Below are positions 1 to 64,000 of a stretch of DNA of 64,000 nt, piece after piece (the first letter of the stretch is position 1; each line of letters opens with the position of its first letter). Both the position numbers and the translations under genes were made by a program. Location: positions 372,001-436,000 of the forward strand of contig NZ_CP155729.1 in assembly GCF_039724765.1 (NCBI RefSeq). Direction: 5' to 3'. This DNA is from Sagittula stellata E-37 (GTDB lineage: Bacteria > Pseudomonadota > Alphaproteobacteria > Rhodobacterales > Rhodobacteraceae). The notes beneath the pieces are model-generated. The model was not told the DNA's origin, did no database searches, and worked only from the letters and a program-made list of their open reading frames with translations.

Positions 1-282
1 GGCGGCCTTCGACATGTGCCAGGCGATGGGATAGCTGACGATCAGGCAGAGCACCGTCACCGCGCCTGCTGTCAGAAGCGAACGCGCAAGCACGGACCAG
101 TAATAGCCGTCGCCCAGGATGCGGGTGTAGTGCATCACGGTGTAATCTTCGCCGAAGGGCGCAGAGGTCCCCGGCGTGCGAAAGCTCATCTCGACCATGT
201 TGGTGATCGGCAGGATCATGAAGACGAAGATCAGCGCGATCGCCGGGATGGCGAGCAGCAGCCTGGGGCTCTTCAGGGTCAT
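1..282 (-). CDS. ABC transporter permease, spermidine/putrescine type (partial, cut by window edge)
   Basis: Only the first 94 codons lie in the window; the rest continues past the left edge. The protein starts MTLKSPRLLLAIPAIALIF and has a first membrane segment at about residues 8-28, then a periplasmic stretch containing HYTRILGDGYYW, then a second hydrophobic segment with IVSYPIAWHMSK. This layout is typical of the PotB/PotC-type inner-membrane permeases of polyamine-class importers. The start codon overlaps the stop of the upstream ATPase gene by 4 bp (ATGA), so the two are probably translationally coupled. Substrate cannot be told from this part; the neighbouring binding protein suggests a polyamine-like or other small cationic or organic solute. 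Confidence 0.85.
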   Translation of the reverse strand, partial: MTLKSPRLLLAIPAIALIFVFMILPITNMVEMSFRTPGTSAPFGEDYTVMHYTRILGDGYYWSVLARSLLTAGAVTVLCLIVSYPIAWHMSKAA

Positions 283-1343
283 GGCGCGACCTCGGGCATC
301 AGCCAGGCGTGACTGCGGTCGATGTCGATGCCGACCTCGTCGCCGGTCCGCACGTCCGTGTTGGGCTCCGCCGCCAGCTTCAGGATATTGTCCCCCGGCA
401 GGGTGATCTCGCAATGCAGCGCCGCACCGAGGAAGGCAGACTTGGTAACCCGGCCCCGGAAGGTGCCCGTCTCGGGCGTGGTCAGCGACAGGGCCTCGGG
501 GCGCAGCAGCAGCTCGGCCGGGGCGCCCGCGCCGATGCCCGGCACGCCTTCCAGCTCGAGCGTGGTGCCCGCGGCGGTGATGGCGTAGCGGCCCTCCGCC
601 TGGGGCGTGACCGACTGGCAGGTCAGGAAATTCGCCTCGCCGGTGAAATCGGCGACGTAGCGCTCGACCGGCCTCTGGTAGATCTCGCGCGGGGTCGCGA
701 ATTGTGCCACGCGGCCCGCCTTCATGACCGCAACCATGTCCGACATGGCCATGGCCTCGGACTGGTCGTGGGTGACGTAGAAGGCGGTGATCCCGGATTG
801 CTGCTGCAAGTCCCGGATAAGCCAGCGCACCTCGTCGCGCAGCCGCGCATCGAGGTTGGCCAGCGGCTCGTCGAGCAGCAGCAGTTTGGGTTTCAGCACC
901 AGCGCGCGCGCCAGGGCCACGCGCTGCTGCTGGCCGCCGGAAATCTGGCGCGGCAAGCGGTCGTCAAGGCCGCCCAGCCGCACCAACTCCATCACGTCGT
1001 GAACCCGGGTCGCGATCTCGGATTTCGACAGCTTCTGCAGTTTGAGTCCGTAGCCGATGTTCTCGGCTACGGACATGTGTGGAAACAGGGCGTAGTTCTG
1101 GAAGACCACGCCAAAGCCGCGACGGTTGGCAGGGACGCCGAGGATAGACTCCCCCTCCACCATGATTTCCCCGCCGTTGGGCTCTAGGAACCCGGCGAGG
1201 CACCGAAGCGTGGTGCTCTTGCCGCATCCCGAGGGCCCGAGCAGCGTCACCAGTTGGCCGGACTCGGCCTTGAGTGACACGCCGTCGAGCGCGAGAAAAT
1301 CGTGATACCGCTTGCGCAGATCCCTGACTTCAACCGTCGCCAT
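279..1343 (-). CDS. ABC transporter ATP-binding protein, PotA-like
   Basis: This 354-residue protein is the ATP-hydrolysing subunit of the importer. It has a Walker A motif GPSGCGKST (residues 36-44), a Q-loop near VVFQNYALFP (79-88), the ABC signature SGGQQQR (135-141) and Walker B LLLLDEP (154-160) followed by the H-loop in YVTHDQSEA. The C-terminal third (about 235-350) is a TOBE/OB-type regulatory domain, as in PotA, FbpC and MalK subfamilies; the length fits this class. It sits 3 bp after the binding-protein gene and overlaps the permease by 4 bp, so it belongs to one operon with them. The exact substrate is not visible in the sequence. Confidence 0.9.
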   Translation of the reverse strand: MATVEVRDLRKRYHDFLALDGVSLKAESGQLVTLLGPSGCGKSTTLRCLAGFLEPNGGEIMVEGESILGVPANRRGFGVVFQNYALFPHMSVAENIGYGLKLQKLSKSEIATRVHDVMELVRLGGLDDRLPRQISGGQQQRVALARALVLKPKLLLLDEPLANLDARLRDEVRWLIRDLQQQSGITAFYVTHDQSEAMAMSDMVAVMKAGRVAQFATPREIYQRPVERYVADFTGEANFLTCQSVTPQAEGRYAITAAGTTLELEGVPGIGAGAPAELLLRPEALSLTTPETGTFRGRVTKSAFLGAALHCEITLPGDNILKLAAEPNTDVRTGDEVGIDIDRSHAWLMPEVAP

Positions 1344-1346
1344 AGC

Positions 1347-2378
1347 TCAGATCGTCCGTTCCCAGAGGTCGTTCAAGGCCGGCATGACCGCGAGCGTCTC
1401 GTCCCAGTCGAAGCGGATCGCCTTGCTGACAATCTCCGGCTGCAGCGGCCACTTCTGAAGCTCTTCGGGCAGTTCGACAGTCTTGTTGGTCGGCGCGATG
1501 AGCCAGTTCTCTGCCATCCACAGCTGGATTTCCGGCGACAGCACGAAGTTGACGTAGTCGAAACCAAGCTGTTTGTCCGGGCTGTTCTCGAACACCGAGA
1601 ACGAGTGGTCGAACACCAGCATGCCTTCTTCGGGCACCACGTAGTCGATGGGCAGACCCTGTTCCTGCATGGACTTGACTTCGCCAAGGTCGATCGGCGC
1701 GACGGCGATCTGGCCCTGCGACAGCAGCGGCGTCAACTGCGCCGAGTAGCCGATCTGCGGGAAAGGCGCGAGTTCCTTGAATTTCGCCACGGCGGTCTCG
1801 ATGTCGTCGCGGCCCGAGCCGAAGTGCTCGCCGGCCCAGAGCGCCATCATCGTCGCGGCGGAGTTGGTGATCTTGTACAGACCCAGCTGGCCTTTGAAAC
1901 GCTCGTCCCAGAGGTCGGCCCAGCCCTTCGGCGGCTCGTCGACCATGTCGGTGCGATAGGCGATGACCAGCGGGGCCAGCATGCCCGTAACGGCGGTGCC
2001 GCCCTTGAGGATCGCCGGCTCGATCACGTCCGCCAGGTTCGGCACGTTCTCGGGGGTCAGTTTGGCAAAGTACCCGTCATTCCGGATCATTGCCGTATAT
2101 TTCTCGTTCAGCATCACGGCCGGGAACGGCGGGTTGTCCGGGCCGGCTGCGCGGAAGTTCGAGATCCAGGCCATGCCGAGGCCGATGTCGAGGTCGAAAT
2201 CCTTTCCGATCTGCTCGGCGAATTTCGGCATGACGTGCTGGCGCCAGTCGTTTTCCCAGCGGCCCCCGAACATGTTCACGATGAACGTGTCGGACTGGGC
2301 AATGGCTGGAACGCCGATTGCGCCAAGGGCCGCGGCACCGGCCGAGGTCTTGAGGAAGCTGCGTCGCGTGAGTGTCAT
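1347..2378 (-). CDS. ABC transporter periplasmic substrate-binding protein, PotD/PotF-like
   Basis: This 343-residue protein should capture the transported solute in the periplasm. The N-terminus TRRSFLKTSAGAAALG has the twin-arginine pattern, with likely cleavage after PAIAQS near residue 29, so export by Tat is likely. The remainder resembles group 1/8 extracellular solute-binding proteins of the polyamine type (motifs such as AYRTDMVDEPPKGWADLWD and a C-terminal WLIAPTNK region). An SD sequence GGAG lies 8 nt before the ATG. It is preceded by a ThDP enzyme and followed after 3 bp by the ATPase. The odd partnership with a ThDP decarboxylase-like enzyme means a polyamine substrate should not be assumed. 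Confidence 0.85.
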   Translation of the reverse strand: MTLTRRSFLKTSAGAAALGAIGVPAIAQSDTFIVNMFGGRWENDWRQHVMPKFAEQIGKDFDLDIGLGMAWISNFRAAGPDNPPFPAVMLNEKYTAMIRNDGYFAKLTPENVPNLADVIEPAILKGGTAVTGMLAPLVIAYRTDMVDEPPKGWADLWDERFKGQLGLYKITNSAATMMALWAGEHFGSGRDDIETAVAKFKELAPFPQIGYSAQLTPLLSQGQIAVAPIDLGEVKSMQEQGLPIDYVVPEEGMLVFDHSFSVFENSPDKQLGFDYVNFVLSPEIQLWMAENWLIAPTNKTVELPEELQKWPLQPEIVSKAIRFDWDETLAVMPALNDLWERTI

Positions 2379-2486
2379 AAGGGAGTCTCCTGTTGGTCTT
2401 TTATTGAGGTCGGTCGCGGCAAAAGGGGAGGAACTAGCCGCGACCGACCGGTCTTCCTGCCGTTCGGGCGGAATTTCGGGGTGGCC

Positions 2487-4133
2487 TTACATCTCGATCA
2501 TCGTGGGATCGAGACGCAGGTCGATCAATACTGGGCCAGAGCGTTCGGCGATGGCGGTGCAGGCCGCGTCGAGGCTCGCATCATCGCTGACCCGCACCGT
2601 GGCGAAGCCCAGCGTCGCGCAGGTCGTGGCGAAATCGATCCGGGCGATCATCGACAATTGGGGGTTCATCTTGCGGTTGGTGAACTGCACATGCTCGGCA
2701 CCAAAGCTGCCGTCGTTGCACAGGATCACGACGAGATCGGCCTGTTCATGAACCGCGGTCACGAGTTCGCTCAGTCCCGATAGCGTGAACCCACCGTCGC
2801 CTGCGACCAGAACCGTGGGTCGGTCCTCGATGGCGGTCGCGGTGCCGATTGCCTGGCCGAGGCCGCAGCCGATGGCACCGAAATGCGACGTGTAGACAAG
2901 GTCCTGCGGCTGGGTGACCGGCAGGTTTCGCCAGGCGGTGGTAACAAAGCGCCCAAGGTCGGCGACAAGCACTCGCTCTGCCGGCAACGCCTGGTGCAGG
3001 CGGCGCAGCGCCGGGGTTATGTCGACGGTGCCGGGGGCGGTCTTTGCCGCGGCGGGCACCTGCGCGAAGGTCTCGGCCTCGGCGCGCAACCGCCGGGCCA
3101 GGTCGTCATCGGTGACGCCCGATCCCGGGATATCGGCCATGTCCAGAAGTTCGGCAAAAGCCCGCGCCGTGCCGGCGATGTCGCCGATCAGGCGCAGCGT
3201 CGGCGTGTCGAGCCGCGGCGTTTCCTGCACATCGGGAAGGATCTGCACCACGCGCTTGCCCTTGGTATAAGCCCGCTCCTCGGTGGTGTGTTTGCTCAGG
3301 CTCGCGCCGAAGGCAAGGATGCAGTCCGACTGCATGATGACCTCGGTGGCTGTCGGGTGACTGAGACCGCCACAGATGCCGAGATCGAAGCGCTCGCCGT
3401 GGAACAGGCCCTGCGCCTTTAGCGTGGTGGCGACCGGGGCCTCGATGCGCGCCGCCAATTCCAGAAGGGCCGCACGGGCCTCGGGGTTCGCAGCTCCCCG
3501 GCCCGCAAGGATCAGCGGGCGCCGGGCCGAGGCCAACATGCCCGCCGCCTCTTCCAGAGCATCGCCCGAGGCTGGTGCAAATGCACAGTTGGGCACCGGC
3601 GCAGGCGCGGTAGGCGCAGCGAAGTCTTCCCACATCAGGTCGACGCGCATGTTGAAAACAACCGGGCATCGCCGGTGCGCTGCAATGCGGAACGCGCGGT
3701 CGAGGTCCTCAATCGCGGTGGCCGCGTTCCGCATTTCGACGAACGCAGCGCCGGAACTGGCAACGACCTCGCGCTGGTCGATCTTTTGCAGGTGTTGCAG
3801 GTCCCCCGGTGCGGTATCGCCGCACAGAACCACCAGCGGAATGCCGCCGCGCGCCGCCTCGGCCAGTGCAGTCACCACATTGGTCAGCGCAGGCCCATGG
3901 GTGATCGTTGCAACGCCGGTGCGACCTGTCGCCTGAGCAAAGCCGATCGAGGCGAGTACCGCGTTCGCTTCGTGCGTGCAGGCGATATAGCGACCGTGCC
4001 CGTCTTCGACATAGGCGTCCACCATGAAGAGATTGGCATCTCCGACAAGGCCATAGAGGTGTGTGACCTCGTGAGCAGCTAAGGCCCGAGCCAGCCCCTG
4101 ATGCAGTTTCATGGTGTTCGCCATATCTTTCAT
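2487..4133 (-). CDS. Thiamine diphosphate-dependent enzyme, acetolactate-synthase/decarboxylase superfamily
   Basis: This 548-residue protein has the three-domain layout of ThDP enzymes of the acetolactate synthase/benzoylformate decarboxylase family. The N-terminal PYR domain carries the cofactor-activating glutamate in CTHEANA (E55). A central domain runs about 190-330. The C-terminal PP domain has the ThDP/Mg motif starting VAGDGGFTLSG and ending near CNDGSFG. It heads the operon with the polyamine-class ABC importer 108 bp downstream, suggesting it acts on a product of the imported compound. Reaction and substrate are unknown; no FAD-binding assignment can be made by eye. Alternative starts at codons 4 and 8 are possible because no strong SD precedes the first ATG. 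Confidence 0.75.
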   Translation of the reverse strand: MKDMANTMKLHQGLARALAAHEVTHLYGLVGDANLFMVDAYVEDGHGRYIACTHEANAVLASIGFAQATGRTGVATITHGPALTNVVTALAEAARGGIPLVVLCGDTAPGDLQHLQKIDQREVVASSGAAFVEMRNAATAIEDLDRAFRIAAHRRCPVVFNMRVDLMWEDFAAPTAPAPVPNCAFAPASGDALEEAAGMLASARRPLILAGRGAANPEARAALLELAARIEAPVATTLKAQGLFHGERFDLGICGGLSHPTATEVIMQSDCILAFGASLSKHTTEERAYTKGKRVVQILPDVQETPRLDTPTLRLIGDIAGTARAFAELLDMADIPGSGVTDDDLARRLRAEAETFAQVPAAAKTAPGTVDITPALRRLHQALPAERVLVADLGRFVTTAWRNLPVTQPQDLVYTSHFGAIGCGLGQAIGTATAIEDRPTVLVAGDGGFTLSGLSELVTAVHEQADLVVILCNDGSFGAEHVQFTNRKMNPQLSMIARIDFATTCATLGFATVRVSDDASLDAACTAIAERSGPVLIDLRLDPTMIEM

Positions 4134-4838
4134 GTCTTGTCGTTGGCCTCATCCGTGTCTTGAGATCACCGTAGGCCCGCTCGCATCGTGACAAAAGATC
4201 ATTTTAAATAATGTAATAGTTCCCAAAAGTTACTTTATGGAGAGCCCTGACACGCTGGAATGGGAGCATGGAAAATTCTGGAATTCATCATCCTGCTTGC
4301 GCAAATTCGGCACCGCCGCGGTGATTTTTCCAAAGGCCGGAGCTATACTTTGAGAGCTCTAGACGACTGTTGCGCCTCTACCAGAGCCATTCGCGTGAGA
4401 AAGTAGGCAAGGAATCGATAATCGCTCGAGCAGACTGGCGCCCAAGAAACGGCAACCGCGAATGTCCGGTTTTGCAAAGTTACATTGAAGCGTCACGAAG
4501 TGCTTTCATCTACGAGAAGATCGACATGGAGCGCAGTTTGAAACGCTGAATCTGCGGTACGCTTCACACGTCGCATGGCCGCAATGGGCTCGGAGCAGAC
4601 ATGCGGAAGCGCAAACTCGTCGCAGCGTCATCGCGATCGCAGAATGCCTCCGGAAGAAGGCGGTCCTCACTTGGTCCTGACGCAAGAAAGAGGTGCGAAG
4701 CGGGTTTCCGAAGACCTCGTGTATTCCTGCCTCGCGAGAAAAAGAGCTTCAATAGGCTGAAACCGTGCCGCCGGTTCATTCGTGGTTTGGTGCATCTGGC
4801 CGGACTGATGCTGGCTGACCTTAACAACAGGATGACCC
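4134..4838. other. Intergenic region between divergent genes, 705 bp
   Basis: No convincing gene is seen. The part next to the ThDP gene (about 4190-4240) is clearly more AT-rich than its surroundings and is a plausible promoter region for the minus-strand operon. The right part must hold the promoter of the DUF4394 gene. Short frames here have no recognisable motif or good ribosome binding site. Confidence 0.5.
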
Positions 4839-5693
4839 ATGTTTTTCAAGACCACGCTTCCCGTCGCCGCTCTTTCGCTCGCTTTCGGCTCTGCCGCCCT
4901 GGCCCAGGATCATGCGGGCATGATGGGCTACGCCTTGGCAGAAGATGGCGGAACGCTCGTCACAATGGCGGATATCGCACAGCCCGGCGAAGTAGAAACC
5001 TACGCGCTTGAAACCACGCTGCGGGCGATCGCCTATCGCCCCGTGACGGGGCAGCTTCTCGGGTATGCCGATGGCACGATCTACGAAATCGATCCAACGT
5101 CGGGTGCGCTGACCGACCTCGGCGCAACTTTCATGGAAGATGCTATGATCGGAGAAGGCGCTGTGGCCTTCGATTTCAACAACCAGATCGACGCGGTCCG
5201 TGCCGTGGGCGCCGACGGATCGAATCTCGTGTATTTCCCCGATGGCTTTGGCGACAACGACGAGCGCGCAAACTCGGTCCGCCGTTTCACCGATGCCTTC
5301 TACGTCGAGGGCGACATGTCGGCCGGCGCCGAGCCCCAGATCTTCGCCAATGCCTACACCAATGCCATTTCCGGCGAGACGGCCGGATCGACCGCCCAAT
5401 ACGCCATCGACGCGCGGGCCAACGCGCTTGTGACCCTGGCCAACAATGCAGGCGAGCTTGCCAGCGTCGGCTACCTGACGCTGGACGGCGAAACGGTCGA
5501 CGTGACCGACTGGGGCGGCTTTGACATCGTCTCGCCCGAGGAAGGCACCGACATGGCCTATGCGCTCCTGCAGATCGATGGCGAGGATATGGCCGGGCTC
5601 TATTCCGTCGATCTTGAAACCGGCGCGCTGACCGAACTCGCTGAGCTCGGCATGGGCGGCTTCAGCGGCTTCGCCGTATCGCAGGGGATGTAA
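4839..5693 (+). CDS. DUF4394 domain-containing exported protein
   Basis: This 284-residue protein begins with a Sec signal peptide (MFFKTTLPVAALSLAFGSAA, likely cleavage after ALAQ). The rest is built of repeated short strands with motifs such as LGYADGTIYEIDPTSGALTD and GLYSVDLETGALTELAEL, the pattern of the DUF4394 family, which looks like a beta-propeller-like periplasmic protein. Function is not established for the family. It is very acidic, as expected for an exported protein of a marine bacterium. It stands alone, followed by a GC-rich hairpin at 5742-5766. Confidence 0.8.
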   Translation: MFFKTTLPVAALSLAFGSAALAQDHAGMMGYALAEDGGTLVTMADIAQPGEVETYALETTLRAIAYRPVTGQLLGYADGTIYEIDPTSGALTDLGATFMEDAMIGEGAVAFDFNNQIDAVRAVGADGSNLVYFPDGFGDNDERANSVRRFTDAFYVEGDMSAGAEPQIFANAYTNAISGETAGSTAQYAIDARANALVTLANNAGELASVGYLTLDGETVDVTDWGGFDIVSPEEGTDMAYALLQIDGEDMAGLYSVDLETGALTELAELGMGGFSGFAVSQGM

Positions 5694-5995
5694 TCTCCGG
5701 GCCGACGCTGGCCTCTCCAGGACGCGCCGTGCCACTTCAAGGCCCCCGGTTCTTTCGGCCGGGGGCTGAAGCTCATGAACGACCAAGGCGGTGAGCTGGG
5801 CTCGAAACCGATCTGCGCCGCCGCAGCGAGCCAAGCCCTTGGCGCAACAGCGGCCGTCGCTCCCCGACCCGGTCCCAGCATTCGTATTGCGGGCAGGTAC
5901 TACCGATGTCGGCCTGTCGCAGACGCTCACGGCTGCGGCGGTTCGATTTTGCGAGAACTTGGCCCAACTGACGGCTTCGGATCACTTTATCAGGG
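5694..5995. other. Intergenic region with no recognised gene
   Basis: Apart from the hairpin at 5742-5766 nothing firm is seen. Short frames on both strands read as low-complexity Arg/Ala-rich sequence and are not supported as genes. The stretch lies at the boundary of the decaying nickel-transport region and may contain old insertion or deletion scars. Confidence 0.4.
5742..5766 (+). terminator. GC-rich hairpin after the DUF4394 gene
   Basis: GCCCCCGG and CCGGGGGC form a perfect 8-bp stem around a 9-nt loop, 48 bp after the stop codon. No T-run follows, so termination may be weak or Rho-assisted. Confidence 0.55.
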
Positions 5996-6463
5996 TCAGA
6001 ACCGATCCTTGATAGTCAGGTGACTGTGCCGGTGCGGTTGGCCTCTGCCGTGCTGGTGAACCTGCTGGACATCTTTCACCGGCACCAAGGACAGTTGGCC
6101 GTGACGGATGCCGCGTTCGGCGAAGAGACCGTGCGCGTCGTCCTCCACATCTGCCACTCGGCCGCTCATCACGGTCACCTCCATGGCATTCGTGTGGTCG
6201 AGCGGCACCGACAAGGCGGCAACTGCCTGATCGTGACTGGAATGGCAGGTATGGGGCACGCGCCGTCCCAATTCGCGGGCGGAGAAGTCGAGGGTGTAGC
6301 TGACGACCCCGATGCACTCCACCTCCTGTGGCGTGTCCCGCGTCAGGGAACGGCGCAGAAGGGCGCGGATCGCCTCCGACCGATTGATTGCGCCGGACCG
6401 CTCCAACTGTTGGTCCAGTTCGGCCAGCAGGTCGTCTTCGATGGCGATTGTAGTCCGCTGCAT
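5996..6463 (-). CDS. nikR: NikR-like ribbon-helix-helix transcriptional regulator with altered nickel site
   Basis: This 155-residue protein starts MQRTTIAIEDDLLAELDQ, the ribbon-helix-helix DNA-binding domain of NikR (residues 1-45), followed by an ACT-like domain (about 50-132) with the conserved ending RGIRHGQLSLVPV. NikR represses nickel uptake genes when nickel is bound. Aligning by eye with E. coli NikR, the ligand H76 is kept as H74, but H87, H89 and C95 are replaced by S85, P87 and A93. The C-terminus adds a His-rich tail (VHQHGRGQPHRHSH). It is divergent from a broken nikABCDE-type operon. The frame is intact, so it may be a recently released relic or may sense something else. The start at 6463 is chosen because family members begin MQR. 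Confidence 0.8.
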   Translation of the reverse strand: MQRTTIAIEDDLLAELDQQLERSGAINRSEAIRALLRRSLTRDTPQEVECIGVVSYTLDFSARELGRRVPHTCHSSHDQAVAALSVPLDHTNAMEVTVMSGRVADVEDDAHGLFAERGIRHGQLSLVPVKDVQQVHQHGRGQPHRHSHLTIKDRF

Positions 6464-6591
6464 GACCTTCTTCGGTCCTTTGCGGCCAAGTATCCGTGGG
6501 CGGCACGCTGGGCGTAAGCAAGTCCGCGCTTTAAAACGATGAGCCACAAAACATGAGATATGCGTCTATATTTCTTGCTGTTAGGTTCCGC

Positions 6592-6975
6592 ATGCTTCGC
6601 CCGCTGTATACCGCTGCCGTCGCCCTGACGCCGCTGCTGCCGGCAACGGGCGAGACCACCGAGGCGGGCATGCCGATCGGCAACGACGTGACGGCAGACC
6701 GGGCGATCCGGGTGGCGATCAATCAGGCACTCCACCGCGAGGCGCTGGTGGTGCTTGCGCTGATCGGCCACGGACGACCCGCTATGGGCCCCGCCGACGA
6801 CCTGCCCTGGGACAATCCCAAAGCGGCGATCCCCGGCAAGGATCCCGCCACTGCTGTGGAGACTCTGGGCTGACAGTGACGGCGACGGCATCCGTGAGAA
6901 AGACGGGCTGCGCGCGACCTTGCGGATCCTGTACCCCGCAAGCGACAGCACACGGCAGGCGCTGGCGCTCGGCGC
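6592..6975 (+). pseudogene. nikA: nikA remnant, nickel/peptide-type substrate-binding protein
   Basis: The reading frame starts MLRPLYTAAVALTPLLPA, a short signal-like sequence. It then jumps at once to a middle segment of an SBP_bac_5 protein (ADRAIRVAINQALHREALV), so most of the N-terminal lobe has been lost. A TGA follows at about 6871, and the family sequence DSDGDGIREKDGLRATLRI continues in another frame, ending near ASDSTRQALALGAS, where nikB-like sequence begins. The gene is thus an internally deleted, frameshifted relic of the periplasmic nickel-binding protein. It was the first gene of a nikABCDE operon divergent from nikR. Confidence 0.75.
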
Positions 6976-7736
6976 TTCGCCAGCTGGCGCAGGGCGATCT
7001 TGGGCAATCTATCACCTTCAACGCGCCGGTGGTGCAGGTGATTGCTGCGCGGCTGCTGGCGTCTATGGGGCGCCTTTGTGCGGTCCTTCTGGCTCGGCAC
7101 CCTGCTAGCGCTGGTAGCTGCCGCGACGCGCGGGCGTTGGCCCGACCGAGTGATCCGCGCCATTGCCGTCGTGCTTGCCGCCAGCCCGGGGTTCTGGGTG
7201 GCGAAACCGCTGGTCACTTTCTTTGCCGTCGGGCTGGGATGGCTGCCCGCCTGCTGCGCAACGCCTCCCGGGCAACTGGCCACCGAGGTCTCGTTGGCGG
7301 ATCGCTGGCGTCACATGATCCTGCCGGTTGCCACCCTTTCAGTCGTGGGCATCGCGCCGCTGGTGCTACACACGAGGCAGAGCCTGACCGCCTTTCTCGA
7401 CAGCCCCGCCGGGCGGCACCTTTCGACCCACGGCGCCCGCCGGGCGGCACCTTTCGACCCACGGCGCCCGCCCTGCGGCTGGCCTTCGGCCCCTGCTTGT
7501 AGCACGCGGCCGGGGTCGCGATGACCGTGCACCTCGCTGGGGCCGGAGAGCTCTTCGGCGGCTCGGTGCTGGCCGAGGCGGTGTTTGCCTGGCCCGGCCT
7601 CGGGCAGGCGACGGGGGCGGACGCGCCGATGCCGATGGGGATCGGGCTGGCGACGCTGCTGTACGTCTTCGCCGGTAATCTCTTGGCGGACATTGCCGCC
7701 CATCTGACCGATCCACGTTTGAGGCGACCCATATGA
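6976..7736 (+). pseudogene. nikB: nikB remnant, nickel ABC transporter permease
   Basis: Segments of a NikB-type permease occur in order but in three frames: QGDLGQSITFNAPVVQVIAA near 6990-7050, then SFWLGTLLALVAAATRGRWP to LATEVSLADRWRHMILPVAT (about 7085-7340), then HLAGAGELFGGSVLAEAVFA to the C-terminus (7527-7733). The first segment fuses directly to nikA, so the true N-terminus is lost. A shift near 7068 and a 31-bp tandem duplication at 7405-7472 break the frame again. The stop overlaps the nikC start (ATGA), as in an intact operon. The protein cannot be made whole. Confidence 0.8.
7405..7472 (+). repeat. nikB: 31-bp tandem duplication inside nikB
   Basis: Positions 7405-7435 are repeated exactly at 7436-7466, with a further 6 bp of the unit to 7472. 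The period of 31 is not a multiple of three, so the duplication itself shifts the nikB frame. The repeated unit contains GGGCGGCACCTTTCGACCCA. Confidence 0.9.
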
Positions 7737-8590
7737 GCGAAAGGGCCGAGCTGACCCTGGCGTTGCCTGCCCGCCGCCGTAACCGGCGGCGACGGGCGAT
7801 GCGTCACGAGATCGTCGCGCTGGCGCTTCTGGGCATTGTGCTGGCGGGGGCGGCGCTGCTGCCAGAAAGCGCGCTGTCGAAAAAACACCGCCGCCCGGGC
7901 GCTGCCACCGCAGGCGGCGCACCCGATGGGGACCGATATGCTGGCCGCGACATCGCCGCCCGGATCGTCGCCGCTGTCGCTGGGAGTCTGCAGGTCGGAC
8001 TGCTGGCGGCGGGGGCCTCGACCCTCGTCGCAGCGGCGCTTGGATTGGCGGTAACCTTCGGGCGCGTTGCGGATCACGCGGTCGGCGTGCTGACCGAGCT
8101 CGCGCTCGGCCTGCCACATTTCGTTCTGCTCATCATGATCGCCTTCGCAATGGGAGCCGGGACGATCGGCGTGATCGTCGCCGTCGCGCTGACCCATTGG
8201 CCGCGGCTCGCCCGTGTCCTGCGTCACGAGACCCGGACCATCGCCGCCTCCGAATACGTGGCCAACTCGCGCGCGCTCGGACGTTCGCGGGCTTGGGTCG
8301 CCCTCCATCACTTGGCGCCGCATCTCGTGCCGCAGATCAACGCCGGGTTCGTCGTAATCTTTCCACAAACCATCCTGCACGAGGCCGGGCTTAGCTTCAT
8401 CGGTCTCGGGATCGAACCGCATCTGCCCTCGATCGGAGTGATGCTGTCGGAAAGCCTGCGCGAGGTCATGGCCGGTCACTGGCGGGTCGCCGCCACCCCG
8501 GGGCTTGGCCCAATGCTGGTCGCTCACGCTTTCGAACGGTTTGGTGAGGCGCTGCGCCAACTGTCGGACCCATTGGAGAGGCTGTCATGA
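7733..8590 (+). CDS. nikC: NikC-like ABC transporter permease with a locally scrambled segment
   Basis: This 285-residue frame is open throughout and matches the DppC/NikC permease fold. It has a basic N-terminus, a first membrane segment (about 25-45), and the BPD_transp_1 domain with LPHFVLLIMIAFAMGAGTIG and the EAA-type loop around ASEYVANSRALGRSRAWVA and LHHLAPHLVPQI. Residues about 50-70 (KKHRRPGAATAGGAPDGDRY) look wrong. The +1 alternative frame over the same bases reads KNTAARALPPQAAHPMGTDM, the expected linker before GRDIAARI. Two compensating frameshifts would explain this. The start overlaps the nikB stop and its end overlaps the nikD start by 4 bp. Since partners are broken, the transporter is unlikely to work. 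Confidence 0.65.
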   Translation: MSERAELTLALPARRRNRRRRAMRHEIVALALLGIVLAGAALLPESALSKKHRRPGAATAGGAPDGDRYAGRDIAARIVAAVAGSLQVGLLAAGASTLVAAALGLAVTFGRVADHAVGVLTELALGLPHFVLLIMIAFAMGAGTIGVIVAVALTHWPRLARVLRHETRTIAASEYVANSRALGRSRAWVALHHLAPHLVPQINAGFVVIFPQTILHEAGLSFIGLGIEPHLPSIGVMLSESLREVMAGHWRVAATPGLGPMLVAHAFERFGEALRQLSDPLERLS

Positions 8591-9347
8591 GCCTAAAAGT
8601 CGAAGACCTGTCGGTGCGCTTTCTGACCGGCCCGGTGCCAGAGGGAGCCTCACTGTCAGTGCAGTTCGGCGAAATCGTCGGGCTGACCGGTAACTCCGGC
8701 GCGGGTAAGAGCCTTGTGGCAAAGGCCCTGGCCGGCGCGCTGCCGCCTAACGCCACCCGGACCGGCAAAATCACCATCGACGGTGCGCCGGTCGATCCAC
8801 GACGCATCGCACTGGCCCCGCAGCGGCTGGATGCGCTGGATCTGCTCGCGCAGGTCAGCCGTCAGAACCAACGGTTCGCGCGTCTTGCTGGCCGATCCGC
8901 CAACGTGTCCGGCGCGTTGGCCGGCGTCGGTCTGCCGGCAGAGACAACGAGGCTCTATCCGCATGAACTGTCAGGCGGCATGGCGCGCTGCGTCCTGCTG
9001 GTCACGGCACTGGCCACCGGCGCGGACTGGATCGTCGCCGACGAGCCGACAGTCGGACCGGACGAGGCCACGGCGGGCCGGATCCTGTCCCTGCTTGCAG
9101 ACCTGTCCATCGGCGGGCGCGGGGTGAACTTTTTTCGCATGACCTTGTCGGTTTGGTGAGGATCGCGTCCGGAGTCCTGATCTTTCGCCACGCCCGGCAT
9201 GTCGAGACGGCAGCGACGTGCGCGTTCTCGGAAACCGGTCTGCGAGAAGAGTTTTCCTGCGCGCCGTGGCAGGCCAACTTGCACCGGCTGCGTCATGTTG
9301 AATGTCCGCGCACTTTCCCTCTCCTATGGCCAACGACAGATCCTTAG
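8587..9347 (+). pseudogene. nikD: nikD remnant, nickel ABC transporter ATPase
   Basis: The N-terminal three-quarters is in frame from MSLKVEDLSVRFL, with Walker A GNSGAGKS, signature LSGGMARCVL and Walker B DWIVADEPTVGPD. At about 9125-9160 the frame breaks at a run of T residues: the visible frame ends NFFRMTLSVW and stops, while the family sequence continues in the next frame (RIASGVLIFRHARHVETAAT). The H-loop and C-terminal substrate-specific region are therefore separated from the catalytic core. It is the fourth gene of the decayed nik operon and overlaps the nikE start region. Confidence 0.75.
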
Positions 9348-9905
9348 CGGCGTCGACCTTGACCTCGCCGCGGGAGAGATGATGGGCCTTGGCGGGGATC
9401 GGGTCGCGGCAAGACAATGCTGAGCCGTATCCTCGCAGGTCACCTGGAACCCGACTATGGCCAGGTTCTACTGGAGGGAAGGAGAGTGGCTTCGGCAAGA
9501 CCGGGCCGCCCAGCCCCATTGCAATACGCCCCGCAATCGCCTGAACTGGCGGTCGACCGGCGCTGGACGGTACGCAAAATCCTGGCCAAGGGCACGGCAC
9601 CCGACCCCGCGGTTCTTGCGGCACTCGGTATCCGGGGTATCTGTGCAAGCCGAGTGCCGGACCAATTGTCAGGCGGCGAGCTGGCGCGGGTCTTATTCGC
9701 GCGACTGTTCCACCCGGGCTAGCGCGTCCTGATCTGCGACGAGATCAGTTCCCAGCTGGATGCGATCGAACAGGGCGTGCTTCTGAGCGTACTTCTCGAC
9801 CCGACCAGAGTGCGACCGATCGCGGTGCTGCTGGTCTCTCACAGTGGGGGCCTGAGGACCCGGGTCTGTGCCAGAAGCCTGTCGCTTGGTCGTCGGATAG
9901 GATCA
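9295..9905 (+). pseudogene. nikE: nikE remnant, nickel ABC transporter ATPase
   Basis: The gene starts MLNVRALSLSYGQRQILSG. Its Walker A is broken by an apparent extra G in the GGGG run at 9394-9397: dropping one G restores GGSGRGKTMLS. The next frame carries LSGGELARVLFARLF (signature) and then an in-frame TAG at 9721, just before Walker B (VLICDEISSQLD). Sequence up to VLLVSHSGGL (about 9850), corresponding to the H-loop, is still recognisable. Two independent inactivating changes make this a clear pseudogene. It ends the nik operon. Confidence 0.8.
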
Positions 9906-10295
9906 CGGGTAGGCCTGCGAAAAGCGGACGTTCGCCCAAGGTGCGGCGAAGGTCCGCTCTCCTGAAGGTTTTCCGATGCGGGCCGTGGTGCGACGTTGAC
10001 TGCCAAGAGATGGCGGCCCGCGTTGACAAACCTCGGAAGGATGAAGCCGCGCGGGGCTTGGTGAGCGCTATGGGTAAAGAGCGATGACGGTTGATGCCAC
10101 GCTGATCGAGATGGTGGCGGCTATTTGGCCGGTGGCGTTGACCGGCGGTGGGTTGCTGTCTTTCGATGCTGGCGGCAAGGTGCGTTTCACCTACTTGCCC
10201 CTGGGATGTCGATCCGAGGGAAGTGGCGCAGGGTGACATCACCGGCGCTGCGCAGGCCAGTTGACATTTAGGTATGCAGAGGGACGAGCGCTTCG
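9906..10295. other. Non-coding or relic region between nikE and the IS91 remnant
   Basis: No recognised gene. A 50-codon frame at 10084-10236 (plus strand, starting MTVDATLIEMVAAIWPVALT) has an upstream AAAGAG but matches no family I know. It could be a relic of an insertion element. The stretch probably holds the junction of the IS91-type element and the chromosome. Confidence 0.4.
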
Positions 10296-11057
10296 TCATG
10301 CGGCCTGCCCATTAGGTGGTGCGCGCGACACCGGTTTCCGTCCCCGACGGAAGATCTCGACGATGCGCATCGGACCGCCGCAGTATGGGCAGGGTTCACG
10401 CAGGGTGAGCGTGACGATCTCGGCCTCGTGTTCCGGCACTGGAATCGGGTCTGCCATCGGGTCTCTGAGCGGCGCACGGACCCTGTTGGTTTTCATCTTG
10501 CGGATCCCGCTGGCCAGCAAGCCATAGTGTCGGATGCGGTGGAACCCGTTTGGCAGGACATGGATCAGGAACCGACAGACGAACTTCGACGTGGAAAGAC
10601 GCACGATCTTCTGCCTGTCACCGGACTTGATGCGGTATTCCGTCCAGCGGAACGCGACGGTCTCGGCGTCGACGCTGATCAGGCGATGTTTCGAGATCGC
10701 GAAACGGGGGGTGTATCGGCTGAGGTAAGCAAGCGCGGCCTCCGGTCCGCCAAAAGGTGGTTTGGCATAGACGACCCATTCGGATTTGCGGAACGGCGCG
10801 AGCCAGGCGGTGAAGGGATTCGCCTGCGCAAGTCTTCGAAATCGCCGAAGAAGGCCAGTTCTCCGGCACGATGAAGGGCCAGCAGCTCGCCGAGATCCTC
10901 GGTCCGGCAAGCTTCGATCGCTGACATCACCTTGAGCTGGGAAAGGCTGACGCGTCCGGCATTGGCGTGCCGCCACGCAGGACCGTTGTGCTGGAAGCAC
11001 GCCTCCGGCGTGATGGGCGCGAAAGACGTCAGAGATCTCCTGCTTTGGCAGGGGCAC
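10296..11057 (-). mobile_element. IS91-type transposase relic (internally deleted and frameshifted)
   Basis: The C-terminal half is clear IS91/IS801 Y2 transposase sequence: PFRKSEWVVYAKPPFGGPEA, ALAYLSRYTPRFAISKHRL, VAFRWTEYRIKSGDRQKI and FLIHVLPNGFHRIRHYGLLA, ending with a CPYCGG zinc motif. The N-terminal part is in other frames. A short segment like the family start (PLPKQEISDVFRAH, then GPAWRHANAGRVSLSQLKVM) runs straight into LGELLALHRAGELAFFGDFE. The zinc-finger and first catalytic region have therefore been deleted, and at least one frameshift lies near 10850. The element cannot encode an active transposase. It lies head-on to the decayed nik operon and beside a tyrosine-recombinase fragment. 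Confidence 0.8.
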
Positions 11058-11071
11058 CGGTACCCGGGGCG

Positions 11072-11347
11072 CTAATGCATTCCTCGTCGCGGCGTCTCGT
11101 CCTGCAACAACTTGATCAGCTCGTAGGGGCTGATCGTGCTGAGGAGCGTGTGGGTCGCCACTTGGGTGTAGCGCGCCGTTATGGTCAGCTTGGCGTGCCC
11201 CAACAGGACCTGGATGACGCGAACATCCGTATTCGCTTCCAGCAGATGCATTGCGAAGCTGTGGCGGAGGGTGTGCGGTGTCAGCTTCCGGTCCCCAAAC
11301 CGTCCTATGCAGGCATCTGCTTGGCAGCGCGTGGGTGCTTCAACCAC
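11072..11347 (-). pseudogene. Tyrosine recombinase C-terminal fragment
   Basis: The fragment holds the end of the catalytic domain: the HxxR box in [18 protein letters not shown], the second histidine in VLLGHAKLT, and the nucleophilic tyrosine in [12 protein letters not shown]. The N-terminal domain and first catalytic arginine are missing; recognisable sequence begins only around [10 protein letters not shown]. Integrases of this type are often carried next to IS91-family transposases, so the fragment and the transposase relic are probably one degraded element. Confidence 0.8.
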
Positions 11348-11465
11348 TTGTCGCGTGCGTGCGAAAACCGTGGCGGTCGCCTGGGTCTCGGGTTTAGGTT
11401 CTTGGACCGGACCCTTTGGCTAACAGGGCGTTCGGAGAAACTTGTCGGAGACTGGAGCAAAGGCC

Positions 11466-12272
11466 ATGTGTGAATTGTTCGCGATGAGTGCTGCGGAGCC
11501 GCACACGGTTCGGTACGAACTTGACCTCTTCGCCGCGGAAGGGGGAGAGAAGCACCGCAATCGTGACGGCTGGGGAATCCTGTTCGCCCAGGATCGCGAT
11601 TGCTATGTTTTCCGCGAACCGGATCCCGCGGCGTCCAGCGAACTTTCCCGCATGGTCGTCCGCAACGAGCGTCCCTGCAAACAACTCATGGCGCATGTTC
11701 GCCGCGCCAGCGTCGGAGGGGTGGAACTGGCCAATACCCATCCCTTCGACCGCGTGGCTTGGGGACGACGCCACGCATTTGCGCACAATGGCGGATTGCC
11801 GGGGATCGAAGACCGCGCGGACACGCAGGATCTGCTTGGCCAGAGGGTCGGCGACACGGACTCCGAGCTTGCCTTCCTGCTGCTTCTCGACCGCCTGAAC
11901 GCATCTGGCGCCACCGATCCGGCGGCACGCTTCGATGTCTTCACCCGGTTTGCCGGCGACATGTGCGATCTGGGAAGTGCCAACTTTCTGTTCTTCGACG
12001 GGGAACGCCTGTTCGTGCATGCCGACCGCCGACGCTTTGAAACCGAAGACGGTGTGACTGAGCCGCGCGAGCCCGGTCTGAACATGCGCAGCTTCGATGA
12101 GCGCCACGCAGGGCAGCCTTGGGTAGCGGCAGGCGCCAGCATCACGAAGGTGTCCGGCCCGTTGCATCTTTTCGCCTCGGTGCCGCTCGATCCGGAAGGT
12201 TGGGAGCCATTGGACCGCGGAACCGTGATGATGCTGAAAGACGGTGTCATCGAAGCGCAAGGTCGGGCCTGA
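11466..12272 (+). CDS. Class II glutamine amidotransferase (YafJ/EgtC-like)
   Basis: This 268-residue protein begins MCELFAMS. Removal of Met would expose Cys2, the N-terminal nucleophile of class II glutaminases, so the start at 11466 is chosen over an upstream ATG. Further family features are NRDGWGILFAQD, LMAHVRRASVGG, NTHPF and AFAHNGGLPG. Length and motifs fit stand-alone glutamine amidotransferases such as YafJ or EgtC, which release ammonia from glutamine or act on gamma-glutamyl compounds. The physiological substrate is unknown. The gene is alone on the plus strand after the mobile-element relics. Confidence 0.85.
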   Translation: MCELFAMSAAEPHTVRYELDLFAAEGGEKHRNRDGWGILFAQDRDCYVFREPDPAASSELSRMVVRNERPCKQLMAHVRRASVGGVELANTHPFDRVAWGRRHAFAHNGGLPGIEDRADTQDLLGQRVGDTDSELAFLLLLDRLNASGATDPAARFDVFTRFAGDMCDLGSANFLFFDGERLFVHADRRRFETEDGVTEPREPGLNMRSFDERHAGQPWVAAGASITKVSGPLHLFASVPLDPEGWEPLDRGTVMMLKDGVIEAQGRA

Positions 12273-12484
12273 CCGCCTGCCGCAGTGACTTGGGTGAACC
12301 GGAGCGGCGCCAGAGAACATGGTTGATCTCGCCGAACAGGACATGCATCACGCCGTCACGAGGCAGCGCCGCAATCACAATGAACCCGGCCAGGCGCACT
12401 TGGGGTAACACGTCATCGCGCGGCAGGACGCGCAGATCTTGACGCCGGTGACGACCAGCAGATGCAGCGGCCGCAGGAAGCGCG

Positions 12485-13204
12485 TCAAGGGTTGCGCGTT
12501 GTGAAGGCGATATCGACGACGACCGGAAGATGGTCTGACGCCCGTTTCGCCAGCGCAGAGTGATGCACATGAGCCGAAACGGAGCGCAGTCCGGGTCCCA
12601 GCACAAACCTGTCCAGCGAAGCCGTGGGTCGGCTTGCGTGAAAGCTGAGACCCGGAGACACGACGGTTGCAGGGGCCGCAAACGGCAGTCGCCCGGAATT
12701 CCACTCGTTGAAATCGCCCGCCAGGAGCACCGGGTGATCGCAATCCTCAAGCCGCTTCTGCAGGGTCAGCATCTGTTTGCGCCGCATTCCCGGTGTCAGG
12801 CCGAGATGCACGCCGATCACTTCAAGATCGGGCTGGCGCAGGCGAACGGAGACGGCGCCGCGTGGCTCCATCGTCGGCAACAGGATACGTTCGGCAACGT
12901 GATCGAACAGACGCGATCGCACCAGGATCGCGTTTCCTTGCCAGCCGTGACTGAGAGGACGAATTGAAACATCGGTCATGATGTAACCGAGTTCGGTTTC
13001 CAGGCGATCGAGGGGCAGCACGCCCGCACGCGTGCCAATCCGCCGATCCGCTTCCTGCAAGGCGATGACATCCGCGTCGATCTCGCCCAACACATCGACG
13101 ACCCTATGCGGGTCGCGCCGCCAGTCCAGCCCCACGGCCTTGCGGATATTGTAGCTTGCAACCCGCATGGATCGCTCTTCGCCGACACCGGGACGTGCGC
13201 TCAT
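12485..13204 (-). CDS. Endonuclease/exonuclease/phosphatase family protein
   Basis: This 239-residue protein has the EEP fold signatures: VASYNIRKAVGLD near the start, VIALQEADRR (metal-binding Glu), LEVIGVHLGLTPG, VLLAGDFNEWNSG (Asp/Asn pair) and the closing ASDHLPVVVDI (Asp-His). The family hydrolyses phosphodiester or phosphomonoester bonds in nucleic acids, lipids or inositol phosphates; the substrate here is unknown. A start at 13204 has AGCAGG at a suitable distance; an internal start at 13168 (MRVASYN) is an alternative. No signal peptide is seen. Confidence 0.85.
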   Translation of the reverse strand: MSARPGVGEERSMRVASYNIRKAVGLDWRRDPHRVVDVLGEIDADVIALQEADRRIGTRAGVLPLDRLETELGYIMTDVSIRPLSHGWQGNAILVRSRLFDHVAERILLPTMEPRGAVSVRLRQPDLEVIGVHLGLTPGMRRKQMLTLQKRLEDCDHPVLLAGDFNEWNSGRLPFAAPATVVSPGLSFHASRPTASLDRFVLGPGLRSVSAHVHHSALAKRASDHLPVVVDIAFTTRNP

Positions 13205-13415
13205 CGCGCGTACCTGCTTGGGACAGTTTTTATAGCCGCCATGCAAGGGCTGGCGACAGGATGCGCCGGTCCACGTCGCTTGAAACACCCATCAGTCGTG
13301 TCCCGCCAGCGCGGATCTTGCCGCCGGACCCAAGTCCGGCAGCCTTGGGAACCGTTTGCTCCAAAGACGGAGCCGCGGAACGAATGGGACCGGCGAACGT
13401 GCACGAAGGGGCGGA

Positions 13416-13946
13416 TCAGGCGTTATCCAGCGTCTGCGCCGGCTCCTTGATATAGGCATCGACGTCCTTGTCCTTGACGGGTACGCCCGTCAGGTGCGCG
13501 CACTGGAACGCCAGGAATTTCACGCCCAGCTCATGGCGTACTTCAAGCGAGTTGCGCTTGCGGAAATCCACCAGGCCCTGACGCTCTTCTTCGCCCATGT
13601 GATCGCTGTTGGCGACCTCGCAGGCCGCAACCGCGGAGAACCACTCCGGCGAACCAACCTCGTATTTCTGCACCTCTTCGCCGGTATCGCGGATCTCATT
13701 GTGATCGTCGATTGCATCGCGCGTCTCATCGTCGGCGTCGTCAGCGTCGGCGGCACCGGTTCCTGTCTTCAGCAAGTCAGGATAGAAGAAGCGTTCCTCG
13801 GCCTCCGCGTGGGAGTCGAGCAGAGCCTTCAGGCGTCCCCAGATGGCTTTCAGTGCGTCGGTTTCGCTTGGGTCGATCTCGCTGATCGCGGCAAACAGAC
13901 GGCGTTGTTCGGCATGATCGTGCAGGATGATCTGTGTGACGTCCAT
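13416..13946 (-). CDS. Hemerythrin domain-containing protein
   Basis: This 176-residue cytoplasmic protein carries a hemerythrin-type four-helix bundle with iron ligands in TQIILHDHAEQ (His9 or His11), DSHAEAEERFFYP (His46, Glu50), DDHNEI (His near 81) and NSDHMGEEE (His near 115). An Asp-rich linker (about 66-80) separates the second and third helices. Such proteins bind O2 or NO or protect against iron and oxidative stress. It lies among other small stress-type genes and appears to be transcribed alone. Confidence 0.85.
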   Translation of the reverse strand: MDVTQIILHDHAEQRRLFAAISEIDPSETDALKAIWGRLKALLDSHAEAEERFFYPDLLKTGTGAADADDADDETRDAIDDHNEIRDTGEEVQKYEVGSPEWFSAVAACEVANSDHMGEEERQGLVDFRKRNSLEVRHELGVKFLAFQCAHLTGVPVKDKDVDAYIKEPAQTLDNA

Positions 13947-14155
13947 TATTGCCCCCTAGGCAACCAGATTATCGCTTGAAACGCATCCAGGGAAACCCCC
14001 TGAAATGTCGGGGTATTTTCTAGAGCGCCAAACTCCGCCTTCAAGTCCGTGGCTCCAGTTTTAAGACCGGCGCCGAACTCCGGCTGCGCGGAGTCCTTTC
14101 TTGCAAGTTTTTCGGTCGGGGCAATTGCTTGCATGCCCGGGCCATGGGCCCACCC

Positions 14156-14809
14156 TCACGCCATGGCGGGCAAGGGCCGGATCTTTCCGGTTCGGAACTG
14201 CCAGTAAAGCAAGACACTGATCACGGCGGCGTAGAAACACCAGACCGAGGAGAAAGCATAGGATTTCATCAGGAACACGACCGTCAGTCCGATCAGGTTC
14301 AAGACCCCGAACCAACGGACCACGTGGAATCCCGACAGGACCAGCGCACCACAGGTCACGAGGATATAGAGGATGCCCGTCCACATCGTTTCCGTGACCG
14401 GGTTGGAATAGACGACAGACCTGTTCTCGGCGTAGCAGGATGTCGGGAAGGACATGACGCCCCAGATCATGTAGGCACCGAACACGAACGCCAGCGCGGT
14501 GATCGCGGCCAACGCCACACGTCGCCACGGGACGTCTTCCATGAGAAGAACCGAAAGCGGCATCGCGATGGGCAGTATACCCTGTGCGTACAGCAGGAAC
14601 AGGAAAGCGGCATTGTCCCGCGACAGTTCACTGATCGCACCGTCAAGACCCAGCCAGACGAAGCCTTCGGTGAACTGGTGAAGCGCGAACAGCAGCGGCA
14701 TCGCGCCAAACAGGACATCGCGCGGATGGCGGACATGGGCAAGTGTCGCGACACCGACAGCACCGATGACGGCACTGGCCACGAAATTGACCTCGGCAGA
14801 AATACACAT
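14156..14809 (-). CDS. DUF6629 family integral membrane protein
   Basis: This 217-residue protein starts MCISAEVNFVASAVIGAVG and has about seven hydrophobic segments (near 6-25, 38-55, 68-90, 98-118, 140-160, 165-185, 190-208). The opening MCxSAE and the segment FALHQFTEGFVWLGLDG are typical of DUF6629 membrane proteins, whose function is unknown. The internal ATG is chosen because homologues begin at this Met-Cys. A pair of cysteines occurs in the loop around TSCYAENRS. Confidence 0.75.
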   Translation of the reverse strand: MCISAEVNFVASAVIGAVGVATLAHVRHPRDVLFGAMPLLFALHQFTEGFVWLGLDGAISELSRDNAAFLFLLYAQGILPIAMPLSVLLMEDVPWRRVALAAITALAFVFGAYMIWGVMSFPTSCYAENRSVVYSNPVTETMWTGILYILVTCGALVLSGFHVVRWFGVLNLIGLTVVFLMKSYAFSSVWCFYAAVISVLLYWQFRTGKIRPLPAMA

Positions 14810-15018
14810 GTGTGGCGGCTCGTATCGCAATCTCCGCCCACGTTATTGCAAATGACGCGGGCGCAATAAACTGGGAACGCGCCCACGCGAGGGATTTTTC
14901 GGATCAATCGCGGCTGGCCCTTGTCCTTGGGGTGCAACCGCCGCGCTTCGGTGGCTGGCCATGTTATCGCACCCGCCACGTGATCAAGGTTCGACGTATC
15001 TCGCGGCGTCGCTGGCGA

Positions 15019-15408
15019 TCAGTCGAGCTTTGCGTCGGCCTTGAAGATGGAGGCTTCGATGTCGACGATCAGGCTGACGTTCCAACCGTCGACCCGCACT
15101 TCGGCACTGTCGACGGGAACAAAGACATGTGCCGCATCGATCCCAAGAAAACCGCCCGCGTCGACGATGTAGCCGATGACACGGTCGGGATGCTGCCAGT
15201 CGAAGACGATGTCGTGCACGGTGCCGATATTCTCATCTGGACTGGCGTAGGCGGTCGCCCCGATGATCGAAGACGCCTTTTGCGCCGGTGTCAGCAGGGT
15301 ATCCGGCACGGTGGTGAAGGGCTGCAGTTCTTGATTTTGGGCGGCAGAAGGTCCGGCGGCCACCGCGGCAAGAAGAGCTGCGGTAGCAAGGGTGGCGATG
15401 CGTGTCAT
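15019..15408 (-). CDS. Exported PRC-barrel domain protein
   Basis: This 129-residue protein has a Sec signal peptide (MTRIATLATAALLAAVAAGP, cleavage probably after SAAQ). One PRC-barrel domain follows, with the features SSIIGATAYASPDENIGTVH, IVFDWQHPDRVIGYIVDAGG and FLGIDAAHVFVPVD. PRC-barrel proteins of this short exported kind are common in alphaproteobacteria and are often induced by stress, but have no defined biochemical role. The start with AAAGGAAATCGCC in front is preferred to a longer upstream frame. Confidence 0.85.
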   Translation of the reverse strand: MTRIATLATAALLAAVAAGPSAAQNQELQPFTTVPDTLLTPAQKASSIIGATAYASPDENIGTVHDIVFDWQHPDRVIGYIVDAGGFLGIDAAHVFVPVDSAEVRVDGWNVSLIVDIEASIFKADAKLD

Positions 15409-16029
15409 GGCGATTTCCTTTTTCGTGTGTGAGGAGGCAAGGTCAGTCGGCCGGGCGTGGGACGCCACGAGCATGGACCAACGGTCCGGCTTGGCGTCGA
15501 AGGGCGGTCATTGGCGGCCCTCCGGAGAAGGGCGAACATTGCCGGCAAAGAGTTGCATGTGTCGTCTCCCGCGCCCCTCGGGCGGATTTCTGCATTTCAA
15601 TCAAGGTCCACGGTTTCATGGATCCGACGATGGCTTCTTGACTGCGTGACTCTGCGCCTGACTGTCGGGAGTTTTACATTCGTGAAAATATCGTACGCGC
15701 TGGCCCGCGCGACCCGATGCGCTCCGGCAGGCCGACGTCGGGCGCAGTCGCATAGTGTTTCTGTGCTGCCTCGATCCGCGCCGAACAGGCGCCACACCTC
15801 CGTCGTATCGGTTCGGTTGTGCGTTTGAGCAAAACCGCGCGTTGAAGCCTGTCCAAGAAGCAGCGCAGGCTCTGAAACAGCGGGGATCCTCCGAAAACCG
15901 ACACGGCACGGACAGCACGCGCCCACCTGTCAAAAAAGTAAGAACCTGGAAAGAGTGACACAAAGCCGAACCGGGATAAGTTCCGAGGATGCCAACTGCA
16001 CGCGAACCCAAAAAAGAAAGACCGATCTC
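15409..16029. other. Intergenic region between divergent genes, 621 bp
   Basis: No convincing gene. It must hold the promoters of the PRC-barrel gene (minus) and the glutamate-synthase-like gene (plus). A short AT-richer stretch around 15665-15700 is a candidate promoter region. Small frames on both strands lack good start signals and family motifs. Confidence 0.45.
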
Positions 16030-17661
16030 ATGAGCGACCACCTGAACAGCATTCTCGACACATGCAAACGGGCGGTCGTTCCCATCATCGCCGCAGTGCT
16101 GTGCGTGGTCGCGCTTGTCGCTGGGTGGATCTGGGTGGCGGTGCTTCTGGCGCTTGTGGTCTTGCTGGGGCTCTACGATGCATTCCAGACCCGCTGGACC
16201 ATCACACGGAACTATCCAGTGGCCGGCCGGATCAGGTGGCTTTTCCACGATCTGCGGCCGTACCTCCACAGCTATATCGTCGAGGACGACCTCGGCGGCA
16301 CGCCATACTCCCTGGCGGCCCGGCGTCTTGTCCATGCCCGTGCCGATGGCGTCACTGACACGCAGCCCTTCGGCACCGAGCGCAATACCGACGAGGACAC
16401 CTATCACTGGGTTGGCCATTCCATCTCGCCCACCAAGAACCCGGTAAAGTCGCCTCGGGTCGATGTGGGGTCGGATCAGTGCAGCAAACCATATTCGGCG
16501 TCGGTCCTGAACATTTCGGCCATGAGCTTTGGCGCGCTGTCGGCCAATGCCGTGCGGGCGCTGAACCTGGGCGCAAAGAAGGGCGGGTATTACCACGACA
16601 CCGGCGAAGGCGGGCTGTCGCCCTATCACCTGGAAAACGGCGGCGATATCGTGTGGGAACTGGGGTCGGGCTATTTCGGCGCCCGCGACAAGGACGGCAA
16701 TTTCGACCCCGGTAAGTTCGCCGAGACCGCGCAGCGCGACGAGGTCAAGATGACCGAGATCAAGCTGAGCCAGGGCGCCAAACCCGGCCACGGGGGCCTC
16801 CTGCCCGCGGCCAAGGTCACTGAAGAAATCGCAAAGATCCGTCAGGTGCCCGCGCATCAGGACTGCCTGTCGCCGCGCGGCCATTCGGCTTTTTCCACGC
16901 CGATCGAACTGCTGGAATTCGCCGCGAAAATGCGGGATCTGTCGGGCGGCAAACCCGTGGGCCTGAAACTGTGCATCGGCCAGCCGCACGAACCTTTCGC
17001 CATCATGAAGGCGATCATCGAGACCGGCATCCACCCAGATTTCATTGTTGTCGACGGTGGCGAGGGCGGCACCGGCGCGGCGCCGCTGGAGCTGTCAGAC
17101 TGGGTCGGCATGCCCCTGTCCGAAGGCCTGATCCTGATGCGCAACGCGCTGGTGGGGGCCGGCGTCAAATCGCAAATCAGGCTGGCGGCGAGCGGCAAGG
17201 TCTATTCCGGCATGGGCCTGGCGCGCAACATCGCGCAGGGGGCGGACTGGTGCAACGCGGCGCGGGCCTTCATGTTCTCTGTTGGGTGCATTCAGGCGCA
17301 ACGCTGCCATCTGGGCACTTGCCCGACCGGCGTCACCGCGCAGGACCCCAGCCGCCAGCGGGGACTGGTGCCGGAGGTTCAGGGCGAACGCTCGGCCCGG
17401 TTCCACGACAAGACCGTCGATGCCCTGATGGAGATCGTCGCGTCTGCCGGGCTGGAACATCCATGCGATCTGGAACCGCATCATCTGATGCACCGCAAGG
17501 GACCTGAAAAAGCGGTGCCGTTTGACCGGGTTCATCCATTCCTCACCGAAGGCGCCCTGTTGGATGCGCCCGAAGACACGATCTACGCGGATTTCTGGCG
17601 TGCGGCACAGTCGGGCAGTTTCCGACCGGCAGTCGATCTCGCCAAGGCGCGGGCAAAATAA
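16030..17661 (+). CDS. FMN-binding glutamate synthase family protein (stand-alone GltB synthase domain)
   Basis: This 543-residue protein has two N-terminal membrane segments (about residues 16-45) and then the FMN-binding synthase domain of glutamate synthase. Features are NISAMSFGALSANAVRALN, the flavin loop GEGGLSPYHLENGGDIVWEL, KPGHGGLLPAAKVTEEIA, DGGEGGTGAAPLELSDWVG and GLARNIAQGADWCNAARAF. The 3Fe-4S cysteines are present as C420, C426 and C431 (CIQAQRCHLGTC). There is no glutaminase domain, as in the archaeal-type or GltB2-like family, whose role is uncertain. It is followed after 27 bp by poxB, so the two are probably co-transcribed. The ATG at 16030 is chosen because the preceding frame is not family-like. 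Confidence 0.85.
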   Translation: MSDHLNSILDTCKRAVVPIIAAVLCVVALVAGWIWVAVLLALVVLLGLYDAFQTRWTITRNYPVAGRIRWLFHDLRPYLHSYIVEDDLGGTPYSLAARRLVHARADGVTDTQPFGTERNTDEDTYHWVGHSISPTKNPVKSPRVDVGSDQCSKPYSASVLNISAMSFGALSANAVRALNLGAKKGGYYHDTGEGGLSPYHLENGGDIVWELGSGYFGARDKDGNFDPGKFAETAQRDEVKMTEIKLSQGAKPGHGGLLPAAKVTEEIAKIRQVPAHQDCLSPRGHSAFSTPIELLEFAAKMRDLSGGKPVGLKLCIGQPHEPFAIMKAIIETGIHPDFIVVDGGEGGTGAAPLELSDWVGMPLSEGLILMRNALVGAGVKSQIRLAASGKVYSGMGLARNIAQGADWCNAARAFMFSVGCIQAQRCHLGTCPTGVTAQDPSRQRGLVPEVQGERSARFHDKTVDALMEIVASAGLEHPCDLEPHHLMHRKGPEKAVPFDRVHPFLTEGALLDAPEDTIYADFWRAAQSGSFRPAVDLAKARAK

Positions 17662-17688
17662 ACAAACTCTTTTCGAAGGATATCGAAC

Positions 17689-19401
17689 ATGGCCAAAGTT
17701 GCCGAAATCGTTGTGGATGCCCTGTTGGAAGCCGGCGCAAAACGCTGCTGGGGGATTGTCGGCGATACGATCAATCACTTCACCGATGCGGTGCGGAAGT
17801 CGGACCTGTGCTGGGTGCACGTGCGCCACGAAGAGGCCGGCGGTCTGGCCGCGGGTGGCGAAGCCTACTTCACCGGTGAGCTGGTGGTCTGCGCAGGCAC
17901 CTGCGGGCCAGGTACGCTCCATTTCGTCAACGGGATGTTCGAGAGCCACCGCAATGGCGCACCCGTCGTTCTGATCGCCTCGGACGTGGCGCGCGCCGAG
18001 ACCGGCCTTGGCTTCCCGCAAGAACTGGACCAACGCAAGATCTACGAACAATACAGCGTGTTCTGCGAATACATCTCGCATCCAGATCAGGCACGCCGGA
18101 TCACCGTGCAGGCCGCTCAGGCGGCGCTGACCAAGGGCGGCGTCGCAGTGGTCATCGTCAATGGCGACATGTTCGAAGAAGACAGCAAGGACGACCTGCC
18201 CTGGTCCGTCCATCGGCCCAAATCGCACCTGCGCCCCGTGGACGCAGAGCTTGACGCGCTGGCTGAAAAGCTCAACGCGGCGGGCACCGTCACGCTTTAC
18301 GCCGGGATCGGCGCGCGCGATGCCAAGCCTCAGCTTGTGGCGCTGGCACAAAAGCTGGCCGCGCCCATCGCCCACACCAGCCGCTCGAAGGAATTCATCG
18401 AGCCCGACAATCCCTACAACATCGGCATGATCGGCATCCTCGGCAACAAGGCGGGTGTCGAGGCGATCGACGCCGCCGATGTGATGCTCTGCCTTGGCAC
18501 GGATTTCGCCTATACGCAGTTTTATCCCGGGCAGGAGAAGATTGTGCAGATCGACCGCGATCCAACGCATATCGGACGCCGCGCGCCGGTGGGCATGGGC
18601 CTTGTCGGCGATGTCGGCGCGACCATCGATGCGCTTCTGGACCGGCTGAAGCAGAAAAACGACAAGTCCCATCTGGAGGCCGCACGAAAGCAGTGGAAAA
18701 AGGATCTCGACGGCTATGCTGACGAGGCTGAGGAAAGCGATCCATCGCTCATCCATCCGCAGTTCGTCACCCACACGCTCGACCGCCTGGCCGCGCCTGA
18801 CGCGATCTTTACCGCCGATGGCGGGTCGCCCATGGTCTGGCTGCTGCGGCACCTGACGGCGAACGGCCAGCGGAACTTCCTGACCAGCCTGCTGCATGGC
18901 ACGATGGCCAACGCCTATCCGCAGGCCATGGGCGCGGCGGCGGCCTATCCCGACCGTCAGGTCATCTCGATGAGCGGCGACGGTGGCATGACGATGCTCA
19001 TGGGCGATCTGCTGACGCTCAAACAGGAAAAGCTGCCGGTCAAAATTCTGATCTACAACAACGGCTCGCTCGGATTTGTCGAGATGGAACAACGTGTCGA
19101 AGGGTTGCTGGACAGCTACACCGGGCTTGAAAACCCCGATTTCGCCAAGCTGGCCGAAGTCTGCGGTCTCAAGGGTTGGCGCGTCGAAAACGCGGACGAC
19201 CTTGAAGGCGCGATGGCCGAATGGCTGGCCGCCGACGGACCGGCCGTTCTCGACGTTCGGGTCAACCGTGTCGAATTGGTCATGCCGCCCAAGGTCGAAG
19301 CCGGTCAGGTTGCCTCGACCGCGCTGTTCGGGATGAAGGCCGTGCTGGACGGCCGCGCGCGCGAGGTCATTTCTCTCCTCCGCGACAATTTCCTGCGGTA
19401 G
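17689..19401 (+). CDS. poxB: Pyruvate:quinone oxidoreductase (ubiquinone-dependent pyruvate dehydrogenase)
   Basis: This 570-residue protein matches PoxB, which decarboxylates pyruvate to acetate and passes electrons to ubiquinone at the membrane, using ThDP and FAD. The N-terminal ThDP domain has the activating glutamate in VHVRHEEAGG (E48) and VCAGTCGPGTLHFVNGMFES. A central FAD-binding domain spans about 185-335. The C-terminal domain has SMSGDGGMTMLMGDLL, ending in IYNNGSLGFVEME. The last residues (VLDGRAREVISLLRDNFLR) resemble the C-terminal lipid-binding helix of E. coli PoxB. Its place between the glutamate-synthase-like gene and dedA suggests a small stationary-phase or stress operon. 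Confidence 0.85.
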   Translation: MAKVAEIVVDALLEAGAKRCWGIVGDTINHFTDAVRKSDLCWVHVRHEEAGGLAAGGEAYFTGELVVCAGTCGPGTLHFVNGMFESHRNGAPVVLIASDVARAETGLGFPQELDQRKIYEQYSVFCEYISHPDQARRITVQAAQAALTKGGVAVVIVNGDMFEEDSKDDLPWSVHRPKSHLRPVDAELDALAEKLNAAGTVTLYAGIGARDAKPQLVALAQKLAAPIAHTSRSKEFIEPDNPYNIGMIGILGNKAGVEAIDAADVMLCLGTDFAYTQFYPGQEKIVQIDRDPTHIGRRAPVGMGLVGDVGATIDALLDRLKQKNDKSHLEAARKQWKKDLDGYADEAEESDPSLIHPQFVTHTLDRLAAPDAIFTADGGSPMVWLLRHLTANGQRNFLTSLLHGTMANAYPQAMGAAAAYPDRQVISMSGDGGMTMLMGDLLTLKQEKLPVKILIYNNGSLGFVEMEQRVEGLLDSYTGLENPDFAKLAEVCGLKGWRVENADDLEGAMAEWLAADGPAVLDVRVNRVELVMPPKVEAGQVASTALFGMKAVLDGRAREVISLLRDNFLR

Positions 19402-19449
19402 AGTGGAAGGAAAGTGTTCCATGCAGAAAGTTGAAAGGCGAGAGACTCC

Positions 19450-20064
19450 ATGACCGTCTCGGTGGTGTCTGGCTGGGGGTTGCTGGGTGGCAGCATCCCG
19501 GCCGCCGTCTTCATTACCATCCTTCTTGAGGCTTTTGGCGTGCCGCTGCCTGGCGAAAGCGCGCTGATCGCCGCCTCGGCCGCCGCGGGGGCGGGCGAGA
19601 CACGGCTGCCTTTGGTCTTTTTGGCGGCGTGGGCGGGGGCCGTAATCGGCGACAACATCGGCTACTTCATCGGGCGCCGATACGGGCAATCCTTGGTCGA
19701 GCGCTACGGCGCGCGCATTGGACTGACACAGGCGCTTTATGCGCGCGTCGAGCTCGCGGCGCGGAAATACGGGGCGTTCATGGTTGTCGTCGCGCGGTTC
19801 TTCGTCGTTCTGCGCCAATTCAACGGGTTGGTCGCGGGATCGACGGGAATGCCGTGGTTCCGGTTCCTTGTCGCCAACATCGTCGGCGCGGCGGCCTGGG
19901 CCGCAGTATGGACATTGCTGGGCGACAGGGCCGCGCGCTGGCTGACACACCATCCGAACGTGATGCACGCGGTTCCGCTGTTCGCGTTTGCAGCGGTTGC
20001 GATCTTTGTCTCCGTTCTTCTTTATCGAAGACGGGGCTCACGCCGAGGCCCCCGAGGGTCGTAA
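19450..20064 (+). CDS. DedA family membrane protein
   Basis: This 204-residue integral membrane protein shows the DedA/SNARE-associated family pattern: a re-entrant start TILLEAFGVPLPGESALIAA, the glycine-rich GDNIGYFIGRRYGQSLVERY, and the arginine-containing RFFVVLRQFNGLVAGSTGM followed by MPWFRFLVANIVGAAAWA. DedA proteins take part in lipid-carrier recycling and membrane homeostasis. It follows poxB after 48 bp on the same strand. A small basic C-terminal tail (YRRRGSRRGPRGS) ends the protein. Confidence 0.9.
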   Translation: MTVSVVSGWGLLGGSIPAAVFITILLEAFGVPLPGESALIAASAAAGAGETRLPLVFLAAWAGAVIGDNIGYFIGRRYGQSLVERYGARIGLTQALYARVELAARKYGAFMVVVARFFVVLRQFNGLVAGSTGMPWFRFLVANIVGAAAWAAVWTLLGDRAARWLTHHPNVMHAVPLFAFAAVAIFVSVLLYRRRGSRRGPRGS

Positions 20065-20244
20065 CCTTTCGACGCAAGCGACACACGGCAGCGGAGACGC
20101 TGTCGTGACCGCGACGGAGCAACGAGACTGTAAGCATCGGCTGACTTTTCTTACATGTTTGTAATCACGGCACCAAATGCAGGTGATCGGGTTCCCCCAC
20201 CATGTAGACGATCAGATATTCCATTCTCGAAGAAGGGGCAGACC

Positions 20245-21534
20245 GTGACTGACACCTCCAAACACAGCCTTTCGTTAATCGAAGTCGTCTCTCTAGGCAT
20301 CGGCACGATGATCGGCGCGGGGATCTTCGCGCTCTTCGGCACAATCTCCGATCTTGCGGGGGGCTATGCCTGGCTGGCCTTTGCGGCCTCTGCCATCGTC
20401 TCCGCCTCTGCGGGATACAGCTATGCCGTTCTGGCGAGGTCCGCCTCGACCAATGGCGGGATCGCCGAATATCTGGACATCGGCTGGCAAGGTGGGCTGG
20501 TCGGGCGGACCATCGCCTTTTGTTACTATCTGTCGATTGCGGTCGTCCTCGGCCTCGTGGCGAAGTCCTTTGGTCACTACACGACCAAGGTGCTGTCCCT
20601 TGGCGACGGGACGGTCCTTTGGTTCGGTATCGCGGTGATGCTGCTCTTTCTTCTGATCAACGCGCTGGGGCTGCGTCTGCTGGGCCTGTCGGAAAAGCTG
20701 ATGGTGGGCGCGAAGCTACTTGTCCTCGTCGGCTTCACCATCGTCGCCTTCACGCAATTCGACCCCGCCACCTATGCGCAAAACAGCGGGTCGGTCGCGT
20801 TCAACGCCGGCGACTTTGTCAACGCGGTGGCGCTGGCCAACCTGTCTTTTGCCGGTTTCGCGGTCATCGCGAACGCCGGTGGCGCCGTCCAGGGCGGCAC
20901 CGGGACCATCGGGCGCGCCATCTTCATCGCCATCGCCGTGGTGGCGGCCATCTACATCCTGCTGGATATCGCGGTCTTCGGCAGCATCGACCTGTCGCGG
21001 ATCGAACAGGCCAAGGACTACGCCCTCGCCGAAGCGGCCACCCCGGTTCTGGGGCAAGCGGGTTTCATGTTGCTTGGCATCACCGCGATGGTCTCCACGG
21101 CCACCAACATCAACGCCAATATCTTCTCGGGATCGAACACGATCAGCTACATGGCCAAGAACCGCGAGCTGAGCCCGACCCTGTCCCGGCATATCTTCCT
21201 GCGCCAGGGCAATATCGCGATGATCGCGACGGTGGTGATCGTGATCGTGATGCTTGTCTCGATGGATCTCGAGCAGATCGGTGACGTGGCCAGCCTGACC
21301 TTCCTGCTGGTTCACACCTTTGTCCCGCTCGGCGCGGCGCTTCACGTGGCGCGTGGCGAAGGGCGCGGGAACCGCACACTCTTGTGGCTCGCCGCGATCC
21401 TCAATGCCGGGGTCATGGTGTTCTTTGCCTACCACCTGATCGGCGACAAGACTTTGGAGCTTTATGTCTTCGGCGGTGTGGTGGTCTTTGCGCTGGCGTT
21501 CTGCGCGATCAGCAAGGCCATGATCGACCGGTAA
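20245..21534 (+). CDS. APC superfamily amino acid/polyamine permease
   Basis: This 429-residue protein has about 12 membrane segments and the family opening LIEVVSLGIGTMIGAGIFAL (first helix with the unwound GAGIF substrate site), then SANASTNGG-like SASTNGGIAEYLDIGW and NLSFAGFAVIANAGGAVQGG. It is a secondary importer of amino acids or related compounds. A GTG start at 20245 is chosen because AGAAGGGG lies 6-10 nt upstream and homologues start near TDTSKHSLSLIEV; the upstream ATG at 20155 has no such signal. Substrate cannot be told. Confidence 0.85.
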   Translation: MTDTSKHSLSLIEVVSLGIGTMIGAGIFALFGTISDLAGGYAWLAFAASAIVSASAGYSYAVLARSASTNGGIAEYLDIGWQGGLVGRTIAFCYYLSIAVVLGLVAKSFGHYTTKVLSLGDGTVLWFGIAVMLLFLLINALGLRLLGLSEKLMVGAKLLVLVGFTIVAFTQFDPATYAQNSGSVAFNAGDFVNAVALANLSFAGFAVIANAGGAVQGGTGTIGRAIFIAIAVVAAIYILLDIAVFGSIDLSRIEQAKDYALAEAATPVLGQAGFMLLGITAMVSTATNINANIFSGSNTISYMAKNRELSPTLSRHIFLRQGNIAMIATVVIVIVMLVSMDLEQIGDVASLTFLLVHTFVPLGAALHVARGEGRGNRTLLWLAAILNAGVMVFFAYHLIGDKTLELYVFGGVVVFALAFCAISKAMIDR

Positions 21535-21566
21535 AGCGGCTTGATGCGCCAGATGGAGCTGTGCGC

Positions 21567-22094
21567 CTACGTCGCGCAGAACTCTGCAAAGCGGCGTAGA
21601 AAATTCTCAACCTCCCGCCGCCCCTCGGGCAGATCCAAATGCTCTGCTATCTCGGCGGGAGATTTCTTCATCAGCTCAAAGCGCAAGAAGAGATCACTGG
21701 AAAACCGCGTACTGACCGTGGCCAGGACGATGCGCAGCTGGGCCAACACATCGTCGCCGCGGTGGGAGCTGTGCATCAGGGCGATCGGCTTGTGGATGAT
21801 CTCATCGCGCGACACCAGCCAATCTATCGCGTTCTTCAGACCGCCGGGGATGGCCCTGACATATTCGGGACTGGAAATGATGAGCCCGTCGCAGCCTTGG
21901 ATTTGGTCGACGAAGATCTGAACGGCGTCCGGCAGCGGGTCCGTTTCCAGATCCGGTGAAAAGACCGGCAAATCGCCAACCCTGTCGAACACGGAAATCA
22001 CATGATCCGGGCGCCCGATATCCGCCACGGCACGCAGCATAGCCGTATTGGTCGAGAGCCGTCGGGCACTGCCTGAGATCGCAAGAAAATCCAT
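21567..22094 (-). CDS. NADPH-dependent FMN reductase family protein
   Basis: This 175-residue flavodoxin-fold protein begins MDFLAISGSARRLSTNTAML, the phosphate-binding loop of NAD(P)H-dependent FMN reductases. It has the second signature LIISSPEYVRAIPGGLKNAIDW. Such proteins reduce FMN, quinones, azo dyes or chromate. The start is set at MDF because sequence upstream of it is not family-like. It lies 94 bp beyond the cyo operon end on the same strand, and might be carried on the same transcript. Confidence 0.85.
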   Translation of the reverse strand: MDFLAISGSARRLSTNTAMLRAVADIGRPDHVISVFDRVGDLPVFSPDLETDPLPDAVQIFVDQIQGCDGLIISSPEYVRAIPGGLKNAIDWLVSRDEIIHKPIALMHSSHRGDDVLAQLRIVLATVSTRFSSDLFLRFELMKKSPAEIAEHLDLPEGRREVENFLRRFAEFCAT

Positions 22095-22188
22095 GCGCCC
22101 GCAATACAGCGCACTGGCTTCCGCTTCAACGAACGCTGTGGCCGAGTGGGGGCCCTCTGGCATGTGCCGGAGCTCCGCGCGCGAGGGG

Positions 22189-22500
22189 TCACATCATCCG
22201 GGCCATCAGGTTGCCCAGCACCCAGACCGTTCCGGCGACCATGATCGCGATGATCAACCCGGTGAACAGGATAAGCTGCAAGTCTTCGCGTTTCTGGCGG
22301 GAGAAGTCGATGTGCAGGAAAAAGCGGAAGTGGACGACCACCTGCACGGCCGCTAGCACTGCCAGCGATGCAAAGATGCCCATGGGGCCGAAGGGTTGCA
22401 GGATCGCTGTCGCAAACGACAGGGCCGTCAGGACGATGGCCGCCGCAAAGCCCGTGAAATACATGCGCAGATCCTGTGCGCGTTCGTCGCGATCATTCAT
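22189..22500 (-). CDS. cyoD: Cytochrome bo3 ubiquinol oxidase subunit IV
   Basis: This 103-residue protein has three hydrophobic helices (about 14-32, 42-62, 77-97), with the loop HFRFFLHIDFSRQKREDLQL typical of CyoD. It is the small non-catalytic subunit that helps CuB assembly in subunit I. Its start overlaps the cyoC stop by 4 bp. It is the last gene of cyoABCD. Confidence 0.9.
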   Translation of the reverse strand: MNDRDERAQDLRMYFTGFAAAIVLTALSFATAILQPFGPMGIFASLAVLAAVQVVVHFRFFLHIDFSRQKREDLQLILFTGLIIAIMVAGTVWVLGNLMARMM

Positions 22501-23132
22501 GTCAGCAGCCCCGGAAGAAAGACGACCGAGAAAATCCCGATCCAGATGATGTCGAGAAAGTGCCAGTACAGCCCCAGCCGCAGCACACGCGTTTTCACAT
22601 CATCGGCAAAGCCGAATATGGCGATCTGAACGCAGACGACCAGGATCATGAGGCTGCCCACCGTGACGTGCAGCCCATGCAGCCCGACCAACGCCCAATA
22701 AGCGCTGAGATAGCCCGACCGCATCGGCACCGCGCCCTTTTCGGCCGCGTCGATGAAGTCGCGGACCTCAAGCCCCAGAAAGCACAGACCGAAGGCCAGC
22801 GAGGCCAGAAGCCAGAGGATCGTGCTGCGCGGCGAAGATCCGTGTTTCATGGCGACCGTCGCAATTCCGAAGAGCAGCGAACTGATCAGTAGCGCTCCGG
22901 TCTGCAAGCCGATGCTTGTGACATCGACGATGTCGGCATTGCCCGGCCCCCCCGCCGTCGCATGAATCGAGGCGGCATAGGTGGCAAAGAACATCGCGAA
23001 GGTGACGAGGTCACTCATCAGGAAGATCCAGAACCCGAAGACAACCGTCTCGGCGTCCTTGTGCGCCTGACCGTGTGCGGGGCCAAGGTTCAGTCCGGGA
23101 TGGCTGTTGGCGTTCGCGGTCGATGTCGTCAT
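22497..23132 (-). CDS. cyoC: Cytochrome bo3 ubiquinol oxidase subunit III
   Basis: This 211-residue protein has five membrane helices and the haem-copper oxidase subunit III signatures VFGFWIFLMSDLVTFAMFFA and YWALVGLHGLHVTVGSLMIL, with a C-terminal YWHFLDIIWIGIFSVVF. Subunit III lacks redox centres and stabilises the complex. The start at 23132 (MTTSTANANS) falls 1 bp after the cyoB stop; a longer frame would run into cyoB. Confidence 0.9.
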   Translation of the reverse strand: MTTSTANANSHPGLNLGPAHGQAHKDAETVVFGFWIFLMSDLVTFAMFFATYAASIHATAGGPGNADIVDVTSIGLQTGALLISSLLFGIATVAMKHGSSPRSTILWLLASLAFGLCFLGLEVRDFIDAAEKGAVPMRSGYLSAYWALVGLHGLHVTVGSLMILVVCVQIAIFGFADDVKTRVLRLGLYWHFLDIIWIGIFSVVFLPGLLT

Positions 23133-23133
23133 C

Positions 23134-25212
23134 TCACGCCTCCGAAATGCGGGCGGCAAAGCCGCGATTGTCTGTGGAAACCTCGTCGCGCCGGTCGGTG
23201 AACCGCCCTTGTTGCGCCATGGCGATCCAGTCCCGCTCGGTCCGCTCGATCACGTCGGCGGGAATGATCTCGCCCTTGTCGCGGACGAAGCCGAGGCCGA
23301 TGGCGTGGATCAGCAGCGCAAGTCCCGACAGGATGGCCAGCCACCACATCCAGAACACCATGGCAAAGCCCAGGGCCGTGCCGAAGACGATGATCGTCAG
23401 GCCGATCCAGCTGGTCGGGGCCAGTTCGATATCCTCGTAGGAGTTGGCTTCGATGTCGTAGACGGTTCCTTTCGACTTCTCGACTGCAAAGGCGTCCTGG
23501 CTATGCACCTCGGGGATGAAGGCAAAGTTCCATTCCGGCACCGGCGCTGGCGTGGCCCATTCCAGTGTCCTCCCGTCCCATGGATCACCGCCGGGCACCG
23601 CCAGCGCCTCGCGCCGTTTGGCCGAGACAACGAAGGTGCCGATCAGCGCGCCAAGCGCCGCGAGAACGCAAAGCGCTCCACCCATCGTCACGATCATATA
23701 GGGGATGTAGCTGGGATCGTCGAAGGCCGGGCTGCGCCGCGGCATCCCCATCAGGCCAACAACGTAGAGCGGCATGAAGGCGAAGGTGAAGCCGACAATG
23801 AAGAGCCACGCGGTGGTGGCCGACCAGCGTTCGTCCAGACGGAAACCGAAAAACTTCGGGAACCAGACATAGATGCCGGCCAGCACCGCAAACAGCGTCC
23901 CGGGCAGCAGCACATTGTGGAAATGCGCCACCACGAACTGGCTGTTGTGCACGGTGAAGTTGATCGTCGGATTGGCCAGAAGGATGCCGGTATAGCCGCC
24001 CACCGCGAAGAAAAAGATGAACCCGGCCAGATAGATGATCGGGGTCCGCATCCGGATCCGTCCGCCCCAGAGCGTGGCGATCCAGACATAGACCTTCACC
24101 CCCGTGGGGATGGCGATCAGCATGGTGGCGACGCCGAATGCCACGTTGATCGTCGGGCTTTGGCCCATGGTAAAGAAGTGGTGCAGCCAGACGGTAAAGG
24201 ACAGCACGGCGATGGCCATGGTGGCGATCACCAGCGACATGTAGCCGTAGATCCGCTTGCCCGAAAAGATCGCCGTGAACTCGGAATAAAGGCCGAATGC
24301 GGGCAGGATCAGGATATAGACCTCCGGATGGCCGAACATCCAGAACAGGTTGGCGAAGTTCATCATGTTTCCGCCAAGGTCGTTGGTGAAGAAGTGGAAA
24401 TCGAGATACCGGTCCAGCGCCTGCATGATGACCACGGCCGTGAGCGGCGGCAGGGCAAAGACCAGCAGGATCGAGGTGCAGAGCGCCGTCCAGACAAAGA
24501 TCGGCATCCGCATGAAGGTCATGCCGGGGCAGCGCATCTTGTAGATCGTCACCGCAAAGTTGATCCCCGTCAGCAGCGACCCGATCCCCGACAGGCCCAG
24601 CGACCAGATCCAGTAATCCGGGCCCGTGCCGGGTTGGAAGGCGACGCCGGTATAGGGCGGATAGCCGGTCCAGCCGCCGGTCGCGAATTGCCCGACGACG
24701 AGGCTGATCATCAACAGCATCGCGCCGACAATGGTAAAGCCAAGGCTGATCTGGTTGAGCCGCGGGAAGGCCACGTCGCGCGCGCCGATCTGCAAGGGCA
24801 CCAGAAGGTTCATGAAGCCGATCAGGAAGGGCATGAGCACGAAGAAGATCATGATCGTGCCGTGGGTCGAGAACAGCTCGGAGAAGTGGTCGGGCGTCAG
24901 GTAGCCGCCCTGGTACGAGGTGACGTATTGCGACCGCATCACCACGCCTTCGGCCACGCCGCGGGCGAACATGACAAGGCCCGTGACGATATACATGATG
25001 CCGATTTTCTTATGATCGGTGGTGTTGAGCCAGGTGAACAGCAGGGGCCTCCACCAACCCTTGATCAGCAGCAGGGCGGCGACGATGACCCCGCCGATAA
25101 CGGCCAGCCACCCGGCGGAACTGCCGACGATGTTACTGGCCGTGGGGTCGCGAAAGATGTCAAAGATCGCGATGTCGTCCCAACCGAGACGTCCGAAGAA
25201 AAAGTGTTCCAT
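23134..25212 (-). CDS. cyoB: Cytochrome bo3 ubiquinol oxidase subunit I
   Basis: This 692-residue catalytic subunit carries the low-spin haem, the high-spin haem and CuB. It contains NTTDHKKIGIMYIVTGLVMF near the start of the core, the His-Tyr cross-link motif GHPEVYILILPAFGLYSE, VWLHHFFTMGQ (CuB histidine pair) and VVAHFHNVLLPGTLFAV (haem ligands). It is a proton-pumping quinol oxidase that reduces O2 to water. Length is slightly above the E. coli protein because of an extended C-terminal tail with REEVSTDNR-like hydrophilic sequence. It starts 12 bp after cyoA. Confidence 0.93.
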   Translation of the reverse strand: MEHFFFGRLGWDDIAIFDIFRDPTASNIVGSSAGWLAVIGGVIVAALLLIKGWWRPLLFTWLNTTDHKKIGIMYIVTGLVMFARGVAEGVVMRSQYVTSYQGGYLTPDHFSELFSTHGTIMIFFVLMPFLIGFMNLLVPLQIGARDVAFPRLNQISLGFTIVGAMLLMISLVVGQFATGGWTGYPPYTGVAFQPGTGPDYWIWSLGLSGIGSLLTGINFAVTIYKMRCPGMTFMRMPIFVWTALCTSILLVFALPPLTAVVIMQALDRYLDFHFFTNDLGGNMMNFANLFWMFGHPEVYILILPAFGLYSEFTAIFSGKRIYGYMSLVIATMAIAVLSFTVWLHHFFTMGQSPTINVAFGVATMLIAIPTGVKVYVWIATLWGGRIRMRTPIIYLAGFIFFFAVGGYTGILLANPTINFTVHNSQFVVAHFHNVLLPGTLFAVLAGIYVWFPKFFGFRLDERWSATTAWLFIVGFTFAFMPLYVVGLMGMPRRSPAFDDPSYIPYMIVTMGGALCVLAALGALIGTFVVSAKRREALAVPGGDPWDGRTLEWATPAPVPEWNFAFIPEVHSQDAFAVEKSKGTVYDIEANSYEDIELAPTSWIGLTIIVFGTALGFAMVFWMWWLAILSGLALLIHAIGLGFVRDKGEIIPADVIERTERDWIAMAQQGRFTDRRDEVSTDNRGFAARISEA

Positions 25213-25224
25213 GTCCTGTCGCTT

Positions 25225-26277
25225 CTACTGGCCGGACCCGGCGGGATCGGTAGGGGTGTCTGTTTGCGCCATGTTCATCTGGCTCATTCCGAAATGGCCG
25301 TTCGCCAGCAATGTGTCGCAGGCACCAGTGGGCAAGGCGCCTTTCGCAGGATCGTAGAGGGGGCTTCCCGGCTGTGCCTCTGGCGGCACGGCAGTGCCCT
25401 GATGATAGCGGGCCACTACGCGGTCAAAGAGGCAGGCGTCAGCCAAAGGCCGAAGCTCCGGCGTGGCGGGGTGGTATTCCTGCGCGCTGTCACCCTTTAC
25501 AACCAATCTGGCATAGCTTTCGGCATCCAGCGGCGCGCCCGTGGCGCCATCGACCCAGGCGTCGAACTGTGCCGCCGACACGGCACGCATCGGCACACGC
25601 ATGTTCGCGAACCCGTAGCCGTTGAACTGCGTCTGTGTCGCCAACCCTTCACCCTCGCGATTGGCGGCCAGGTTCAGTTTGGTGATCATCCCCGGCATCG
25701 CGTAGATCTGCCCGGCAAAGCCGTTCGGCAGAAAGCTCTGCATCACCGTGTCCGTGGTCAGGCGGAAGGTGACGGGACGGCCTGTCGGGATGACGATTTC
25801 GTCCAGCGCCGCGACCTGTTGGTCCGGGTAGATCGCCAGATAACGGAAATCGGTGCCCACAAGATCGATCTCAAGCGGGTCGTCCCCCAAAGGTTGGTAC
25901 GGATCCAGCTTGAGCGTGGCCTGTGCGAGCCAGAACGCCAGAACGCAGATCACGAGGACGGGCACCCCCCAGATCGCGGCCTCGAACCACTTGTTGAACT
26001 CCCAGTCGGGCGTGTAGCGCGCAGACCCCCCAATTCGGTAGCGAAACAGCATGATCGGCAAGAGGATCATCGCAGGCAGAACCGCCACCAGAGCAATCAG
26101 TGCGGCGCGGAGGAAGTGTGCCGACTGATCCTGCATGATCGGTCCGATGGGGCTGAACAGATCAGCGGCATTGGCCCGGTCCGGCGAGGCGATCAACAGG
26201 CCCGCAACGAACAAGACCGACACCGACGCCGCAGCTCTGTGGTGGTGCGCCGAAAGGACGAGCCGTCCAGCATTCAT
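25225..26277 (-). CDS. cyoA: Cytochrome bo3 ubiquinol oxidase subunit II
   Basis: This 350-residue protein has an N-terminal hydrophobic segment, two membrane helices (about 52-75 and 95-118) and a periplasmic cupredoxin domain. Typical motifs are EAAIWGVPVLVICVLAFWLA, FRYLAIYPDQQVAALDEIVI and MQSFLPNGFAGQIYAMPGM. The CuA cysteine-histidine motif of cytochrome c oxidases is absent, so this is a quinol oxidase. Unlike many CyoA proteins, no lipobox cysteine is visible after the signal-like segment (LIASPDRANAADLF). The C-terminal tail is long and holds two cysteines. Its ATG overlaps the stop of a small upstream frame by 4 bp. Confidence 0.9.
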   Translation of the reverse strand: MNAGRLVLSAHHHRAAASVSVLFVAGLLIASPDRANAADLFSPIGPIMQDQSAHFLRAALIALVAVLPAMILLPIMLFRYRIGGSARYTPDWEFNKWFEAAIWGVPVLVICVLAFWLAQATLKLDPYQPLGDDPLEIDLVGTDFRYLAIYPDQQVAALDEIVIPTGRPVTFRLTTDTVMQSFLPNGFAGQIYAMPGMITKLNLAANREGEGLATQTQFNGYGFANMRVPMRAVSAAQFDAWVDGATGAPLDAESYARLVVKGDSAQEYHPATPELRPLADACLFDRVVARYHQGTAVPPEAQPGSPLYDPAKGALPTGACDTLLANGHFGMSQMNMAQTDTPTDPAGSGQ

Positions 26278-26489
26278 GCTGTCATGCCTCCTTGTGTCAG
26301 GTGGTCCGGCGTCGCGGCGACGAGTGCGGGGGGCACAAAGAGGTCATCGGTTTTGGTCGGTACGGTCTTCGCCTCTGTCACGACGCGCAGAGCCGCCGCA
26401 GGGGCGACGCGTCTCTCGGCGAAGACAAACCCGGAAACCGTCAAGCCACCCGGCGAGGCTTTGGACATTCTCATCGCATACAGCGGCAT
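26274..26489 (-). CDS. Small unknown protein coupled to cyoA
   Basis: This 71-residue frame (MPLYAMRMSKASPGGLTVSG...) has a strong ribosome binding site, GGAGG with 6-7 nt before ATG. Its stop overlaps the cyoA start in ATGA, so translation of cyoA would be coupled to it. No membrane segment or known motif is seen; it is Ala/Val/Pro-rich with PTKTDDLFVPPALVAATPDH. It may be a small accessory protein or a leader frame controlling the oxidase operon. It could also be chance, given high GC, but the start signal and overlap favour translation. Confidence 0.5.
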   Translation of the reverse strand: MPLYAMRMSKASPGGLTVSGFVFAERRVAPAAALRVVTEAKTVPTKTDDLFVPPALVAATPDHLTQGGMTA

Positions 26490-27075
26490 CGGGAGCCTCC
26501 AGAAAAGATCGGTCGTGAGCCGATGCGTGGCAACATTCGGCTAGGTCAGTTTCCACTAACAACAGCCAAGAAAGAACTCGGGCTGTCATGAAGTTTGCAA
26601 TTATTTAAGGAAAGGGGTCAAAGCGCACGTACCGCTGTTTCTTTTCTACAACGCACCCCGTCGGCACCTTGCAGTTGCCGCGCTCTTGCGACCTCCGCCG
26701 ACAGGGAAGTCGCGCGACTGATGGATGTGTAAACGATACGATAGGCTGCCAGCAGGTCTGACCCCATCAAGGTGACAGCAATTTTGGAACTGACGCGTTT
26801 CCCGTGCTGACGTCCGTCGCCAGAAAAATTCGGCGCGCGCGGCTGAGTGGGCGCGGCGGAGACAGCGTCGAACGGGCCACCAGCTTTCTGTTCAAAGGGA
26901 GGACAGCGGGTTTCGACCGGTTCTTTGCATTTCTTTGAACTTCCGAACCGGCTGAAGACAGGAAGCCGCTGCACAGTCATCGAGAGCGCAGAACGGGGGT
27001 CATCCTGGACTGACGTAGGGAGGAACCTGCGGGCGGTGCTGCGCGGACTGCAACACCGAGACAGGAAATATCCGT
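26490..27075. other. Intergenic region between divergent cyo and MFS genes, 586 bp
   Basis: Promoters of the cyo operon (minus) and of the MFS gene (plus) must lie here. The region next to the small cyo leader frame (about 26530-26620) is AT-richer than the surroundings. A 180-codon minus-strand frame spans the rest, but its sequence is low-complexity and has no start signal, so it is not called. No RNA gene was recognised. Confidence 0.45.
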
Positions 27076-28431
27076 ATGGCACATTCCACACCTCTGCCAA
27101 CCCGATCCGACGCACCGATAAGCCATTATCGCTGGGTCGTCGTCGCGCTTCTCTTCGCAATCGTCGTGATCAACTACATCGACCGCTCGGCGATATCTTA
27201 CGCCATCGACCCGATCTCGAAGGAGTTGAGCCTGACGGCCAGTCAAAAGGGCCTGATCCTTGGCGCGTTTGGCGTGGGCTATATGTTCACGACTTTCATC
27301 GGCGGCGTGCTCACGGACCGGTTTGGGCCACGCATTATCCTGACCGTCGCAGTCATCCTTTGGGCGGTGTCGAGCGCACTGACCGCTGTCGCATCCAGCT
27401 TTTTCCTGTTGCTGGCCTTGCGCGCGTTGCTCGGCCTGGCCGAAGGGCCGATGTTCCCGGGCCTGACCGGCGCGGTTGCGCACTGGCTCTCACCGAAGGA
27501 GCGGGCCAAGGCACTTGGATATTCGCTGGCGGCGGTTCCGCTGGCTCTGGCCATTGGCGGCCCCATTGTCAGCGGCATCCTGTCCCTGACCGACTGGCGC
27601 TCGCTATACTGGATACTCGCCGTCGGAAGCCTTGTGTGGTTTCCGTTGTGGTTCTGGATGTTCCGCAACCGCCCCGAGGACTCCGCCCACGTGAACGAGG
27701 CCGAGCTGGCGCAAATACGGCACAAGGATATCGAAGTCATCGACACGGGCCGCGGCACAGGAGAGGTCGTGCCAGCCCGGTCCGACAACGCGACCGCGAC
27801 CACGTGGAAGAGGCTCTTCACCAATCCGACATTGTTGGCCAATTACTGGGCGTTCTTCGTCTTCGGTTACTTCCTGTTCTTCTTCATGACCTGGCTGCCC
27901 GGTTTTCTTGAACAGAAATTCTCGGTCTCTGTTGCCAACGTGGGCTGGTTCTCTTTCGTGCCCTGGGCGGTGGCGGGTGTCGTCCTGCTTCTTCTGGGCA
28001 ACCTGTCCGACGGGCTGCTGGAAAAAACCCAAAGCCTGCGGATCTCGCGCAGCTGGTTCATCATCGTCACGCAACTCATCGCCGCCGTGGTCATCGTGCC
28101 CGTTGCATTCACCTCGACCCTGTGGGTGGCCCTCGCACTGATCACCGTGGCGCTCGCGTCTTCGATGGGGGCAAATGCTGTCTACTACGCGATCAATGTC
28201 GACATTGCGCCCGACCGTTCGGCCACGGCGCTGGGGCTCATGGACCTCTTTTTTGCGGTGTCCGGTTTCGCCGCGCCGGCCATCACCGGCTGGGTGGTCG
28301 GCAGCAGCGGCAGCTTCACGCGGGCGTTCTTCATCCTCGCGGCGCTCGCGGGTTCTTCGGTTGTGCTGACGTTCCTCTTCCACCGTCCCGACCGCGACGC
28401 CATCGACCATCCCTACCCGGACGCGCGCTGA
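27076..28431 (+). CDS. MFS transporter, anion:cation symporter (ACS) type
   Basis: This 451-residue protein has 12 predicted membrane helices. The ACS-subfamily features are RWVVVALLFAIVVINYIDRS in helix 1, the loop motif GGVLTDRFGPRI between helices 2 and 3, and GLAEGPMFPGLTGAVAHWLS around helices 4-5. Members import organic anions such as hexuronates, glucarate, dicarboxylates or phthalate with H+ or Na+. It lies 73 bp upstream of a malic enzyme gene on the same strand, so a malate-like or related organic acid is a fair guess but unproven. Confidence 0.87.
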   Translation: MAHSTPLPTRSDAPISHYRWVVVALLFAIVVINYIDRSAISYAIDPISKELSLTASQKGLILGAFGVGYMFTTFIGGVLTDRFGPRIILTVAVILWAVSSALTAVASSFFLLLALRALLGLAEGPMFPGLTGAVAHWLSPKERAKALGYSLAAVPLALAIGGPIVSGILSLTDWRSLYWILAVGSLVWFPLWFWMFRNRPEDSAHVNEAELAQIRHKDIEVIDTGRGTGEVVPARSDNATATTWKRLFTNPTLLANYWAFFVFGYFLFFFMTWLPGFLEQKFSVSVANVGWFSFVPWAVAGVVLLLLGNLSDGLLEKTQSLRISRSWFIIVTQLIAAVVIVPVAFTSTLWVALALITVALASSMGANAVYYAINVDIAPDRSATALGLMDLFFAVSGFAAPAITGWVVGSSGSFTRAFFILAALAGSSVVLTFLFHRPDRDAIDHPYPDAR

Positions 28432-28504
28432 GACGTCCACCGATCCAGCGACAGGGAGCCAGGATGCCCCCTGTCCCGCCACCCGCCTGAAGAAAGGGCA
28501 AACA

Positions 28505-30142
28505 ATGACCTCCTCCCGCAGTCACCCGCTCCTGACCGTCCTCAACGATCCGATCCAGGACAAGGGCACCGCCTATACCGAGAAAGAGCGCGACGCGCTC
28601 GGCATCACCGGCCTTCTGCCCGCCCATGTGGATACGCTTGAGACACAACTGTCGCGGGTCATGTCGCACCTCGATGCCAAGCAGACCGACCTCGAACGCT
28701 ACATCTATCTGATCGGCCTCTGCGACCGGAACGAAACGCTCTATTTCGCCGTGCTTATGAGCGACCCCGAACGCTTCATTCCCATCGTCTACAATCCGAC
28801 CATCGCCGAGGCCTGCCTGGATTACGGCCAGATCTTCCGCCGTCCGCGCGGCATGTATCTGACCAAGCACACGAAAGGCCGCCTCAAGGAGGTGCTGTCG
28901 AACTGGCCGACGCGCGAAATCCGCTTCATCTGCATCACCTCGGGCGGGCGTATTCTGGGGCTGGGTGACATTGGCGCCAATGGCACGCCGATCCCCATCG
29001 GCAAGCTGCACCTCTACACCGCCTGCGCGGGCGTGCCGCCAGATGCGCTTTTGCCGATCCACATGGACATCGGCACCACCAACCGGGACCTGCGCGACGA
29101 TCCGCTCTATCCCGGCCTGCACGAAGACGTGGCCAGCAGCGACGAGATCGACGCCCTGATGGACGAATTCATGCAGGCCGCGACCGAGGTCTTTCCCGGC
29201 GTCTGCATCCATTTCGAGGACTGGAAAGGCACCGATGCGCTGCGGCTGTTCGACCGCTACAAGGACGATCACCTGATCTACAACGACGATATTCAGGGCA
29301 CGGCCGGTGTCACCATCGCGGGGCTGATCACGGCGCTTCAGATCAAGGACGAGGCGCTGAAGGATCAGCGCGTGATGTTCGCCGGCGCCGGATCGGCCGC
29401 CATCGGTATTGCCAACATGATCGTCGAAGCCATGAAGACCGAGGGTCTTTCCGGCGCAGAGGCGCAGGCCGCGATTGCGCTGTTTGATGCGGGCGGTCTG
29501 CTGACCGTGACGCGGGATGACCTGAACATCTACCAGACCCCCTATGCCAGGGATCTCAAGGACGAAACGGATCTTCAGGCTGCCGTGAAGGCCTACAAAC
29601 CCACGATCCTGATCGGCGTCAGCACGGTCGGCGGGCTCTTTACCGAAGCCGTCGTCAAGGAGATGGCCAGCCATTGCGACCGCCCGGTGATCTTCCCGCT
29701 GTCCAACCCGACGCATAGCGCGGAATGCACGCCCAAGGACGCCTATACCTGGACCGACGGCAAGGCGCTGGTGGCCTGCGGGGTGCAGTTTCCCGATGTC
29801 GAGATCGAGGGCCAGACCTTCCACCCCGGCCAGGCGAACAACTTCTACATCTTCCCGGCCCTCGGCTTGGCGGTCTATGCGACCAAGGCAAAGACCATCG
29901 ACGACAAGATGTTCATCGCGGCGGCACGCGGCTGCGCCGATCAGGTCAGCGCGCATGACCGCCAACAGGGGATGCTGTTCCCGCGGCAACGGGATATGCT
30001 CAACACCGAAACGCGGATCGCCATCGCCATTGCACGGGACATCTTCGATCGCGGTCTGGCCGGTGTCGAGGAGCCGGAAGACGTCGGCGCCCTGATCCAG
30101 AGCCAGATCTACCAACCAGTCTATCATGACGAGACGGTATGA
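28505..30142 (+). CDS. maeA: NAD-dependent malic enzyme (oxaloacetate-decarboxylating)
   Basis: This 545-residue protein is of the large SfcA/MaeA type. It contains IVYNPTIAEACLDYGQIFRR followed by PRGMYL (catalytic Tyr region), TSGGRILGLGDIGANG, the metal site IHFEDWKGTDALRLFDRY with YNDDIQGTAGVTIAGL, and the nucleotide-binding VMFAGAGSAAIGIANMIVEA. It converts malate to pyruvate and CO2 with reduction of NAD(P). Length fits the family. With the PDH operon across the convergent gap it supplies acetyl-CoA from malate. Confidence 0.92.
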   Translation: MTSSRSHPLLTVLNDPIQDKGTAYTEKERDALGITGLLPAHVDTLETQLSRVMSHLDAKQTDLERYIYLIGLCDRNETLYFAVLMSDPERFIPIVYNPTIAEACLDYGQIFRRPRGMYLTKHTKGRLKEVLSNWPTREIRFICITSGGRILGLGDIGANGTPIPIGKLHLYTACAGVPPDALLPIHMDIGTTNRDLRDDPLYPGLHEDVASSDEIDALMDEFMQAATEVFPGVCIHFEDWKGTDALRLFDRYKDDHLIYNDDIQGTAGVTIAGLITALQIKDEALKDQRVMFAGAGSAAIGIANMIVEAMKTEGLSGAEAQAAIALFDAGGLLTVTRDDLNIYQTPYARDLKDETDLQAAVKAYKPTILIGVSTVGGLFTEAVVKEMASHCDRPVIFPLSNPTHSAECTPKDAYTWTDGKALVACGVQFPDVEIEGQTFHPGQANNFYIFPALGLAVYATKAKTIDDKMFIAAARGCADQVSAHDRQQGMLFPRQRDMLNTETRIAIAIARDIFDRGLAGVEEPEDVGALIQSQIYQPVYHDETV

Positions 30143-30452
30143 TCCCGCGTCGCAAGACTCTCCGAATAAAAGCCGTTGCCAAGGAAACCCATTGAAAGAG
30201 GAACGTTCTGCCTTTGGGGGCCATCCAGAGGCGGGTTGTGCAGCGGTTACCAAGGTGTTGTCTTGCCCACGCTCGGGGCACCGAATGATCCGCCTCGGCT
30301 GCATGCTTGGCCGGACAATCTGTCCTTCGAAAACGGCGGCACTGGCAATTCCGGTGCCACCGATCATTCGCCCAAAGGGAGGCGTTCGGGGCCGAACGCA
30401 ATTCAGTACGTGCGATGCGCGCCTTTCCGTTGTGCGAGAACCAGTGTCGACC
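30143..30452. other. Convergent intergenic gap, 310 bp
   Basis: The region separates the plus-strand malic enzyme from the minus-strand lpd gene. No gene, RNA or clear terminator hairpin with a T-run was recognised. Confidence 0.4.
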
Positions 30453-32126
30453 TCAAAGGTCCGTCAAAGACCCCAGGTGCGCCTCGGCGGAGAATGCGAC
30501 GGTTTCCGACAAGGTCGGATGCGGGTGGATGGTCAGGGACAGGTCGTGCGCATCCGCCCCCGTTTCGATGGCCAGGGCGATTTCGGCGATCAGGTCACCG
30601 GCATTTGTGCCCACGATGGCGCCGCCCAGAACCCGCCCGGTCTCCGGGTCGAACAACAGTTTCGTCAGCCCCTCGCTGCGCCCCATCGACAGCGCCCGGC
30701 CCGACGCCATCCAGGGGAATGAGGCCTTATCAAACTTGATGCCATCAGCTTTGGCCCGGGTTTCGGTCAGTCCGACCCAGGCAACTTCGGGATCGGTATA
30801 GGCGACCGAGGGGATGCATTTGGCCTCAAACGCGACTTTCTCTCCGCAGGCCACTTCTGCTGCGACTTTCGCTTCATGGGTGGCCTTGTGCGCCAGCATC
30901 GGCTGGCCGACCACGTCCCCTATGGCGAAGATATGCGGCTGGCGGCTGCGCATCTGGGTATCGACGGGCAGAAAGCCCTCGGCCGAAACCTCGATGCCAG
31001 CCAGTTCCGCGCCGACCTTCGCGCCGTTCGGGCGGCGGCCCACGGCCACGAGGATGCGGTCGTAGGTTTCGGTGATCTCACCCTTTGCCGTCTCGAACCG
31101 CGCTTCCAGCCTGTCACCGGCTGTGACGCCGGTGATGCGCTTGTCGGTGTGGATCGTCAGACCCTTCTCGCGCAGGCGCTTTGTCAGCGGGGCGACGATG
31201 TCCTTGTCCGCACCGGGAATGATCTGCCCCGTCGCCTCGACGATGTCGATCTTGCCGCCAAGGGCGTGAAAGACCTGCGCCATTTCCAGCCCAATGATCC
31301 CGCCGCCGATCACCAGCATCCGGTCCGGAACATCTGGAAGCTCAAGCGCGCCGGTGCTGTCCATGATCCTTGGATCGTCTGGCAGGAAGGGCAGACGCAC
31401 CGGTTCCGAGCCGACCGAGATGATCGCCTGATCGAAGGTCACGGCGCGCGTGCCATCGCCCGTGTCAACCGACAGGTTGTTCGGCCCGGTAAAGCTGGCC
31501 TTGCCCTGTATCACCTTGACCTTGCGGCGTTTTGTCAGCCCGGTCAGGCCGGTGGTCAGGCGCTCGACAACGCCGGTCTTGAAGCTGCGGATCTTGTCCA
31601 GGTCGATATCGAGCGGGCCCGAGCCGACGCCATGCTCGCGCGCCGTTTCCGCCTCGTCGATGACCTTGGCGATATGCAGCAGGGCCTTGGACGGGATGCA
31701 GCCGACGTTCAGGCACACCCCGCCGAGGGTCGGGCGCGGGTCGATCAGGGTGACCTCTCGGCCCAGATCCGCCGCGCGGAAGGCGGCGGTGTAGCCGCCC
31801 GGCCCGGCGCCGATCACGACCAGAGAGGCGTGATCGTCCGAGGCTTGCGTTTCGGCGGGTGTCGGGGCAGGGGCCGCGACCTCTGCACTGTCTGCGGTCT
31901 CAAGTCGGATCACCAGATGGCCTTCGCCAACCTTGTCGCCGACCTGAACCAGCACCTCGGCCACGGTTCCGGCCATCGGGCAGGGCACGTCCAGCGTCGC
32001 CTTGTCCGACTCCAGCGTGAGGATCGAGTCGTCTTCGGATACGCGATCACCCACCGCGACCAGCACCTCGATGATCGGAACGGCACTGAAATCGCCGATG
32101 TCGGGGATGTGGATGTCTTTGATCAT
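30453..32126 (-). CDS. lpd: Dihydrolipoyl dehydrogenase with N-terminal lipoyl domain (E3 of PDH)
   Basis: This 557-residue protein has a lipoyl domain first (residues about 1-80, lysine in LESDKATLDV), then a linker rich in Ala, Pro and Thr. The flavoprotein disulphide reductase core follows: FAD site VVIGAGPGGYTAAFRAADLG, redox disulphide GGVCLNVGCIPSKAL, NAD site MLVIGGGIIGLEMAQVFHAL, and C-terminal active-site His in ETGADAHDLSLTIHPHPTLSE. It reoxidises dihydrolipoamide of the E2 subunit. A lipoyl-bearing E3 occurs in several bacteria (e.g. Neisseria, Ralstonia-type PDH). It is the last gene of aceE-aceF-lpd, 9 bp after aceF. Confidence 0.92.
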   Translation of the reverse strand: MIKDIHIPDIGDFSAVPIIEVLVAVGDRVSEDDSILTLESDKATLDVPCPMAGTVAEVLVQVGDKVGEGHLVIRLETADSAEVAAPAPTPAETQASDDHASLVVIGAGPGGYTAAFRAADLGREVTLIDPRPTLGGVCLNVGCIPSKALLHIAKVIDEAETAREHGVGSGPLDIDLDKIRSFKTGVVERLTTGLTGLTKRRKVKVIQGKASFTGPNNLSVDTGDGTRAVTFDQAIISVGSEPVRLPFLPDDPRIMDSTGALELPDVPDRMLVIGGGIIGLEMAQVFHALGGKIDIVEATGQIIPGADKDIVAPLTKRLREKGLTIHTDKRITGVTAGDRLEARFETAKGEITETYDRILVAVGRRPNGAKVGAELAGIEVSAEGFLPVDTQMRSRQPHIFAIGDVVGQPMLAHKATHEAKVAAEVACGEKVAFEAKCIPSVAYTDPEVAWVGLTETRAKADGIKFDKASFPWMASGRALSMGRSEGLTKLLFDPETGRVLGGAIVGTNAGDLIAEIALAIETGADAHDLSLTIHPHPTLSETVAFSAEAHLGSLTDL

Positions 32127-32135
32127 TGTGATCCC

Positions 32136-33425
32136 TCAGATCGAAACGCGGCGAAAGTCGGTCAGGCTCCGGCAGACATGCTGCAGGAACCGCGCGGCGA
32201 CGACGCCATCGACCACCCGGTGATCCCAGCTGAGGCTGACCGGCTGGATCAGGCGTGGCTGCACGGAATCATCGCGCCAGACCGGCTGAACCTCCGCGCG
32301 GGTCATACCGAGGATCGCGACCTGAGGCGCGTTGATGATCGGGGTAAAGCCGGTGCCGCCGATGCCGCCAAGCGACGAGATGGTGAAGGTGGCACCGGAC
32401 ATCGCCGTGGGCGACAGCTTGCCCGCGCGCGCCTGTGCGGCGAGCGTGCCCATCTCGGCGGCGATCTCGGCCACGCTCTTGCGGTCGGCCTCCTTGACGA
32501 CGGGCACGACAAGGCCCTCGGGCGTGTCGGCGGCCACACCGATGTTCCAGTAGCGCTTGAGCACAATCTCATCGCCGTCGAGAGAGGAGTTGAACTTGGG
32601 GTATGCCTTCAGCGCGGCGACCACGGCCTTCACGGCAAAGGCCAGCAGCGTGATCTTGGCATCCTCGGGGTCGGCTTCTTTGTTCAGGAGTTTGCGGAAG
32701 TCTTCCAGGTCGGTAACGTCCGCCTTGTCGAAATTGCAGACATGCGGGATCACAAGGGCGTTGCGCGCCAGCGCGGGCCCGGAGATCTTGACGATCCGGC
32801 TCAGCTTCTGGCGCTCCACGGGGCCGAATTTTTCGTAGTCTTCCCTAGGCCAGTCGGGCAGGCCCATGCCCGGTCCGGAAGTGGGCGCGGCGGTTTGGTG
32901 CGGCGCGGCATTGGACAGCCGGGCCTTGACGAAAGCCTCCACATCTTCGCGCAGGATCCGTGATTTCGGGCCGGTGCCGGTGACTTCGTCCAAGGTCACG
33001 CCCAGCGTCCGGGCATAGCGGCGGATCGAGGGCGAGGCGTGGCTTTTTCCGGATGTTGCGGCGGGTGCAATGGGCCTGGGAGCCTCCAGGGCATGTATGG
33101 CCGCCGGTTGTGGTGAAGGGGCCGCCGATGCCGGCGCCTCGGCGGGTTTGTCTTGCGGCGGGGTGGGCGCAGCGGCCTCCCCTTCGGTCGCGTCAAACCG
33201 CGCCAGAAGGGTGCCCTCGCTCACGCTGTCACCTTCACTGACCAGCAACTCGACGATCTTGCCGGCGTGCGAGCTGGGAACGTCCAGGGTGGCCTTGTCC
33301 GACTCCAGCACGATCAGCGTGTCGTCCACCTGCACTGTATCGCCTACAGCCACCATGATCTCGATGATCGGGACATCCTTGAAGTCGCCGATATCGGGCA
33401 CGTGGATTTCGATGATATTGCTCAT
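32136..33425 (-). CDS. aceF: Dihydrolipoamide acetyltransferase (E2 of PDH)
   Basis: This 429-residue protein has one N-terminal lipoyl domain (1-78, lysine in LESDKATLDVP), an Ala/Pro-rich linker, a peripheral subunit-binding domain (ASPSIRRYARTLGVTLDEV, about 135-170) and a C-terminal catalytic domain. The active-site HxxxD is in LSWDHRVVDGVVAARFL. It transfers acetyl groups to CoA. Only one lipoyl domain is present, fewer than in E. coli AceF (three). The start at MSNIIEIHVPDIGDF is chosen because it follows the aceE stop by 14 bp. Confidence 0.92.
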   Translation of the reverse strand: MSNIIEIHVPDIGDFKDVPIIEIMVAVGDTVQVDDTLIVLESDKATLDVPSSHAGKIVELLVSEGDSVSEGTLLARFDATEGEAAAPTPPQDKPAEAPASAAPSPQPAAIHALEAPRPIAPAATSGKSHASPSIRRYARTLGVTLDEVTGTGPKSRILREDVEAFVKARLSNAAPHQTAAPTSGPGMGLPDWPREDYEKFGPVERQKLSRIVKISGPALARNALVIPHVCNFDKADVTDLEDFRKLLNKEADPEDAKITLLAFAVKAVVAALKAYPKFNSSLDGDEIVLKRYWNIGVAADTPEGLVVPVVKEADRKSVAEIAAEMGTLAAQARAGKLSPTAMSGATFTISSLGGIGGTGFTPIINAPQVAILGMTRAEVQPVWRDDSVQPRLIQPVSLSWDHRVVDGVVAARFLQHVCRSLTDFRRVSI

Positions 33426-33439
33426 CTGCTCTCTCCCGC

Positions 33440-36121
33440 TCACAGCTGCCACGGCGCGTCCGCGCCGGGCTCGATCCCAAGATCCGTCATGGCCTTGGAC
33501 AGCACCTCGTCGCTGACCTCACCCCGCTCGGCGAGCGACTTGATCGCGGCAAAGGCGATGTGCTGGCGGTCCACCTCGAAGAAGCGGCGCAGCGATTTGC
33601 GGTTGGCCGAACGCCCGAAGCCGTCGGTTCCGAGGATGGTCATGGAGACAGGCAGGTAGGGCGCGATCTGCGCGGGGAAGTTGCGCACGTAATCGCTCGC
33701 CGCGACCACCGGGCGGTCGCCGGGGAGCGTGGCCTCCAGATGGCTGGTGCGGCGGTCGGACGGCTTTGCGAAGCGGTTCTTGCGTTCGGCTTCCATCGCG
33801 TCGCGGGCAAGCTCCGTGTAGGAGGTGGCGGAGAACACGTCCGACGCGATTCCGAACTGCGTTTCAAGGATCTCGGCGGCGGCGATCACCTCCAGCAGGA
33901 TGGTGCCGGACCCGATCAGCCGCACGCGCTGATCCGCCTCGGGCAGGGTAGACCGCAGCTTGTAGAGACCGCGAATGATGTCCTGCTCGACGCCCTCCGG
34001 CATGGTCGGCTGCGCGTAGTTTTCGTTCATCACGGTGAGGTAGAAGAACTCGTCGCGCTTCTCGTCCAGCATCCGTGTCATGCCGTGGTCCATGATCACG
34101 GCGAGCTCGTAAGCGAAGGCCGGATCGTAGGCGCGGCAGTTCGGGATGGTGGCGGCGACCATGTGGCTGGAGCCGTCTTGGTGCTGCAAGCCTTCGCCCG
34201 ACAGTGTCGTGCGCCCGGCGGTCGCGCCCAGCAGGAAACCCCGGGTGCGCTGGTCGGCGGCGGCCCAGATCAGGTCGCCGACCCGCTGGAAGCCGAACAT
34301 CGAATAGTAGATGTAGACCGGCAGCAGTTCGGTGTTGTGCACCGAATAGGCGGTGCCGGCGGCGGTCCAGGAACTGAGCGCGCCTGCCTCGGTGATGCCC
34401 TCTTCGAGAAGCTGCCCGTTGGCAGCCTCCTTGTAGTACATCATCGAGCCCTTGTCCTCGGGGTCATAAAGCTGGCCTTGCGGCGCGTAGATGCCGATCT
34501 GGCGGAACAGGTTATCCATCCCGAATGTCCGCGCCTCATCGGCGACAATTGGCACGATCCGGGGACCGAACGCCTTGTCCTTCAGGAGGTTGCCCAGAAT
34601 GCGCACGGCGGCCATCGTGGTGGACATTTCCTTGCCATTCGCCTCCAGCGCGAAGCCTGCGTATTTCGCGGGCTCGGGCCGGGCGGGGGCGCTGGTCGTC
34701 GCGTTCTCGGCGCGCGCGGGCAGGTAGCCGCCCAAGCTGACACGGCGCTCCTTGAGGTAGCGGATTTCCTCGCTGTCTTCTCCGGGGTTGAAGAACTCCA
34801 GCCCCTCGACGGCCTTGTCCGAGAGCGGCAGGTCGAAGTGATCGCGGAAGGCCTTGAGCGCGTCGATGTCCAGCTTCTTGGCCTGATGCGCGGTCATGCG
34901 GGATTCGCCCGCGCCGCCCATGCCATAGCCCTTTTTCGTCTTGGTCAGGATGACGGTCGGGCGCCCCTTGTGGGCCTTGGCGGCGGCAAAGGCGGCGTGC
35001 AGCTTCTTCAGATCGTGGCCGCCGCGCTTGAGCTTGTGGATGTCGTCATCGCTCATGTGCCGCACCAGCGCGGCGCTTTCGGGGTCGAGATCGAAGAACT
35101 TGGCGCGGTTGTAATCGCCCGCCTTGGAGCCGAGATCCTGATAGGCGCCATCGACGGTTTCGGCGAAACGCCGTAGTAGCACGTGGTTCGTGTCGGCGGC
35201 GAATAGGCTGTCCCATTCGGAGCCCCAGAGCACCTTGATGACGTTCCAGCCCGCCCCGATGAACAGCGACTCCAGCTCCTGAATGATCTGACCGTTGCCT
35301 CGCACCGGACCGTCGAGCCGCTGCAGGTTGCAGTTCACGATGAAAGTCAGGTTGTCGAGGTTCTCGCGCGCGGCGAGGGTCAGCCCGGCGATGGATTCCG
35401 GCTCGTCCATCTCGCCGTCGCCGAAGACGCCCCAGACGTGGCGCTCTTCGGTGTCTGCCAGCTCGCGGGCCTGAAGATAGCGCATGAACCGGGCCTGGTA
35501 GACGGCGCTTAGCGGGCCGATCCCCATGGAGCCGGTGGGCACCTGCCAGAAATCCTTCATCAGCCAGGGGTGCGGATAGGAACACAGCCCCTTGCCGGGA
35601 ACTTCCTGGCGGTAGTTCGAGATGTCGGCCTCGCTCAGCCGCCCTTCGAGGAATGCGCGGGCATAGATGCCGGGCGCCGAATGCGGCTGGAAATAGACGA
35701 GGTCGCCGCCGAAATCTTCCGTCTGGGCGCGGAAGAAATGGTTGAACCCGACTTCAAATATCTCGGCTGCCGAGGCGTAGGAGGCGATATGGCCGCCCAG
35801 CTCGCCATAAGCGCGGTTCGCGCGGACCACCATCGCCAGCGCGTTCCAGCGGATGATCGAAGTGATCCGTTCCTCAAGCGCCAGATCGCCGGGATAGGCG
35901 GGTTGCTGCGCCACGGGGATGGTGTTGCGGTAGGCCGAATAGGGCAGACCGCTGGTCGTTGCCCCGATCAGGCGCGCGTGGTCGAGAACGCGGTTCAGGA
36001 CGAAGTTCGCGCGGGCCGGACTGGCGTTCTTCGTCAGGCTTTCAATCGACTCGATCCATTCGGCGGTTTCCTGTGGGTCGATGTCGGCGGTGGACGCGGG
36101 CTGATAGGGGCGGGTGGTCAT
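33440..36121 (-). CDS. aceE: Pyruvate dehydrogenase E1 component, homodimeric type
   Basis: This 893-residue protein matches the large single-chain AceE family. It has the ThDP/Mg region VWGVFGDGEMDEPESIAGLT through FIVNCNLQRLDGPVRGN, and downstream blocks GYGMGGAGESRMTAHQAKKL, YYKEAANGQLLEEGITEAGA and GRTTLSGEGLQHQDGSSH. It decarboxylates pyruvate and acetylates the E2 lipoyl group. The ATG at 36121 has GGAG at a good distance; a longer frame would cross the operator and promoter. Alphaproteobacteria mostly use the PdhA/PdhB type, so this is likely a second or alternative PDH. It heads aceE-aceF-lpd and is divergent from an Lrp-type gene. Confidence 0.93.
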   Translation of the reverse strand: MTTRPYQPASTADIDPQETAEWIESIESLTKNASPARANFVLNRVLDHARLIGATTSGLPYSAYRNTIPVAQQPAYPGDLALEERITSIIRWNALAMVVRANRAYGELGGHIASYASAAEIFEVGFNHFFRAQTEDFGGDLVYFQPHSAPGIYARAFLEGRLSEADISNYRQEVPGKGLCSYPHPWLMKDFWQVPTGSMGIGPLSAVYQARFMRYLQARELADTEERHVWGVFGDGEMDEPESIAGLTLAARENLDNLTFIVNCNLQRLDGPVRGNGQIIQELESLFIGAGWNVIKVLWGSEWDSLFAADTNHVLLRRFAETVDGAYQDLGSKAGDYNRAKFFDLDPESAALVRHMSDDDIHKLKRGGHDLKKLHAAFAAAKAHKGRPTVILTKTKKGYGMGGAGESRMTAHQAKKLDIDALKAFRDHFDLPLSDKAVEGLEFFNPGEDSEEIRYLKERRVSLGGYLPARAENATTSAPARPEPAKYAGFALEANGKEMSTTMAAVRILGNLLKDKAFGPRIVPIVADEARTFGMDNLFRQIGIYAPQGQLYDPEDKGSMMYYKEAANGQLLEEGITEAGALSSWTAAGTAYSVHNTELLPVYIYYSMFGFQRVGDLIWAAADQRTRGFLLGATAGRTTLSGEGLQHQDGSSHMVAATIPNCRAYDPAFAYELAVIMDHGMTRMLDEKRDEFFYLTVMNENYAQPTMPEGVEQDIIRGLYKLRSTLPEADQRVRLIGSGTILLEVIAAAEILETQFGIASDVFSATSYTELARDAMEAERKNRFAKPSDRRTSHLEATLPGDRPVVAASDYVRNFPAQIAPYLPVSMTILGTDGFGRSANRKSLRRFFEVDRQHIAFAAIKSLAERGEVSDEVLSKAMTDLGIEPGADAPWQL

Positions 36122-36210
36122 GGATATCTCCTTCGGAGAGACTGTTTCGCCGCGACTGTACCGATGAGGCGGTAGCGGATGTTGCCAAAATCGGCGCATA
36201 GGGTAGATTG

Positions 36211-36229
36211 TTTGGTGAATTTCACCAAA
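36211..36229. promoter_or_regulatory. Perfect 19-bp palindrome between aceE and the Lrp-type gene
   Basis: TTTGGTGAATTTCACCAAA has two 9-bp arms around one central T. It lies 82 bp upstream of aceE and 14 bp before the start of the Lrp-type gene, just ahead of its AAGGAG ribosome binding site. It is the natural operator candidate for that regulator acting on itself and on aceE-aceF-lpd. Confidence 0.8.
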
Positions 36230-36242
36230 AAGGAGCCTTTTC

Positions 36243-36725
36243 TTGGTGGCCTCCACTGCAGTCCGGCATGATGTTGATGCCATCGACCGACGCATTCTCG
36301 CGGAGCTTCAGCGCGATGCACGCATGTCGATTCAGGACCTGAGCAGCCGGGTCGGCTTGTCCGCCAGCCCCTGCGCCCGGCGCGTCCGGAACCTTGAACA
36401 AAGCGGCCTCATTCGCGGCTACACGGTGGTCATCGACGAGCCGCTGATGGGGTTTCCGATCAGCGTATTTGTCTCGGTCAAGCTGGATCATCAGATCGAC
36501 GACCGGCTGCGCAGCTTCGAGCTTGCCGTGCGGAAGTTCCCCGAGGTGACGGATTGCTGGCTCATGACGGGGGACAGGGACTACCTGTTGCGGATCGCGG
36601 TGTCCGATCTCATCGAGTTCGAGCATTTCCTTACCGGCAAGTTGACGAAGGTTGAGGGGGTCGCCTCTCTCGAATCCTCCATTCCGATCAGACGGGTGAA
36701 GGAGAATTCCGCCCGTCTGGAGTAG
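36243..36725 (+). CDS. Lrp/AsnC family transcriptional regulator (likely controls the PDH operon)
   Basis: This protein of about 160 residues has an AsnC-type helix-turn-helix (DVDAIDRRILAELQRDARMS, then SRVGLSASPCARRVRNLEQS, residues 10-58) and an AsnC/RAM effector domain (about 70-150, with FPEVTDCWLMTGDRDYLLRI). Such regulators bind an amino or keto acid and form octamers. AAGGAG at 36230-36234 serves a TTG at 36243 or a GTG at 36246; no ATG is near. The divergent position to aceE and the palindrome between them suggest it senses pyruvate, an amino acid or a derivative and controls PDH synthesis. Effector unknown. Confidence 0.87.
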   Translation: MVASTAVRHDVDAIDRRILAELQRDARMSIQDLSSRVGLSASPCARRVRNLEQSGLIRGYTVVIDEPLMGFPISVFVSVKLDHQIDDRLRSFELAVRKFPEVTDCWLMTGDRDYLLRIAVSDLIEFEHFLTGKLTKVEGVASLESSIPIRRVKENSARLE

Positions 36726-36757
36726 GCGCCGGTGAGTCTTCGATCCGGTCGCATAGC

Positions 36758-36787
36758 GGCGCGCCGACCTGTGGGCCGGCGCGCGCC
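36758..36787. terminator. GC-rich hairpin between convergent genes
   Basis: GGCGCGC (36758-36764) can pair with GCGCGCC (36781-36787), with more GC pairs inside a bulged stem. It lies 33 bp after the Lrp-type gene and 7 bp after the ACC deaminase stop on the other strand, so it could act in both directions. There is no long T-run. Confidence 0.45.
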
Positions 36788-36793
36788 AATGGG

Positions 36794-37813
36794 TCAGCCT
36801 TCGCGGTAGTAGTAGCTGTAGCCGTTCAGCGCCGGAGCGCCGCCAAGGTGGGCGTAGAGCACTTTGGACCCCTCGGGGAAGAACCCCTTGCGTGTGAGGT
36901 CGATCATGCCCTGCATGGATTTGCCCTCGTAAACCGGATCGGTCATCATCGCTTCCGTCCGCGCGGCAAGCCGGATGGCGTCGTTGGTTTCCTCCGACGG
37001 CACACCATACGCCGGGTAGGCGTAGTCGGGGTTGATGACGATCTCTTCGTCGCGCACCGCACGGCCCAGCCCGACCAGCTCAGAGGTGTTGTCGACGATG
37101 CTGCGCACCTGGGCGCGGGTCTGATCCACGGTGCCAGAGGCGTCGATGCCGATGACTGACTCCGCGCGATCCTGCGCGGCAAAGCCGACGATCATGCCGG
37201 CCTGGGTAGAACCGGTGACGACGCAGACGACGATATAGTCGAACTTGAACCCAAGCTCTTTTTCCTGCTCGGCCACTTCTTCGGCAAAGCCGATGTAGCC
37301 AAGGGCGCCGTACTTGTGCACGGACGCGCCCGCCGGGATCGGATAGGGGGTGCCGCCATCGTCCTTGACCGACTGGATCGCATCCTCCCAGCTTTTGCGG
37401 ATGCCGATGTCGAAGCCGTCTTCGACCATACGGGAATCCGCGCCCATCAGGCGGGTCATCAGGATGTTGCCGACGCGGTCGTAGACGGCATCGTAATGCG
37501 GCACCCATTTTTCCTGGATGACGACGCATTTCATGCCGATCTTGGCCGCGGTCGCCGCCACCATGCGGGTGTGGTTCGACTGTACGCCACCGATGGACAC
37601 CAGCGTATCCGCCCCCGAAGCGATGGCATCGGGCACGATGTATTCCAGCTTGCGCAGCTTGTTGCCGCCCATGGCGAGACCGGAGTTGCAGTCCTCGCGC
37701 TTGGCGTAGATCTCCACCTTGCCGCCGAGTGCCTCGGTCAACCTGGGCAGATGTTCGATCGGCGTCTTGCCGTAGGTGAGCGGGTAACGTTCGAACTTTT
37801 CGAGTAGCGACAT
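36794..37813 (-). CDS. acdS: 1-aminocyclopropane-1-carboxylate (ACC) deaminase
   Basis: This 339-residue PLP enzyme converts ACC, the plant ethylene precursor, to 2-oxobutyrate and ammonia. It matches AcdS along its length: [20 protein letters not shown] with the PLP lysine (K52), [48 protein letters not shown] and [16 protein letters not shown]. The two residues used to tell true ACC deaminase from D-cysteine desulphhydrase, Glu295 and Leu322 in the Pseudomonas enzyme, are present as E296 and L323. GGAG precedes the start by 8 nt. It is divergent from an Lrp-type gene, as acdS-acdR usually are. Confidence 0.92.
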
Positions 37814-37899
37814 GTGCTGGTCTCCATTGTGCAAGGTCGCCGCACGATAGCTCAAAGGCGATGAAAGGTGCTCTCGTTCTTGGGTGCGTGTTATTGGAT

Positions 37900-37919
37900 A
37901 TCCCGACATGTTTCGGTAT
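37900..37919. promoter_or_regulatory. Imperfect palindrome between acdS and its Lrp-type regulator
   Basis: The sequence follows AT-N-CCGA-N6-TCGG-N-AT: arms CCGA and TCGG around CATGTT, with outer AT pairs. It sits 87 bp upstream of acdS and 23 bp upstream of the chosen acdR start, and covers an ATG at 37918, arguing that translation starts downstream. It is a candidate AcdR operator. Confidence 0.5.
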
Positions 37920-37941
37920 GAATAATGAAGTGTCTTTCAAG

Positions 37942-38430
37942 ATGAGAGAAGAAATGGAAGAATCTTCCAATGCTGATCCTGACCGAATCGATCTCAAGAT
38001 TCTGCGTGCGTTGCAAAGCGATGGTCGCTTGACGAATGCAGAACTTGCCAGCCGGGTCGGTGTGAGTGCCGCGACCTGTCACCGGCGCACACAAAGGCTT
38101 TTTGATCTTGGATATGTGACAGGCGTGCGGGCGGCGATCAATCCGTCAGCCGTAGGTCTGGGTGCGCTTGTGATGGTCGGCGTCGTGCTGGACCGCTCTA
38201 CGCCGGAAAGCTTCGCGGCTTTCGAAGGGGCGGTGAACGCCATGAAAGAGGTGCTGGATTGCCAGCTTGTCGCGGGCGATTTCGACTACCTTCTGAAGAT
38301 CCGGGTGCGCGACATGAGCGACTTCAACAAGCTTCACGGTCAAAAGCTGATCGCGTTGCCTGGCGTCAGACAGACCCGGACGTTCTTCGTGATGCGCGAA
38401 GTCAAGGAGAACGGCTCGCTGGCGTTTTAG
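37942..38430 (+). CDS. acdR: Lrp/AsnC family regulator, AcdR-like
   Basis: This protein of about 162 residues has an N-terminal AsnC helix-turn-helix (DRIDLKILRALQSDGRLTNA, SRVGVSAATCHRRTQRLFDL) and a C-terminal AsnC effector domain (ALVMVGVVLDRSTPESFAAF through LIALPGVRQTRTFFVMREVK). Divergent Lrp-type genes next to acdS are known as acdR, which switches on acdS in response to ACC. Several in-frame ATGs exist; 37942 or 37954 are preferred, the latter having AGAGAAG just upstream, because an earlier ATG lies inside a palindrome. Confidence 0.8.
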   Translation: MREEMEESSNADPDRIDLKILRALQSDGRLTNAELASRVGVSAATCHRRTQRLFDLGYVTGVRAAINPSAVGLGALVMVGVVLDRSTPESFAAFEGAVNAMKEVLDCQLVAGDFDYLLKIRVRDMSDFNKLHGQKLIALPGVRQTRTFFVMREVKENGSLAF

Positions 38431-38434
38431 GCGG

Positions 38435-38452
38435 CGGCCCTTTTTGGGGCCG
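38435..38452. terminator. Hairpin between convergent acdR and dsdA
   Basis: CGGCCC and GGGCCG form a 6-bp stem around TTTTTG, 4 bp after the acdR stop codon and 66 bp beyond the dsdA stop on the other strand. The stem is short but fully GC. Confidence 0.45.
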
Positions 38453-38518
38453 TGATGTCATGCCCGACGAGCGGCCAGCCAACGCACTATGCTGGTTCCA
38501 AGGGAGCGTAGCGGGCTC

Positions 38519-39829
38519 TCACTGGGAGATTTTCTGCGGCAAGTCGAAAGCCTCGGGCAGGGCGGCGGCAGATGCCAGGAACGCCGCATGGGCAGTATCG
38601 GGGACAAAGCGGCCGCCCGTGGCCCAGACGATATGGGTGATGTCTTCGGGCGCGACCCCTTGCAGGTGCCGGGCGCGAAAGGCGGCCCCGGCGCCGCTGG
38701 TCACCAGGTGCAGCGGCCCGGCAAAACCGGCCGTGGCAGACGGTTCGAACCGCAGGCCCTGCGCCGCGCCGCAGGCGACCCAACGCAGCATGTCCGCATC
38801 GCCCACGGTGCAGACCCCGGCCAGACGCTGCCGCATCCGTGCGTGCACCAGCGGCGACAGGGTAGCGACGGCCATGCCGTCCGCTTCGGTCCGGTTGCTG
38901 AGGCCCAGATCGTGCACCGAGGGCGCATCAAACGCCATCTGGCAGAGCGCCGAAGCCGATTGCTGCGGCTCGACAAAGAAACTGTGCGCCGCCGCTCCGA
39001 ATATCGCCCGCGCGCCATAGGCGATGCCGCCCGGCGCGCCGCCGATGCCGCAGGGCAGATAGAGGCAGAGCGGCTTGTCCGGGGTGACAGCGATGCCCAT
39101 GGCGTCGAGCTGGATGGCCAGTTCCGCCGCCGCCGCGCTGTAGCCGCGAAACAGCAATTCAGAGGATTCGTCGTCGACGAAATAGCCATCCGGGTCCGCG
39201 TCGGTGGCTTCACGCGCGGCGGCAACGGCGGCAGTATAGTCGGCGGTGTGCAGCACCACCTCGACGCCGAGCTTGCGCAGACGCTCGAATTTCCAAGCCT
39301 TGGCATCATGCGACATATGTACGATGCAGCGGTAGCCCAAGGCCCGCGCGGCGATGCCGACGCTGAGCCCGAGGTTCCCGGTCGATCCGACGGCGATGGT
39401 CCTTTGGGCAAAGAAATCTCGCGTCTCTGCCAATTTGGTGACCGGGTCGTCCGGCCCCAGCAAGCCAGCGGCGCGGGACTGGGTGACGGCGCACATGAAG
39501 ACCTCGAAGATCCCGCCGCGCGCCTTGATCGACCCGGCGACGGGCAGCGCGTGGTCGCCCTTGATCAGCACGTGGCCAGGCAGGGGGCCAAAGGCGCCTT
39601 CGGGCACGGGGATCAGGTCCGATCCGATGTGCCCATGGGTGGCCTCAAGGTCCGGAAACACGCGGGCCAGAAGAGGGGCCAGCATCCTCCAATCCGCCAG
39701 GGCGCGGTCCAGATCCTGCCGTGCCTGAACGTCCTCGGCGGGCAGATAGGCCGGGTTGGCCCAGAGGGCCGAGCGGCCCGCGCGCACTGTGTCGCGCAGG
39801 GCATCGAGGTCGTCGGCCATGTCGCTCAC
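38519..39829 (-). CDS. dsdA: D-serine ammonia-lyase (D-serine deaminase)
   Basis: This 436-residue fold-type II PLP enzyme turns D-serine into pyruvate and ammonia. It has the DsdA hallmark HVLIKGDHALPVAGSIKARG with the PLP lysine K102, the glycine loop TIAVGSTGNLGLSVGIAARA, the region MSHDAKAWKFERLRKLGVEV, and LYLPCGIGGAPGGIAYGAR. Its stop is followed by the convergent acdR gene. It overlaps the upstream M20 peptidase gene by 4 bp (ATGA), so it is the last gene of the peptide-transport operon and should be made together with it. Confidence 0.92.
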   Translation of the reverse strand: MSDMADDLDALRDTVRAGRSALWANPAYLPAEDVQARQDLDRALADWRMLAPLLARVFPDLEATHGHIGSDLIPVPEGAFGPLPGHVLIKGDHALPVAGSIKARGGIFEVFMCAVTQSRAAGLLGPDDPVTKLAETRDFFAQRTIAVGSTGNLGLSVGIAARALGYRCIVHMSHDAKAWKFERLRKLGVEVVLHTADYTAAVAAAREATDADPDGYFVDDESSELLFRGYSAAAAELAIQLDAMGIAVTPDKPLCLYLPCGIGGAPGGIAYGARAIFGAAAHSFFVEPQQSASALCQMAFDAPSVHDLGLSNRTEADGMAVATLSPLVHARMRQRLAGVCTVGDADMLRWVACGAAQGLRFEPSATAGFAGPLHLVTSGAGAAFRARHLQGVAPEDITHIVWATGGRFVPDTAHAAFLASAAALPEAFDLPQKISQ

Positions 39830-41214
39830 CCCTTCGGCAGGCCCCGGTCCGCCAGGTCCGCAAACAGGCCCGTCGTGGCCACAAGCGCCTGCCGCGACAG
39901 CGATTTCAGCACGTGCTCGTTCGGCGCATGTTGCGAACAGCCCGCGTAGGAATGCGGCACCCAGATCGTCGGCAGGCCCAGAACCTCGGCAAAGCAGTCG
40001 TTGGGCAGCGATCCGCCGAGGTTGGGCAGGATGTCCGGGGCCACGCCCACGGCCCGTTCGATCGCCTCGGCAGCAAAGCGCACCATCAAGTGATCGGGAT
40101 CGAGCCGGGTCGCCGGGAAGCTGCCACGACCGTGTTCGACGATCTGAACCTTGTCAAAGCCTTCGCGGTCCAGATGGCGGCGCAGAGCGGGCAGGATGTC
40201 ATCGACCTCGGTGCCGACGACAAAGCGCAGCTGACAGGTGGCGCGGGCCGATCCGGCGATGGCGTTCAGCGGCGCTGCCGGCACACCCGATGTCATGGCG
40301 AGGATCGCGAAACTGTTCCAACCGAAGACGCGCTCCGCCGGGCTGAGATCCTCTTCGCCCCAGTCGGCATCCAGATCGATGCCGGTGTCATGCGGCGGCA
40401 GCTTGCCCAGCACCTCGCGGATGCGCGGGGTCAGGCTGTCGGGGCGCCATTCGGGAATGCGGATCTGGCCGCGCGCATCGGTGATGCTGGCCAGTGCATG
40501 GCACAGGATCATCGCCGGGTCGGCGAGCAGCCCGCCGAAATTGCCGGAATGGTTCGCGCCCTCGCGCAGATTGACCTCAAGATCGAAGCCAATGCCGCCG
40601 CGTGAGCCGGTGAAGATGGTCGGCGTGGAGGGGCGCAGGCGCGGCCCGTCCGAAGCGATGAACACATCGGCTGCCAGCAGGTCCTTGTTGGCCTCGCAAA
40701 AAGCCTTGAGACCGGGAGAGCCGGTTTCCTCGCCCATCTCGATGATCACCTTGGCGTTGAAGCCGAGCTTGCCCTGCGCCTTGATCACCGCCTCCATCGA
40801 CCGCAGGTTGACCAGGTGCTGCACCTTGTTGTCGGCGGCGCCGCGCCCGTACAGGCGGTCGCCCTCCTCGATCAGCTCGAACGGCGTCAGACCCTCGCGC
40901 CACTGGTCTTCCTGCGCGCGCACCACGTCGCCGTGGCCATAGCTGAGCACCGTCGGCAGGGCCGGGTCCTCGATCCGTTCGGCGGTCAGGATCGGCGGGC
41001 CGTCAGCTTGGGGGTTGTCGTGGAACTGGCAGGCAAAGCCCATGGCTTCCAGCATCGGGACCATGTCATCCTTCAGATAGGCATGGAGGTGCGGCTTGCC
41101 GCGGGGATCCTGGCTTTCCGTCGGGCGGGATACAAGCGTGGCTAGGTCACGTTGGAAATCGCCACTGTCATAATAGGCTTCGATGGTGGCGCGGGCGGTG
41201 TCTTGCAGGGTCAT
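39826..41214 (-). CDS. M20 family metallopeptidase/dipeptidase
   Basis: This 462-residue zinc peptidase has the M20 signatures: VLSYGHGDVVRAQ (first metal His and Asp), LYGRGAADNKVQHLVNL (bridging Asp), IEMGEETGSPGL (catalytic Glu pair) and a C-terminal LPNDCFAEVLGLPTIWVPHS. An inserted dimerisation domain lies at about 205-330. It should cleave dipeptides or N-acyl amino acids in the cytoplasm; no signal peptide is seen. It overlaps its neighbours on both sides by 4 bp. With gamma-glutamyltransferase upstream, its substrate is probably an imported small peptide. Confidence 0.9.
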   Translation of the reverse strand: MTLQDTARATIEAYYDSGDFQRDLATLVSRPTESQDPRGKPHLHAYLKDDMVPMLEAMGFACQFHDNPQADGPPILTAERIEDPALPTVLSYGHGDVVRAQEDQWREGLTPFELIEEGDRLYGRGAADNKVQHLVNLRSMEAVIKAQGKLGFNAKVIIEMGEETGSPGLKAFCEANKDLLAADVFIASDGPRLRPSTPTIFTGSRGGIGFDLEVNLREGANHSGNFGGLLADPAMILCHALASITDARGQIRIPEWRPDSLTPRIREVLGKLPPHDTGIDLDADWGEEDLSPAERVFGWNSFAILAMTSGVPAAPLNAIAGSARATCQLRFVVGTEVDDILPALRRHLDREGFDKVQIVEHGRGSFPATRLDPDHLMVRFAAEAIERAVGVAPDILPNLGGSLPNDCFAEVLGLPTIWVPHSYAGCSQHAPNEHVLKSLSRQALVATTGLFADLADRGLPKG

Positions 41215-42800
41215 TCTTGGGCCTTTGTATCGGGTTCGGCGACGCCGTCGCCCCAGGGCGACATGGTCTCGGTCGTGCCGGAATTGGTGGTGCCTTCGCG
41301 CATCACGCCTGCTGGACAGGCAAAGGCGAAGGGGAAGGGCAGGCGCTGCGCCAGCGCCGTCGGGAAACGCTTGGCCAGCGCGTCGGTCACGGGACCGGCC
41401 AGCCGTTCGTCAGCCACCACTTGTGCGCCGCCAGACGCGTCGATGCGCGGCGCCTCGATGGCCTCCTGCATTGACAGGCCCTGTTCGACAAGGTGGCCGC
41501 TGATCTGCGCCACGGCGGGCATGATCTTGCGCCCGCCCGAGGCACCCAGCGCAAAGCGGCGGGTCGGCGTTTCGCCGATGACCGGGCAGACATTCATCAG
41601 GCAGGCCTTGTCGGGGGCCAGCGAATTGGGTTTGCCCGGCTCGGGGTCGAACCACATGATGCCGTTGTTCAGCATCAGCCCGGTGCTCGGAGAGACCACC
41701 TTGGCCCCGAAGATCGACAGCAGGGTCTGGGTCATCGCGACCATGTTGCCGTTCCGGTCCACGATGGAGAAATGCGTTGTGCAGCCGGGGGCCTTGGCGC
41801 TCTCGTGGTCGCCCATGTTGGACAGCCGGTCGACATAGGCCGCGCGCAGCCCGTCGGCGCGGGCGACAAAGGCGGCGGGCGTGGCGGCGTCAGTGGAGAC
41901 ATAGCCGCTCTGCCAACGATACAGCGCATCGGCCAGCGTCGGGCCGGCGGTGAGGCCCGGCACGGCGTGAATCGTCGCGTCGCGGAAGGGGATCGCCAGC
42001 GGGTCGGACCAGACGGGCGCGTAGTCCCGCATGTCCTGCATCGACAGGAAACCGCCCTTGTCGGTGACATCGCGGACCAGCGCCTCGGCGATCTCGCCAC
42101 GGTAGAAGGCGGCCTCGCCTTCACGCGAAAGTAGATCGAGCGTGTCGGCCATCTTGCTCTGATCGAGTCGCTGATCGGCCAGCGCCGTCCAGCCCGAGCC
42201 CTTGGGCCATTGCCCGTCGTCCAGGAACAGCGCCGCGGCATCCGGGTCGCGCGCCAGATCGCGGGCGGAGGAGGCGATGACAAGCGCCGCGTACCAATCC
42301 ACATGCAGACCGGCCCGCGCCAAGTCGACAGCGGGGGCCAGCAGGTCCGACCAAGGCATCCGGCCAAAGCGGCCATGCGCGGCGGAAATCCCCGCCATGG
42401 TGCCCGGCACGGCAACCGAACTGGCGCCGGTGACGTTTCGATCCTCGACCACCGCTTCCCAGGGGAACAGGTCCGAAGCCTTGCCTGTTCCGGCGAGCGG
42501 GTAGTGGCCGACGTCCAGCGTCGCCGACGAGCGCATTCCGTAATTCAGCGCATGCGCCCGGTCGTCATCGGCGCGCCAGAGCATCATCGCCCCGCCGCCC
42601 ATCGGACCGGACATCCATGGTTCCAGCACGCCGATGGCAAAGCTGACGGCAACGGCGGCATCCACCGCGTCGCCGCCCGCGGCCAGCACCTCGGCCCCGA
42701 CTTCGGCGGCGCGGACGTGCTGGGCGGCGACGACCCCCGAAGAGGTCGCCGTCACACCCGGCTTGCGGGTGCGCGTGCTGCGAGAGAACGACCCGCTCAT
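41211..42800 (-). CDS. Gamma-glutamyltransferase family protein
   Basis: This 529-residue Ntn-hydrolase precursor should self-cleave before a threonine in KAPGCTTHFSIVDRNGNMVA (about residue 346-348) to give two subunits. Other family blocks are GGDAVDAAVAVSFAIGVLEP, MSGPMGGGAMM, and the C-terminal VCPVIGETPTRRFALGASGG. It removes or transfers gamma-glutamyl groups. No signal peptide is seen (MSGSFSRSTRTRKPG), so it appears cytoplasmic, unlike E. coli Ggt, and would act on imported compounds. The start is placed 4 bp inside the preceding ABC gene end (ATGA overlap). Confidence 0.88.
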   Translation of the reverse strand: MSGSFSRSTRTRKPGVTATSSGVVAAQHVRAAEVGAEVLAAGGDAVDAAVAVSFAIGVLEPWMSGPMGGGAMMLWRADDDRAHALNYGMRSSATLDVGHYPLAGTGKASDLFPWEAVVEDRNVTGASSVAVPGTMAGISAAHGRFGRMPWSDLLAPAVDLARAGLHVDWYAALVIASSARDLARDPDAAALFLDDGQWPKGSGWTALADQRLDQSKMADTLDLLSREGEAAFYRGEIAEALVRDVTDKGGFLSMQDMRDYAPVWSDPLAIPFRDATIHAVPGLTAGPTLADALYRWQSGYVSTDAATPAAFVARADGLRAAYVDRLSNMGDHESAKAPGCTTHFSIVDRNGNMVAMTQTLLSIFGAKVVSPSTGLMLNNGIMWFDPEPGKPNSLAPDKACLMNVCPVIGETPTRRFALGASGGRKIMPAVAQISGHLVEQGLSMQEAIEAPRIDASGGAQVVADERLAGPVTDALAKRFPTALAQRLPFPFAFACPAGVMREGTTNSGTTETMSPWGDGVAEPDTKAQE

Positions 42801-44434
42801 GCGACGGCCGGGGGCAGTGTGGAGACGTCGGGCACGTTCCAGTGCTGGCCGGGCTGGGCGTCCAGAAGCATCCGCGTGTAGGGGTGCGACGGCGCGCCAA
42901 ACACCTCTTCGACCGTGCCGCGTTCCACCACTTCGCCGCGCTGCATGACGATCAGCGTGTCGCAAACCTGCGCCGCGACCCGCAGGTCGTGGGTGATGAA
43001 GAGCACCGTCAGCCCCATGCGGTCGCGGATCTCGTTCAGCAGTTTCAGTACCTCTTTCTGCACCGAGACATCTAGTGCCGAGACAGCCTCGTCGGCGATC
43101 AGGATCTTCGGCTCGACCATCAGCGCGCGGGCGATGCAGATCCGCTGCCGCTGGCCGCCCGAGAACTGGTTGGGGTAGCGATTCAGCACCTCAGGACCCA
43201 GCCGCACGATTTTCATCAGCTCGCGGGCGCGGTCCATCGCCTGGGCGCGGTTTTCGCCAAAGTTCACCGGCCCCTCGACCAGCTGGTCGCCGATGGTCCG
43301 GCGCGGGTTCAGAGACCCGTAGGGGTCCTGGAACACAATCTGGATCTTCTTTCGATATGGGTGCAAGGCCCCGCGCGACATGAGGGCGATGTCCTTGCCC
43401 TCGACCGAGACCACACCGCTTTCGGGGTCTTCGAGCCGGATCAGGCATTTCACCAGCGTCGACTTGCCCGAGCCGCTTTCGCCGACAATGCCCAGCGTTT
43501 CCCCCTTGCGGACGGCAAAATCGACATCCTTGCAGGCATGGACCTCGCGCGCCTTGCGGAACATGCCGCCCGCGATGTGATAGGTCTTGTTCAGGCCCGT
43601 GACCTTGAGCATGTCCGGTGTGGTGATCGGTTCGGGAACCTCGCGCGTGCGGCGGGGCACGGCGTCGATCAGCAGCCGCGTGTAAGGGTGCTGCGGGCGA
43701 TTCAGCACTTCTTCGGCGCTGCCCTGTTCGACGATCTTCCCGTGCTGCATCACCACCACCCGATCGGCGATCTCGGCCACGACGTCGAAATCGTGGGTGA
43801 CGAACATGATGCCCGCATCGTGTTTCTCGCGCAGCTCCTTGAACAGGTGCAGGATCTGCTGCTGCGTCGACAGGTCCAGCGCGGTGGTCGGCTCGTCCGC
43901 GATCAGCAGCGCCGGATCCAGCGCAAGCGCCATGGCGATGACGATCCGCTGACGCTGGCCGCCCGACAGTTGGTGCGGGTAGGAGCTGTAGACACGCGGC
44001 GGATCGGGCAGATGCACCTCTTCGAGCAGCTTGATCGTGCGCGCCCGGCGCTCGGAGGCGCTGAGGCTGGTGTGCTGCTGGAACATCTCTTCGATCTGGT
44101 CGCCGACGGTGTAGCACGGGTTCAGCGCCGACATCGGTTCCTGGAAGATCATCGCCATGCGTCGCCCGCGCAGCGCGGCATGGGTGCGCTTGGGAAGCTT
44201 CAGCAGGTCGTGCCCGTCAAAGCGGATCTCGCCCCCGGTGGGCGTCAGCGCCTTGGGCAGCAGACCCATGGTGGTGAAGGCGGTGATCGACTTGCCCGAC
44301 CCGCTTTCGCCGACGATGCAGACGATTTCTTTCGGCATCACCTTGAGCGACAGGTTGTCGACGGCGTGGTCCCGGTCCGCGGCCTTGGGCAAGGCGACGG
44401 TGAGGTTGTCGATGGACAGGATGGGATCGGTCAT
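42797..44434 (-). CDS. Fused double ATP-binding protein of a dipeptide-type ABC importer (DppD-DppF)
   Basis: This 545-residue protein joins two ABC ATPase domains. The first has Walker A GESGSGKS (about 40), signature LSGGQRQR and Walker B ALLIADEPTTALD. The second has Walker A GESGSGKST (about 320), signature FSGGQRQR and Walker B KILIADEAVSALD. Each ends with the HPYTRLLIDA / HPYTRMLLDA oligopeptide-transporter motif. It energises uptake of di/oligopeptides or similar. The start at 44434 overlaps the upstream permease stop. Fused DppDF proteins are common in Rhodobacteraceae. In the second domain Walker B reads DEAVS rather than DEPTS, a known variant. Confidence 0.93.
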   Translation of the reverse strand: MTDPILSIDNLTVALPKAADRDHAVDNLSLKVMPKEIVCIVGESGSGKSITAFTTMGLLPKALTPTGGEIRFDGHDLLKLPKRTHAALRGRRMAMIFQEPMSALNPCYTVGDQIEEMFQQHTSLSASERRARTIKLLEEVHLPDPPRVYSSYPHQLSGGQRQRIVIAMALALDPALLIADEPTTALDLSTQQQILHLFKELREKHDAGIMFVTHDFDVVAEIADRVVVMQHGKIVEQGSAEEVLNRPQHPYTRLLIDAVPRRTREVPEPITTPDMLKVTGLNKTYHIAGGMFRKAREVHACKDVDFAVRKGETLGIVGESGSGKSTLVKCLIRLEDPESGVVSVEGKDIALMSRGALHPYRKKIQIVFQDPYGSLNPRRTIGDQLVEGPVNFGENRAQAMDRARELMKIVRLGPEVLNRYPNQFSGGQRQRICIARALMVEPKILIADEAVSALDVSVQKEVLKLLNEIRDRMGLTVLFITHDLRVAAQVCDTLIVMQRGEVVERGTVEEVFGAPSHPYTRMLLDAQPGQHWNVPDVSTLPPAVA

Positions 44435-45345
44435 CAGTTGCGGCCCTCCGGTGCGGTGATGTCGCGCAGGCCATCGCCCAGCATGTTGATGGCAAGAACA
44501 AGCGAGAAGAGCGCCACGCCCGGTATGGTGATCAGCCAGGGCTCGAACAGCAGCATCTCCTTGCCTTCGGAAATCATCAGGCCCCAGGACGGGGTCGGCG
44601 GCTGCACGCCAAGACCCAGGAAGGACAGCGCGGCTTCCAGGATGATGGCATGAGCCATTTCCAGCGTGAAGATCACGATCAGGTGGTTCATCACGTTGGG
44701 CAGAATGTCCTTCCAAAGGATGCGCGGTAGCGGCGCGCCCAGCACCTCGGCGGCGGCGACGTATTCCTGCTTGCGGACCTGCATCGTGGCCGAGCGCAGC
44801 ACCACGGCAAAACGGTCCCAAAGCAGCAGGCCCATCACCGACACGACAACGAAGAGCGACCCGCCAAACAGTGCCACCACGGCCAGTGCTACCAGCACCA
44901 CCGGCATCGCCAGCCGCACGTTGATCAGGAAGGTCACGACCGCATCGACCTTGCCGCCGAAGTAGCCGGCGAGGATGCCCAGGGTCGAGCCGATGATGCC
45001 CGAGATCACGGCGGCCGAGATGCCGATCAGCAGCGAGATCCGCGCGCCATAGGCCAGCCGTGCCCAAAAGTCCCGGCCCAACCCGTCAGTGCCCAGCCAG
45101 TGTTCGGATGTGCCCCCCAGGAATATGGGCGGTTTCATCCGGGCCAACAGGCTTTGTTGATAGGGATCGTACTGGGTGAGCAGTGGCGCGAAGACCGCCA
45201 CAAATACGACGATCAGCATCACGACAAAGCCGAACATGAAGCCCTTGTGTTGCAGCGCGCGCCGGCGCATCGCCTGTGCGGGGGTCATGGGTTTGTCGCG
45301 CGCGTCTTTCGCGGACAGCGGAGCGGTGTTGGATGTATCGGCCAT
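44434..45345 (-). CDS. Dipeptide-type ABC transporter permease, DppC-like
   Basis: This 303-residue inner-membrane permease has an N-terminal hydrophilic tail, a first helix at about 35-58 (FVVMLIVVFVAVFAPLL), the periplasmic GTDGLGRDFWARLAYGARIS motif typical of DppC/OppC, and four or five further helices. The EAA loop is around EYVAAAEVLGAPLPRILWKD. The start at MADTSNTAP is chosen; it lies 8 bp after the upstream permease stop. Confidence 0.9.
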   Translation of the reverse strand: MADTSNTAPLSAKDARDKPMTPAQAMRRRALQHKGFMFGFVVMLIVVFVAVFAPLLTQYDPYQQSLLARMKPPIFLGGTSEHWLGTDGLGRDFWARLAYGARISLLIGISAAVISGIIGSTLGILAGYFGGKVDAVVTFLINVRLAMPVVLVALAVVALFGGSLFVVVSVMGLLLWDRFAVVLRSATMQVRKQEYVAAAEVLGAPLPRILWKDILPNVMNHLIVIFTLEMAHAIILEAALSFLGLGVQPPTPSWGLMISEGKEMLLFEPWLITIPGVALFSLVLAINMLGDGLRDITAPEGRN

Positions 45346-45353
45346 GTCAGTCC

Positions 45354-46271
45354 TCAGCCCACGCGCAGCCGTGGATCCAGCCAGGCGTTCAGGACGTCGG
45401 CCAGGAAAGTGAACAGGATGTAGAAGGTCGAGAAGATCAGGATCAGCGCCTGCATGGTCGGCAGGTCGTTGCGCGAGATGGACTCCCACGCCAGATAGCC
45501 CGCGCCATGCAGCGCAAAGACCGTCTCGACGACGATGGAGCCGCCCAGCATGAAGCCCATCTGAACTGCGGCGAGGCTGACCACCGGGATGATGGCGTTG
45601 CGCAGCGCGTGTTTGAACATGACCTTTCCGGTGCCAAGGCCCTTGGCCCGGGCGGTGCGGATGTAGTCCGAGGACAGCACCTCCATCATGCCGGCCCGGG
45701 TCAGGCGCATGATCGCGGGGGTGGCGTAATAGCCCAGCACCACGGTGGGCAGCACGAAGTTGCGCCAGCTCTCATTGCCCGAGGCCGGGACGAGCCCGAG
45801 GTTGATCGAGAAGATCACGATCAGGATCAGGCCGAACCAGAAGGAGGGGATGGCCTGACCGACCACGGACAGGAACAGCGCGAAACGGTCGATCAGCGAA
45901 TTGGGATTGGCGGCGGCGGCGACACCGAGCGGGATCGCCACAAGCAGCGCCAGCGTGATGGAATAGATCCCCAGCTTCATCGTGATTTTCAGACGGTCGC
46001 CGATCAGCTCGGTCACGGACATGTCGAAATACCATGAATTGCCAAGATCGCCGGTGATGGCCGAGCCCAGCCAGTCTCCGTACTGAACGATCATCGGCCG
46101 GTCGAAGCCGAAGCGTTCGTTGATCAGCGCGATATCCACAGCAGTGGCGTTTTCGCCCGCTATGGCCACCGCCGGGTCGCCCGCGAGGAACAGCAGGCTG
46201 AAACTGATGAAAGACACGGTCAGCGCCACCAGAAGGGCCAGACCGAGACGTTTGAGTATGAAGACGGCCAT
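45354..46271 (-). CDS. Dipeptide-type ABC transporter permease, DppB-like
   Basis: This 305-residue permease starts MAVFILKRLGLALLVALTVS, the typical first helix of DppB/OppB. It has GDWLGSAITGDLGNSWYFDM before the second helix, and the EAA loop around YIRTARAKGLGTGKVMFKHA. It pairs with the DppC-like subunit to form the channel. It lies 69 bp downstream of the binding-protein gene. Confidence 0.9.
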   Translation of the reverse strand: MAVFILKRLGLALLVALTVSFISFSLLFLAGDPAVAIAGENATAVDIALINERFGFDRPMIVQYGDWLGSAITGDLGNSWYFDMSVTELIGDRLKITMKLGIYSITLALLVAIPLGVAAAANPNSLIDRFALFLSVVGQAIPSFWFGLILIVIFSINLGLVPASGNESWRNFVLPTVVLGYYATPAIMRLTRAGMMEVLSSDYIRTARAKGLGTGKVMFKHALRNAIIPVVSLAAVQMGFMLGGSIVVETVFALHGAGYLAWESISRNDLPTMQALILIFSTFYILFTFLADVLNAWLDPRLRVG

Positions 46272-46340
46272 CGTGCGTCACCTTCCGGACAGATCAAGGC
46301 GACGGGTCGCGAGCGTCACGCTGCGCGACCCGTCCGAGTT

Positions 46341-47855
46341 TTACTTCCAGGAGAAATCCGCGAAGCGGACAAGTTCGTCATCCGTGGGATCGAATTCGAG
46401 CTCTTTGGTCAGCACGTAGTTGACGTTGTAGGTCCAAAGCGGCACCCAATAGGCTTCGTCCGCGATCTTGGCGTGGGCTTTCGAATAAAGCTCTTTGCGC
46501 TCGGCGCGGTCTGTGGTGGCGCCTGCGGTTTTCACCCATTCGATGACCTCGGGGTCCATCGCATCGTCGAGCGGCCCGCCGGTGAAGAATTCACCCGTGA
46601 TCGCGGAGACGTCCGCCAGCGAGTACGAACCCCAGGTCTGGAAGGAAATCGGGACTTCCTTCTTCTCGCGCTTTTCACGCAGGGCTGCGTACTTCAGGTA
46701 GTTGAAGTTGGTCTTGATCCCGACCTCGTTCAGGAACCCCATGAGCGCCTCGGCATAGGGGCGGTCGCGGTAGGCGTAGAAGTCGATCTCGAACCCGTCC
46801 GGGTAGCCCGCTTCGGCCAGCAGGGCCTTGGCTTTTTCCGGATCGTAATCGTAGGTCGTCACGCTCAGGTCACAGCCGAACTGGATCGGGGCGCAGCCCG
46901 CGTTGACCACTTCGGACGAGCCTTTGACCAGCGCATCGACAATCGCCTGACGGTCGATGGCGTGGTAGATCGCCTGGCGGACTTTCGGATCGGTCATCGG
47001 GCCATCGGGATCGACGGCGCCTGCCGCATCCATCGAGATATAGCCGACGCGGATCGCCTGGGCGTTGACCACGTCAAAGCGGTCGTCCATCTCGGCCAGC
47101 TTTTCGGCCTGGTCCGCGGGAACGTTCCACAAGAAGTCGAGCCCGCCGTTGAACAGCTCCGCGACCTGGGTGTTCATGTCGGGGATCGTCTTGACCTCGA
47201 TCTTGCCGATCTGCGCTTCACCCTTCGGGCTGTCGTGGTAGTCTTCGTACTTGGACAGCTCGTAAAGCTGGCCCGGCTCGACCCGATCGACCTTGTAGGG
47301 GCCGGTGCCGATGGGGGCCGTTGCCATGCCGGTCGGGCCAACCTCGGCGTAATATTCATCCGGGTACATGACGACCGGGCCGGCCAGATATTCCTCGGCG
47401 GGCGGGAAGGGTGCGACCAGGTTGATGCGCACGGTGTAATCGTCGATCTTCTCGGCGCTTTTCATCCAGTTGACGTTGGCCGAGACTTTGACCCCGTTTT
47501 CCGGGTCGGTCACATAGTTGACCGTGTAGACCACGTCGTCTGCATTGAAGGGCTCGCCATTGTGGAACTTGACGTCTTCGCGCAGCTTGAACTCGACCGT
47601 GACATCGTCGATCCACGTCCATTCCGTCGCCAGGTTGCCTTTGAATTCGCCGGTCTCAGGGTCGCGAAACAAAAGTCCGTCCCAGACCGCGCGGGAGATC
47701 AGGATGCCTTCCCGGGCCGAGTTGAAGTAGTTGTCGACCGATTCCAGCTCTTTCAGAAACGCCAGGCGGAGCGTGTCGTCGGCCTTGTCGGCAAAGGCGG
47801 GCGCGGCGAATGCCAGGCTCAACGCTGTGCCCATCATCAGGGTCTTGAGTTTCAT
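46341..47855 (-). CDS. ABC transporter substrate-binding protein, peptide class (SBP_bac_5)
   Basis: This 504-residue periplasmic protein has a Sec signal peptide (MKLKTLMMGTALSLAFAAPA, cleavage after FADK region). It shows the SBP_bac_5 pattern: VEFKLREDVKFHNGEPFNAD near residues 95-120, APIGTGPYKVDRVEPGQLYE, and VRQAIYHAIDRQAIVDALVK. It binds the imported peptide or peptide-like compound. It is the first gene of the seven-gene operon running to dsdA. A TTGTATACAA palindrome lies 50-59 bp upstream of its ATG, suggesting control by the nearby GntR-family regulator. The start is chosen at the signal peptide; the upstream extension crosses the operator. Confidence 0.9.
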   Translation of the reverse strand: MKLKTLMMGTALSLAFAAPAFADKADDTLRLAFLKELESVDNYFNSAREGILISRAVWDGLLFRDPETGEFKGNLATEWTWIDDVTVEFKLREDVKFHNGEPFNADDVVYTVNYVTDPENGVKVSANVNWMKSAEKIDDYTVRINLVAPFPPAEEYLAGPVVMYPDEYYAEVGPTGMATAPIGTGPYKVDRVEPGQLYELSKYEDYHDSPKGEAQIGKIEVKTIPDMNTQVAELFNGGLDFLWNVPADQAEKLAEMDDRFDVVNAQAIRVGYISMDAAGAVDPDGPMTDPKVRQAIYHAIDRQAIVDALVKGSSEVVNAGCAPIQFGCDLSVTTYDYDPEKAKALLAEAGYPDGFEIDFYAYRDRPYAEALMGFLNEVGIKTNFNYLKYAALREKREKKEVPISFQTWGSYSLADVSAITGEFFTGGPLDDAMDPEVIEWVKTAGATTDRAERKELYSKAHAKIADEAYWVPLWTYNVNYVLTKELEFDPTDDELVRFADFSWK

Positions 47856-47904
47856 GGTAGTCCTCTCTGTTGGTGTTCGTGGCGTGTATTTTTCTTGGTT
47901 ATCC

Positions 47905-47914
47905 TTGTATACAA
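47905..47914. promoter_or_regulatory. GntR-type operator upstream of the peptide-transport operon
   Basis: Perfect palindrome TTGTATACAA, preceded by CC as in the second copy at 48795. It is the sort of site bound by FadR/FCD-subfamily GntR regulators. It lies 50-59 bp upstream of the substrate-binding-protein start. Confidence 0.8.
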
Positions 47915-48091
47915 CATGAGAGGATTGTAATCCGTCAAGTGACTCCTGAAGTTTTTGAACTTTCGACGCGCAACAAATAGGCAATGGCTACGATTTGAGC
48001 GCTGCGGCCGCTTTGGCGCTATCGCACAGTTTGTCCGGCGCTGGCCGGTGCCATCGCGACGTGGTCTGTGCTGGCCGTCGTTGTCCCGCGC

Positions 48092-48748
48092 CTAAGAGGC
48101 TACGGCCTTGAGGCTCGCCATCAGGCTCTGGAACCGTTCACCCTGTACGGCCACATGGTTGCGCAGTGCATTGGCGGCAGCAACGGAATCGCCCTCGGCC
48201 AGTGCCGCGACAATGATCTCATGTTCGGACATGGATTGCTTCAGCCGGCCCCGGAAGCGCAGTTGCTGACGCCGGAAGGGGCGCAGGCGTTTGTGCAGTT
48301 TCAGGCTTTCCTGTTCGAGAAAGCTGTTGCCGGATTCCCGGTAGATCGTTGCATGAAAGCGTGCGTTTTCAGCGTAGTACAGGTCGGTATCCTGCGCATC
48401 CGAGGCCGCCTGACAACGCCTGTTGGCTTCGCGCAGTTCTTCGAGCGCCTCGTTCGACATCCGCCTGGCAGCGAGGCGGGCGCAAACGGCTTCAAGCTCC
48501 GCCATGACCTCGAACATCTCCAGCAGTTCCAGCGGTCCGGGCTGGCGAACAAAGGCGCCGCGCCGCGGGATCAGTGTCACCAGCCCGGAGCTTTCCAGCC
48601 GTTGCAGCGCCTCGCGTAGGGGCGTGCGGGACACACCGAACTGCTCTGCCAGCCGCACCTCATCCAAGCGATCACCGTCGGCGAAGGTGCCGTCGAAGAT
48701 CATTTTCTCAAGAGAATTCGCGATATTCACTGCGCTGCGCTGTTCCAT
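48092..48748 (-). CDS. matR: GntR family transcriptional regulator, FCD type (MatR-like)
   Basis: This 218-residue regulator has an N-terminal winged helix (about 8-72, with DEVRLAEQFGVSRTPLREAL and RLESSGLVTLIPRRGAFVRQ) and a C-terminal FCD all-helical effector domain with metal-ligand type histidines (ENARFHATIYRESGN, LRNHVAVQGERFQSLM). It is divergent from matAB, as matR is in rhizobial malonate operons. Two TTGTATACAA palindromes flank it: one before its own start and one before the peptide-transport operon. Malonate is the likely effector by analogy; a peptide-derived acid is the alternative. Confidence 0.82.
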   Translation of the reverse strand: MEQRSAVNIANSLEKMIFDGTFADGDRLDEVRLAEQFGVSRTPLREALQRLESSGLVTLIPRRGAFVRQPGPLELLEMFEVMAELEAVCARLAARRMSNEALEELREANRRCQAASDAQDTDLYYAENARFHATIYRESGNSFLEQESLKLHKRLRPFRRQQLRFRGRLKQSMSEHEIIVAALAEGDSVAAANALRNHVAVQGERFQSLMASLKAVAS

Positions 48749-48794
48749 TCAAAAAAGCTAGCCGGGGGATTGCGTGCGCGCAACAACTAATGCC

Positions 48795-48804
48795 TTGTAT
48801 ACAA
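48795..48804. promoter_or_regulatory. GntR-type operator in the matR-matA intergenic region
   Basis: Perfect palindrome TTGTATACAA, sharing CCTTGTATACAA with the copy at 47905. It lies 47-56 bp upstream of matR and 158-167 bp upstream of matA. The sequence fits the palindrome reported, as I recall, for rhizobial MatR. Confidence 0.82.
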
Positions 48805-48961
48805 AAACATTGACCTGTGAAACACGGCGCACCTATGATCGAAGTCGAAAGCCGTTCCTTCGGCGTTTGCCTTCGTTGACGTAGCCCACGGAAATCAGGC
48901 GACTATCCCAAGCCACGGCGCGCAACGTAGGAATGAGACCCTTGCGACAAGGACCTTCGAC

Positions 48962-50215
48962 ATGACGCTATTGGCCGACTTTCTGTCTACCATGCTTGAT
49001 CGCCGGTCCCGCGCAGCGGGGCATGGGCGGGCGTCTTCGCGTCCGGTCGAGCGCCTCATGGCCGATCTTTTGGGCAGTGCGGGCGAAATGTCCGAACTCG
49101 CGCTGGCACAGGACATTCTGGACCACTACGCCAGTCTCGATGACGCCGGGAAACTGGACTTCCTCGGGCACCTTGCCCATGACATGAACATCGACCCCGA
49201 AGCCGTACGTTCGGCCCTGGAGGCCTACGAACAGGCCCCGTCGAAACGGAGTTACCGCGCCTTCATGCAAGCCGCCGAACCACCTCGGCAAGAGCTGATC
49301 CGTCGCCTGAACCGGGTGCCAGGCGCCACCGGTGCGCTGGTGGGGATGCGCGCCGATCTGTTGCGGCTGTCGGGCGACGATCCCGAACTGGCGGCGCTGG
49401 ATCTGGACTTTCGGCATCTCTTTGCCTCTTGGTTCAACCGCGGGTTCCTCGTGCTCCGACCGATAAGTTGGGAAAGCCCGGCTCATATACTGGAAAAGAT
49501 CACCGCCTACGAAGCGGTTCACGCGATCCAAAGCTGGGACGATCTGCGCCGCCGCCTGCGGCCCCGGGACCGCCGGTGCTTTGCCTTCTTCCATCCCGCA
49601 ATGCCGGACGAGCCGCTGATCTTCGTTGAAGTGGCCCTCACCAAGGGCATTCCCGGGTCCGTTCAGGCGTTGCTGACCGAAAACCGAACGACGCTTGCCC
49701 CCGAGACCTGTGACACGGCGGTCTTCTATTCCATCTCGAACTGTCAGGCCGGGCTTGCGAGCGTGTCCTTCGGCAACTCGCTGATCAAGCAGGTTGCGGC
49801 CGATCTGTCGGCAGAATTGCCGGGGCTGACCCGCTTCGTCACGCTTTCGCCGATCCCGCTGCTGACAACATGGGCCAAGGCCGAAGGCATCGCGATGCCG
49901 GACGATCCAGAGGCCCGTCGCGCACTGGCCGCGCATTACCTGCTGCACGCAAAGGAGCGGGGCAATGCGCCCTTCGATCCGGTGGCCCGGTTCCATCTGG
50001 GCAACGGAGCCCTCGTGCACGCGGTTCATGCCGATGCCGACGCGTCGCCCAACGGGCAGGCGCAGTCGGGTGGTGTGATGGTCAATTATCTCTACGATCT
50101 GGCGCAGGTCGCGGCCCATCACGAAGACTTCCAAACCAAGCAGAAAATCACGGCCAGCTCCGAGGTGACCTCGCTGGCAAAGGCAGGCGCCCAAGCGGTG
50201 ACGGCGGAAAGGTAA
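48962..50215 (+). CDS. matA: Malonyl-CoA decarboxylase
   Basis: This 417-residue protein matches MatA/MLYCD. It has an N-terminal helical domain (about 1-120) and a C-terminal acetyltransferase-like catalytic domain with LFASWFNRGFLVLRPISWES, CFAFFHPAMPDEPLIFVEVA, YSISNCQAGLASVSFGNSLI and the histidine-containing FDPVARFHLGNGALVHAVH. It converts malonyl-CoA to acetyl-CoA and CO2. AAGGACC precedes the ATG. matB follows after 4 bp. Confidence 0.92.
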   Translation: MTLLADFLSTMLDRRSRAAGHGRASSRPVERLMADLLGSAGEMSELALAQDILDHYASLDDAGKLDFLGHLAHDMNIDPEAVRSALEAYEQAPSKRSYRAFMQAAEPPRQELIRRLNRVPGATGALVGMRADLLRLSGDDPELAALDLDFRHLFASWFNRGFLVLRPISWESPAHILEKITAYEAVHAIQSWDDLRRRLRPRDRRCFAFFHPAMPDEPLIFVEVALTKGIPGSVQALLTENRTTLAPETCDTAVFYSISNCQAGLASVSFGNSLIKQVAADLSAELPGLTRFVTLSPIPLLTTWAKAEGIAMPDDPEARRALAAHYLLHAKERGNAPFDPVARFHLGNGALVHAVHADADASPNGQAQSGGVMVNYLYDLAQVAAHHEDFQTKQKITASSEVTSLAKAGAQAVTAER

Positions 50216-50219
50216 GACA

Positions 50220-51731
50220 ATGGCCAACCCTCTTTACGATACCCTTTTTGGCGCTCATGCGGGAAGCGAGGCCCCGTTCCTCTATTTGCCCGATGGCAAC
50301 AAGATCACCTACGCCGGGTTTCTGGAGAGCAGCGCCCAGATCGCGCATGTGCTGACAGGGCTTGGGCTGTGGGCGGGTGACAGGGTCGCGCTTCAGGTGC
50401 AGAAATCGCCGCAGGCGCTGGCGGTTTTCGCGGCCTGCGTGCAGGCGGGGCTGGTGCTTTTGCCGCTGAACACCGCATACACCACTGAAGAGCTGACCTA
50501 TTTCATTGAAAACAGCGGCGCCGCGCTGGTGATCATCGACAGCGGCAAGCTGGAGGCGCTGGCCCCCGTGGCAGAAGGGCTGGGCGCCAGGGTCGAAACG
50601 CTGAATGCGGATGGAAGCGGATCGCTGACCGACAAGGCCGCGCAGGCCCCGCGCCAGTTCGACACCGTGCCGCGCGGCGAAGACGATCTTGCGGCATTCC
50701 TTTATACCTCGGGAACCACGGGCCGCTCCAAGGGCGCAATGCTGACCCAGGCGAACCTGTTGTCGAATGCGCGGACGCTGGTTCAGGAATGGCGGTTCAC
50801 GGCGGATGACGTTTTGCTGCATGCCCTGCCGATTTTTCACACGCATGGGCTGTTCGTGGCGACCAACGTGACGCTGGTGGCCGGGGGCAGCATGATCTTC
50901 CTGCCCGGCTTCGATCTCGATCAGATCCTGGCGCAGATGCCCAAGGCCACGGCGATGATGGGGGTGCCCACCTTCTACACGCGCCTGCTGGACGATCCGC
51001 GTTTCACGCGCGGGGCGGCGGTGCATATGCGGCTGTTCATCTCCGGCTCGGCGCCCCTTCTGGCGGAAACCCATGTCCAGTTCGAAGCCCTTACCGGTCA
51101 GCGCATCCTCGAACGCTATGGCATGACCGAAACCAACATGAACACCTCGAACCCCTATGACGGCGAACGCCGCGCGGGCACCGTCGGCTTTCCCTTGCCG
51201 GGGGTCGAGCTGAAGATCACCAATCCCGAGACGGGCGCGACTCTGCCGCAGGGCGAGGTCGGCGCGATCGAGGTGCGTGGCCCGAATGTCTTCAAGGGCT
51301 ACTGGCAGATGCCGGAAAAGACTGCCGCCGAACTGCGCGAGGACGGCTTCTTCATCACCGGCGATCTGGGTGTGATCGACGCGGACGGATACGTGAGCAT
51401 CGTGGGCCGTAGCAAGGATCTGATCATCTCGGGCGGCTACAACATCTACCCCAAGGAAATCGAATTGGTGCTGGATGAGCAGGACGGGGTTCTGGAAAGC
51501 GCCGTGATCGGCGTGCCGCATCGCGATTTCGGCGAAACCGTGGTGGGCGTTCTGGTGCCGCGAAATGGCGCGACGCTGGATACCGACGCCATCATGGAAA
51601 AGATCCGGCAACCGCTCGCCCGGTTCAAGCACCCGCGCCGTCTTGTGGTGGTCGACAGCCTGCCGCGCAACACGATGGGCAAGGTGCAGAAGAACCTCCT
51701 GCGGGACGAATTCAAAGACCTGTTTGTGTAG
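50220..51731 (+). CDS. matB: Malonyl-CoA synthetase
   Basis: This 503-residue AMP-forming acyl-CoA ligase has the P-loop FLYTSGTTGRSKGAMLTQAN, the A5-type motif LERYGMTETNMNTSNPYDGE, GFFITGDLGVIDADGYVSIV and the C-terminal lysine region LPRNTMGKVQKNLLRDEF. The MTETNMNTSNPYDGERRAG segment is characteristic of MatB. It activates malonate with CoA and ATP for decarboxylation by MatA. No matC-type malonate carrier is adjacent; uptake must be encoded elsewhere, or malonate arises inside the cell. Confidence 0.92.
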   Translation: MANPLYDTLFGAHAGSEAPFLYLPDGNKITYAGFLESSAQIAHVLTGLGLWAGDRVALQVQKSPQALAVFAACVQAGLVLLPLNTAYTTEELTYFIENSGAALVIIDSGKLEALAPVAEGLGARVETLNADGSGSLTDKAAQAPRQFDTVPRGEDDLAAFLYTSGTTGRSKGAMLTQANLLSNARTLVQEWRFTADDVLLHALPIFHTHGLFVATNVTLVAGGSMIFLPGFDLDQILAQMPKATAMMGVPTFYTRLLDDPRFTRGAAVHMRLFISGSAPLLAETHVQFEALTGQRILERYGMTETNMNTSNPYDGERRAGTVGFPLPGVELKITNPETGATLPQGEVGAIEVRGPNVFKGYWQMPEKTAAELREDGFFITGDLGVIDADGYVSIVGRSKDLIISGGYNIYPKEIELVLDEQDGVLESAVIGVPHRDFGETVVGVLVPRNGATLDTDAIMEKIRQPLARFKHPRRLVVVDSLPRNTMGKVQKNLLRDEFKDLFV

Positions 51732-51796
51732 CGTCTGAGGCGTTCGCCCCGGTCGAGGCGTTCGTGTCCGGCTTTGATCGGACCTGCGCATTGTAT

Positions 51797-51823
51797 CCGG
51801 CGCCACGCATATCGTGGCGCCGG
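51797..51823. terminator. Strong bidirectional hairpin between matB and the MerR gene
   Basis: CCGGCGCCACG and CGTGGCGCCGG form a perfect 11-bp stem around CATAT. It lies 66 bp after the matB stop and 9 bp after the MerR-gene stop on the other strand. No T-run follows. Confidence 0.7.
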
Positions 51824-51831
51824 GCAGCGCT

Positions 51832-52260
51832 TCAGGCTGCGTGTCCGTCGTGATCGGCGAGGCATTCGTCGTGGTCGCGCAGCACCTCCAAAATCCGGCA
51901 ATCGGCGACACGGTCCGTCCGGCATTCGCAGATCATCCGTTGCAACTCGGTGCGAAGCGCTTTGAGCCGGGCGAGGCGCTGCTCGACTTCTTTCAACTGC
52001 CTCTGCGCCACCGCGTCGACCTCCGCGCAGGAGCGTTCTGGGCTGTCGGAGAGATCCAGCAGTTCCCGGATCGCATCAAGCGGGAAACCAAGCTGGCGGG
52101 CATGGCGGATGAATGACAACCGGTCGAGTTCCGCGTCCCCGTAGCGGCGCTGACCGCCTTCCGTTCTGCCGGGTTCGGGCATGAGACCGATCTGTTCGTA
52201 GTAGCGGATCGTCTGAACCTTGGTGCCGGTCCGCTTGCCGAGGGTGCCGATGGTCAGCAT
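51832..52260 (-). CDS. MerR family heavy-metal-responsive regulator (ZntR/CadR-like)
   Basis: This 142-residue regulator has the MerR helix-turn-helix (MLTIGTLGKRTGTKVQTIRY, LMPEPGRTEGGQRRYGDAEL), a dimerisation helix (about 80-112) and a cysteine-rich metal-binding end. Likely ligands are the Cys in SPERSCAEVD (about 78) and the group in MICECRTDRVADC plus RDHDEC (about 110-133), ending in a His-containing tail. This fits Zn/Cd/Pb sensors. It is divergent from a ZntA-type ATPase with a MerR-type operator and promoter between them. Confidence 0.87.
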   Translation of the reverse strand: MLTIGTLGKRTGTKVQTIRYYEQIGLMPEPGRTEGGQRRYGDAELDRLSFIRHARQLGFPLDAIRELLDLSDSPERSCAEVDAVAQRQLKEVEQRLARLKALRTELQRMICECRTDRVADCRILEVLRDHDECLADHDGHAA

Positions 52261-52330
52261 GGGATGTCTCCTTTCGGTGCCGGATCCGTCTGCCTTCCAA
52301 TGGGTTGTGCAGATTTTCTTGCGACAGGGC

Positions 52331-52361
52331 TTGAACCTACAGTGGCTGTAGCTCGTATATC
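52331..52361 (+). promoter_or_regulatory. MerR-type promoter of zntA with 19-bp spacer
   Basis: A -35 element TTGAAC (52331-52336) and a -10 element TATATC (52356-52361) are separated by 19 bp. The spacer contains the perfect dyad CTACAG-TGG-CTGTAG (52337-52351). The overlong spacer and dyad are the hallmark of promoters that MerR-family activators untwist. It fixes the zntA start downstream of 52361. Confidence 0.88.
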
Positions 52362-52395
52362 GAAATCCGACCGCGACTCACAATGGATATTAGTC

Positions 52396-54678
<2,283 letters not shown>

Positions 54679-54737
54679 AAGGGACATGCCGATGACCCGC
54701 GCGCGCCCACCCGGAACGCCCTTTCACTTGAAGGCGG

Positions 54738-55643
54738 TCACCAAACGTCCGAAACCTGCTCGAACAGGGCGGCAATCACCGGGTGGTCCTTGCGTTCTTC
54801 CAGGGCCTGTATGACCAGGCAGGCAGGAACGCGCAGCTTCTCGCAAACGGCAAGCCCAAAGGTTTGTTGCTGGTGCAGGGCGACGGACTCGCGGCAAAGG
54901 CTCAGCCCGACGCCGGAGCGGACCATTTCAAGCATCGACGCTTCCTGATCGACCATCGCCACGGCATTCTGCACGCAGCCGTGTTCGCGGAAAATGCGGG
55001 TCAGCAACCGGTTGTGCACCGATGTCGGCGAAGTGCCGATCCAGGGCAGGCTGGCCAGGTCGGGCCAATCCGCGCCGGCGACACGCGCGTCCCAGCCGAC
55101 CGGGGCAATTACGCGATAAGAGAAATCCGCCAGTTTCTTGCTGTAGAGCGGGCGCTCCGCGGGGATTGCATCCACCTCGTCGGGGGAGGTCAGATAGAAC
55201 CCGACGTCGATCTGTTGGCGCATCAGCTTTTCCAGGATCTCACCGCTGACGCCATGGATCAGTTCGGTGCTGATGTTGGGATAGGCGGCGCCGAAATGGC
55301 TGAGCAGGCGGCCGAGGCGGATGAACTCCGGATCGACGATGGTGCCGATCCTCAACCGTCCCGACACCTGCCCGCATTGCTTGCTGGCGCTGCGACGGAA
55401 CTCGGCCATGGCCGCCAGCACCTGCTCGGCCTTCGGCAGAATTGCAGTGCCGTCCTGCGTCAGGTTCAGGCCGTGCGGTGTGCGTTTGAACAGGGTGATT
55501 CCGGTTTCTTCGCTCAGCCGTTTGATCTGATGGCTGATCGCGGGCTGCGTGAGGTTGAGCACCTCGGCGGCACGAGAAACGCTGCCCTCGCGCGCCACCG
55601 TCACGAAGGCCAGAATGCTGTTCAGGTTCGAGAATCTATCCAT
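54738..55643 (-). CDS. dddR: LysR family transcriptional regulator of the DMSP cluster
   Basis: This 301-residue protein has the LysR helix-turn-helix (ILAFVTVAREGSVSRAAEVL, LTQPAISHQIKRLSEETGIT, residues 8-62) and a periplasmic-binding-protein-like effector domain (about 92-295). It is divergent from the GMC-CoA-transferase-BCCT operon, the usual arrangement for DMSP-responsive dddR genes in DddD clusters. A T-N11-A inverted repeat covers its own start codon, consistent with autoregulation. The gene symbol rests on context only. Confidence 0.8.
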   Translation of the reverse strand: MDRFSNLNSILAFVTVAREGSVSRAAEVLNLTQPAISHQIKRLSEETGITLFKRTPHGLNLTQDGTAILPKAEQVLAAMAEFRRSASKQCGQVSGRLRIGTIVDPEFIRLGRLLSHFGAAYPNISTELIHGVSGEILEKLMRQQIDVGFYLTSPDEVDAIPAERPLYSKKLADFSYRVIAPVGWDARVAGADWPDLASLPWIGTSPTSVHNRLLTRIFREHGCVQNAVAMVDQEASMLEMVRSGVGLSLCRESVALHQQQTFGLAVCEKLRVPACLVIQALEERKDHPVIAALFEQVSDVW

Positions 55644-55693
55644 ATTAAAAACTCTAATATCGGGCAGAGAAATTTGTCATTGGTAAATCTAAT
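55642..55693. promoter_or_regulatory. Two LysR-type T-N11-A boxes upstream of the DMSP operon
   Basis: Box 1 (55642-55660) is ATATTA-N7-TAATAT, a perfect dyad with a T-N11-A core, overlapping the start codon of the LysR gene. Box 2 (55679-55693) is ATT-N9-AAT with the same T-N11-A spacing. Together they resemble the recognition and activation sites of a LysR-regulated divergent promoter. The region is markedly AT-richer than its surroundings. Confidence 0.65.
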
Positions 55694-55825
55694 ACAAGCT
55701 TTTTAGGCCTTGATAAGTTGTTGCGCTGGGAGGAGCGAACGGCACGGGAGACGACCCTGCACGCGGGGCGGCCTCTGGTGTTCTGTCGCCCTTCGTCATG
55801 CGGGAAGGGCCAGGAGAACATCGCC

Positions 55826-57490
55826 ATGCCGAATGCTGAAACCGAGTTCGACTACATCGTGATCGGCGGTGGATCCGCGGGGTGTCTGTTGGCCAACCGA
55901 CTGAGCGCGGATGCGGCCAACCGTGTGCTGCTGCTGGAGGCCGGAAAGCCGGACACTTACCCGTGGATTCACATCCCTGTCGGTTACCTTTACTGTATCG
56001 GCAATCCACGCACCGACTGGATGTACAACACCGAACCTGACAAGGGGCTGAACGGGCGTGTCCTGCGCTATCCGCGCGGCAAGACGCTGGGTGGCTGTTC
56101 GTCGATCAACGGCATGATCTACATGCGCGGCCAGTCCCGCGATTACGACAACTGGGCGCGGCTCAGCGGCGAGGCCGAGTGGAACTGGGACCACTCCCTG
56201 CAGGATTTCAAATCCCACGAAGATCACTGGAGGCTCGACGACGGCGCCGATCCGGCCACCGGCGAGAACAGCCGCTTTTCCGACATGCATGGCCGTGGCG
56301 GAGAATGGCGTGTGGAAAAGCAGCGGTTGCGTTGGGACATCCTCGACAGTTTCGCCGATGCGGCGGTCGAAGCCGGGATCGAGAAGACCGACGATTTCAA
56401 CAGCGGCGACAATGCGGGTGTTGGCTATTTCGACGTGAACCAGCGGTCCGGCTGGCGCTGGAACAGCTCCAAGGCCTTTCTGAAACCCGCGAAACCCCGC
56501 GACAACCTGACGGTCTGGACCGAGGCGCAGGTCGAAAAGCTGACCTTCGAAAAAGATGCCACCGGCGCGCTCCGCTGCACCGGCGCCCGCGTCGATCGGG
56601 CCGGGCAGATGGTCACAGTCAGCGCCAGGAAGGAAACGCTGTTGTCGGCGGGGGCGATCAATTCGCCCAAGATCCTGCAACTGTCGGGCATCGGGCCGGC
56701 GGCGCTGCTGCAATCGCAGGGGATCGAGGTGCTGCGCGACGCGCCTGTGGGCGAGAACCTTCAGGACCACTTGCAGATCCGCGCCGTCTACAAGGTCAGC
56801 GGCACGCGCACACTCAACACCATTGCCGGAAACCTCTGGGGCAAGGCGATGATCGGTGCGGAATACATGCTCAAACGCTCCGGCCCGATGAGCATGGCGC
56901 CCAGCCAGCTTGGCGCCTTCACCCGGTCGGACCCTGGCCGCAGCCACGCCAATCTGGAATATCACGTCCAGCCGCTCAGCCTCGAAGCCTTCGGCGAGGG
57001 CCTGCACGATTTCCCCGCGATGACGGTCAGCGTGTGCAACCTCAACCCGACAAGCCGGGGGCATGTCCGCATCCGCTCGGCGAATTTCCGGGACGCACCG
57101 ATGATTTCGCCGAACTACCTCGACACCGCGGACGATCGCAAGGTCGCGGCGGACAGCCTGCGGCAGGTGCGCAAGCTGATGTCGCAGCCCGCGATGCAGC
57201 GTTACCAGCCCGAGGAATTCAAGCCCGGCCCGCAATATCAGAGCGACGAGGATCTGACGAAGCTGGCGGGCGACATCGCGAACACGATCTTCCACCCGGT
57301 CGGCACGGTGAAGATGGGGCGCGAGGATGACGACAGCGCCGTGCTCGACCCGCATCTGCGGGTGAAGGGCGTGAACGGCCTGCGTGTCGTCGATGCCAGC
57401 ATCATGCCCGAGATCACCAGCGGCAACACCAACTCCCCGACCCTGATGATCGCGGAAAAGGCGGCCCGCTGGGTGCTTGCCGGCCACTAA
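55826..57490 (+). CDS. dddA: GMC family FAD-dependent alcohol dehydrogenase (DddA-like)
   Basis: This 554-residue flavoprotein has the FAD-binding loop [19 protein letters not shown] (residues about 9-27), the first GMC signature [20 protein letters not shown] (about 95-115), the second [20 protein letters not shown] (about 273-292) and the C-terminal catalytic region [11 protein letters not shown] with [17 protein letters not shown]. It oxidises an alcohol. Its place directly upstream of a DddD-type gene suggests it is DddA, which oxidises 3-hydroxypropionate to malonate semialdehyde. Choline dehydrogenase is the sequence-level alternative. ATG 55826 has AGGAG upstream. Confidence 0.8.
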
Positions 57491-57526
57491 TCCGCTGACC
57501 TGCGTTATCTGCCTTCTGGAGAAAAC

Positions 57527-60037
57527 ATGCGTAAATCGTTTTCCAACCTTCCCCTGACCGGCGTCAAGGTCGTCGACTTCGGCCAGTACATCGCCGGGCC
57601 CGCCGTTGCGATGCTGCTGGGCGATCTGGGGGCCACGGTCGTGCACATCGACCCGCCCGACGGTCCGATGTGGGACAGCCCCGCCAATGCCGCGCTGATG
57701 CGCAACAAGCTGATCGTGAATCTCGATCTGAAATCCGAGGACGGGCTGGCCAAGGCGCGCGCGCTTTGTTCCGAGGCCGACATCATCGTCGAGAACTTCC
57801 GCCCAGGAAAGCTTGCGAAACTGGGCATCGACTTTGCCGCGATGCGCGAAGAGCGCCCCGAACTGATCACCATTTCGATCCCCGGCTTTGCCTCGAACGA
57901 CGAGCTGCGGCGCGAGCTACGCGCCTTCGAAAGCGTCGTCGCGGCCAGTTCAGGCGTGTTCACCGACATGGGGCTCAACCGGGTGCTGATGGGCGTGAAC
58001 CCGTCCTTCTCGCCGCTGCCGCTGTCGTCCTCCTATGCTTCGCAGATCGCGGCCTCGGCAACGGTCCTGGCGCTGCAATCGCGCCAGCTGACCGGGCTTG
58101 GGGATCAGATCGAGGTGCCGCTTGCCGCCGCTGTCATGGAGGGGCTGTGCTACAACTCCATCCACGTCTCGGACGTGCCCAAGCGTTACCTCACTCAGCG
58201 CGAGATCGAGATCGAGCGGCGCCGCATCGAGGGCCTGCCGATGAACGTGTCCTACGAGGATCTTCAGGAACTGCTCGATCCGTTCTTCCGCAGCTACATG
58301 TGCAAGGACGGGCGGATGTTCTACGTCGTCTGCCCCAGCCACAAGAACCACGCGCGCCGCTGCCTTGAGGTGCTGGGCTTGTACGAAGAGATGGTCGAGG
58401 AGGGTCTGCAAGAGGAAGACGATACTTACAAGCCGCAGGCGGAGTGGGAAACCGACACCTCGCTTGGCGTCTATCCGATGCCGAAATTCTGGGCCGACAA
58501 GATCGCCGCGCGCATGAAAGAGGTGTTCATGACCCGCACCTCGCATGAGTGGAAGCGCATGTTCGGTCGCGCGGGCATTCCCGGCGCGCCGCAGCGCTGG
58601 CTGCAGGAATGGATCAACGACGAATATGCCGAGGCCTCGGGTCTGATGATCGACGTCTGGGACCCGGAATATGGCGAGATGACCCAGCCCGGCCCGGTGG
58701 TCTGGATGGAGGAAAGCGGCGAAGAGGCCCTGACCCCCGAGCCGCGCCGCTGGGTGGAATTCGACGAGGCGCTGAAGGTGCTGCGCAAGCTGCGCACCGA
58801 CATTCCCGACCCGGAGGACGGCATCGAGCAAGAGGGCTGGCTGTCCGGAGTCCGCGTTCTGGACATGTGCAACGTCATCGCCGGGCCGCATTCGGCCAGC
58901 TACCTTGCGCGCTTCGGTGCCGAGGTCATCAAGCTCGATCCGGCCGTGCCGCTCTACGACAGCTGGAATACCGTGATGTACGGCATGAGCCAGGGGCGCG
59001 GCAAACGGTCGATCCTTGCGGACGTGAAATCCGAACATGGGCGCAAGGTCTTCGAGGATCTGGTGAAGACCGTCGATGTCATCTTCTGGAACGCTCCCGA
59101 CAGCCAGATCAAGCGCATGGGGCTGGACGAGGCGGGGCTGCGCAAGCTGAACCCCGAGGCGATATTCTGCAAGCTGGACTGTTTCAGCGGTGTGCGGCGC
59201 GGCGTGCGCAGCGACTACATCGGCTACGACGACCTTGTGCAGGCCACCACCGGCATCATGTTGCGCTTCGGCGGCGCCATGGACCGACCCGAAGAGCACG
59301 CCCATGTCGGCACCATCGACGTCATGTGTGGCTTTGGCGGCGCGCTTGCCGTGGCGGCAGCGCTGTATCAGAAGAACCGCTTCGGGCGGATCGGGCGGGG
59401 GCGCACCTCGCTCAGCGCCAACAGCGGCCTTTTGCAGATCCCCTTTGCTTATGACTACAGGGGGCGCGGGCTTTTCGACGAGCCGACGGGCCCCGAGGTC
59501 AACGGCTACGACGCCCTCAGCCGTTTCTACAGCACCGCATCGGGCATCTACATCCTGCTCAGCGCCTACGAGGCCGACCTGCCGCGGTTCCGCAATGTCG
59601 AGGGGCTCGAAGAGTTCCCGGATGTGCCCGAAGAGGATCGCGCCGCGTTTCTTGCCGGAGCGTTCCAGTCGCTGCCCGCGACCGAATGGATCGACCGCCT
59701 GCGCGCCGCCGATCTCGCCTGCGCGATCTGTCAGAACATCGAGGCGCTGCGCGCCGAGAATCTGCAAGAGGCAGACGGCACGCCCGGCACGGACCGGGGC
59801 AGCTATTCCTTCTCGCTCTACACCGATCACCCCAGCGGGCATGATGTCACGCAGCTCGACCCCTATGCGGTGAGACCCGCGCGCGGGCGTGTCTTTGCCC
59901 TATCGCCGACCGAGAAATTCGGAACCTCGACCCGCGATATCCTGAACGAACTGGGCTATTCCGTCTCCGCCGTGGAGCGGATGCTGAAATCCGGTCAGGT
60001 CAGCGAAAGCTGGAGCGCGGAGTACCTGCCCAGCTAA
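57527..60037 (+). CDS. dddD: Tandem class III CoA-transferase, DMSP CoA-transferase/lyase (DddD)
   Basis: This 836-residue protein is two fused CaiB/BaiF domains. Domain 1 (about 1-420) starts LTGVKVVDFGQYIAGPAVAM; domain 2 (about 440-836) starts LSGVRVLDMCNVIAGPHSAS. The catalytic Asp of the family is found only in domain 2, in VGTIDVMCGFGGAL (D598 by my count), matching the reported active-site Asp near 602 of Marinomonas DddD. In domain 1 the matching place reads SSSYASQIAAS. Length, fusion and neighbours (GMC dehydrogenase, BCCT carrier, LysR) fit DddD, which turns DMSP into dimethyl sulfide and 3-hydroxypropionyl-CoA. A carnitine-type fused CoA-transferase is the main alternative. Confidence 0.83.
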   Translation: MRKSFSNLPLTGVKVVDFGQYIAGPAVAMLLGDLGATVVHIDPPDGPMWDSPANAALMRNKLIVNLDLKSEDGLAKARALCSEADIIVENFRPGKLAKLGIDFAAMREERPELITISIPGFASNDELRRELRAFESVVAASSGVFTDMGLNRVLMGVNPSFSPLPLSSSYASQIAASATVLALQSRQLTGLGDQIEVPLAAAVMEGLCYNSIHVSDVPKRYLTQREIEIERRRIEGLPMNVSYEDLQELLDPFFRSYMCKDGRMFYVVCPSHKNHARRCLEVLGLYEEMVEEGLQEEDDTYKPQAEWETDTSLGVYPMPKFWADKIAARMKEVFMTRTSHEWKRMFGRAGIPGAPQRWLQEWINDEYAEASGLMIDVWDPEYGEMTQPGPVVWMEESGEEALTPEPRRWVEFDEALKVLRKLRTDIPDPEDGIEQEGWLSGVRVLDMCNVIAGPHSASYLARFGAEVIKLDPAVPLYDSWNTVMYGMSQGRGKRSILADVKSEHGRKVFEDLVKTVDVIFWNAPDSQIKRMGLDEAGLRKLNPEAIFCKLDCFSGVRRGVRSDYIGYDDLVQATTGIMLRFGGAMDRPEEHAHVGTIDVMCGFGGALAVAAALYQKNRFGRIGRGRTSLSANSGLLQIPFAYDYRGRGLFDEPTGPEVNGYDALSRFYSTASGIYILLSAYEADLPRFRNVEGLEEFPDVPEEDRAAFLAGAFQSLPATEWIDRLRAADLACAICQNIEALRAENLQEADGTPGTDRGSYSFSLYTDHPSGHDVTQLDPYAVRPARGRVFALSPTEKFGTSTRDILNELGYSVSAVERMLKSGQVSESWSAEYLPS

Positions 60038-60048
60038 GACCTGCCCCA

Positions 60049-60069
60049 GGGCGCTCCATCGGAGCGCCC
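60049..60069 (+). terminator. Perfect hairpin just after dddD
   Basis: GGGCGCTCC and GGAGCGCCC pair in a 9-bp GC-rich stem with a 3-nt loop ATC, 11 bp after the dddD stop. No T-run follows. It may partly terminate transcription or protect the 3' end of dddD mRNA. Confidence 0.6.
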
Positions 60070-60128
60070 CGACGCTTGCGCAACCAGATTAAGCGCAACC
60101 GACACCATTACAAACGTTCGGGTTGGCC

Positions 60129-60150
60129 TTGCCGGATACACATCCGGCAA
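60129..60150 (+). other. Second hairpin in the dddD-dddT gap
   Basis: TTGCCGGAT and ATCCGGCAA form a perfect 9-bp stem with loop ACAC, 45 bp ahead of the dddT start. Downstream come GGAGGAGG and, nearer the start, GGAGGAAAC as ribosome binding site. The placement is suitable for mRNA end protection or attenuation. Confidence 0.55.
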
Positions 60151-60194
60151 ACGGAGGAGGCTGTCCGGACTTCATGTGCCAGAATGGAGGAAAC

Positions 60195-61841
60195 ATGGCC
60201 AAGAAACCCCCTTTGATGGATTTGCATATCCCGACCGCCGACCGAGGCTTTTATTCCGGTTTTTCAAAAAGCGTCGCGATACCCTCGAAAATCCTCGTCA
60301 GCGCCCTGATCGTCTGGGCCATCGCCGTGCCGCAGAACGCGGCATCCGTGCTGAACGCCCTGAACGGCGCGATCCTCAAGAGTTTCGCGTCCTGGTACAT
60401 CTATGTCGCGGCGGCGTTTTTCCTTCTTTGCATTGTGCTGGCTCTGGTGCCGTTCACCGGACGGCTGAAGCTTGGCCGGCCGGACGATGCGCCGGAATTC
60501 TCGCGATTTTCATGGTTCTCGATGATGTTCGGCGCGGGCATCGGGGTCGGGATGCTGACCTTCGCCACCGCCGAGCCGATGTATCACTTCGCCAACAATC
60601 CCAACGTCATCATGGGCCAGACCACCGGATCGGGCGCCGACAACGTGACAGCCGCCTATGTCTGGTCCTTCCTGCACTGGGGCTTTTCCGCCTGGGCCTG
60701 CTATGCACTTGTCGGTCTGTGCCTGGCGTATTTTTCCTATCGCCGGAACCTGCCGCTGACGGTGCGGTCGGCGCTGACGCCACTTTTCGGGGCGCGGCTG
60801 TCGGGCGTGGGCGGCCATATCGTCGATATCGTCGCCGTGGTGGCCACCATCCTCGGCGTTGCGCAGACATTGGGCTTTGGGGTCGAGCAATTCGTCGCGG
60901 GCCTTCAGCGGATCGGACTTGGGACCTGGATGGTCAAGGCCGACGGCACCTCCAGCACCGCCGGCATCATCGTTGCGCTGATCGTCATTCTTGGCGCATC
61001 GACGCTCTCGGCGCTTTCGGGTGTCGGCAAGGGCATCAAGTGGCTGTCCAACCTGAACATGGGCCTCAGCATCTTTCTGCTGGCCTTCTTCATCCTCTTC
61101 GGCTCGACGTTTTTTGGCCTGAATGCCTTGGTCTCCGGAATGATTGCCTACGTGACGGATCTTCCCAGCCTGCTCTTCACCGTCTGGCATGCAGATGGCA
61201 CGCCGACGGGCGATGCTCTGGCCGCGTGGCAAGGCGGCTGGTCCGTCTTCTATTGGGCATGGTGGGTTGCCTTTGCACCGTTCGTGGGCGTCTTTCTTGC
61301 CCGGGTCTCGCGCGGGCGCAGCATTCGGGAATACGTGATGGGCGCCATCATCGTCCCGTCGGTAATGTGCTTTGTCTGGTTCACCTTCGTGGGCGGCACG
61401 GCCATCGACATGACGCTGAACGGCACGGCGGGCGACGCGATCTCGGGTGCCGGTCAGGAAAGCCAGCTTTTCGTGATGCTCGACCTGATCCTGACCGGAG
61501 GTCTTGCCTGGGGGATGGCCGCGCTCGTGGTGGTGCTGCTGCTGACCTACCTCGTGACCACCGCCGACTCGGCGATCCTGATCGTCAACACGATCAATGC
61601 CGCTGGCGAGGAAAGCCCGAAGGGGCGCGGTCACATCATCTTCTGGGGCGTCGCGCTAAGCTTTGTCGTGGGTGCGCTGCTGCTTGTCGGCGGGCTCGGG
61701 ACGATCAAGACAGCGATGGTGATCGGCGCCTTGCCGTTCAGCCTCGTGATGTTCCTGATGTGCATTTCCCTTGTCAAAGCGGTGATCCGGGACGGTATCC
61801 GGGAAAGAAACGGCGTGCAGAGCATCCATGCCGAAGCCTGA
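60195..61841 (+). CDS. dddT: BCCT family transporter (DddT-like DMSP/betaine carrier)
   Basis: This 548-residue protein has 12 membrane helices and the BCCT signatures: FSMMFGAGIGVGMLTFATAE in helix 3, GFSAWACYALVGLCLAYFSY, and the tryptophan-rich helix 8 segment YWAWWVAFAPFVGVFLARVS with GRSIREYV. BCCT carriers import betaine, choline, carnitine or DMSP. In DddD clusters the BCCT gene is dddT, which takes up DMSP. Residue-level substrate choice cannot be judged by eye. ATG 60195 follows GGAGGAAAC. Confidence 0.83.
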   Translation: MAKKPPLMDLHIPTADRGFYSGFSKSVAIPSKILVSALIVWAIAVPQNAASVLNALNGAILKSFASWYIYVAAAFFLLCIVLALVPFTGRLKLGRPDDAPEFSRFSWFSMMFGAGIGVGMLTFATAEPMYHFANNPNVIMGQTTGSGADNVTAAYVWSFLHWGFSAWACYALVGLCLAYFSYRRNLPLTVRSALTPLFGARLSGVGGHIVDIVAVVATILGVAQTLGFGVEQFVAGLQRIGLGTWMVKADGTSSTAGIIVALIVILGASTLSALSGVGKGIKWLSNLNMGLSIFLLAFFILFGSTFFGLNALVSGMIAYVTDLPSLLFTVWHADGTPTGDALAAWQGGWSVFYWAWWVAFAPFVGVFLARVSRGRSIREYVMGAIIVPSVMCFVWFTFVGGTAIDMTLNGTAGDAISGAGQESQLFVMLDLILTGGLAWGMAALVVVLLLTYLVTTADSAILIVNTINAAGEESPKGRGHIIFWGVALSFVVGALLLVGGLGTIKTAMVIGALPFSLVMFLMCISLVKAVIRDGIRERNGVQSIHAEA

Positions 61842-61983
61842 CCTACATCACGCCTGGACCCAGGCTTTGATGGATCGCCGCTGAGGAACAGGGTCAACCT
61901 GTAGTCCCGGTCTGCGTCCTGGACCGCCGACGGGCAATTCTGGACCCGACCCCGGATCGGGGACGCTTCAGATTGAAAATGAC

Positions 61984-62011
61984 AAGGGCGCGCATGACTT
62001 TGCGCGCCCTT
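61984..62011. terminator. Bidirectional terminator between dddT and wrbA
   Basis: AAGGGCGCGC and GCGCGCCCTT form a perfect 10-bp stem with loop ATGACTTT. Read on the minus strand it is followed by TGTCATTTTC, moderately T-rich, 12 bp beyond the wrbA stop; on the plus strand it ends the dddT transcript. Confidence 0.75.
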
Positions 62012-62022
62012 CGTTGTGCCTG

Positions 62023-62616
62023 TCAGCCAACCAGCTTTGCGGTCATCTCCACCAGCCTTTTGGCCTGATGGGCAACGGCGGCCTTGCCAGCGTCATCGAA
62101 ACCGTCAGGCTTGGTCGAGAACCCATAAGGATTGCCGCCCGCGGCAAAGATCGTTTCGTCCGTGTAGCCCGGCGCAACGATGATCGTACCCCAGTGCATG
62201 GCCGTGGTATACAGGCTGAGGAGGGTGGCCTCCTGCCCGCCATGCGGGTTCTGGGCGCTGGTCGTGGCGGTGAAGGTCTTGTTGGCCAGCTTGCCGGACC
62301 CCCAAAGCCCGCCCAGCGTGTCGATGAAGGCGCGCATCTGGCTGGCGACCACGCCGAAGCGCGTCGGTGCCGAGAAGAAGTAGCCATCCGCCCATTCCAT
62401 ATCGTCGGCAGTGGCCTCTGGTATGTCGCTCATCTTCTCGATCTGTGCCTTCCAGGCGTCCTGCCCCTCGATCACCTCCTTGGGGGCGGTTTCCGGGATG
62501 CGGCGCAGGCGGACTTCGGCTCCGGCTGCTTCGGCGGCCTCTGCGGCCGCGAGGGCCACGGCGTGGTTGGTGCCGTAGGTGGTATAGAAAACTACTGCGA
62601 TCTTGGGTTGTGCCAT
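62023..62616 (-). CDS. wrbA: NAD(P)H:quinone oxidoreductase, WrbA type
   Basis: This 197-residue flavodoxin-fold protein starts [20 protein letters not shown] (phosphate-binding loop of FMN). It has [20 protein letters not shown] and the WrbA-specific [20 protein letters not shown], then [12 protein letters not shown]. It reduces quinones by two electrons and protects against redox cycling. The start at 62616 is used because the longer frame upstream is not family-like. It lies 47 bp downstream of the pirin gene on the same strand; both may be one redox-stress transcript. Confidence 0.9.
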
Positions 62617-62663
62617 TTTGGATTTCCTTCCTTTCAGATGGACGTAGGCGTTTGCCGCTCCGG

Positions 62664-63572
62664 TCAAGCGTTTCTGATGAACGTGCCGTTGTTCAGGTCC
62701 CTGAGGGCCTCTCGCAATTCGTCCTGCGTGTTCATCACGATGGGTCCATGCCACGCGACGGGTTCCTGGATGGGACGGCCCGTCATCAGCAGGAAGCGGA
62801 TACCTTCGTCGCCAGCCTGTACGGTGATCTCGTCACCTGAACCGAAACGGACCAGCGTGCGGTTGCCGGTCATGTCACGGATGTTCAGTTCCTGCCCGCG
62901 ATACTCCTTCTCGACCTTGATACCCACCGGATCGCTGGCGTCGCGGAAGGTTCCGGATCCAGCGAACACATAGGCCAGTGCGTTCGACCGGGTGTCTACT
63001 GGCAGCACCTTGCGGCGGCCGGCCGGGATCGAAACGTCCAGCAGCATCGGGTTGGCCGCGATGCCGTCGACTGGGCCGGTCTTGCCCCAGAACGACCCGA
63101 TGATGACCTTGACGGCTGTGCCGTCGTCGTCGCCTTCCACCGGGATGTCGCTGCCGGTGATGTCCTGATACCGCGGGGCCGTCATCTTCAGCGAAGACGG
63201 TAGATTGGCCCAAAGCTGGAAGCCGTGCATCTGACCCCTGTCGTTGCCGAACGGCATTTCCTGATGCACGATGCCGGACCCTGCGGTCATCCACTGGACG
63301 CTCCCGGCGCCGAGGGTGCCCTTGTTGCCAAGCGAGTCGGAATGTTCCACCTCGCCGTCCAACACGTAGGTGATGGTCTCGATGCCGCGGTGCGGGTGCC
63401 AGGGAAAGCCCTTCGAATACAGCCGCGGATCGTCGTTGCGGAAATCGTCCATCATCAGGAAAGGGTCGGTCAGCGACGGGTCACCGAAGCCGAAGACGCG
63501 ATGCAGATGCACACCGGCGCCTTCGATGGCAGGCTGCGCGGTGGTGGTGGCCGAGACAGGTCTAAAGGTCAT
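62664..63572 (-). CDS. Pirin family protein
   Basis: This 302-residue bicupin protein has the pirin N-terminal metal site in [20 protein letters not shown] (His-x-His) with the following histidine and glutamate in [10 protein letters not shown], and the C-terminal pirin cupin domain (about 185-285, [20 protein letters not shown]). Pirins bind Fe and act as quercetinases or redox-dependent co-regulators; the role here is unknown. It lies upstream of wrbA, a common pairing in proteobacteria. Confidence 0.9.
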
Positions 63573-64000
63573 GGGACGCTCCGTTTGTCGATGACATCAA
63601 TGTGGGATCCCTGCCGCGAAATGAAATTGGCCAAGAACCCGTACATTCTGTGCGCAGGCGCGCAGAAACCTGCGGTTCTGGCAATGTCGCGCTGCGTGCA
63701 GTTGGTAGGGGAGCCCGTGCCAGTCAGAACCTTCCATGCGTGCTTCGAAGCTGTGAAGGTCTAGCCTGTTGGGTCAGGGGTTCACTGTGAGTCCGGCGCG
63801 GAAGGTCATTGGACGGCAGACGCGGCATCGGCGCATTGTGCGAAAATAGAAGGCTTCCTCCTTTGGACCGGGACATTCCCATCAGCCGTGCACAAACGTC
63901 AGGTTTGGTCTTTTCGCTGCGCCGCGCAGGATCCCGGCGATGCGGCGCTGGCAAGACTAACGGACCGGCCCAAGACAGCGGTGCATCGCGTGCACGCCGC
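63573..64000. other. Right end of window, 428 bp, no firm gene
   Basis: The promoter of the pirin gene should lie near 63573-63650. An open minus-strand frame enters from the right edge and stops at 63899-63901 (ending CAAQRKDQT), but too little is visible to call it. No other feature is recognised. Confidence 0.4.

Follow-up and report, generated by a model that had tools for sequence, protein, structure and literature searches.

The window analysed here is a 64-kb stretch of the genome of Sagittula stellata E-37, a bacterium that is probably marine. Between positions 36794 and 51731, a sequence-only reading had placed an ACC deaminase, a D-serine deaminase, an M20 hydrolase, a GGT-family hydrolase, a peptide-class ABC importer and MatAB side by side; every gene that it named was found, and these assignments are borne out by profile matches and by matches to the sequences of solved structures (Table 1). 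The gene order is SBP-OppB-OppC-OppDF-GGT-M20-DsdA, flanked on one side by an acdR/acdS pair and on the other by a divergent GntR/matA/matB unit. The Opp-class importer genes together span 42797-47855 on the minus strand. Counted from DsdA upward to the solute-binding protein (SBP), the intergenic gaps are -4, -4, -4, -1, 8 and 69 nt, and because the genes overlap or abut, the seven very likely form a single operon. The acdS gene lies outside it and forms a unit of its own with AcdR, a divergently encoded Lrp/AsnC regulator that the earlier reading did not mention; the operon is separated from matAB by the GntR gene. Gene content and spacing, a duplicated operator-like site and the recurrence of the arrangement can be read directly from the DNA.

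Table 1. Genes and sites of the locus (window positions)
Feature	Position	Strand	Remarks
acdS, ACC deaminase	36794..37813	-	338-339 aa; listed ORF start upstream at 37909; TIGR01274 and 1rqx match
acdR-like Lrp/AsnC regulator	37918..38430	+	ORF from 37861; divergent from acdS; PF01037, PF13404
dsdA, D-serine ammonia-lyase	38519..39829	-	GTG start; last gene of operon; NF002823, 3ss7 match
M20 metallohydrolase, proposed N-malonyl-amino-acid amidohydrolase	39826..41214	-	NF005478
GGT-fold (T03) Ntn hydrolase, proposed second acyl-amide hydrolase	41211..42800	-	PF01019
Fused OppD-OppF type ATPase	42797..44434	-	NCBIfam YejF/GsiA/OppD/OppF model matches; start set by overlap
OppC-type permease	44434..45345	-	PF00528, PF12911
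OppB-type permease	45354..46271	-	PF00528, PF19300
Family-5 solute-binding protein	46341..47855	-	ORF to 47984; PF00496 268 bits; Sec-type signal sequence (by eye)
Operator-like palindrome TTGTATACAA	47905..47914		promoter of SBP-DsdA operon, ~50 bp before SBP start
GntR/FCD regulator, MatR-like	48092..48748	-	PF00392, PF07729
Second TTGTATACAA	48795..48804		GntR-matA intergenic region
matA, malonyl-CoA decarboxylase (MCD)	48962..50215	+	PF05292 298.6 bits, PF17408 94.2 bits
matB, malonyl-CoA synthetase	50220..51731	+	PF00501, PF13193; 657 bits to structure 4fuq

AcdS scores well above the TIGR01274 equivalog cut-off (550.6 vs 392 bits), matches the ACC deaminase structure 1rqx with 505 bits, and has all five of K51, S78, Y294, E295 and L322 (1rqx numbering), which we take to be the residue list separating ACC deaminase from D-cysteine desulfhydrase; D-cysteine desulfhydrase models score the protein below their cut-offs. 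AcdR-like genes (63-78% identical) lie divergent from acdS in many relatives. DsdA exceeds two equivalog cut-offs, NF002823 clearly (438.3 vs 246 bits) and TIGR02035 barely (369.9 vs 368.25 bits), and matches the D-serine dehydratase structure 3ss7 with 308 bits. The M20 protein is above its family cut-off (NF005478, 672.2 vs 330 bits), its metal ligands and catalytic Glu (H94, D128, E162, E163, D189, H222, H429) are invariant in 41 of 41 sequences, and its AF2 structure prediction has a pLDDT of 89.7. Among solved structures, the dipeptidases CN2, CNDP1 and Dug1 come closest to it, so that peptides may also be substrates; the structure matches also list DapE, ArgE, N-carbamoylase and an aminoacylase.

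The GGT-family protein matches PF01019 (304.5 bits), keeps the catalytic Thr of the T03 Ntn fold (AF2 pLDDT 84.6) and shares its fold with HpxW (5hft), presumably an oxamate amidohydrolase. It misses the TIGR00066 gamma-glutamyltransferase equivalog cut-off (241.8 vs 357.85 bits), and at the positions that we take to bind gamma-glutamate in E. coli GGT (R114, N411, Q430, D433, S462, S463) it carries G88, L361, G380, W383, M402 and N403. All 77 GGT-like proteins have the same L, G, W and N in place of the N/E, Q/E, D and S of canonical GGTs; G88 is kept in 73 and M402 in 63 of the 77, with the caveat that 72 have an Arg at the position of R90, two residues away from where the GGT arginine would be. 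A separate GGT of the same genome (L160) keeps the canonical R/E/E/D/S/S, whereas the paralogues L161 and L162 do not. No signal peptide is visible by eye on the window's protein. G263 has no such gene between OppDF and M20, and the cassettes of G384 and G356 do without it as well. On these grounds the gamma-glutamyl branch of the original proposal, including gamma-glutamyl-ACC as a substrate, is not supported.

The mat unit has the makings of a malonate operon, namely adjacent MCD and MatB genes, a divergent GntR gene and an operator-like palindrome. Neither a malonate TRAP (PQM) nor a MatC-type carrier lies beside matAB, where the neighbours are GntR and a MerR/P-type ATPase. The regulator is 72% (L133), 68% (L134), 59% (L109) and 50% (L139 and L120) identical to GntR proteins encoded divergently from mat-TRAP operons, and MCD and MatB are 44-70% and 59-78% identical to those of the TRAP-bearing relatives fetched. 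The window has exactly two copies of the palindrome, one ahead of the SBP operon and one ahead of matA; with one mismatch allowed, two sites are seen against 0.16 expected. Four mat-TRAP operons (L109, L134, L139, L151) have an exact copy in the interval that separates the TRAP gene from the divergent GntR gene; L133 has a site with one mismatch and L120 has none. Exact sites were found in 11 of 136 loci (2.64 Mb including overlaps, two of the 11 being repeat fetches of the same place). The two-site layout is kept in all four Sulfitobacter/Pseudosulfitobacter loci checked (L011, L012, L013, L165), and the second site, before the hydrolase operon, was seen in no clade other than the window's: the palindrome is absent from L043, L147 and L152, and L066 has a single one, by matA.

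Three single-direction gene runs in relatives link importer and M20 genes, two of them to mat and one to acdS. These are ABC-M20-MCD-MatB in G384, ABC-GGT-M20-DadA-amidase-MCD-MatB in Nitratireductor pb3 (L043), and ABC-GGT-M20-amidase in G367 (L147), followed 272 nt further on the same strand by AcdS. The full set is found on Pseudosulfitobacter plasmid p5 (MatB-MCD, GntR, ABC-GGT-M20-DsdA-amidase-RidA-FAD oxidoreductase, AcdR/AcdS), and Salipiger abyssi pPABY5 carries the same set without mat. Plasmid p5, the fullest of these relatives, comes from a diatom culture, which hints at an algal source. In other relatives the locus is extended by RidA, a DadA-like dehydrogenase or an N-acylamino-acid racemase (NAAAR). 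L066, which has MatB-MCD as well, encodes the racemase (432 bits to 2ggg) downstream of M20, so that the acyl group there may be malonate; L040, L055 and L170 also encode the racemase, without mat in the fetched flank. No mat genes lie near the D-amino-acid genes of the close relatives Cohaesibacter L015 and L072, Salipiger L171 and G263, and in the majority clade the regulator is of the IclR type and mat genes are absent.

With the selected genome left out, and against a uniform-placement null that ignores the clustering of catabolic genes (several tests, values uncorrected for their number), acdS and the M20 gene co-occur and co-localise above expectation in two families: 2 of 8 pairs lie within 10 kb in the window's family (0.04 expected), and in the second family 2 of 13 within 10 kb (0.05 expected) and 3 within 20 kb (0.11 expected). 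On the same terms, the window's family has 2 of 15 GGT-MCD pairs (0.07 expected), 1 of 9 AcdS-MCD pairs (0.04 expected), 0 of 27 M20-MCD pairs and 0 of 3 AcdS-GGT pairs within 10 kb, and the second has 1 of 22 M20-MCD pairs within 10 kb (0.09 expected), 2 within 20 kb (0.18 expected) and 0 of 21 AcdS-MCD pairs within 20 kb. Among 470 neighbour families, 21 recur in at least 3 of 32 GGT groups, the window's own clade counting as one group; they include MatB, MCD, AcdS, DsdA and DadA, and MatB and MCD are the only ones with recognised acyl handling (families c22 and c31 were left unannotated). The malonyl branch of the earlier reading thus survives the check that this reading had set, co-occurrence of the mat, acdS and transport genes in other genomes: the joined runs and the two families argue for it, and against it, 48 of 55 related GGT+M20 loci show no mat or acdS gene in the flank that was fetched (mat in 6, acdS in 5, three of the bearing loci forming one Sulfitobacter clade).

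Malonate, ACC and D-amino acids meet in the N-malonyl conjugates of plants, and we lean, by a modest degree, towards reading the locus as one for the breakdown of N-malonyl-D-amino acids and N-malonyl-ACC. The SBP and the Opp-type importer would take up the conjugate whole, and the malonyl amide would be cut in the cytoplasm by M20 as the core enzyme, with the GGT-fold Ntn hydrolase as a helper, joined in relatives by an amidase-signature enzyme. Released D-serine or D-threonine would pass to DsdA, and ACC to AcdS, yielding 2-oxobutyrate and ammonia; in relatives, other D-amino acids could be handled by a DadA-like dehydrogenase with RidA, or be racemised first in the N-acyl form. MatB would activate malonate and MCD would decarboxylate the product to acetyl-CoA, and a shared operator may let one MatR-type GntR regulator control the hydrolase operon as well as matAB. 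We infer the substrate, the hydrolase that cuts the malonyl bond, the binding of GntR to its sites and the role of malonate as inducer. The joined runs and the second malonate-operon site before the hydrolase operon thus strengthen the malonyl half of the original proposal; its gamma-glutamyl half is not supported.

The same genes might instead serve the uptake and degradation of D-amino-acid-containing peptides, from peptidoglycan or algae, with matAB a mere neighbour; the importer, an M20 dipeptidase and a GGT-like peptidase would then release D-Ser and the like for DsdA, DadA/RidA and AcdS (acting on D-Ser or D-Cys). One might expect this from the dipeptidase kinship of M20, the Opp/Dpp/Gsi class of the importer, the recurrence of D-amino-acid enzymes in relatives and the lack of mat in 49 of the 55 related loci. 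It leaves unexplained the malonate-operon site in the hydrolase operon's own promoter, the single-run ABC-M20-MCD-MatB cassette and the N-acylamino-acid racemase, and AcdS keeps the ACC-type residues E295 and L322; we regard it as unlikely, though a serious contender. It is rather less probable that the architecture serves another acyl group (succinyl, oxalyl, carbamoyl or acetyl), or N-acyl amino acids generally with malonate one of several. The range of M20 folds, the GGT fold of HpxW, the three of four racemase loci without mat and the majority clade with IclR all suit such a view, but the recurrent families offer only MatB and MCD as recognised acyl-handling genes, and the regulator site matches the one in malonate operons.

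Scavenging of glutathione or gamma-glutamyl peptides (gamma-glutamyl-ACC included) by the importer, the GGT and a Cys-Gly-type M20 dipeptidase seems very improbable. The best NCBIfam match of the SBP is indeed GsiB, at 162.1 bits against an equivalog cut-off of 594 that it does not reach, and the Dug1/CN2 likeness of M20 and R90 would fit; the invariant L, G, W and N, the missed GGT cut-off, the lack of a visible signal peptide and the separate canonical GGT argue against it. Hardly to be credited, too, is a chance or island neighbourhood of unrelated catabolic modules (acdRS, matAB and the Opp-hydrolase operon): most relatives of each module do occur without the others, but the associations are repeated, differently arranged, in two families, three gene runs join the modules, and an operator-like site is shared.

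Passages in three papers describe N-malonyl-ACC and N-malonyl-D-amino acids as conjugates that withdraw ACC and D-amino acids from circulation in plants (PMC5258695, PMC6921899, PMC7432710), and one of these sources has ACC and D-amino acids thought to compete for one malonyltransferase, the enzyme itself being elusive (PMC6921899). The literature searched contained no bacterial route for using malonyl-capped amino acids and no report of N-malonyl-D-amino acids in algae. If the malonyl-conjugate reading is right, conjugate pools would serve bacteria as a nutrient and as a means of acting on the ethylene metabolism of the host, and an orphan M20 clade would gain a function. It would also account for the joint occurrence of ACC deaminase, D-amino-acid enzymes and malonate genes, as on the plasmid of the diatom-associated Pseudosulfitobacter. 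More tentatively, M20 could be the first recognised bacterial N-malonyl-amino-acid hydrolase, and MatR-controlled import-demalonylation loci on roseobacter plasmids might feed bacteria of diatoms, and probably of dinoflagellates, on N-malonyl-D-amino acids and N-malonyl-ACC. In that case marine microalgae, besides land plants, would make N-malonyl conjugates, and the ACC that hosts have sealed off would become accessible again through their bacteria.

The locus resembles several known systems in part. With MatR-matABC and matPQMAB operons (these names and the Rhizobium MatR operator we take from general knowledge) it shares the GntR/FCD regulator divergent from mat genes and the palindrome; it differs in having no malonate carrier beside the genes and in the duplication of the site ahead of an ABC-hydrolase operon. 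Gsi/GGT glutathione import and degradation likewise combines a family-5 SBP, an Opp-type ABC importer, a GGT fold and an M20 dipeptidase-like enzyme, whereas the window's GGT lacks most gamma-glutamate-binding residues and a visible signal peptide, and a canonical GGT is encoded elsewhere in the genome. The N-acylamino-acid racemase/M20 acylase route converts D- to L-amino acids; in both, an M20 hydrolase acts, here presumably, on N-acyl amino acids, and four relatives encode the racemase; the difference is that malonate genes stand beside it in L066, though not in the fetched flanks of the other three. Finally, the acdR-acdS pairs of proteobacteria, as described in PMC4048297, have the same divergent Lrp regulator and ACC deaminase with signature residues, whereas here the pair adjoins an operon for an importer and hydrolases, a potential source of ACC freed from a conjugate, and in G367 acdS lies directly downstream of such an operon.

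Every gene named in the sequence-only reading is present in the window. Seven minus-strand genes form one tight run with gaps of -4 to 69 nt: a solute-binding protein (SBP), OppB, OppC, an OppD/OppF fusion, a GGT-fold Ntn hydrolase (GGT), an M20 metallohydrolase and D-serine ammonia-lyase. The run is flanked on one side by a divergent acdR-acdS pair (AcdS is ACC deaminase), and on the other by a GntR/FCD regulator and the divergent matA-matB pair for malonyl-CoA decarboxylase (MCD) and malonyl-CoA synthetase (MatB). Membership of acdS in the operon was considered and rejected; it is a separate unit. The closest named protein relatives are from Tropicibacter, Sulfitobacter and Salipiger. DsdA was dropped as a family-wide marker because it is too rare (2/149 genomes of the family, the window's own included). 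The genes past matB are an unrelated metal-resistance pair. The E1-E2-E3 set past acdS is possibly a 2-oxobutyrate dehydrogenase devoted to the product of AcdS. Other acdS loci (L041, L104, L105 and L171) have acdS followed by a different transketolase/E1-like protein (25-27% identical).

Features with coordinates, and gene orders in related loci (L, locus; G, genome; ABC, SBP plus Opp-type importer genes)
Source	Feature or gene order	Position	Strand	Remark
Window	Solute-binding protein	46341-47855	-	First gene of seven-gene run
Window	D-serine ammonia-lyase	Run end at 38519	-	Last gene of seven-gene run
Window	Pyruvate-dehydrogenase-type E1-E2-E3 set	30453-36725	-	Directly past acdS
Window	Lrp	36246-36725	+	With E1-E2-E3 set
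Window	MerR-type regulator divergent from heavy-metal P-type ATPase	51832-54678		Directly past matB
Pseudosulfitobacter pseudonitzschiae plasmid p5 (L165)	MatB-MCD, GntR, ABC-GGT-M20-DsdA-amidase-RidA-FAD oxidoreductase, AcdR/AcdS
L165	Ornithine cyclodeaminase-like, DSD1-family, PLP-dependent enzyme, class V aminotransferase, IclR	24110-29480		Downstream of p5 cluster
G384 (L152)	SBP-OppB-C-D-F-M20-MCD-MatB		One strand	M20/MCD/MatB gaps ~20-30 nt; without GGT
Nitratireductor sp. pb3 (L043)	ABC-GGT-M20-DadA-amidase-MCD-MatB
G367 (L147)	ABC-GGT-M20-amidase, AcdS		Same strand	AcdS 272 nt downstream; no AcdR called there
Nitratireductor luteus (L062/L139)	mat-TRAP-MCD-MatB, AcdR/AcdS, ABC-GGT-M20			Adjoining
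G356 (L151)	ABC-M20			Without GGT; close to MatB-MCD-TRAP
G015 (L108/L131)	AcdR/AcdS, another Opp-type importer, M20-like protein, M20			63% M20
Paracoccus xiamenensis (L066)	MatB-MCD, GntR, ABC-GGT-M20-SBP, N-acylamino-acid racemase			Racemase 432 bits to 2ggg
Salipiger abyssi pPABY5	Set without mat			TauE/SafE exporter and protein annotated transketolase after acdS

An N-acyl/peptide importer and hydrolases stand here among malonate genes, ACC deaminase and D-amino-acid enzymes, and to our knowledge N-malonyl conjugates are the only class that joins malonate, ACC and D-amino acids. This arrangement inclines us mildly towards a catabolic system for N-malonyl conjugates of D-amino acids and ACC. 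The conjugate would be imported and then demalonylated in the cytoplasm by M20, perhaps together with the GGT-fold enzyme and the amidase; DsdA, AcdS or DadA/RidA would carry out deamination, and the malonate would pass through malonyl-CoA to acetyl-CoA. No malonate carrier lies beside matAB, which fits malonate made inside the cell. For plants, a single malonyltransferase, not yet identified, is believed to take ACC and D-amino acids as competing substrates (PMC6921899, PMC7432710).

Both the identity of the substrate and the split of work among the hydrolases are inferred, and several other readings have to be weighed. Cleavage of gamma-glutamyl-ACC, part of the earlier proposal, was not borne out and is rejected as the leading reading on a residue table that compares the GGT-like proteins of the window and its relatives with the gamma-glutamate-binding positions of canonical GGTs. 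The same table, together with NCBIfam scores, down-weights scavenging of glutathione by the importer, GGT and M20. The main rivals to the N-malonyl reading are peptides with D-residues and conjugates that carry other acyl groups in place of malonyl. Predicted structures and their fold comparisons single out no substrate, with HpxW, dipeptidases, DapE and an aminoacylase all among the matches.

A shared operator-like site bears on regulation. The first pattern guessed, ATACNNNNNNGTAT, gave 0 matches. The palindrome TTGTATACAA was spotted by reading intergenic DNA, so that its two exact matches in the 64-kb window (0.16 expected even at up to one mismatch) are post hoc there; relatives were checked afterwards. 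One match lies some 50 bp upstream of the SBP start, the other in the GntR-matA gap, and L011, L012, L013 and L165 have two sites in the same positions. In the mat-TRAP operons of L109, L134, L139 and L151, an exact site separates the TRAP gene from its divergent GntR, and that of L133 has a one-mismatch version. Exact matches were found in 11/136 loci (2.64 Mb, overlaps included), of which L137 and L145 repeat L011 and L109, and that of L144 adjoins another GntR gene. L066 has a site by matA only. In L015, L072, L132 and L171 the operon has GntR next to it but mat is missing, and a one-mismatch site lies in that gap. No site was found in L043, L147, L152 or the mat-TRAP operon of L120, and L014 and L062 were also misses. 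The Rhizobium MatR operator presumably has the same core. The window's GntR regulator is 50-72% identical to those of mat-TRAP operons, and this similarity and the shared sites argue that the hydrolase operon of the window's clade is very likely part of the malonate regulon.

GTDB species genomes were scanned with an alignment of 26 GGT sequences. At least 569 relatives were confirmed, of which the best 80 loci were kept with flanks of up to 10 kb. Gene maps came from a codon-scored caller, which missed the GGT gene in 4/80 loci and most genes in L152 and L020; the content of L152 was taken instead from tblastn and an ORF listing. Among these best 80, the order SBP-OppB-OppC-OppD-OppF-GGT-M20 stands out as a common operon of Alphaproteobacteria, accompanied in most cases by an IclR regulator. 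For an unbiased census of neighbours, the 4 missed loci and 14 taken as non-alphaproteobacterial were removed and the window added, leaving 63 loci in 32 groups at 80% GGT identity. The neighbours cluster into 470 families, 435 of them confined to one group, 14 shared by two and 21 present in at least three. Counting the window's own clade as one group, MatB recurs beside GGT in 4 groups, and MCD, AcdS, DsdA and a DadA-like oxidase in 3 each; these are the recurrent families that could be named, with c22 and c31 lacking annotation. The others comprise genes of the operon itself, regulators and further hydrolases (amidase, M20-like, MlrC-like).

Co-occurrence across genomes, proposed earlier as a check, held in part. 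Among 295 genomes from the family of the window (its own genome excluded from tests; AcdS in 12, GGT in 21, M20 in 52, MCD in 107), AcdS and M20 occur together in 7 versus 2.1 expected (Fisher 0.0014). They lie within 10 kb in 2/8 pairs (0.038 expected, p 7e-4), as do GGT-MCD in 2/15 (0.071, p 0.0024) and AcdS-MCD in 1/9 (0.043, p 0.042), where the p values, like those below, are unadjusted single tests under a uniform-placement null that is lenient because catabolic genes cluster. In this family M20-MCD gave 0/27 (1 within 20 kb, p 0.23) and AcdS-GGT 0/3 close pairs; GGT-M20, close in 10/16, is the operon itself. A second family, picked through N. luteus (itself left out), was sampled with 199 genomes. 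There AcdS and M20 co-occur in 10 versus 4.8 expected (p 0.008); 2/13 pairs lie within 10 kb (0.054 expected, p 0.0014), and 3/13 within 20 kb (0.108, p 2e-4). M20-MCD gave 1/22 within 10 kb (0.092, p 0.09) and 2 within 20 kb (0.183, p 0.015), and AcdS-MCD 0/21 close pairs. A few genomes in both samples had already entered via their GGT gene (e.g. G306). However, among the best 80 loci, 48 of the 55 with GGT and M20 lack both mat and acdS in the fetched flank, some flanks ending early at contig ends; mat is found in 6/55 and acdS in 5/55.

Several cassettes join these genes, some in reduced form (see table). The G384 genome has no AcdS at the threshold of the second-family scan. A racemase gene as in P. 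xiamenensis follows M20 in L040, L055 and L170 too, there without mat. The records of L040 and L073 bear the titles Bacillus subtilis SK6B4 and Bordetella parapertussis (MAG), which look wrong or point to contamination; their loci are similar to alphaproteobacterial ones and to those from Alcaligenaceae MAGs among the kept loci. Pseudosulfitobacter plasmid records include 45 with M20 and 45 with acdS, gene order being read in p5 alone, whose source is the diatom Skeletonema costatum. M20 and GGT are likewise listed for a plasmid of Sulfitobacter alexandrii, its source being the dinoflagellate Alexandrium minutum. The gene set downstream of the p5 cluster resembles that of the beta-hydroxyaspartate cycle. 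Within ~12-14 kb, acdS has no M20 or mat on plasmids of Thioclava GXIMD4215 and Shinella HZN7, and malonyl-CoA synthase without M20 in Nitratireductor thuwali; a Thioclava GXIMD4216 plasmid context has M20 and TauE without importer, mat or acdS.

In 40 selected loci plus the window, a TauE/SafE (PF01925) membrane protein was found in five genomes (L015, L072, L104/L132, L166, L171), after M20 in L015, L072, L132, L166 and L171. Their fetched flanks contain no MCD or MatB (MCD lies elsewhere in G263, to which L104 belongs), and so such relatives may export the acid instead of using it. In G263, moreover, no GGT separates OppDF from M20, which suggests that M20 is the core hydrolase. A wider role is probable for the GGT-fold enzyme, because betaproteobacterial-type loci among L042-L087 carry the same GGT-like clade (57-61% identity) but not this M20; other recurrent families lie beside it there, by eye one polysaccharide-deacetylase-like and another similar to a TctC-type binding protein.

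In the open-access literature, no paper was recognised on bacterial degradation of N-malonyl-ACC or N-malonyl-D-amino acids. Bacterial demalonylation of conjugates from marine microalgae is a tentative extension, which we would sooner doubt than assume. The component families are known, and what looks new is their combination and its regulation.
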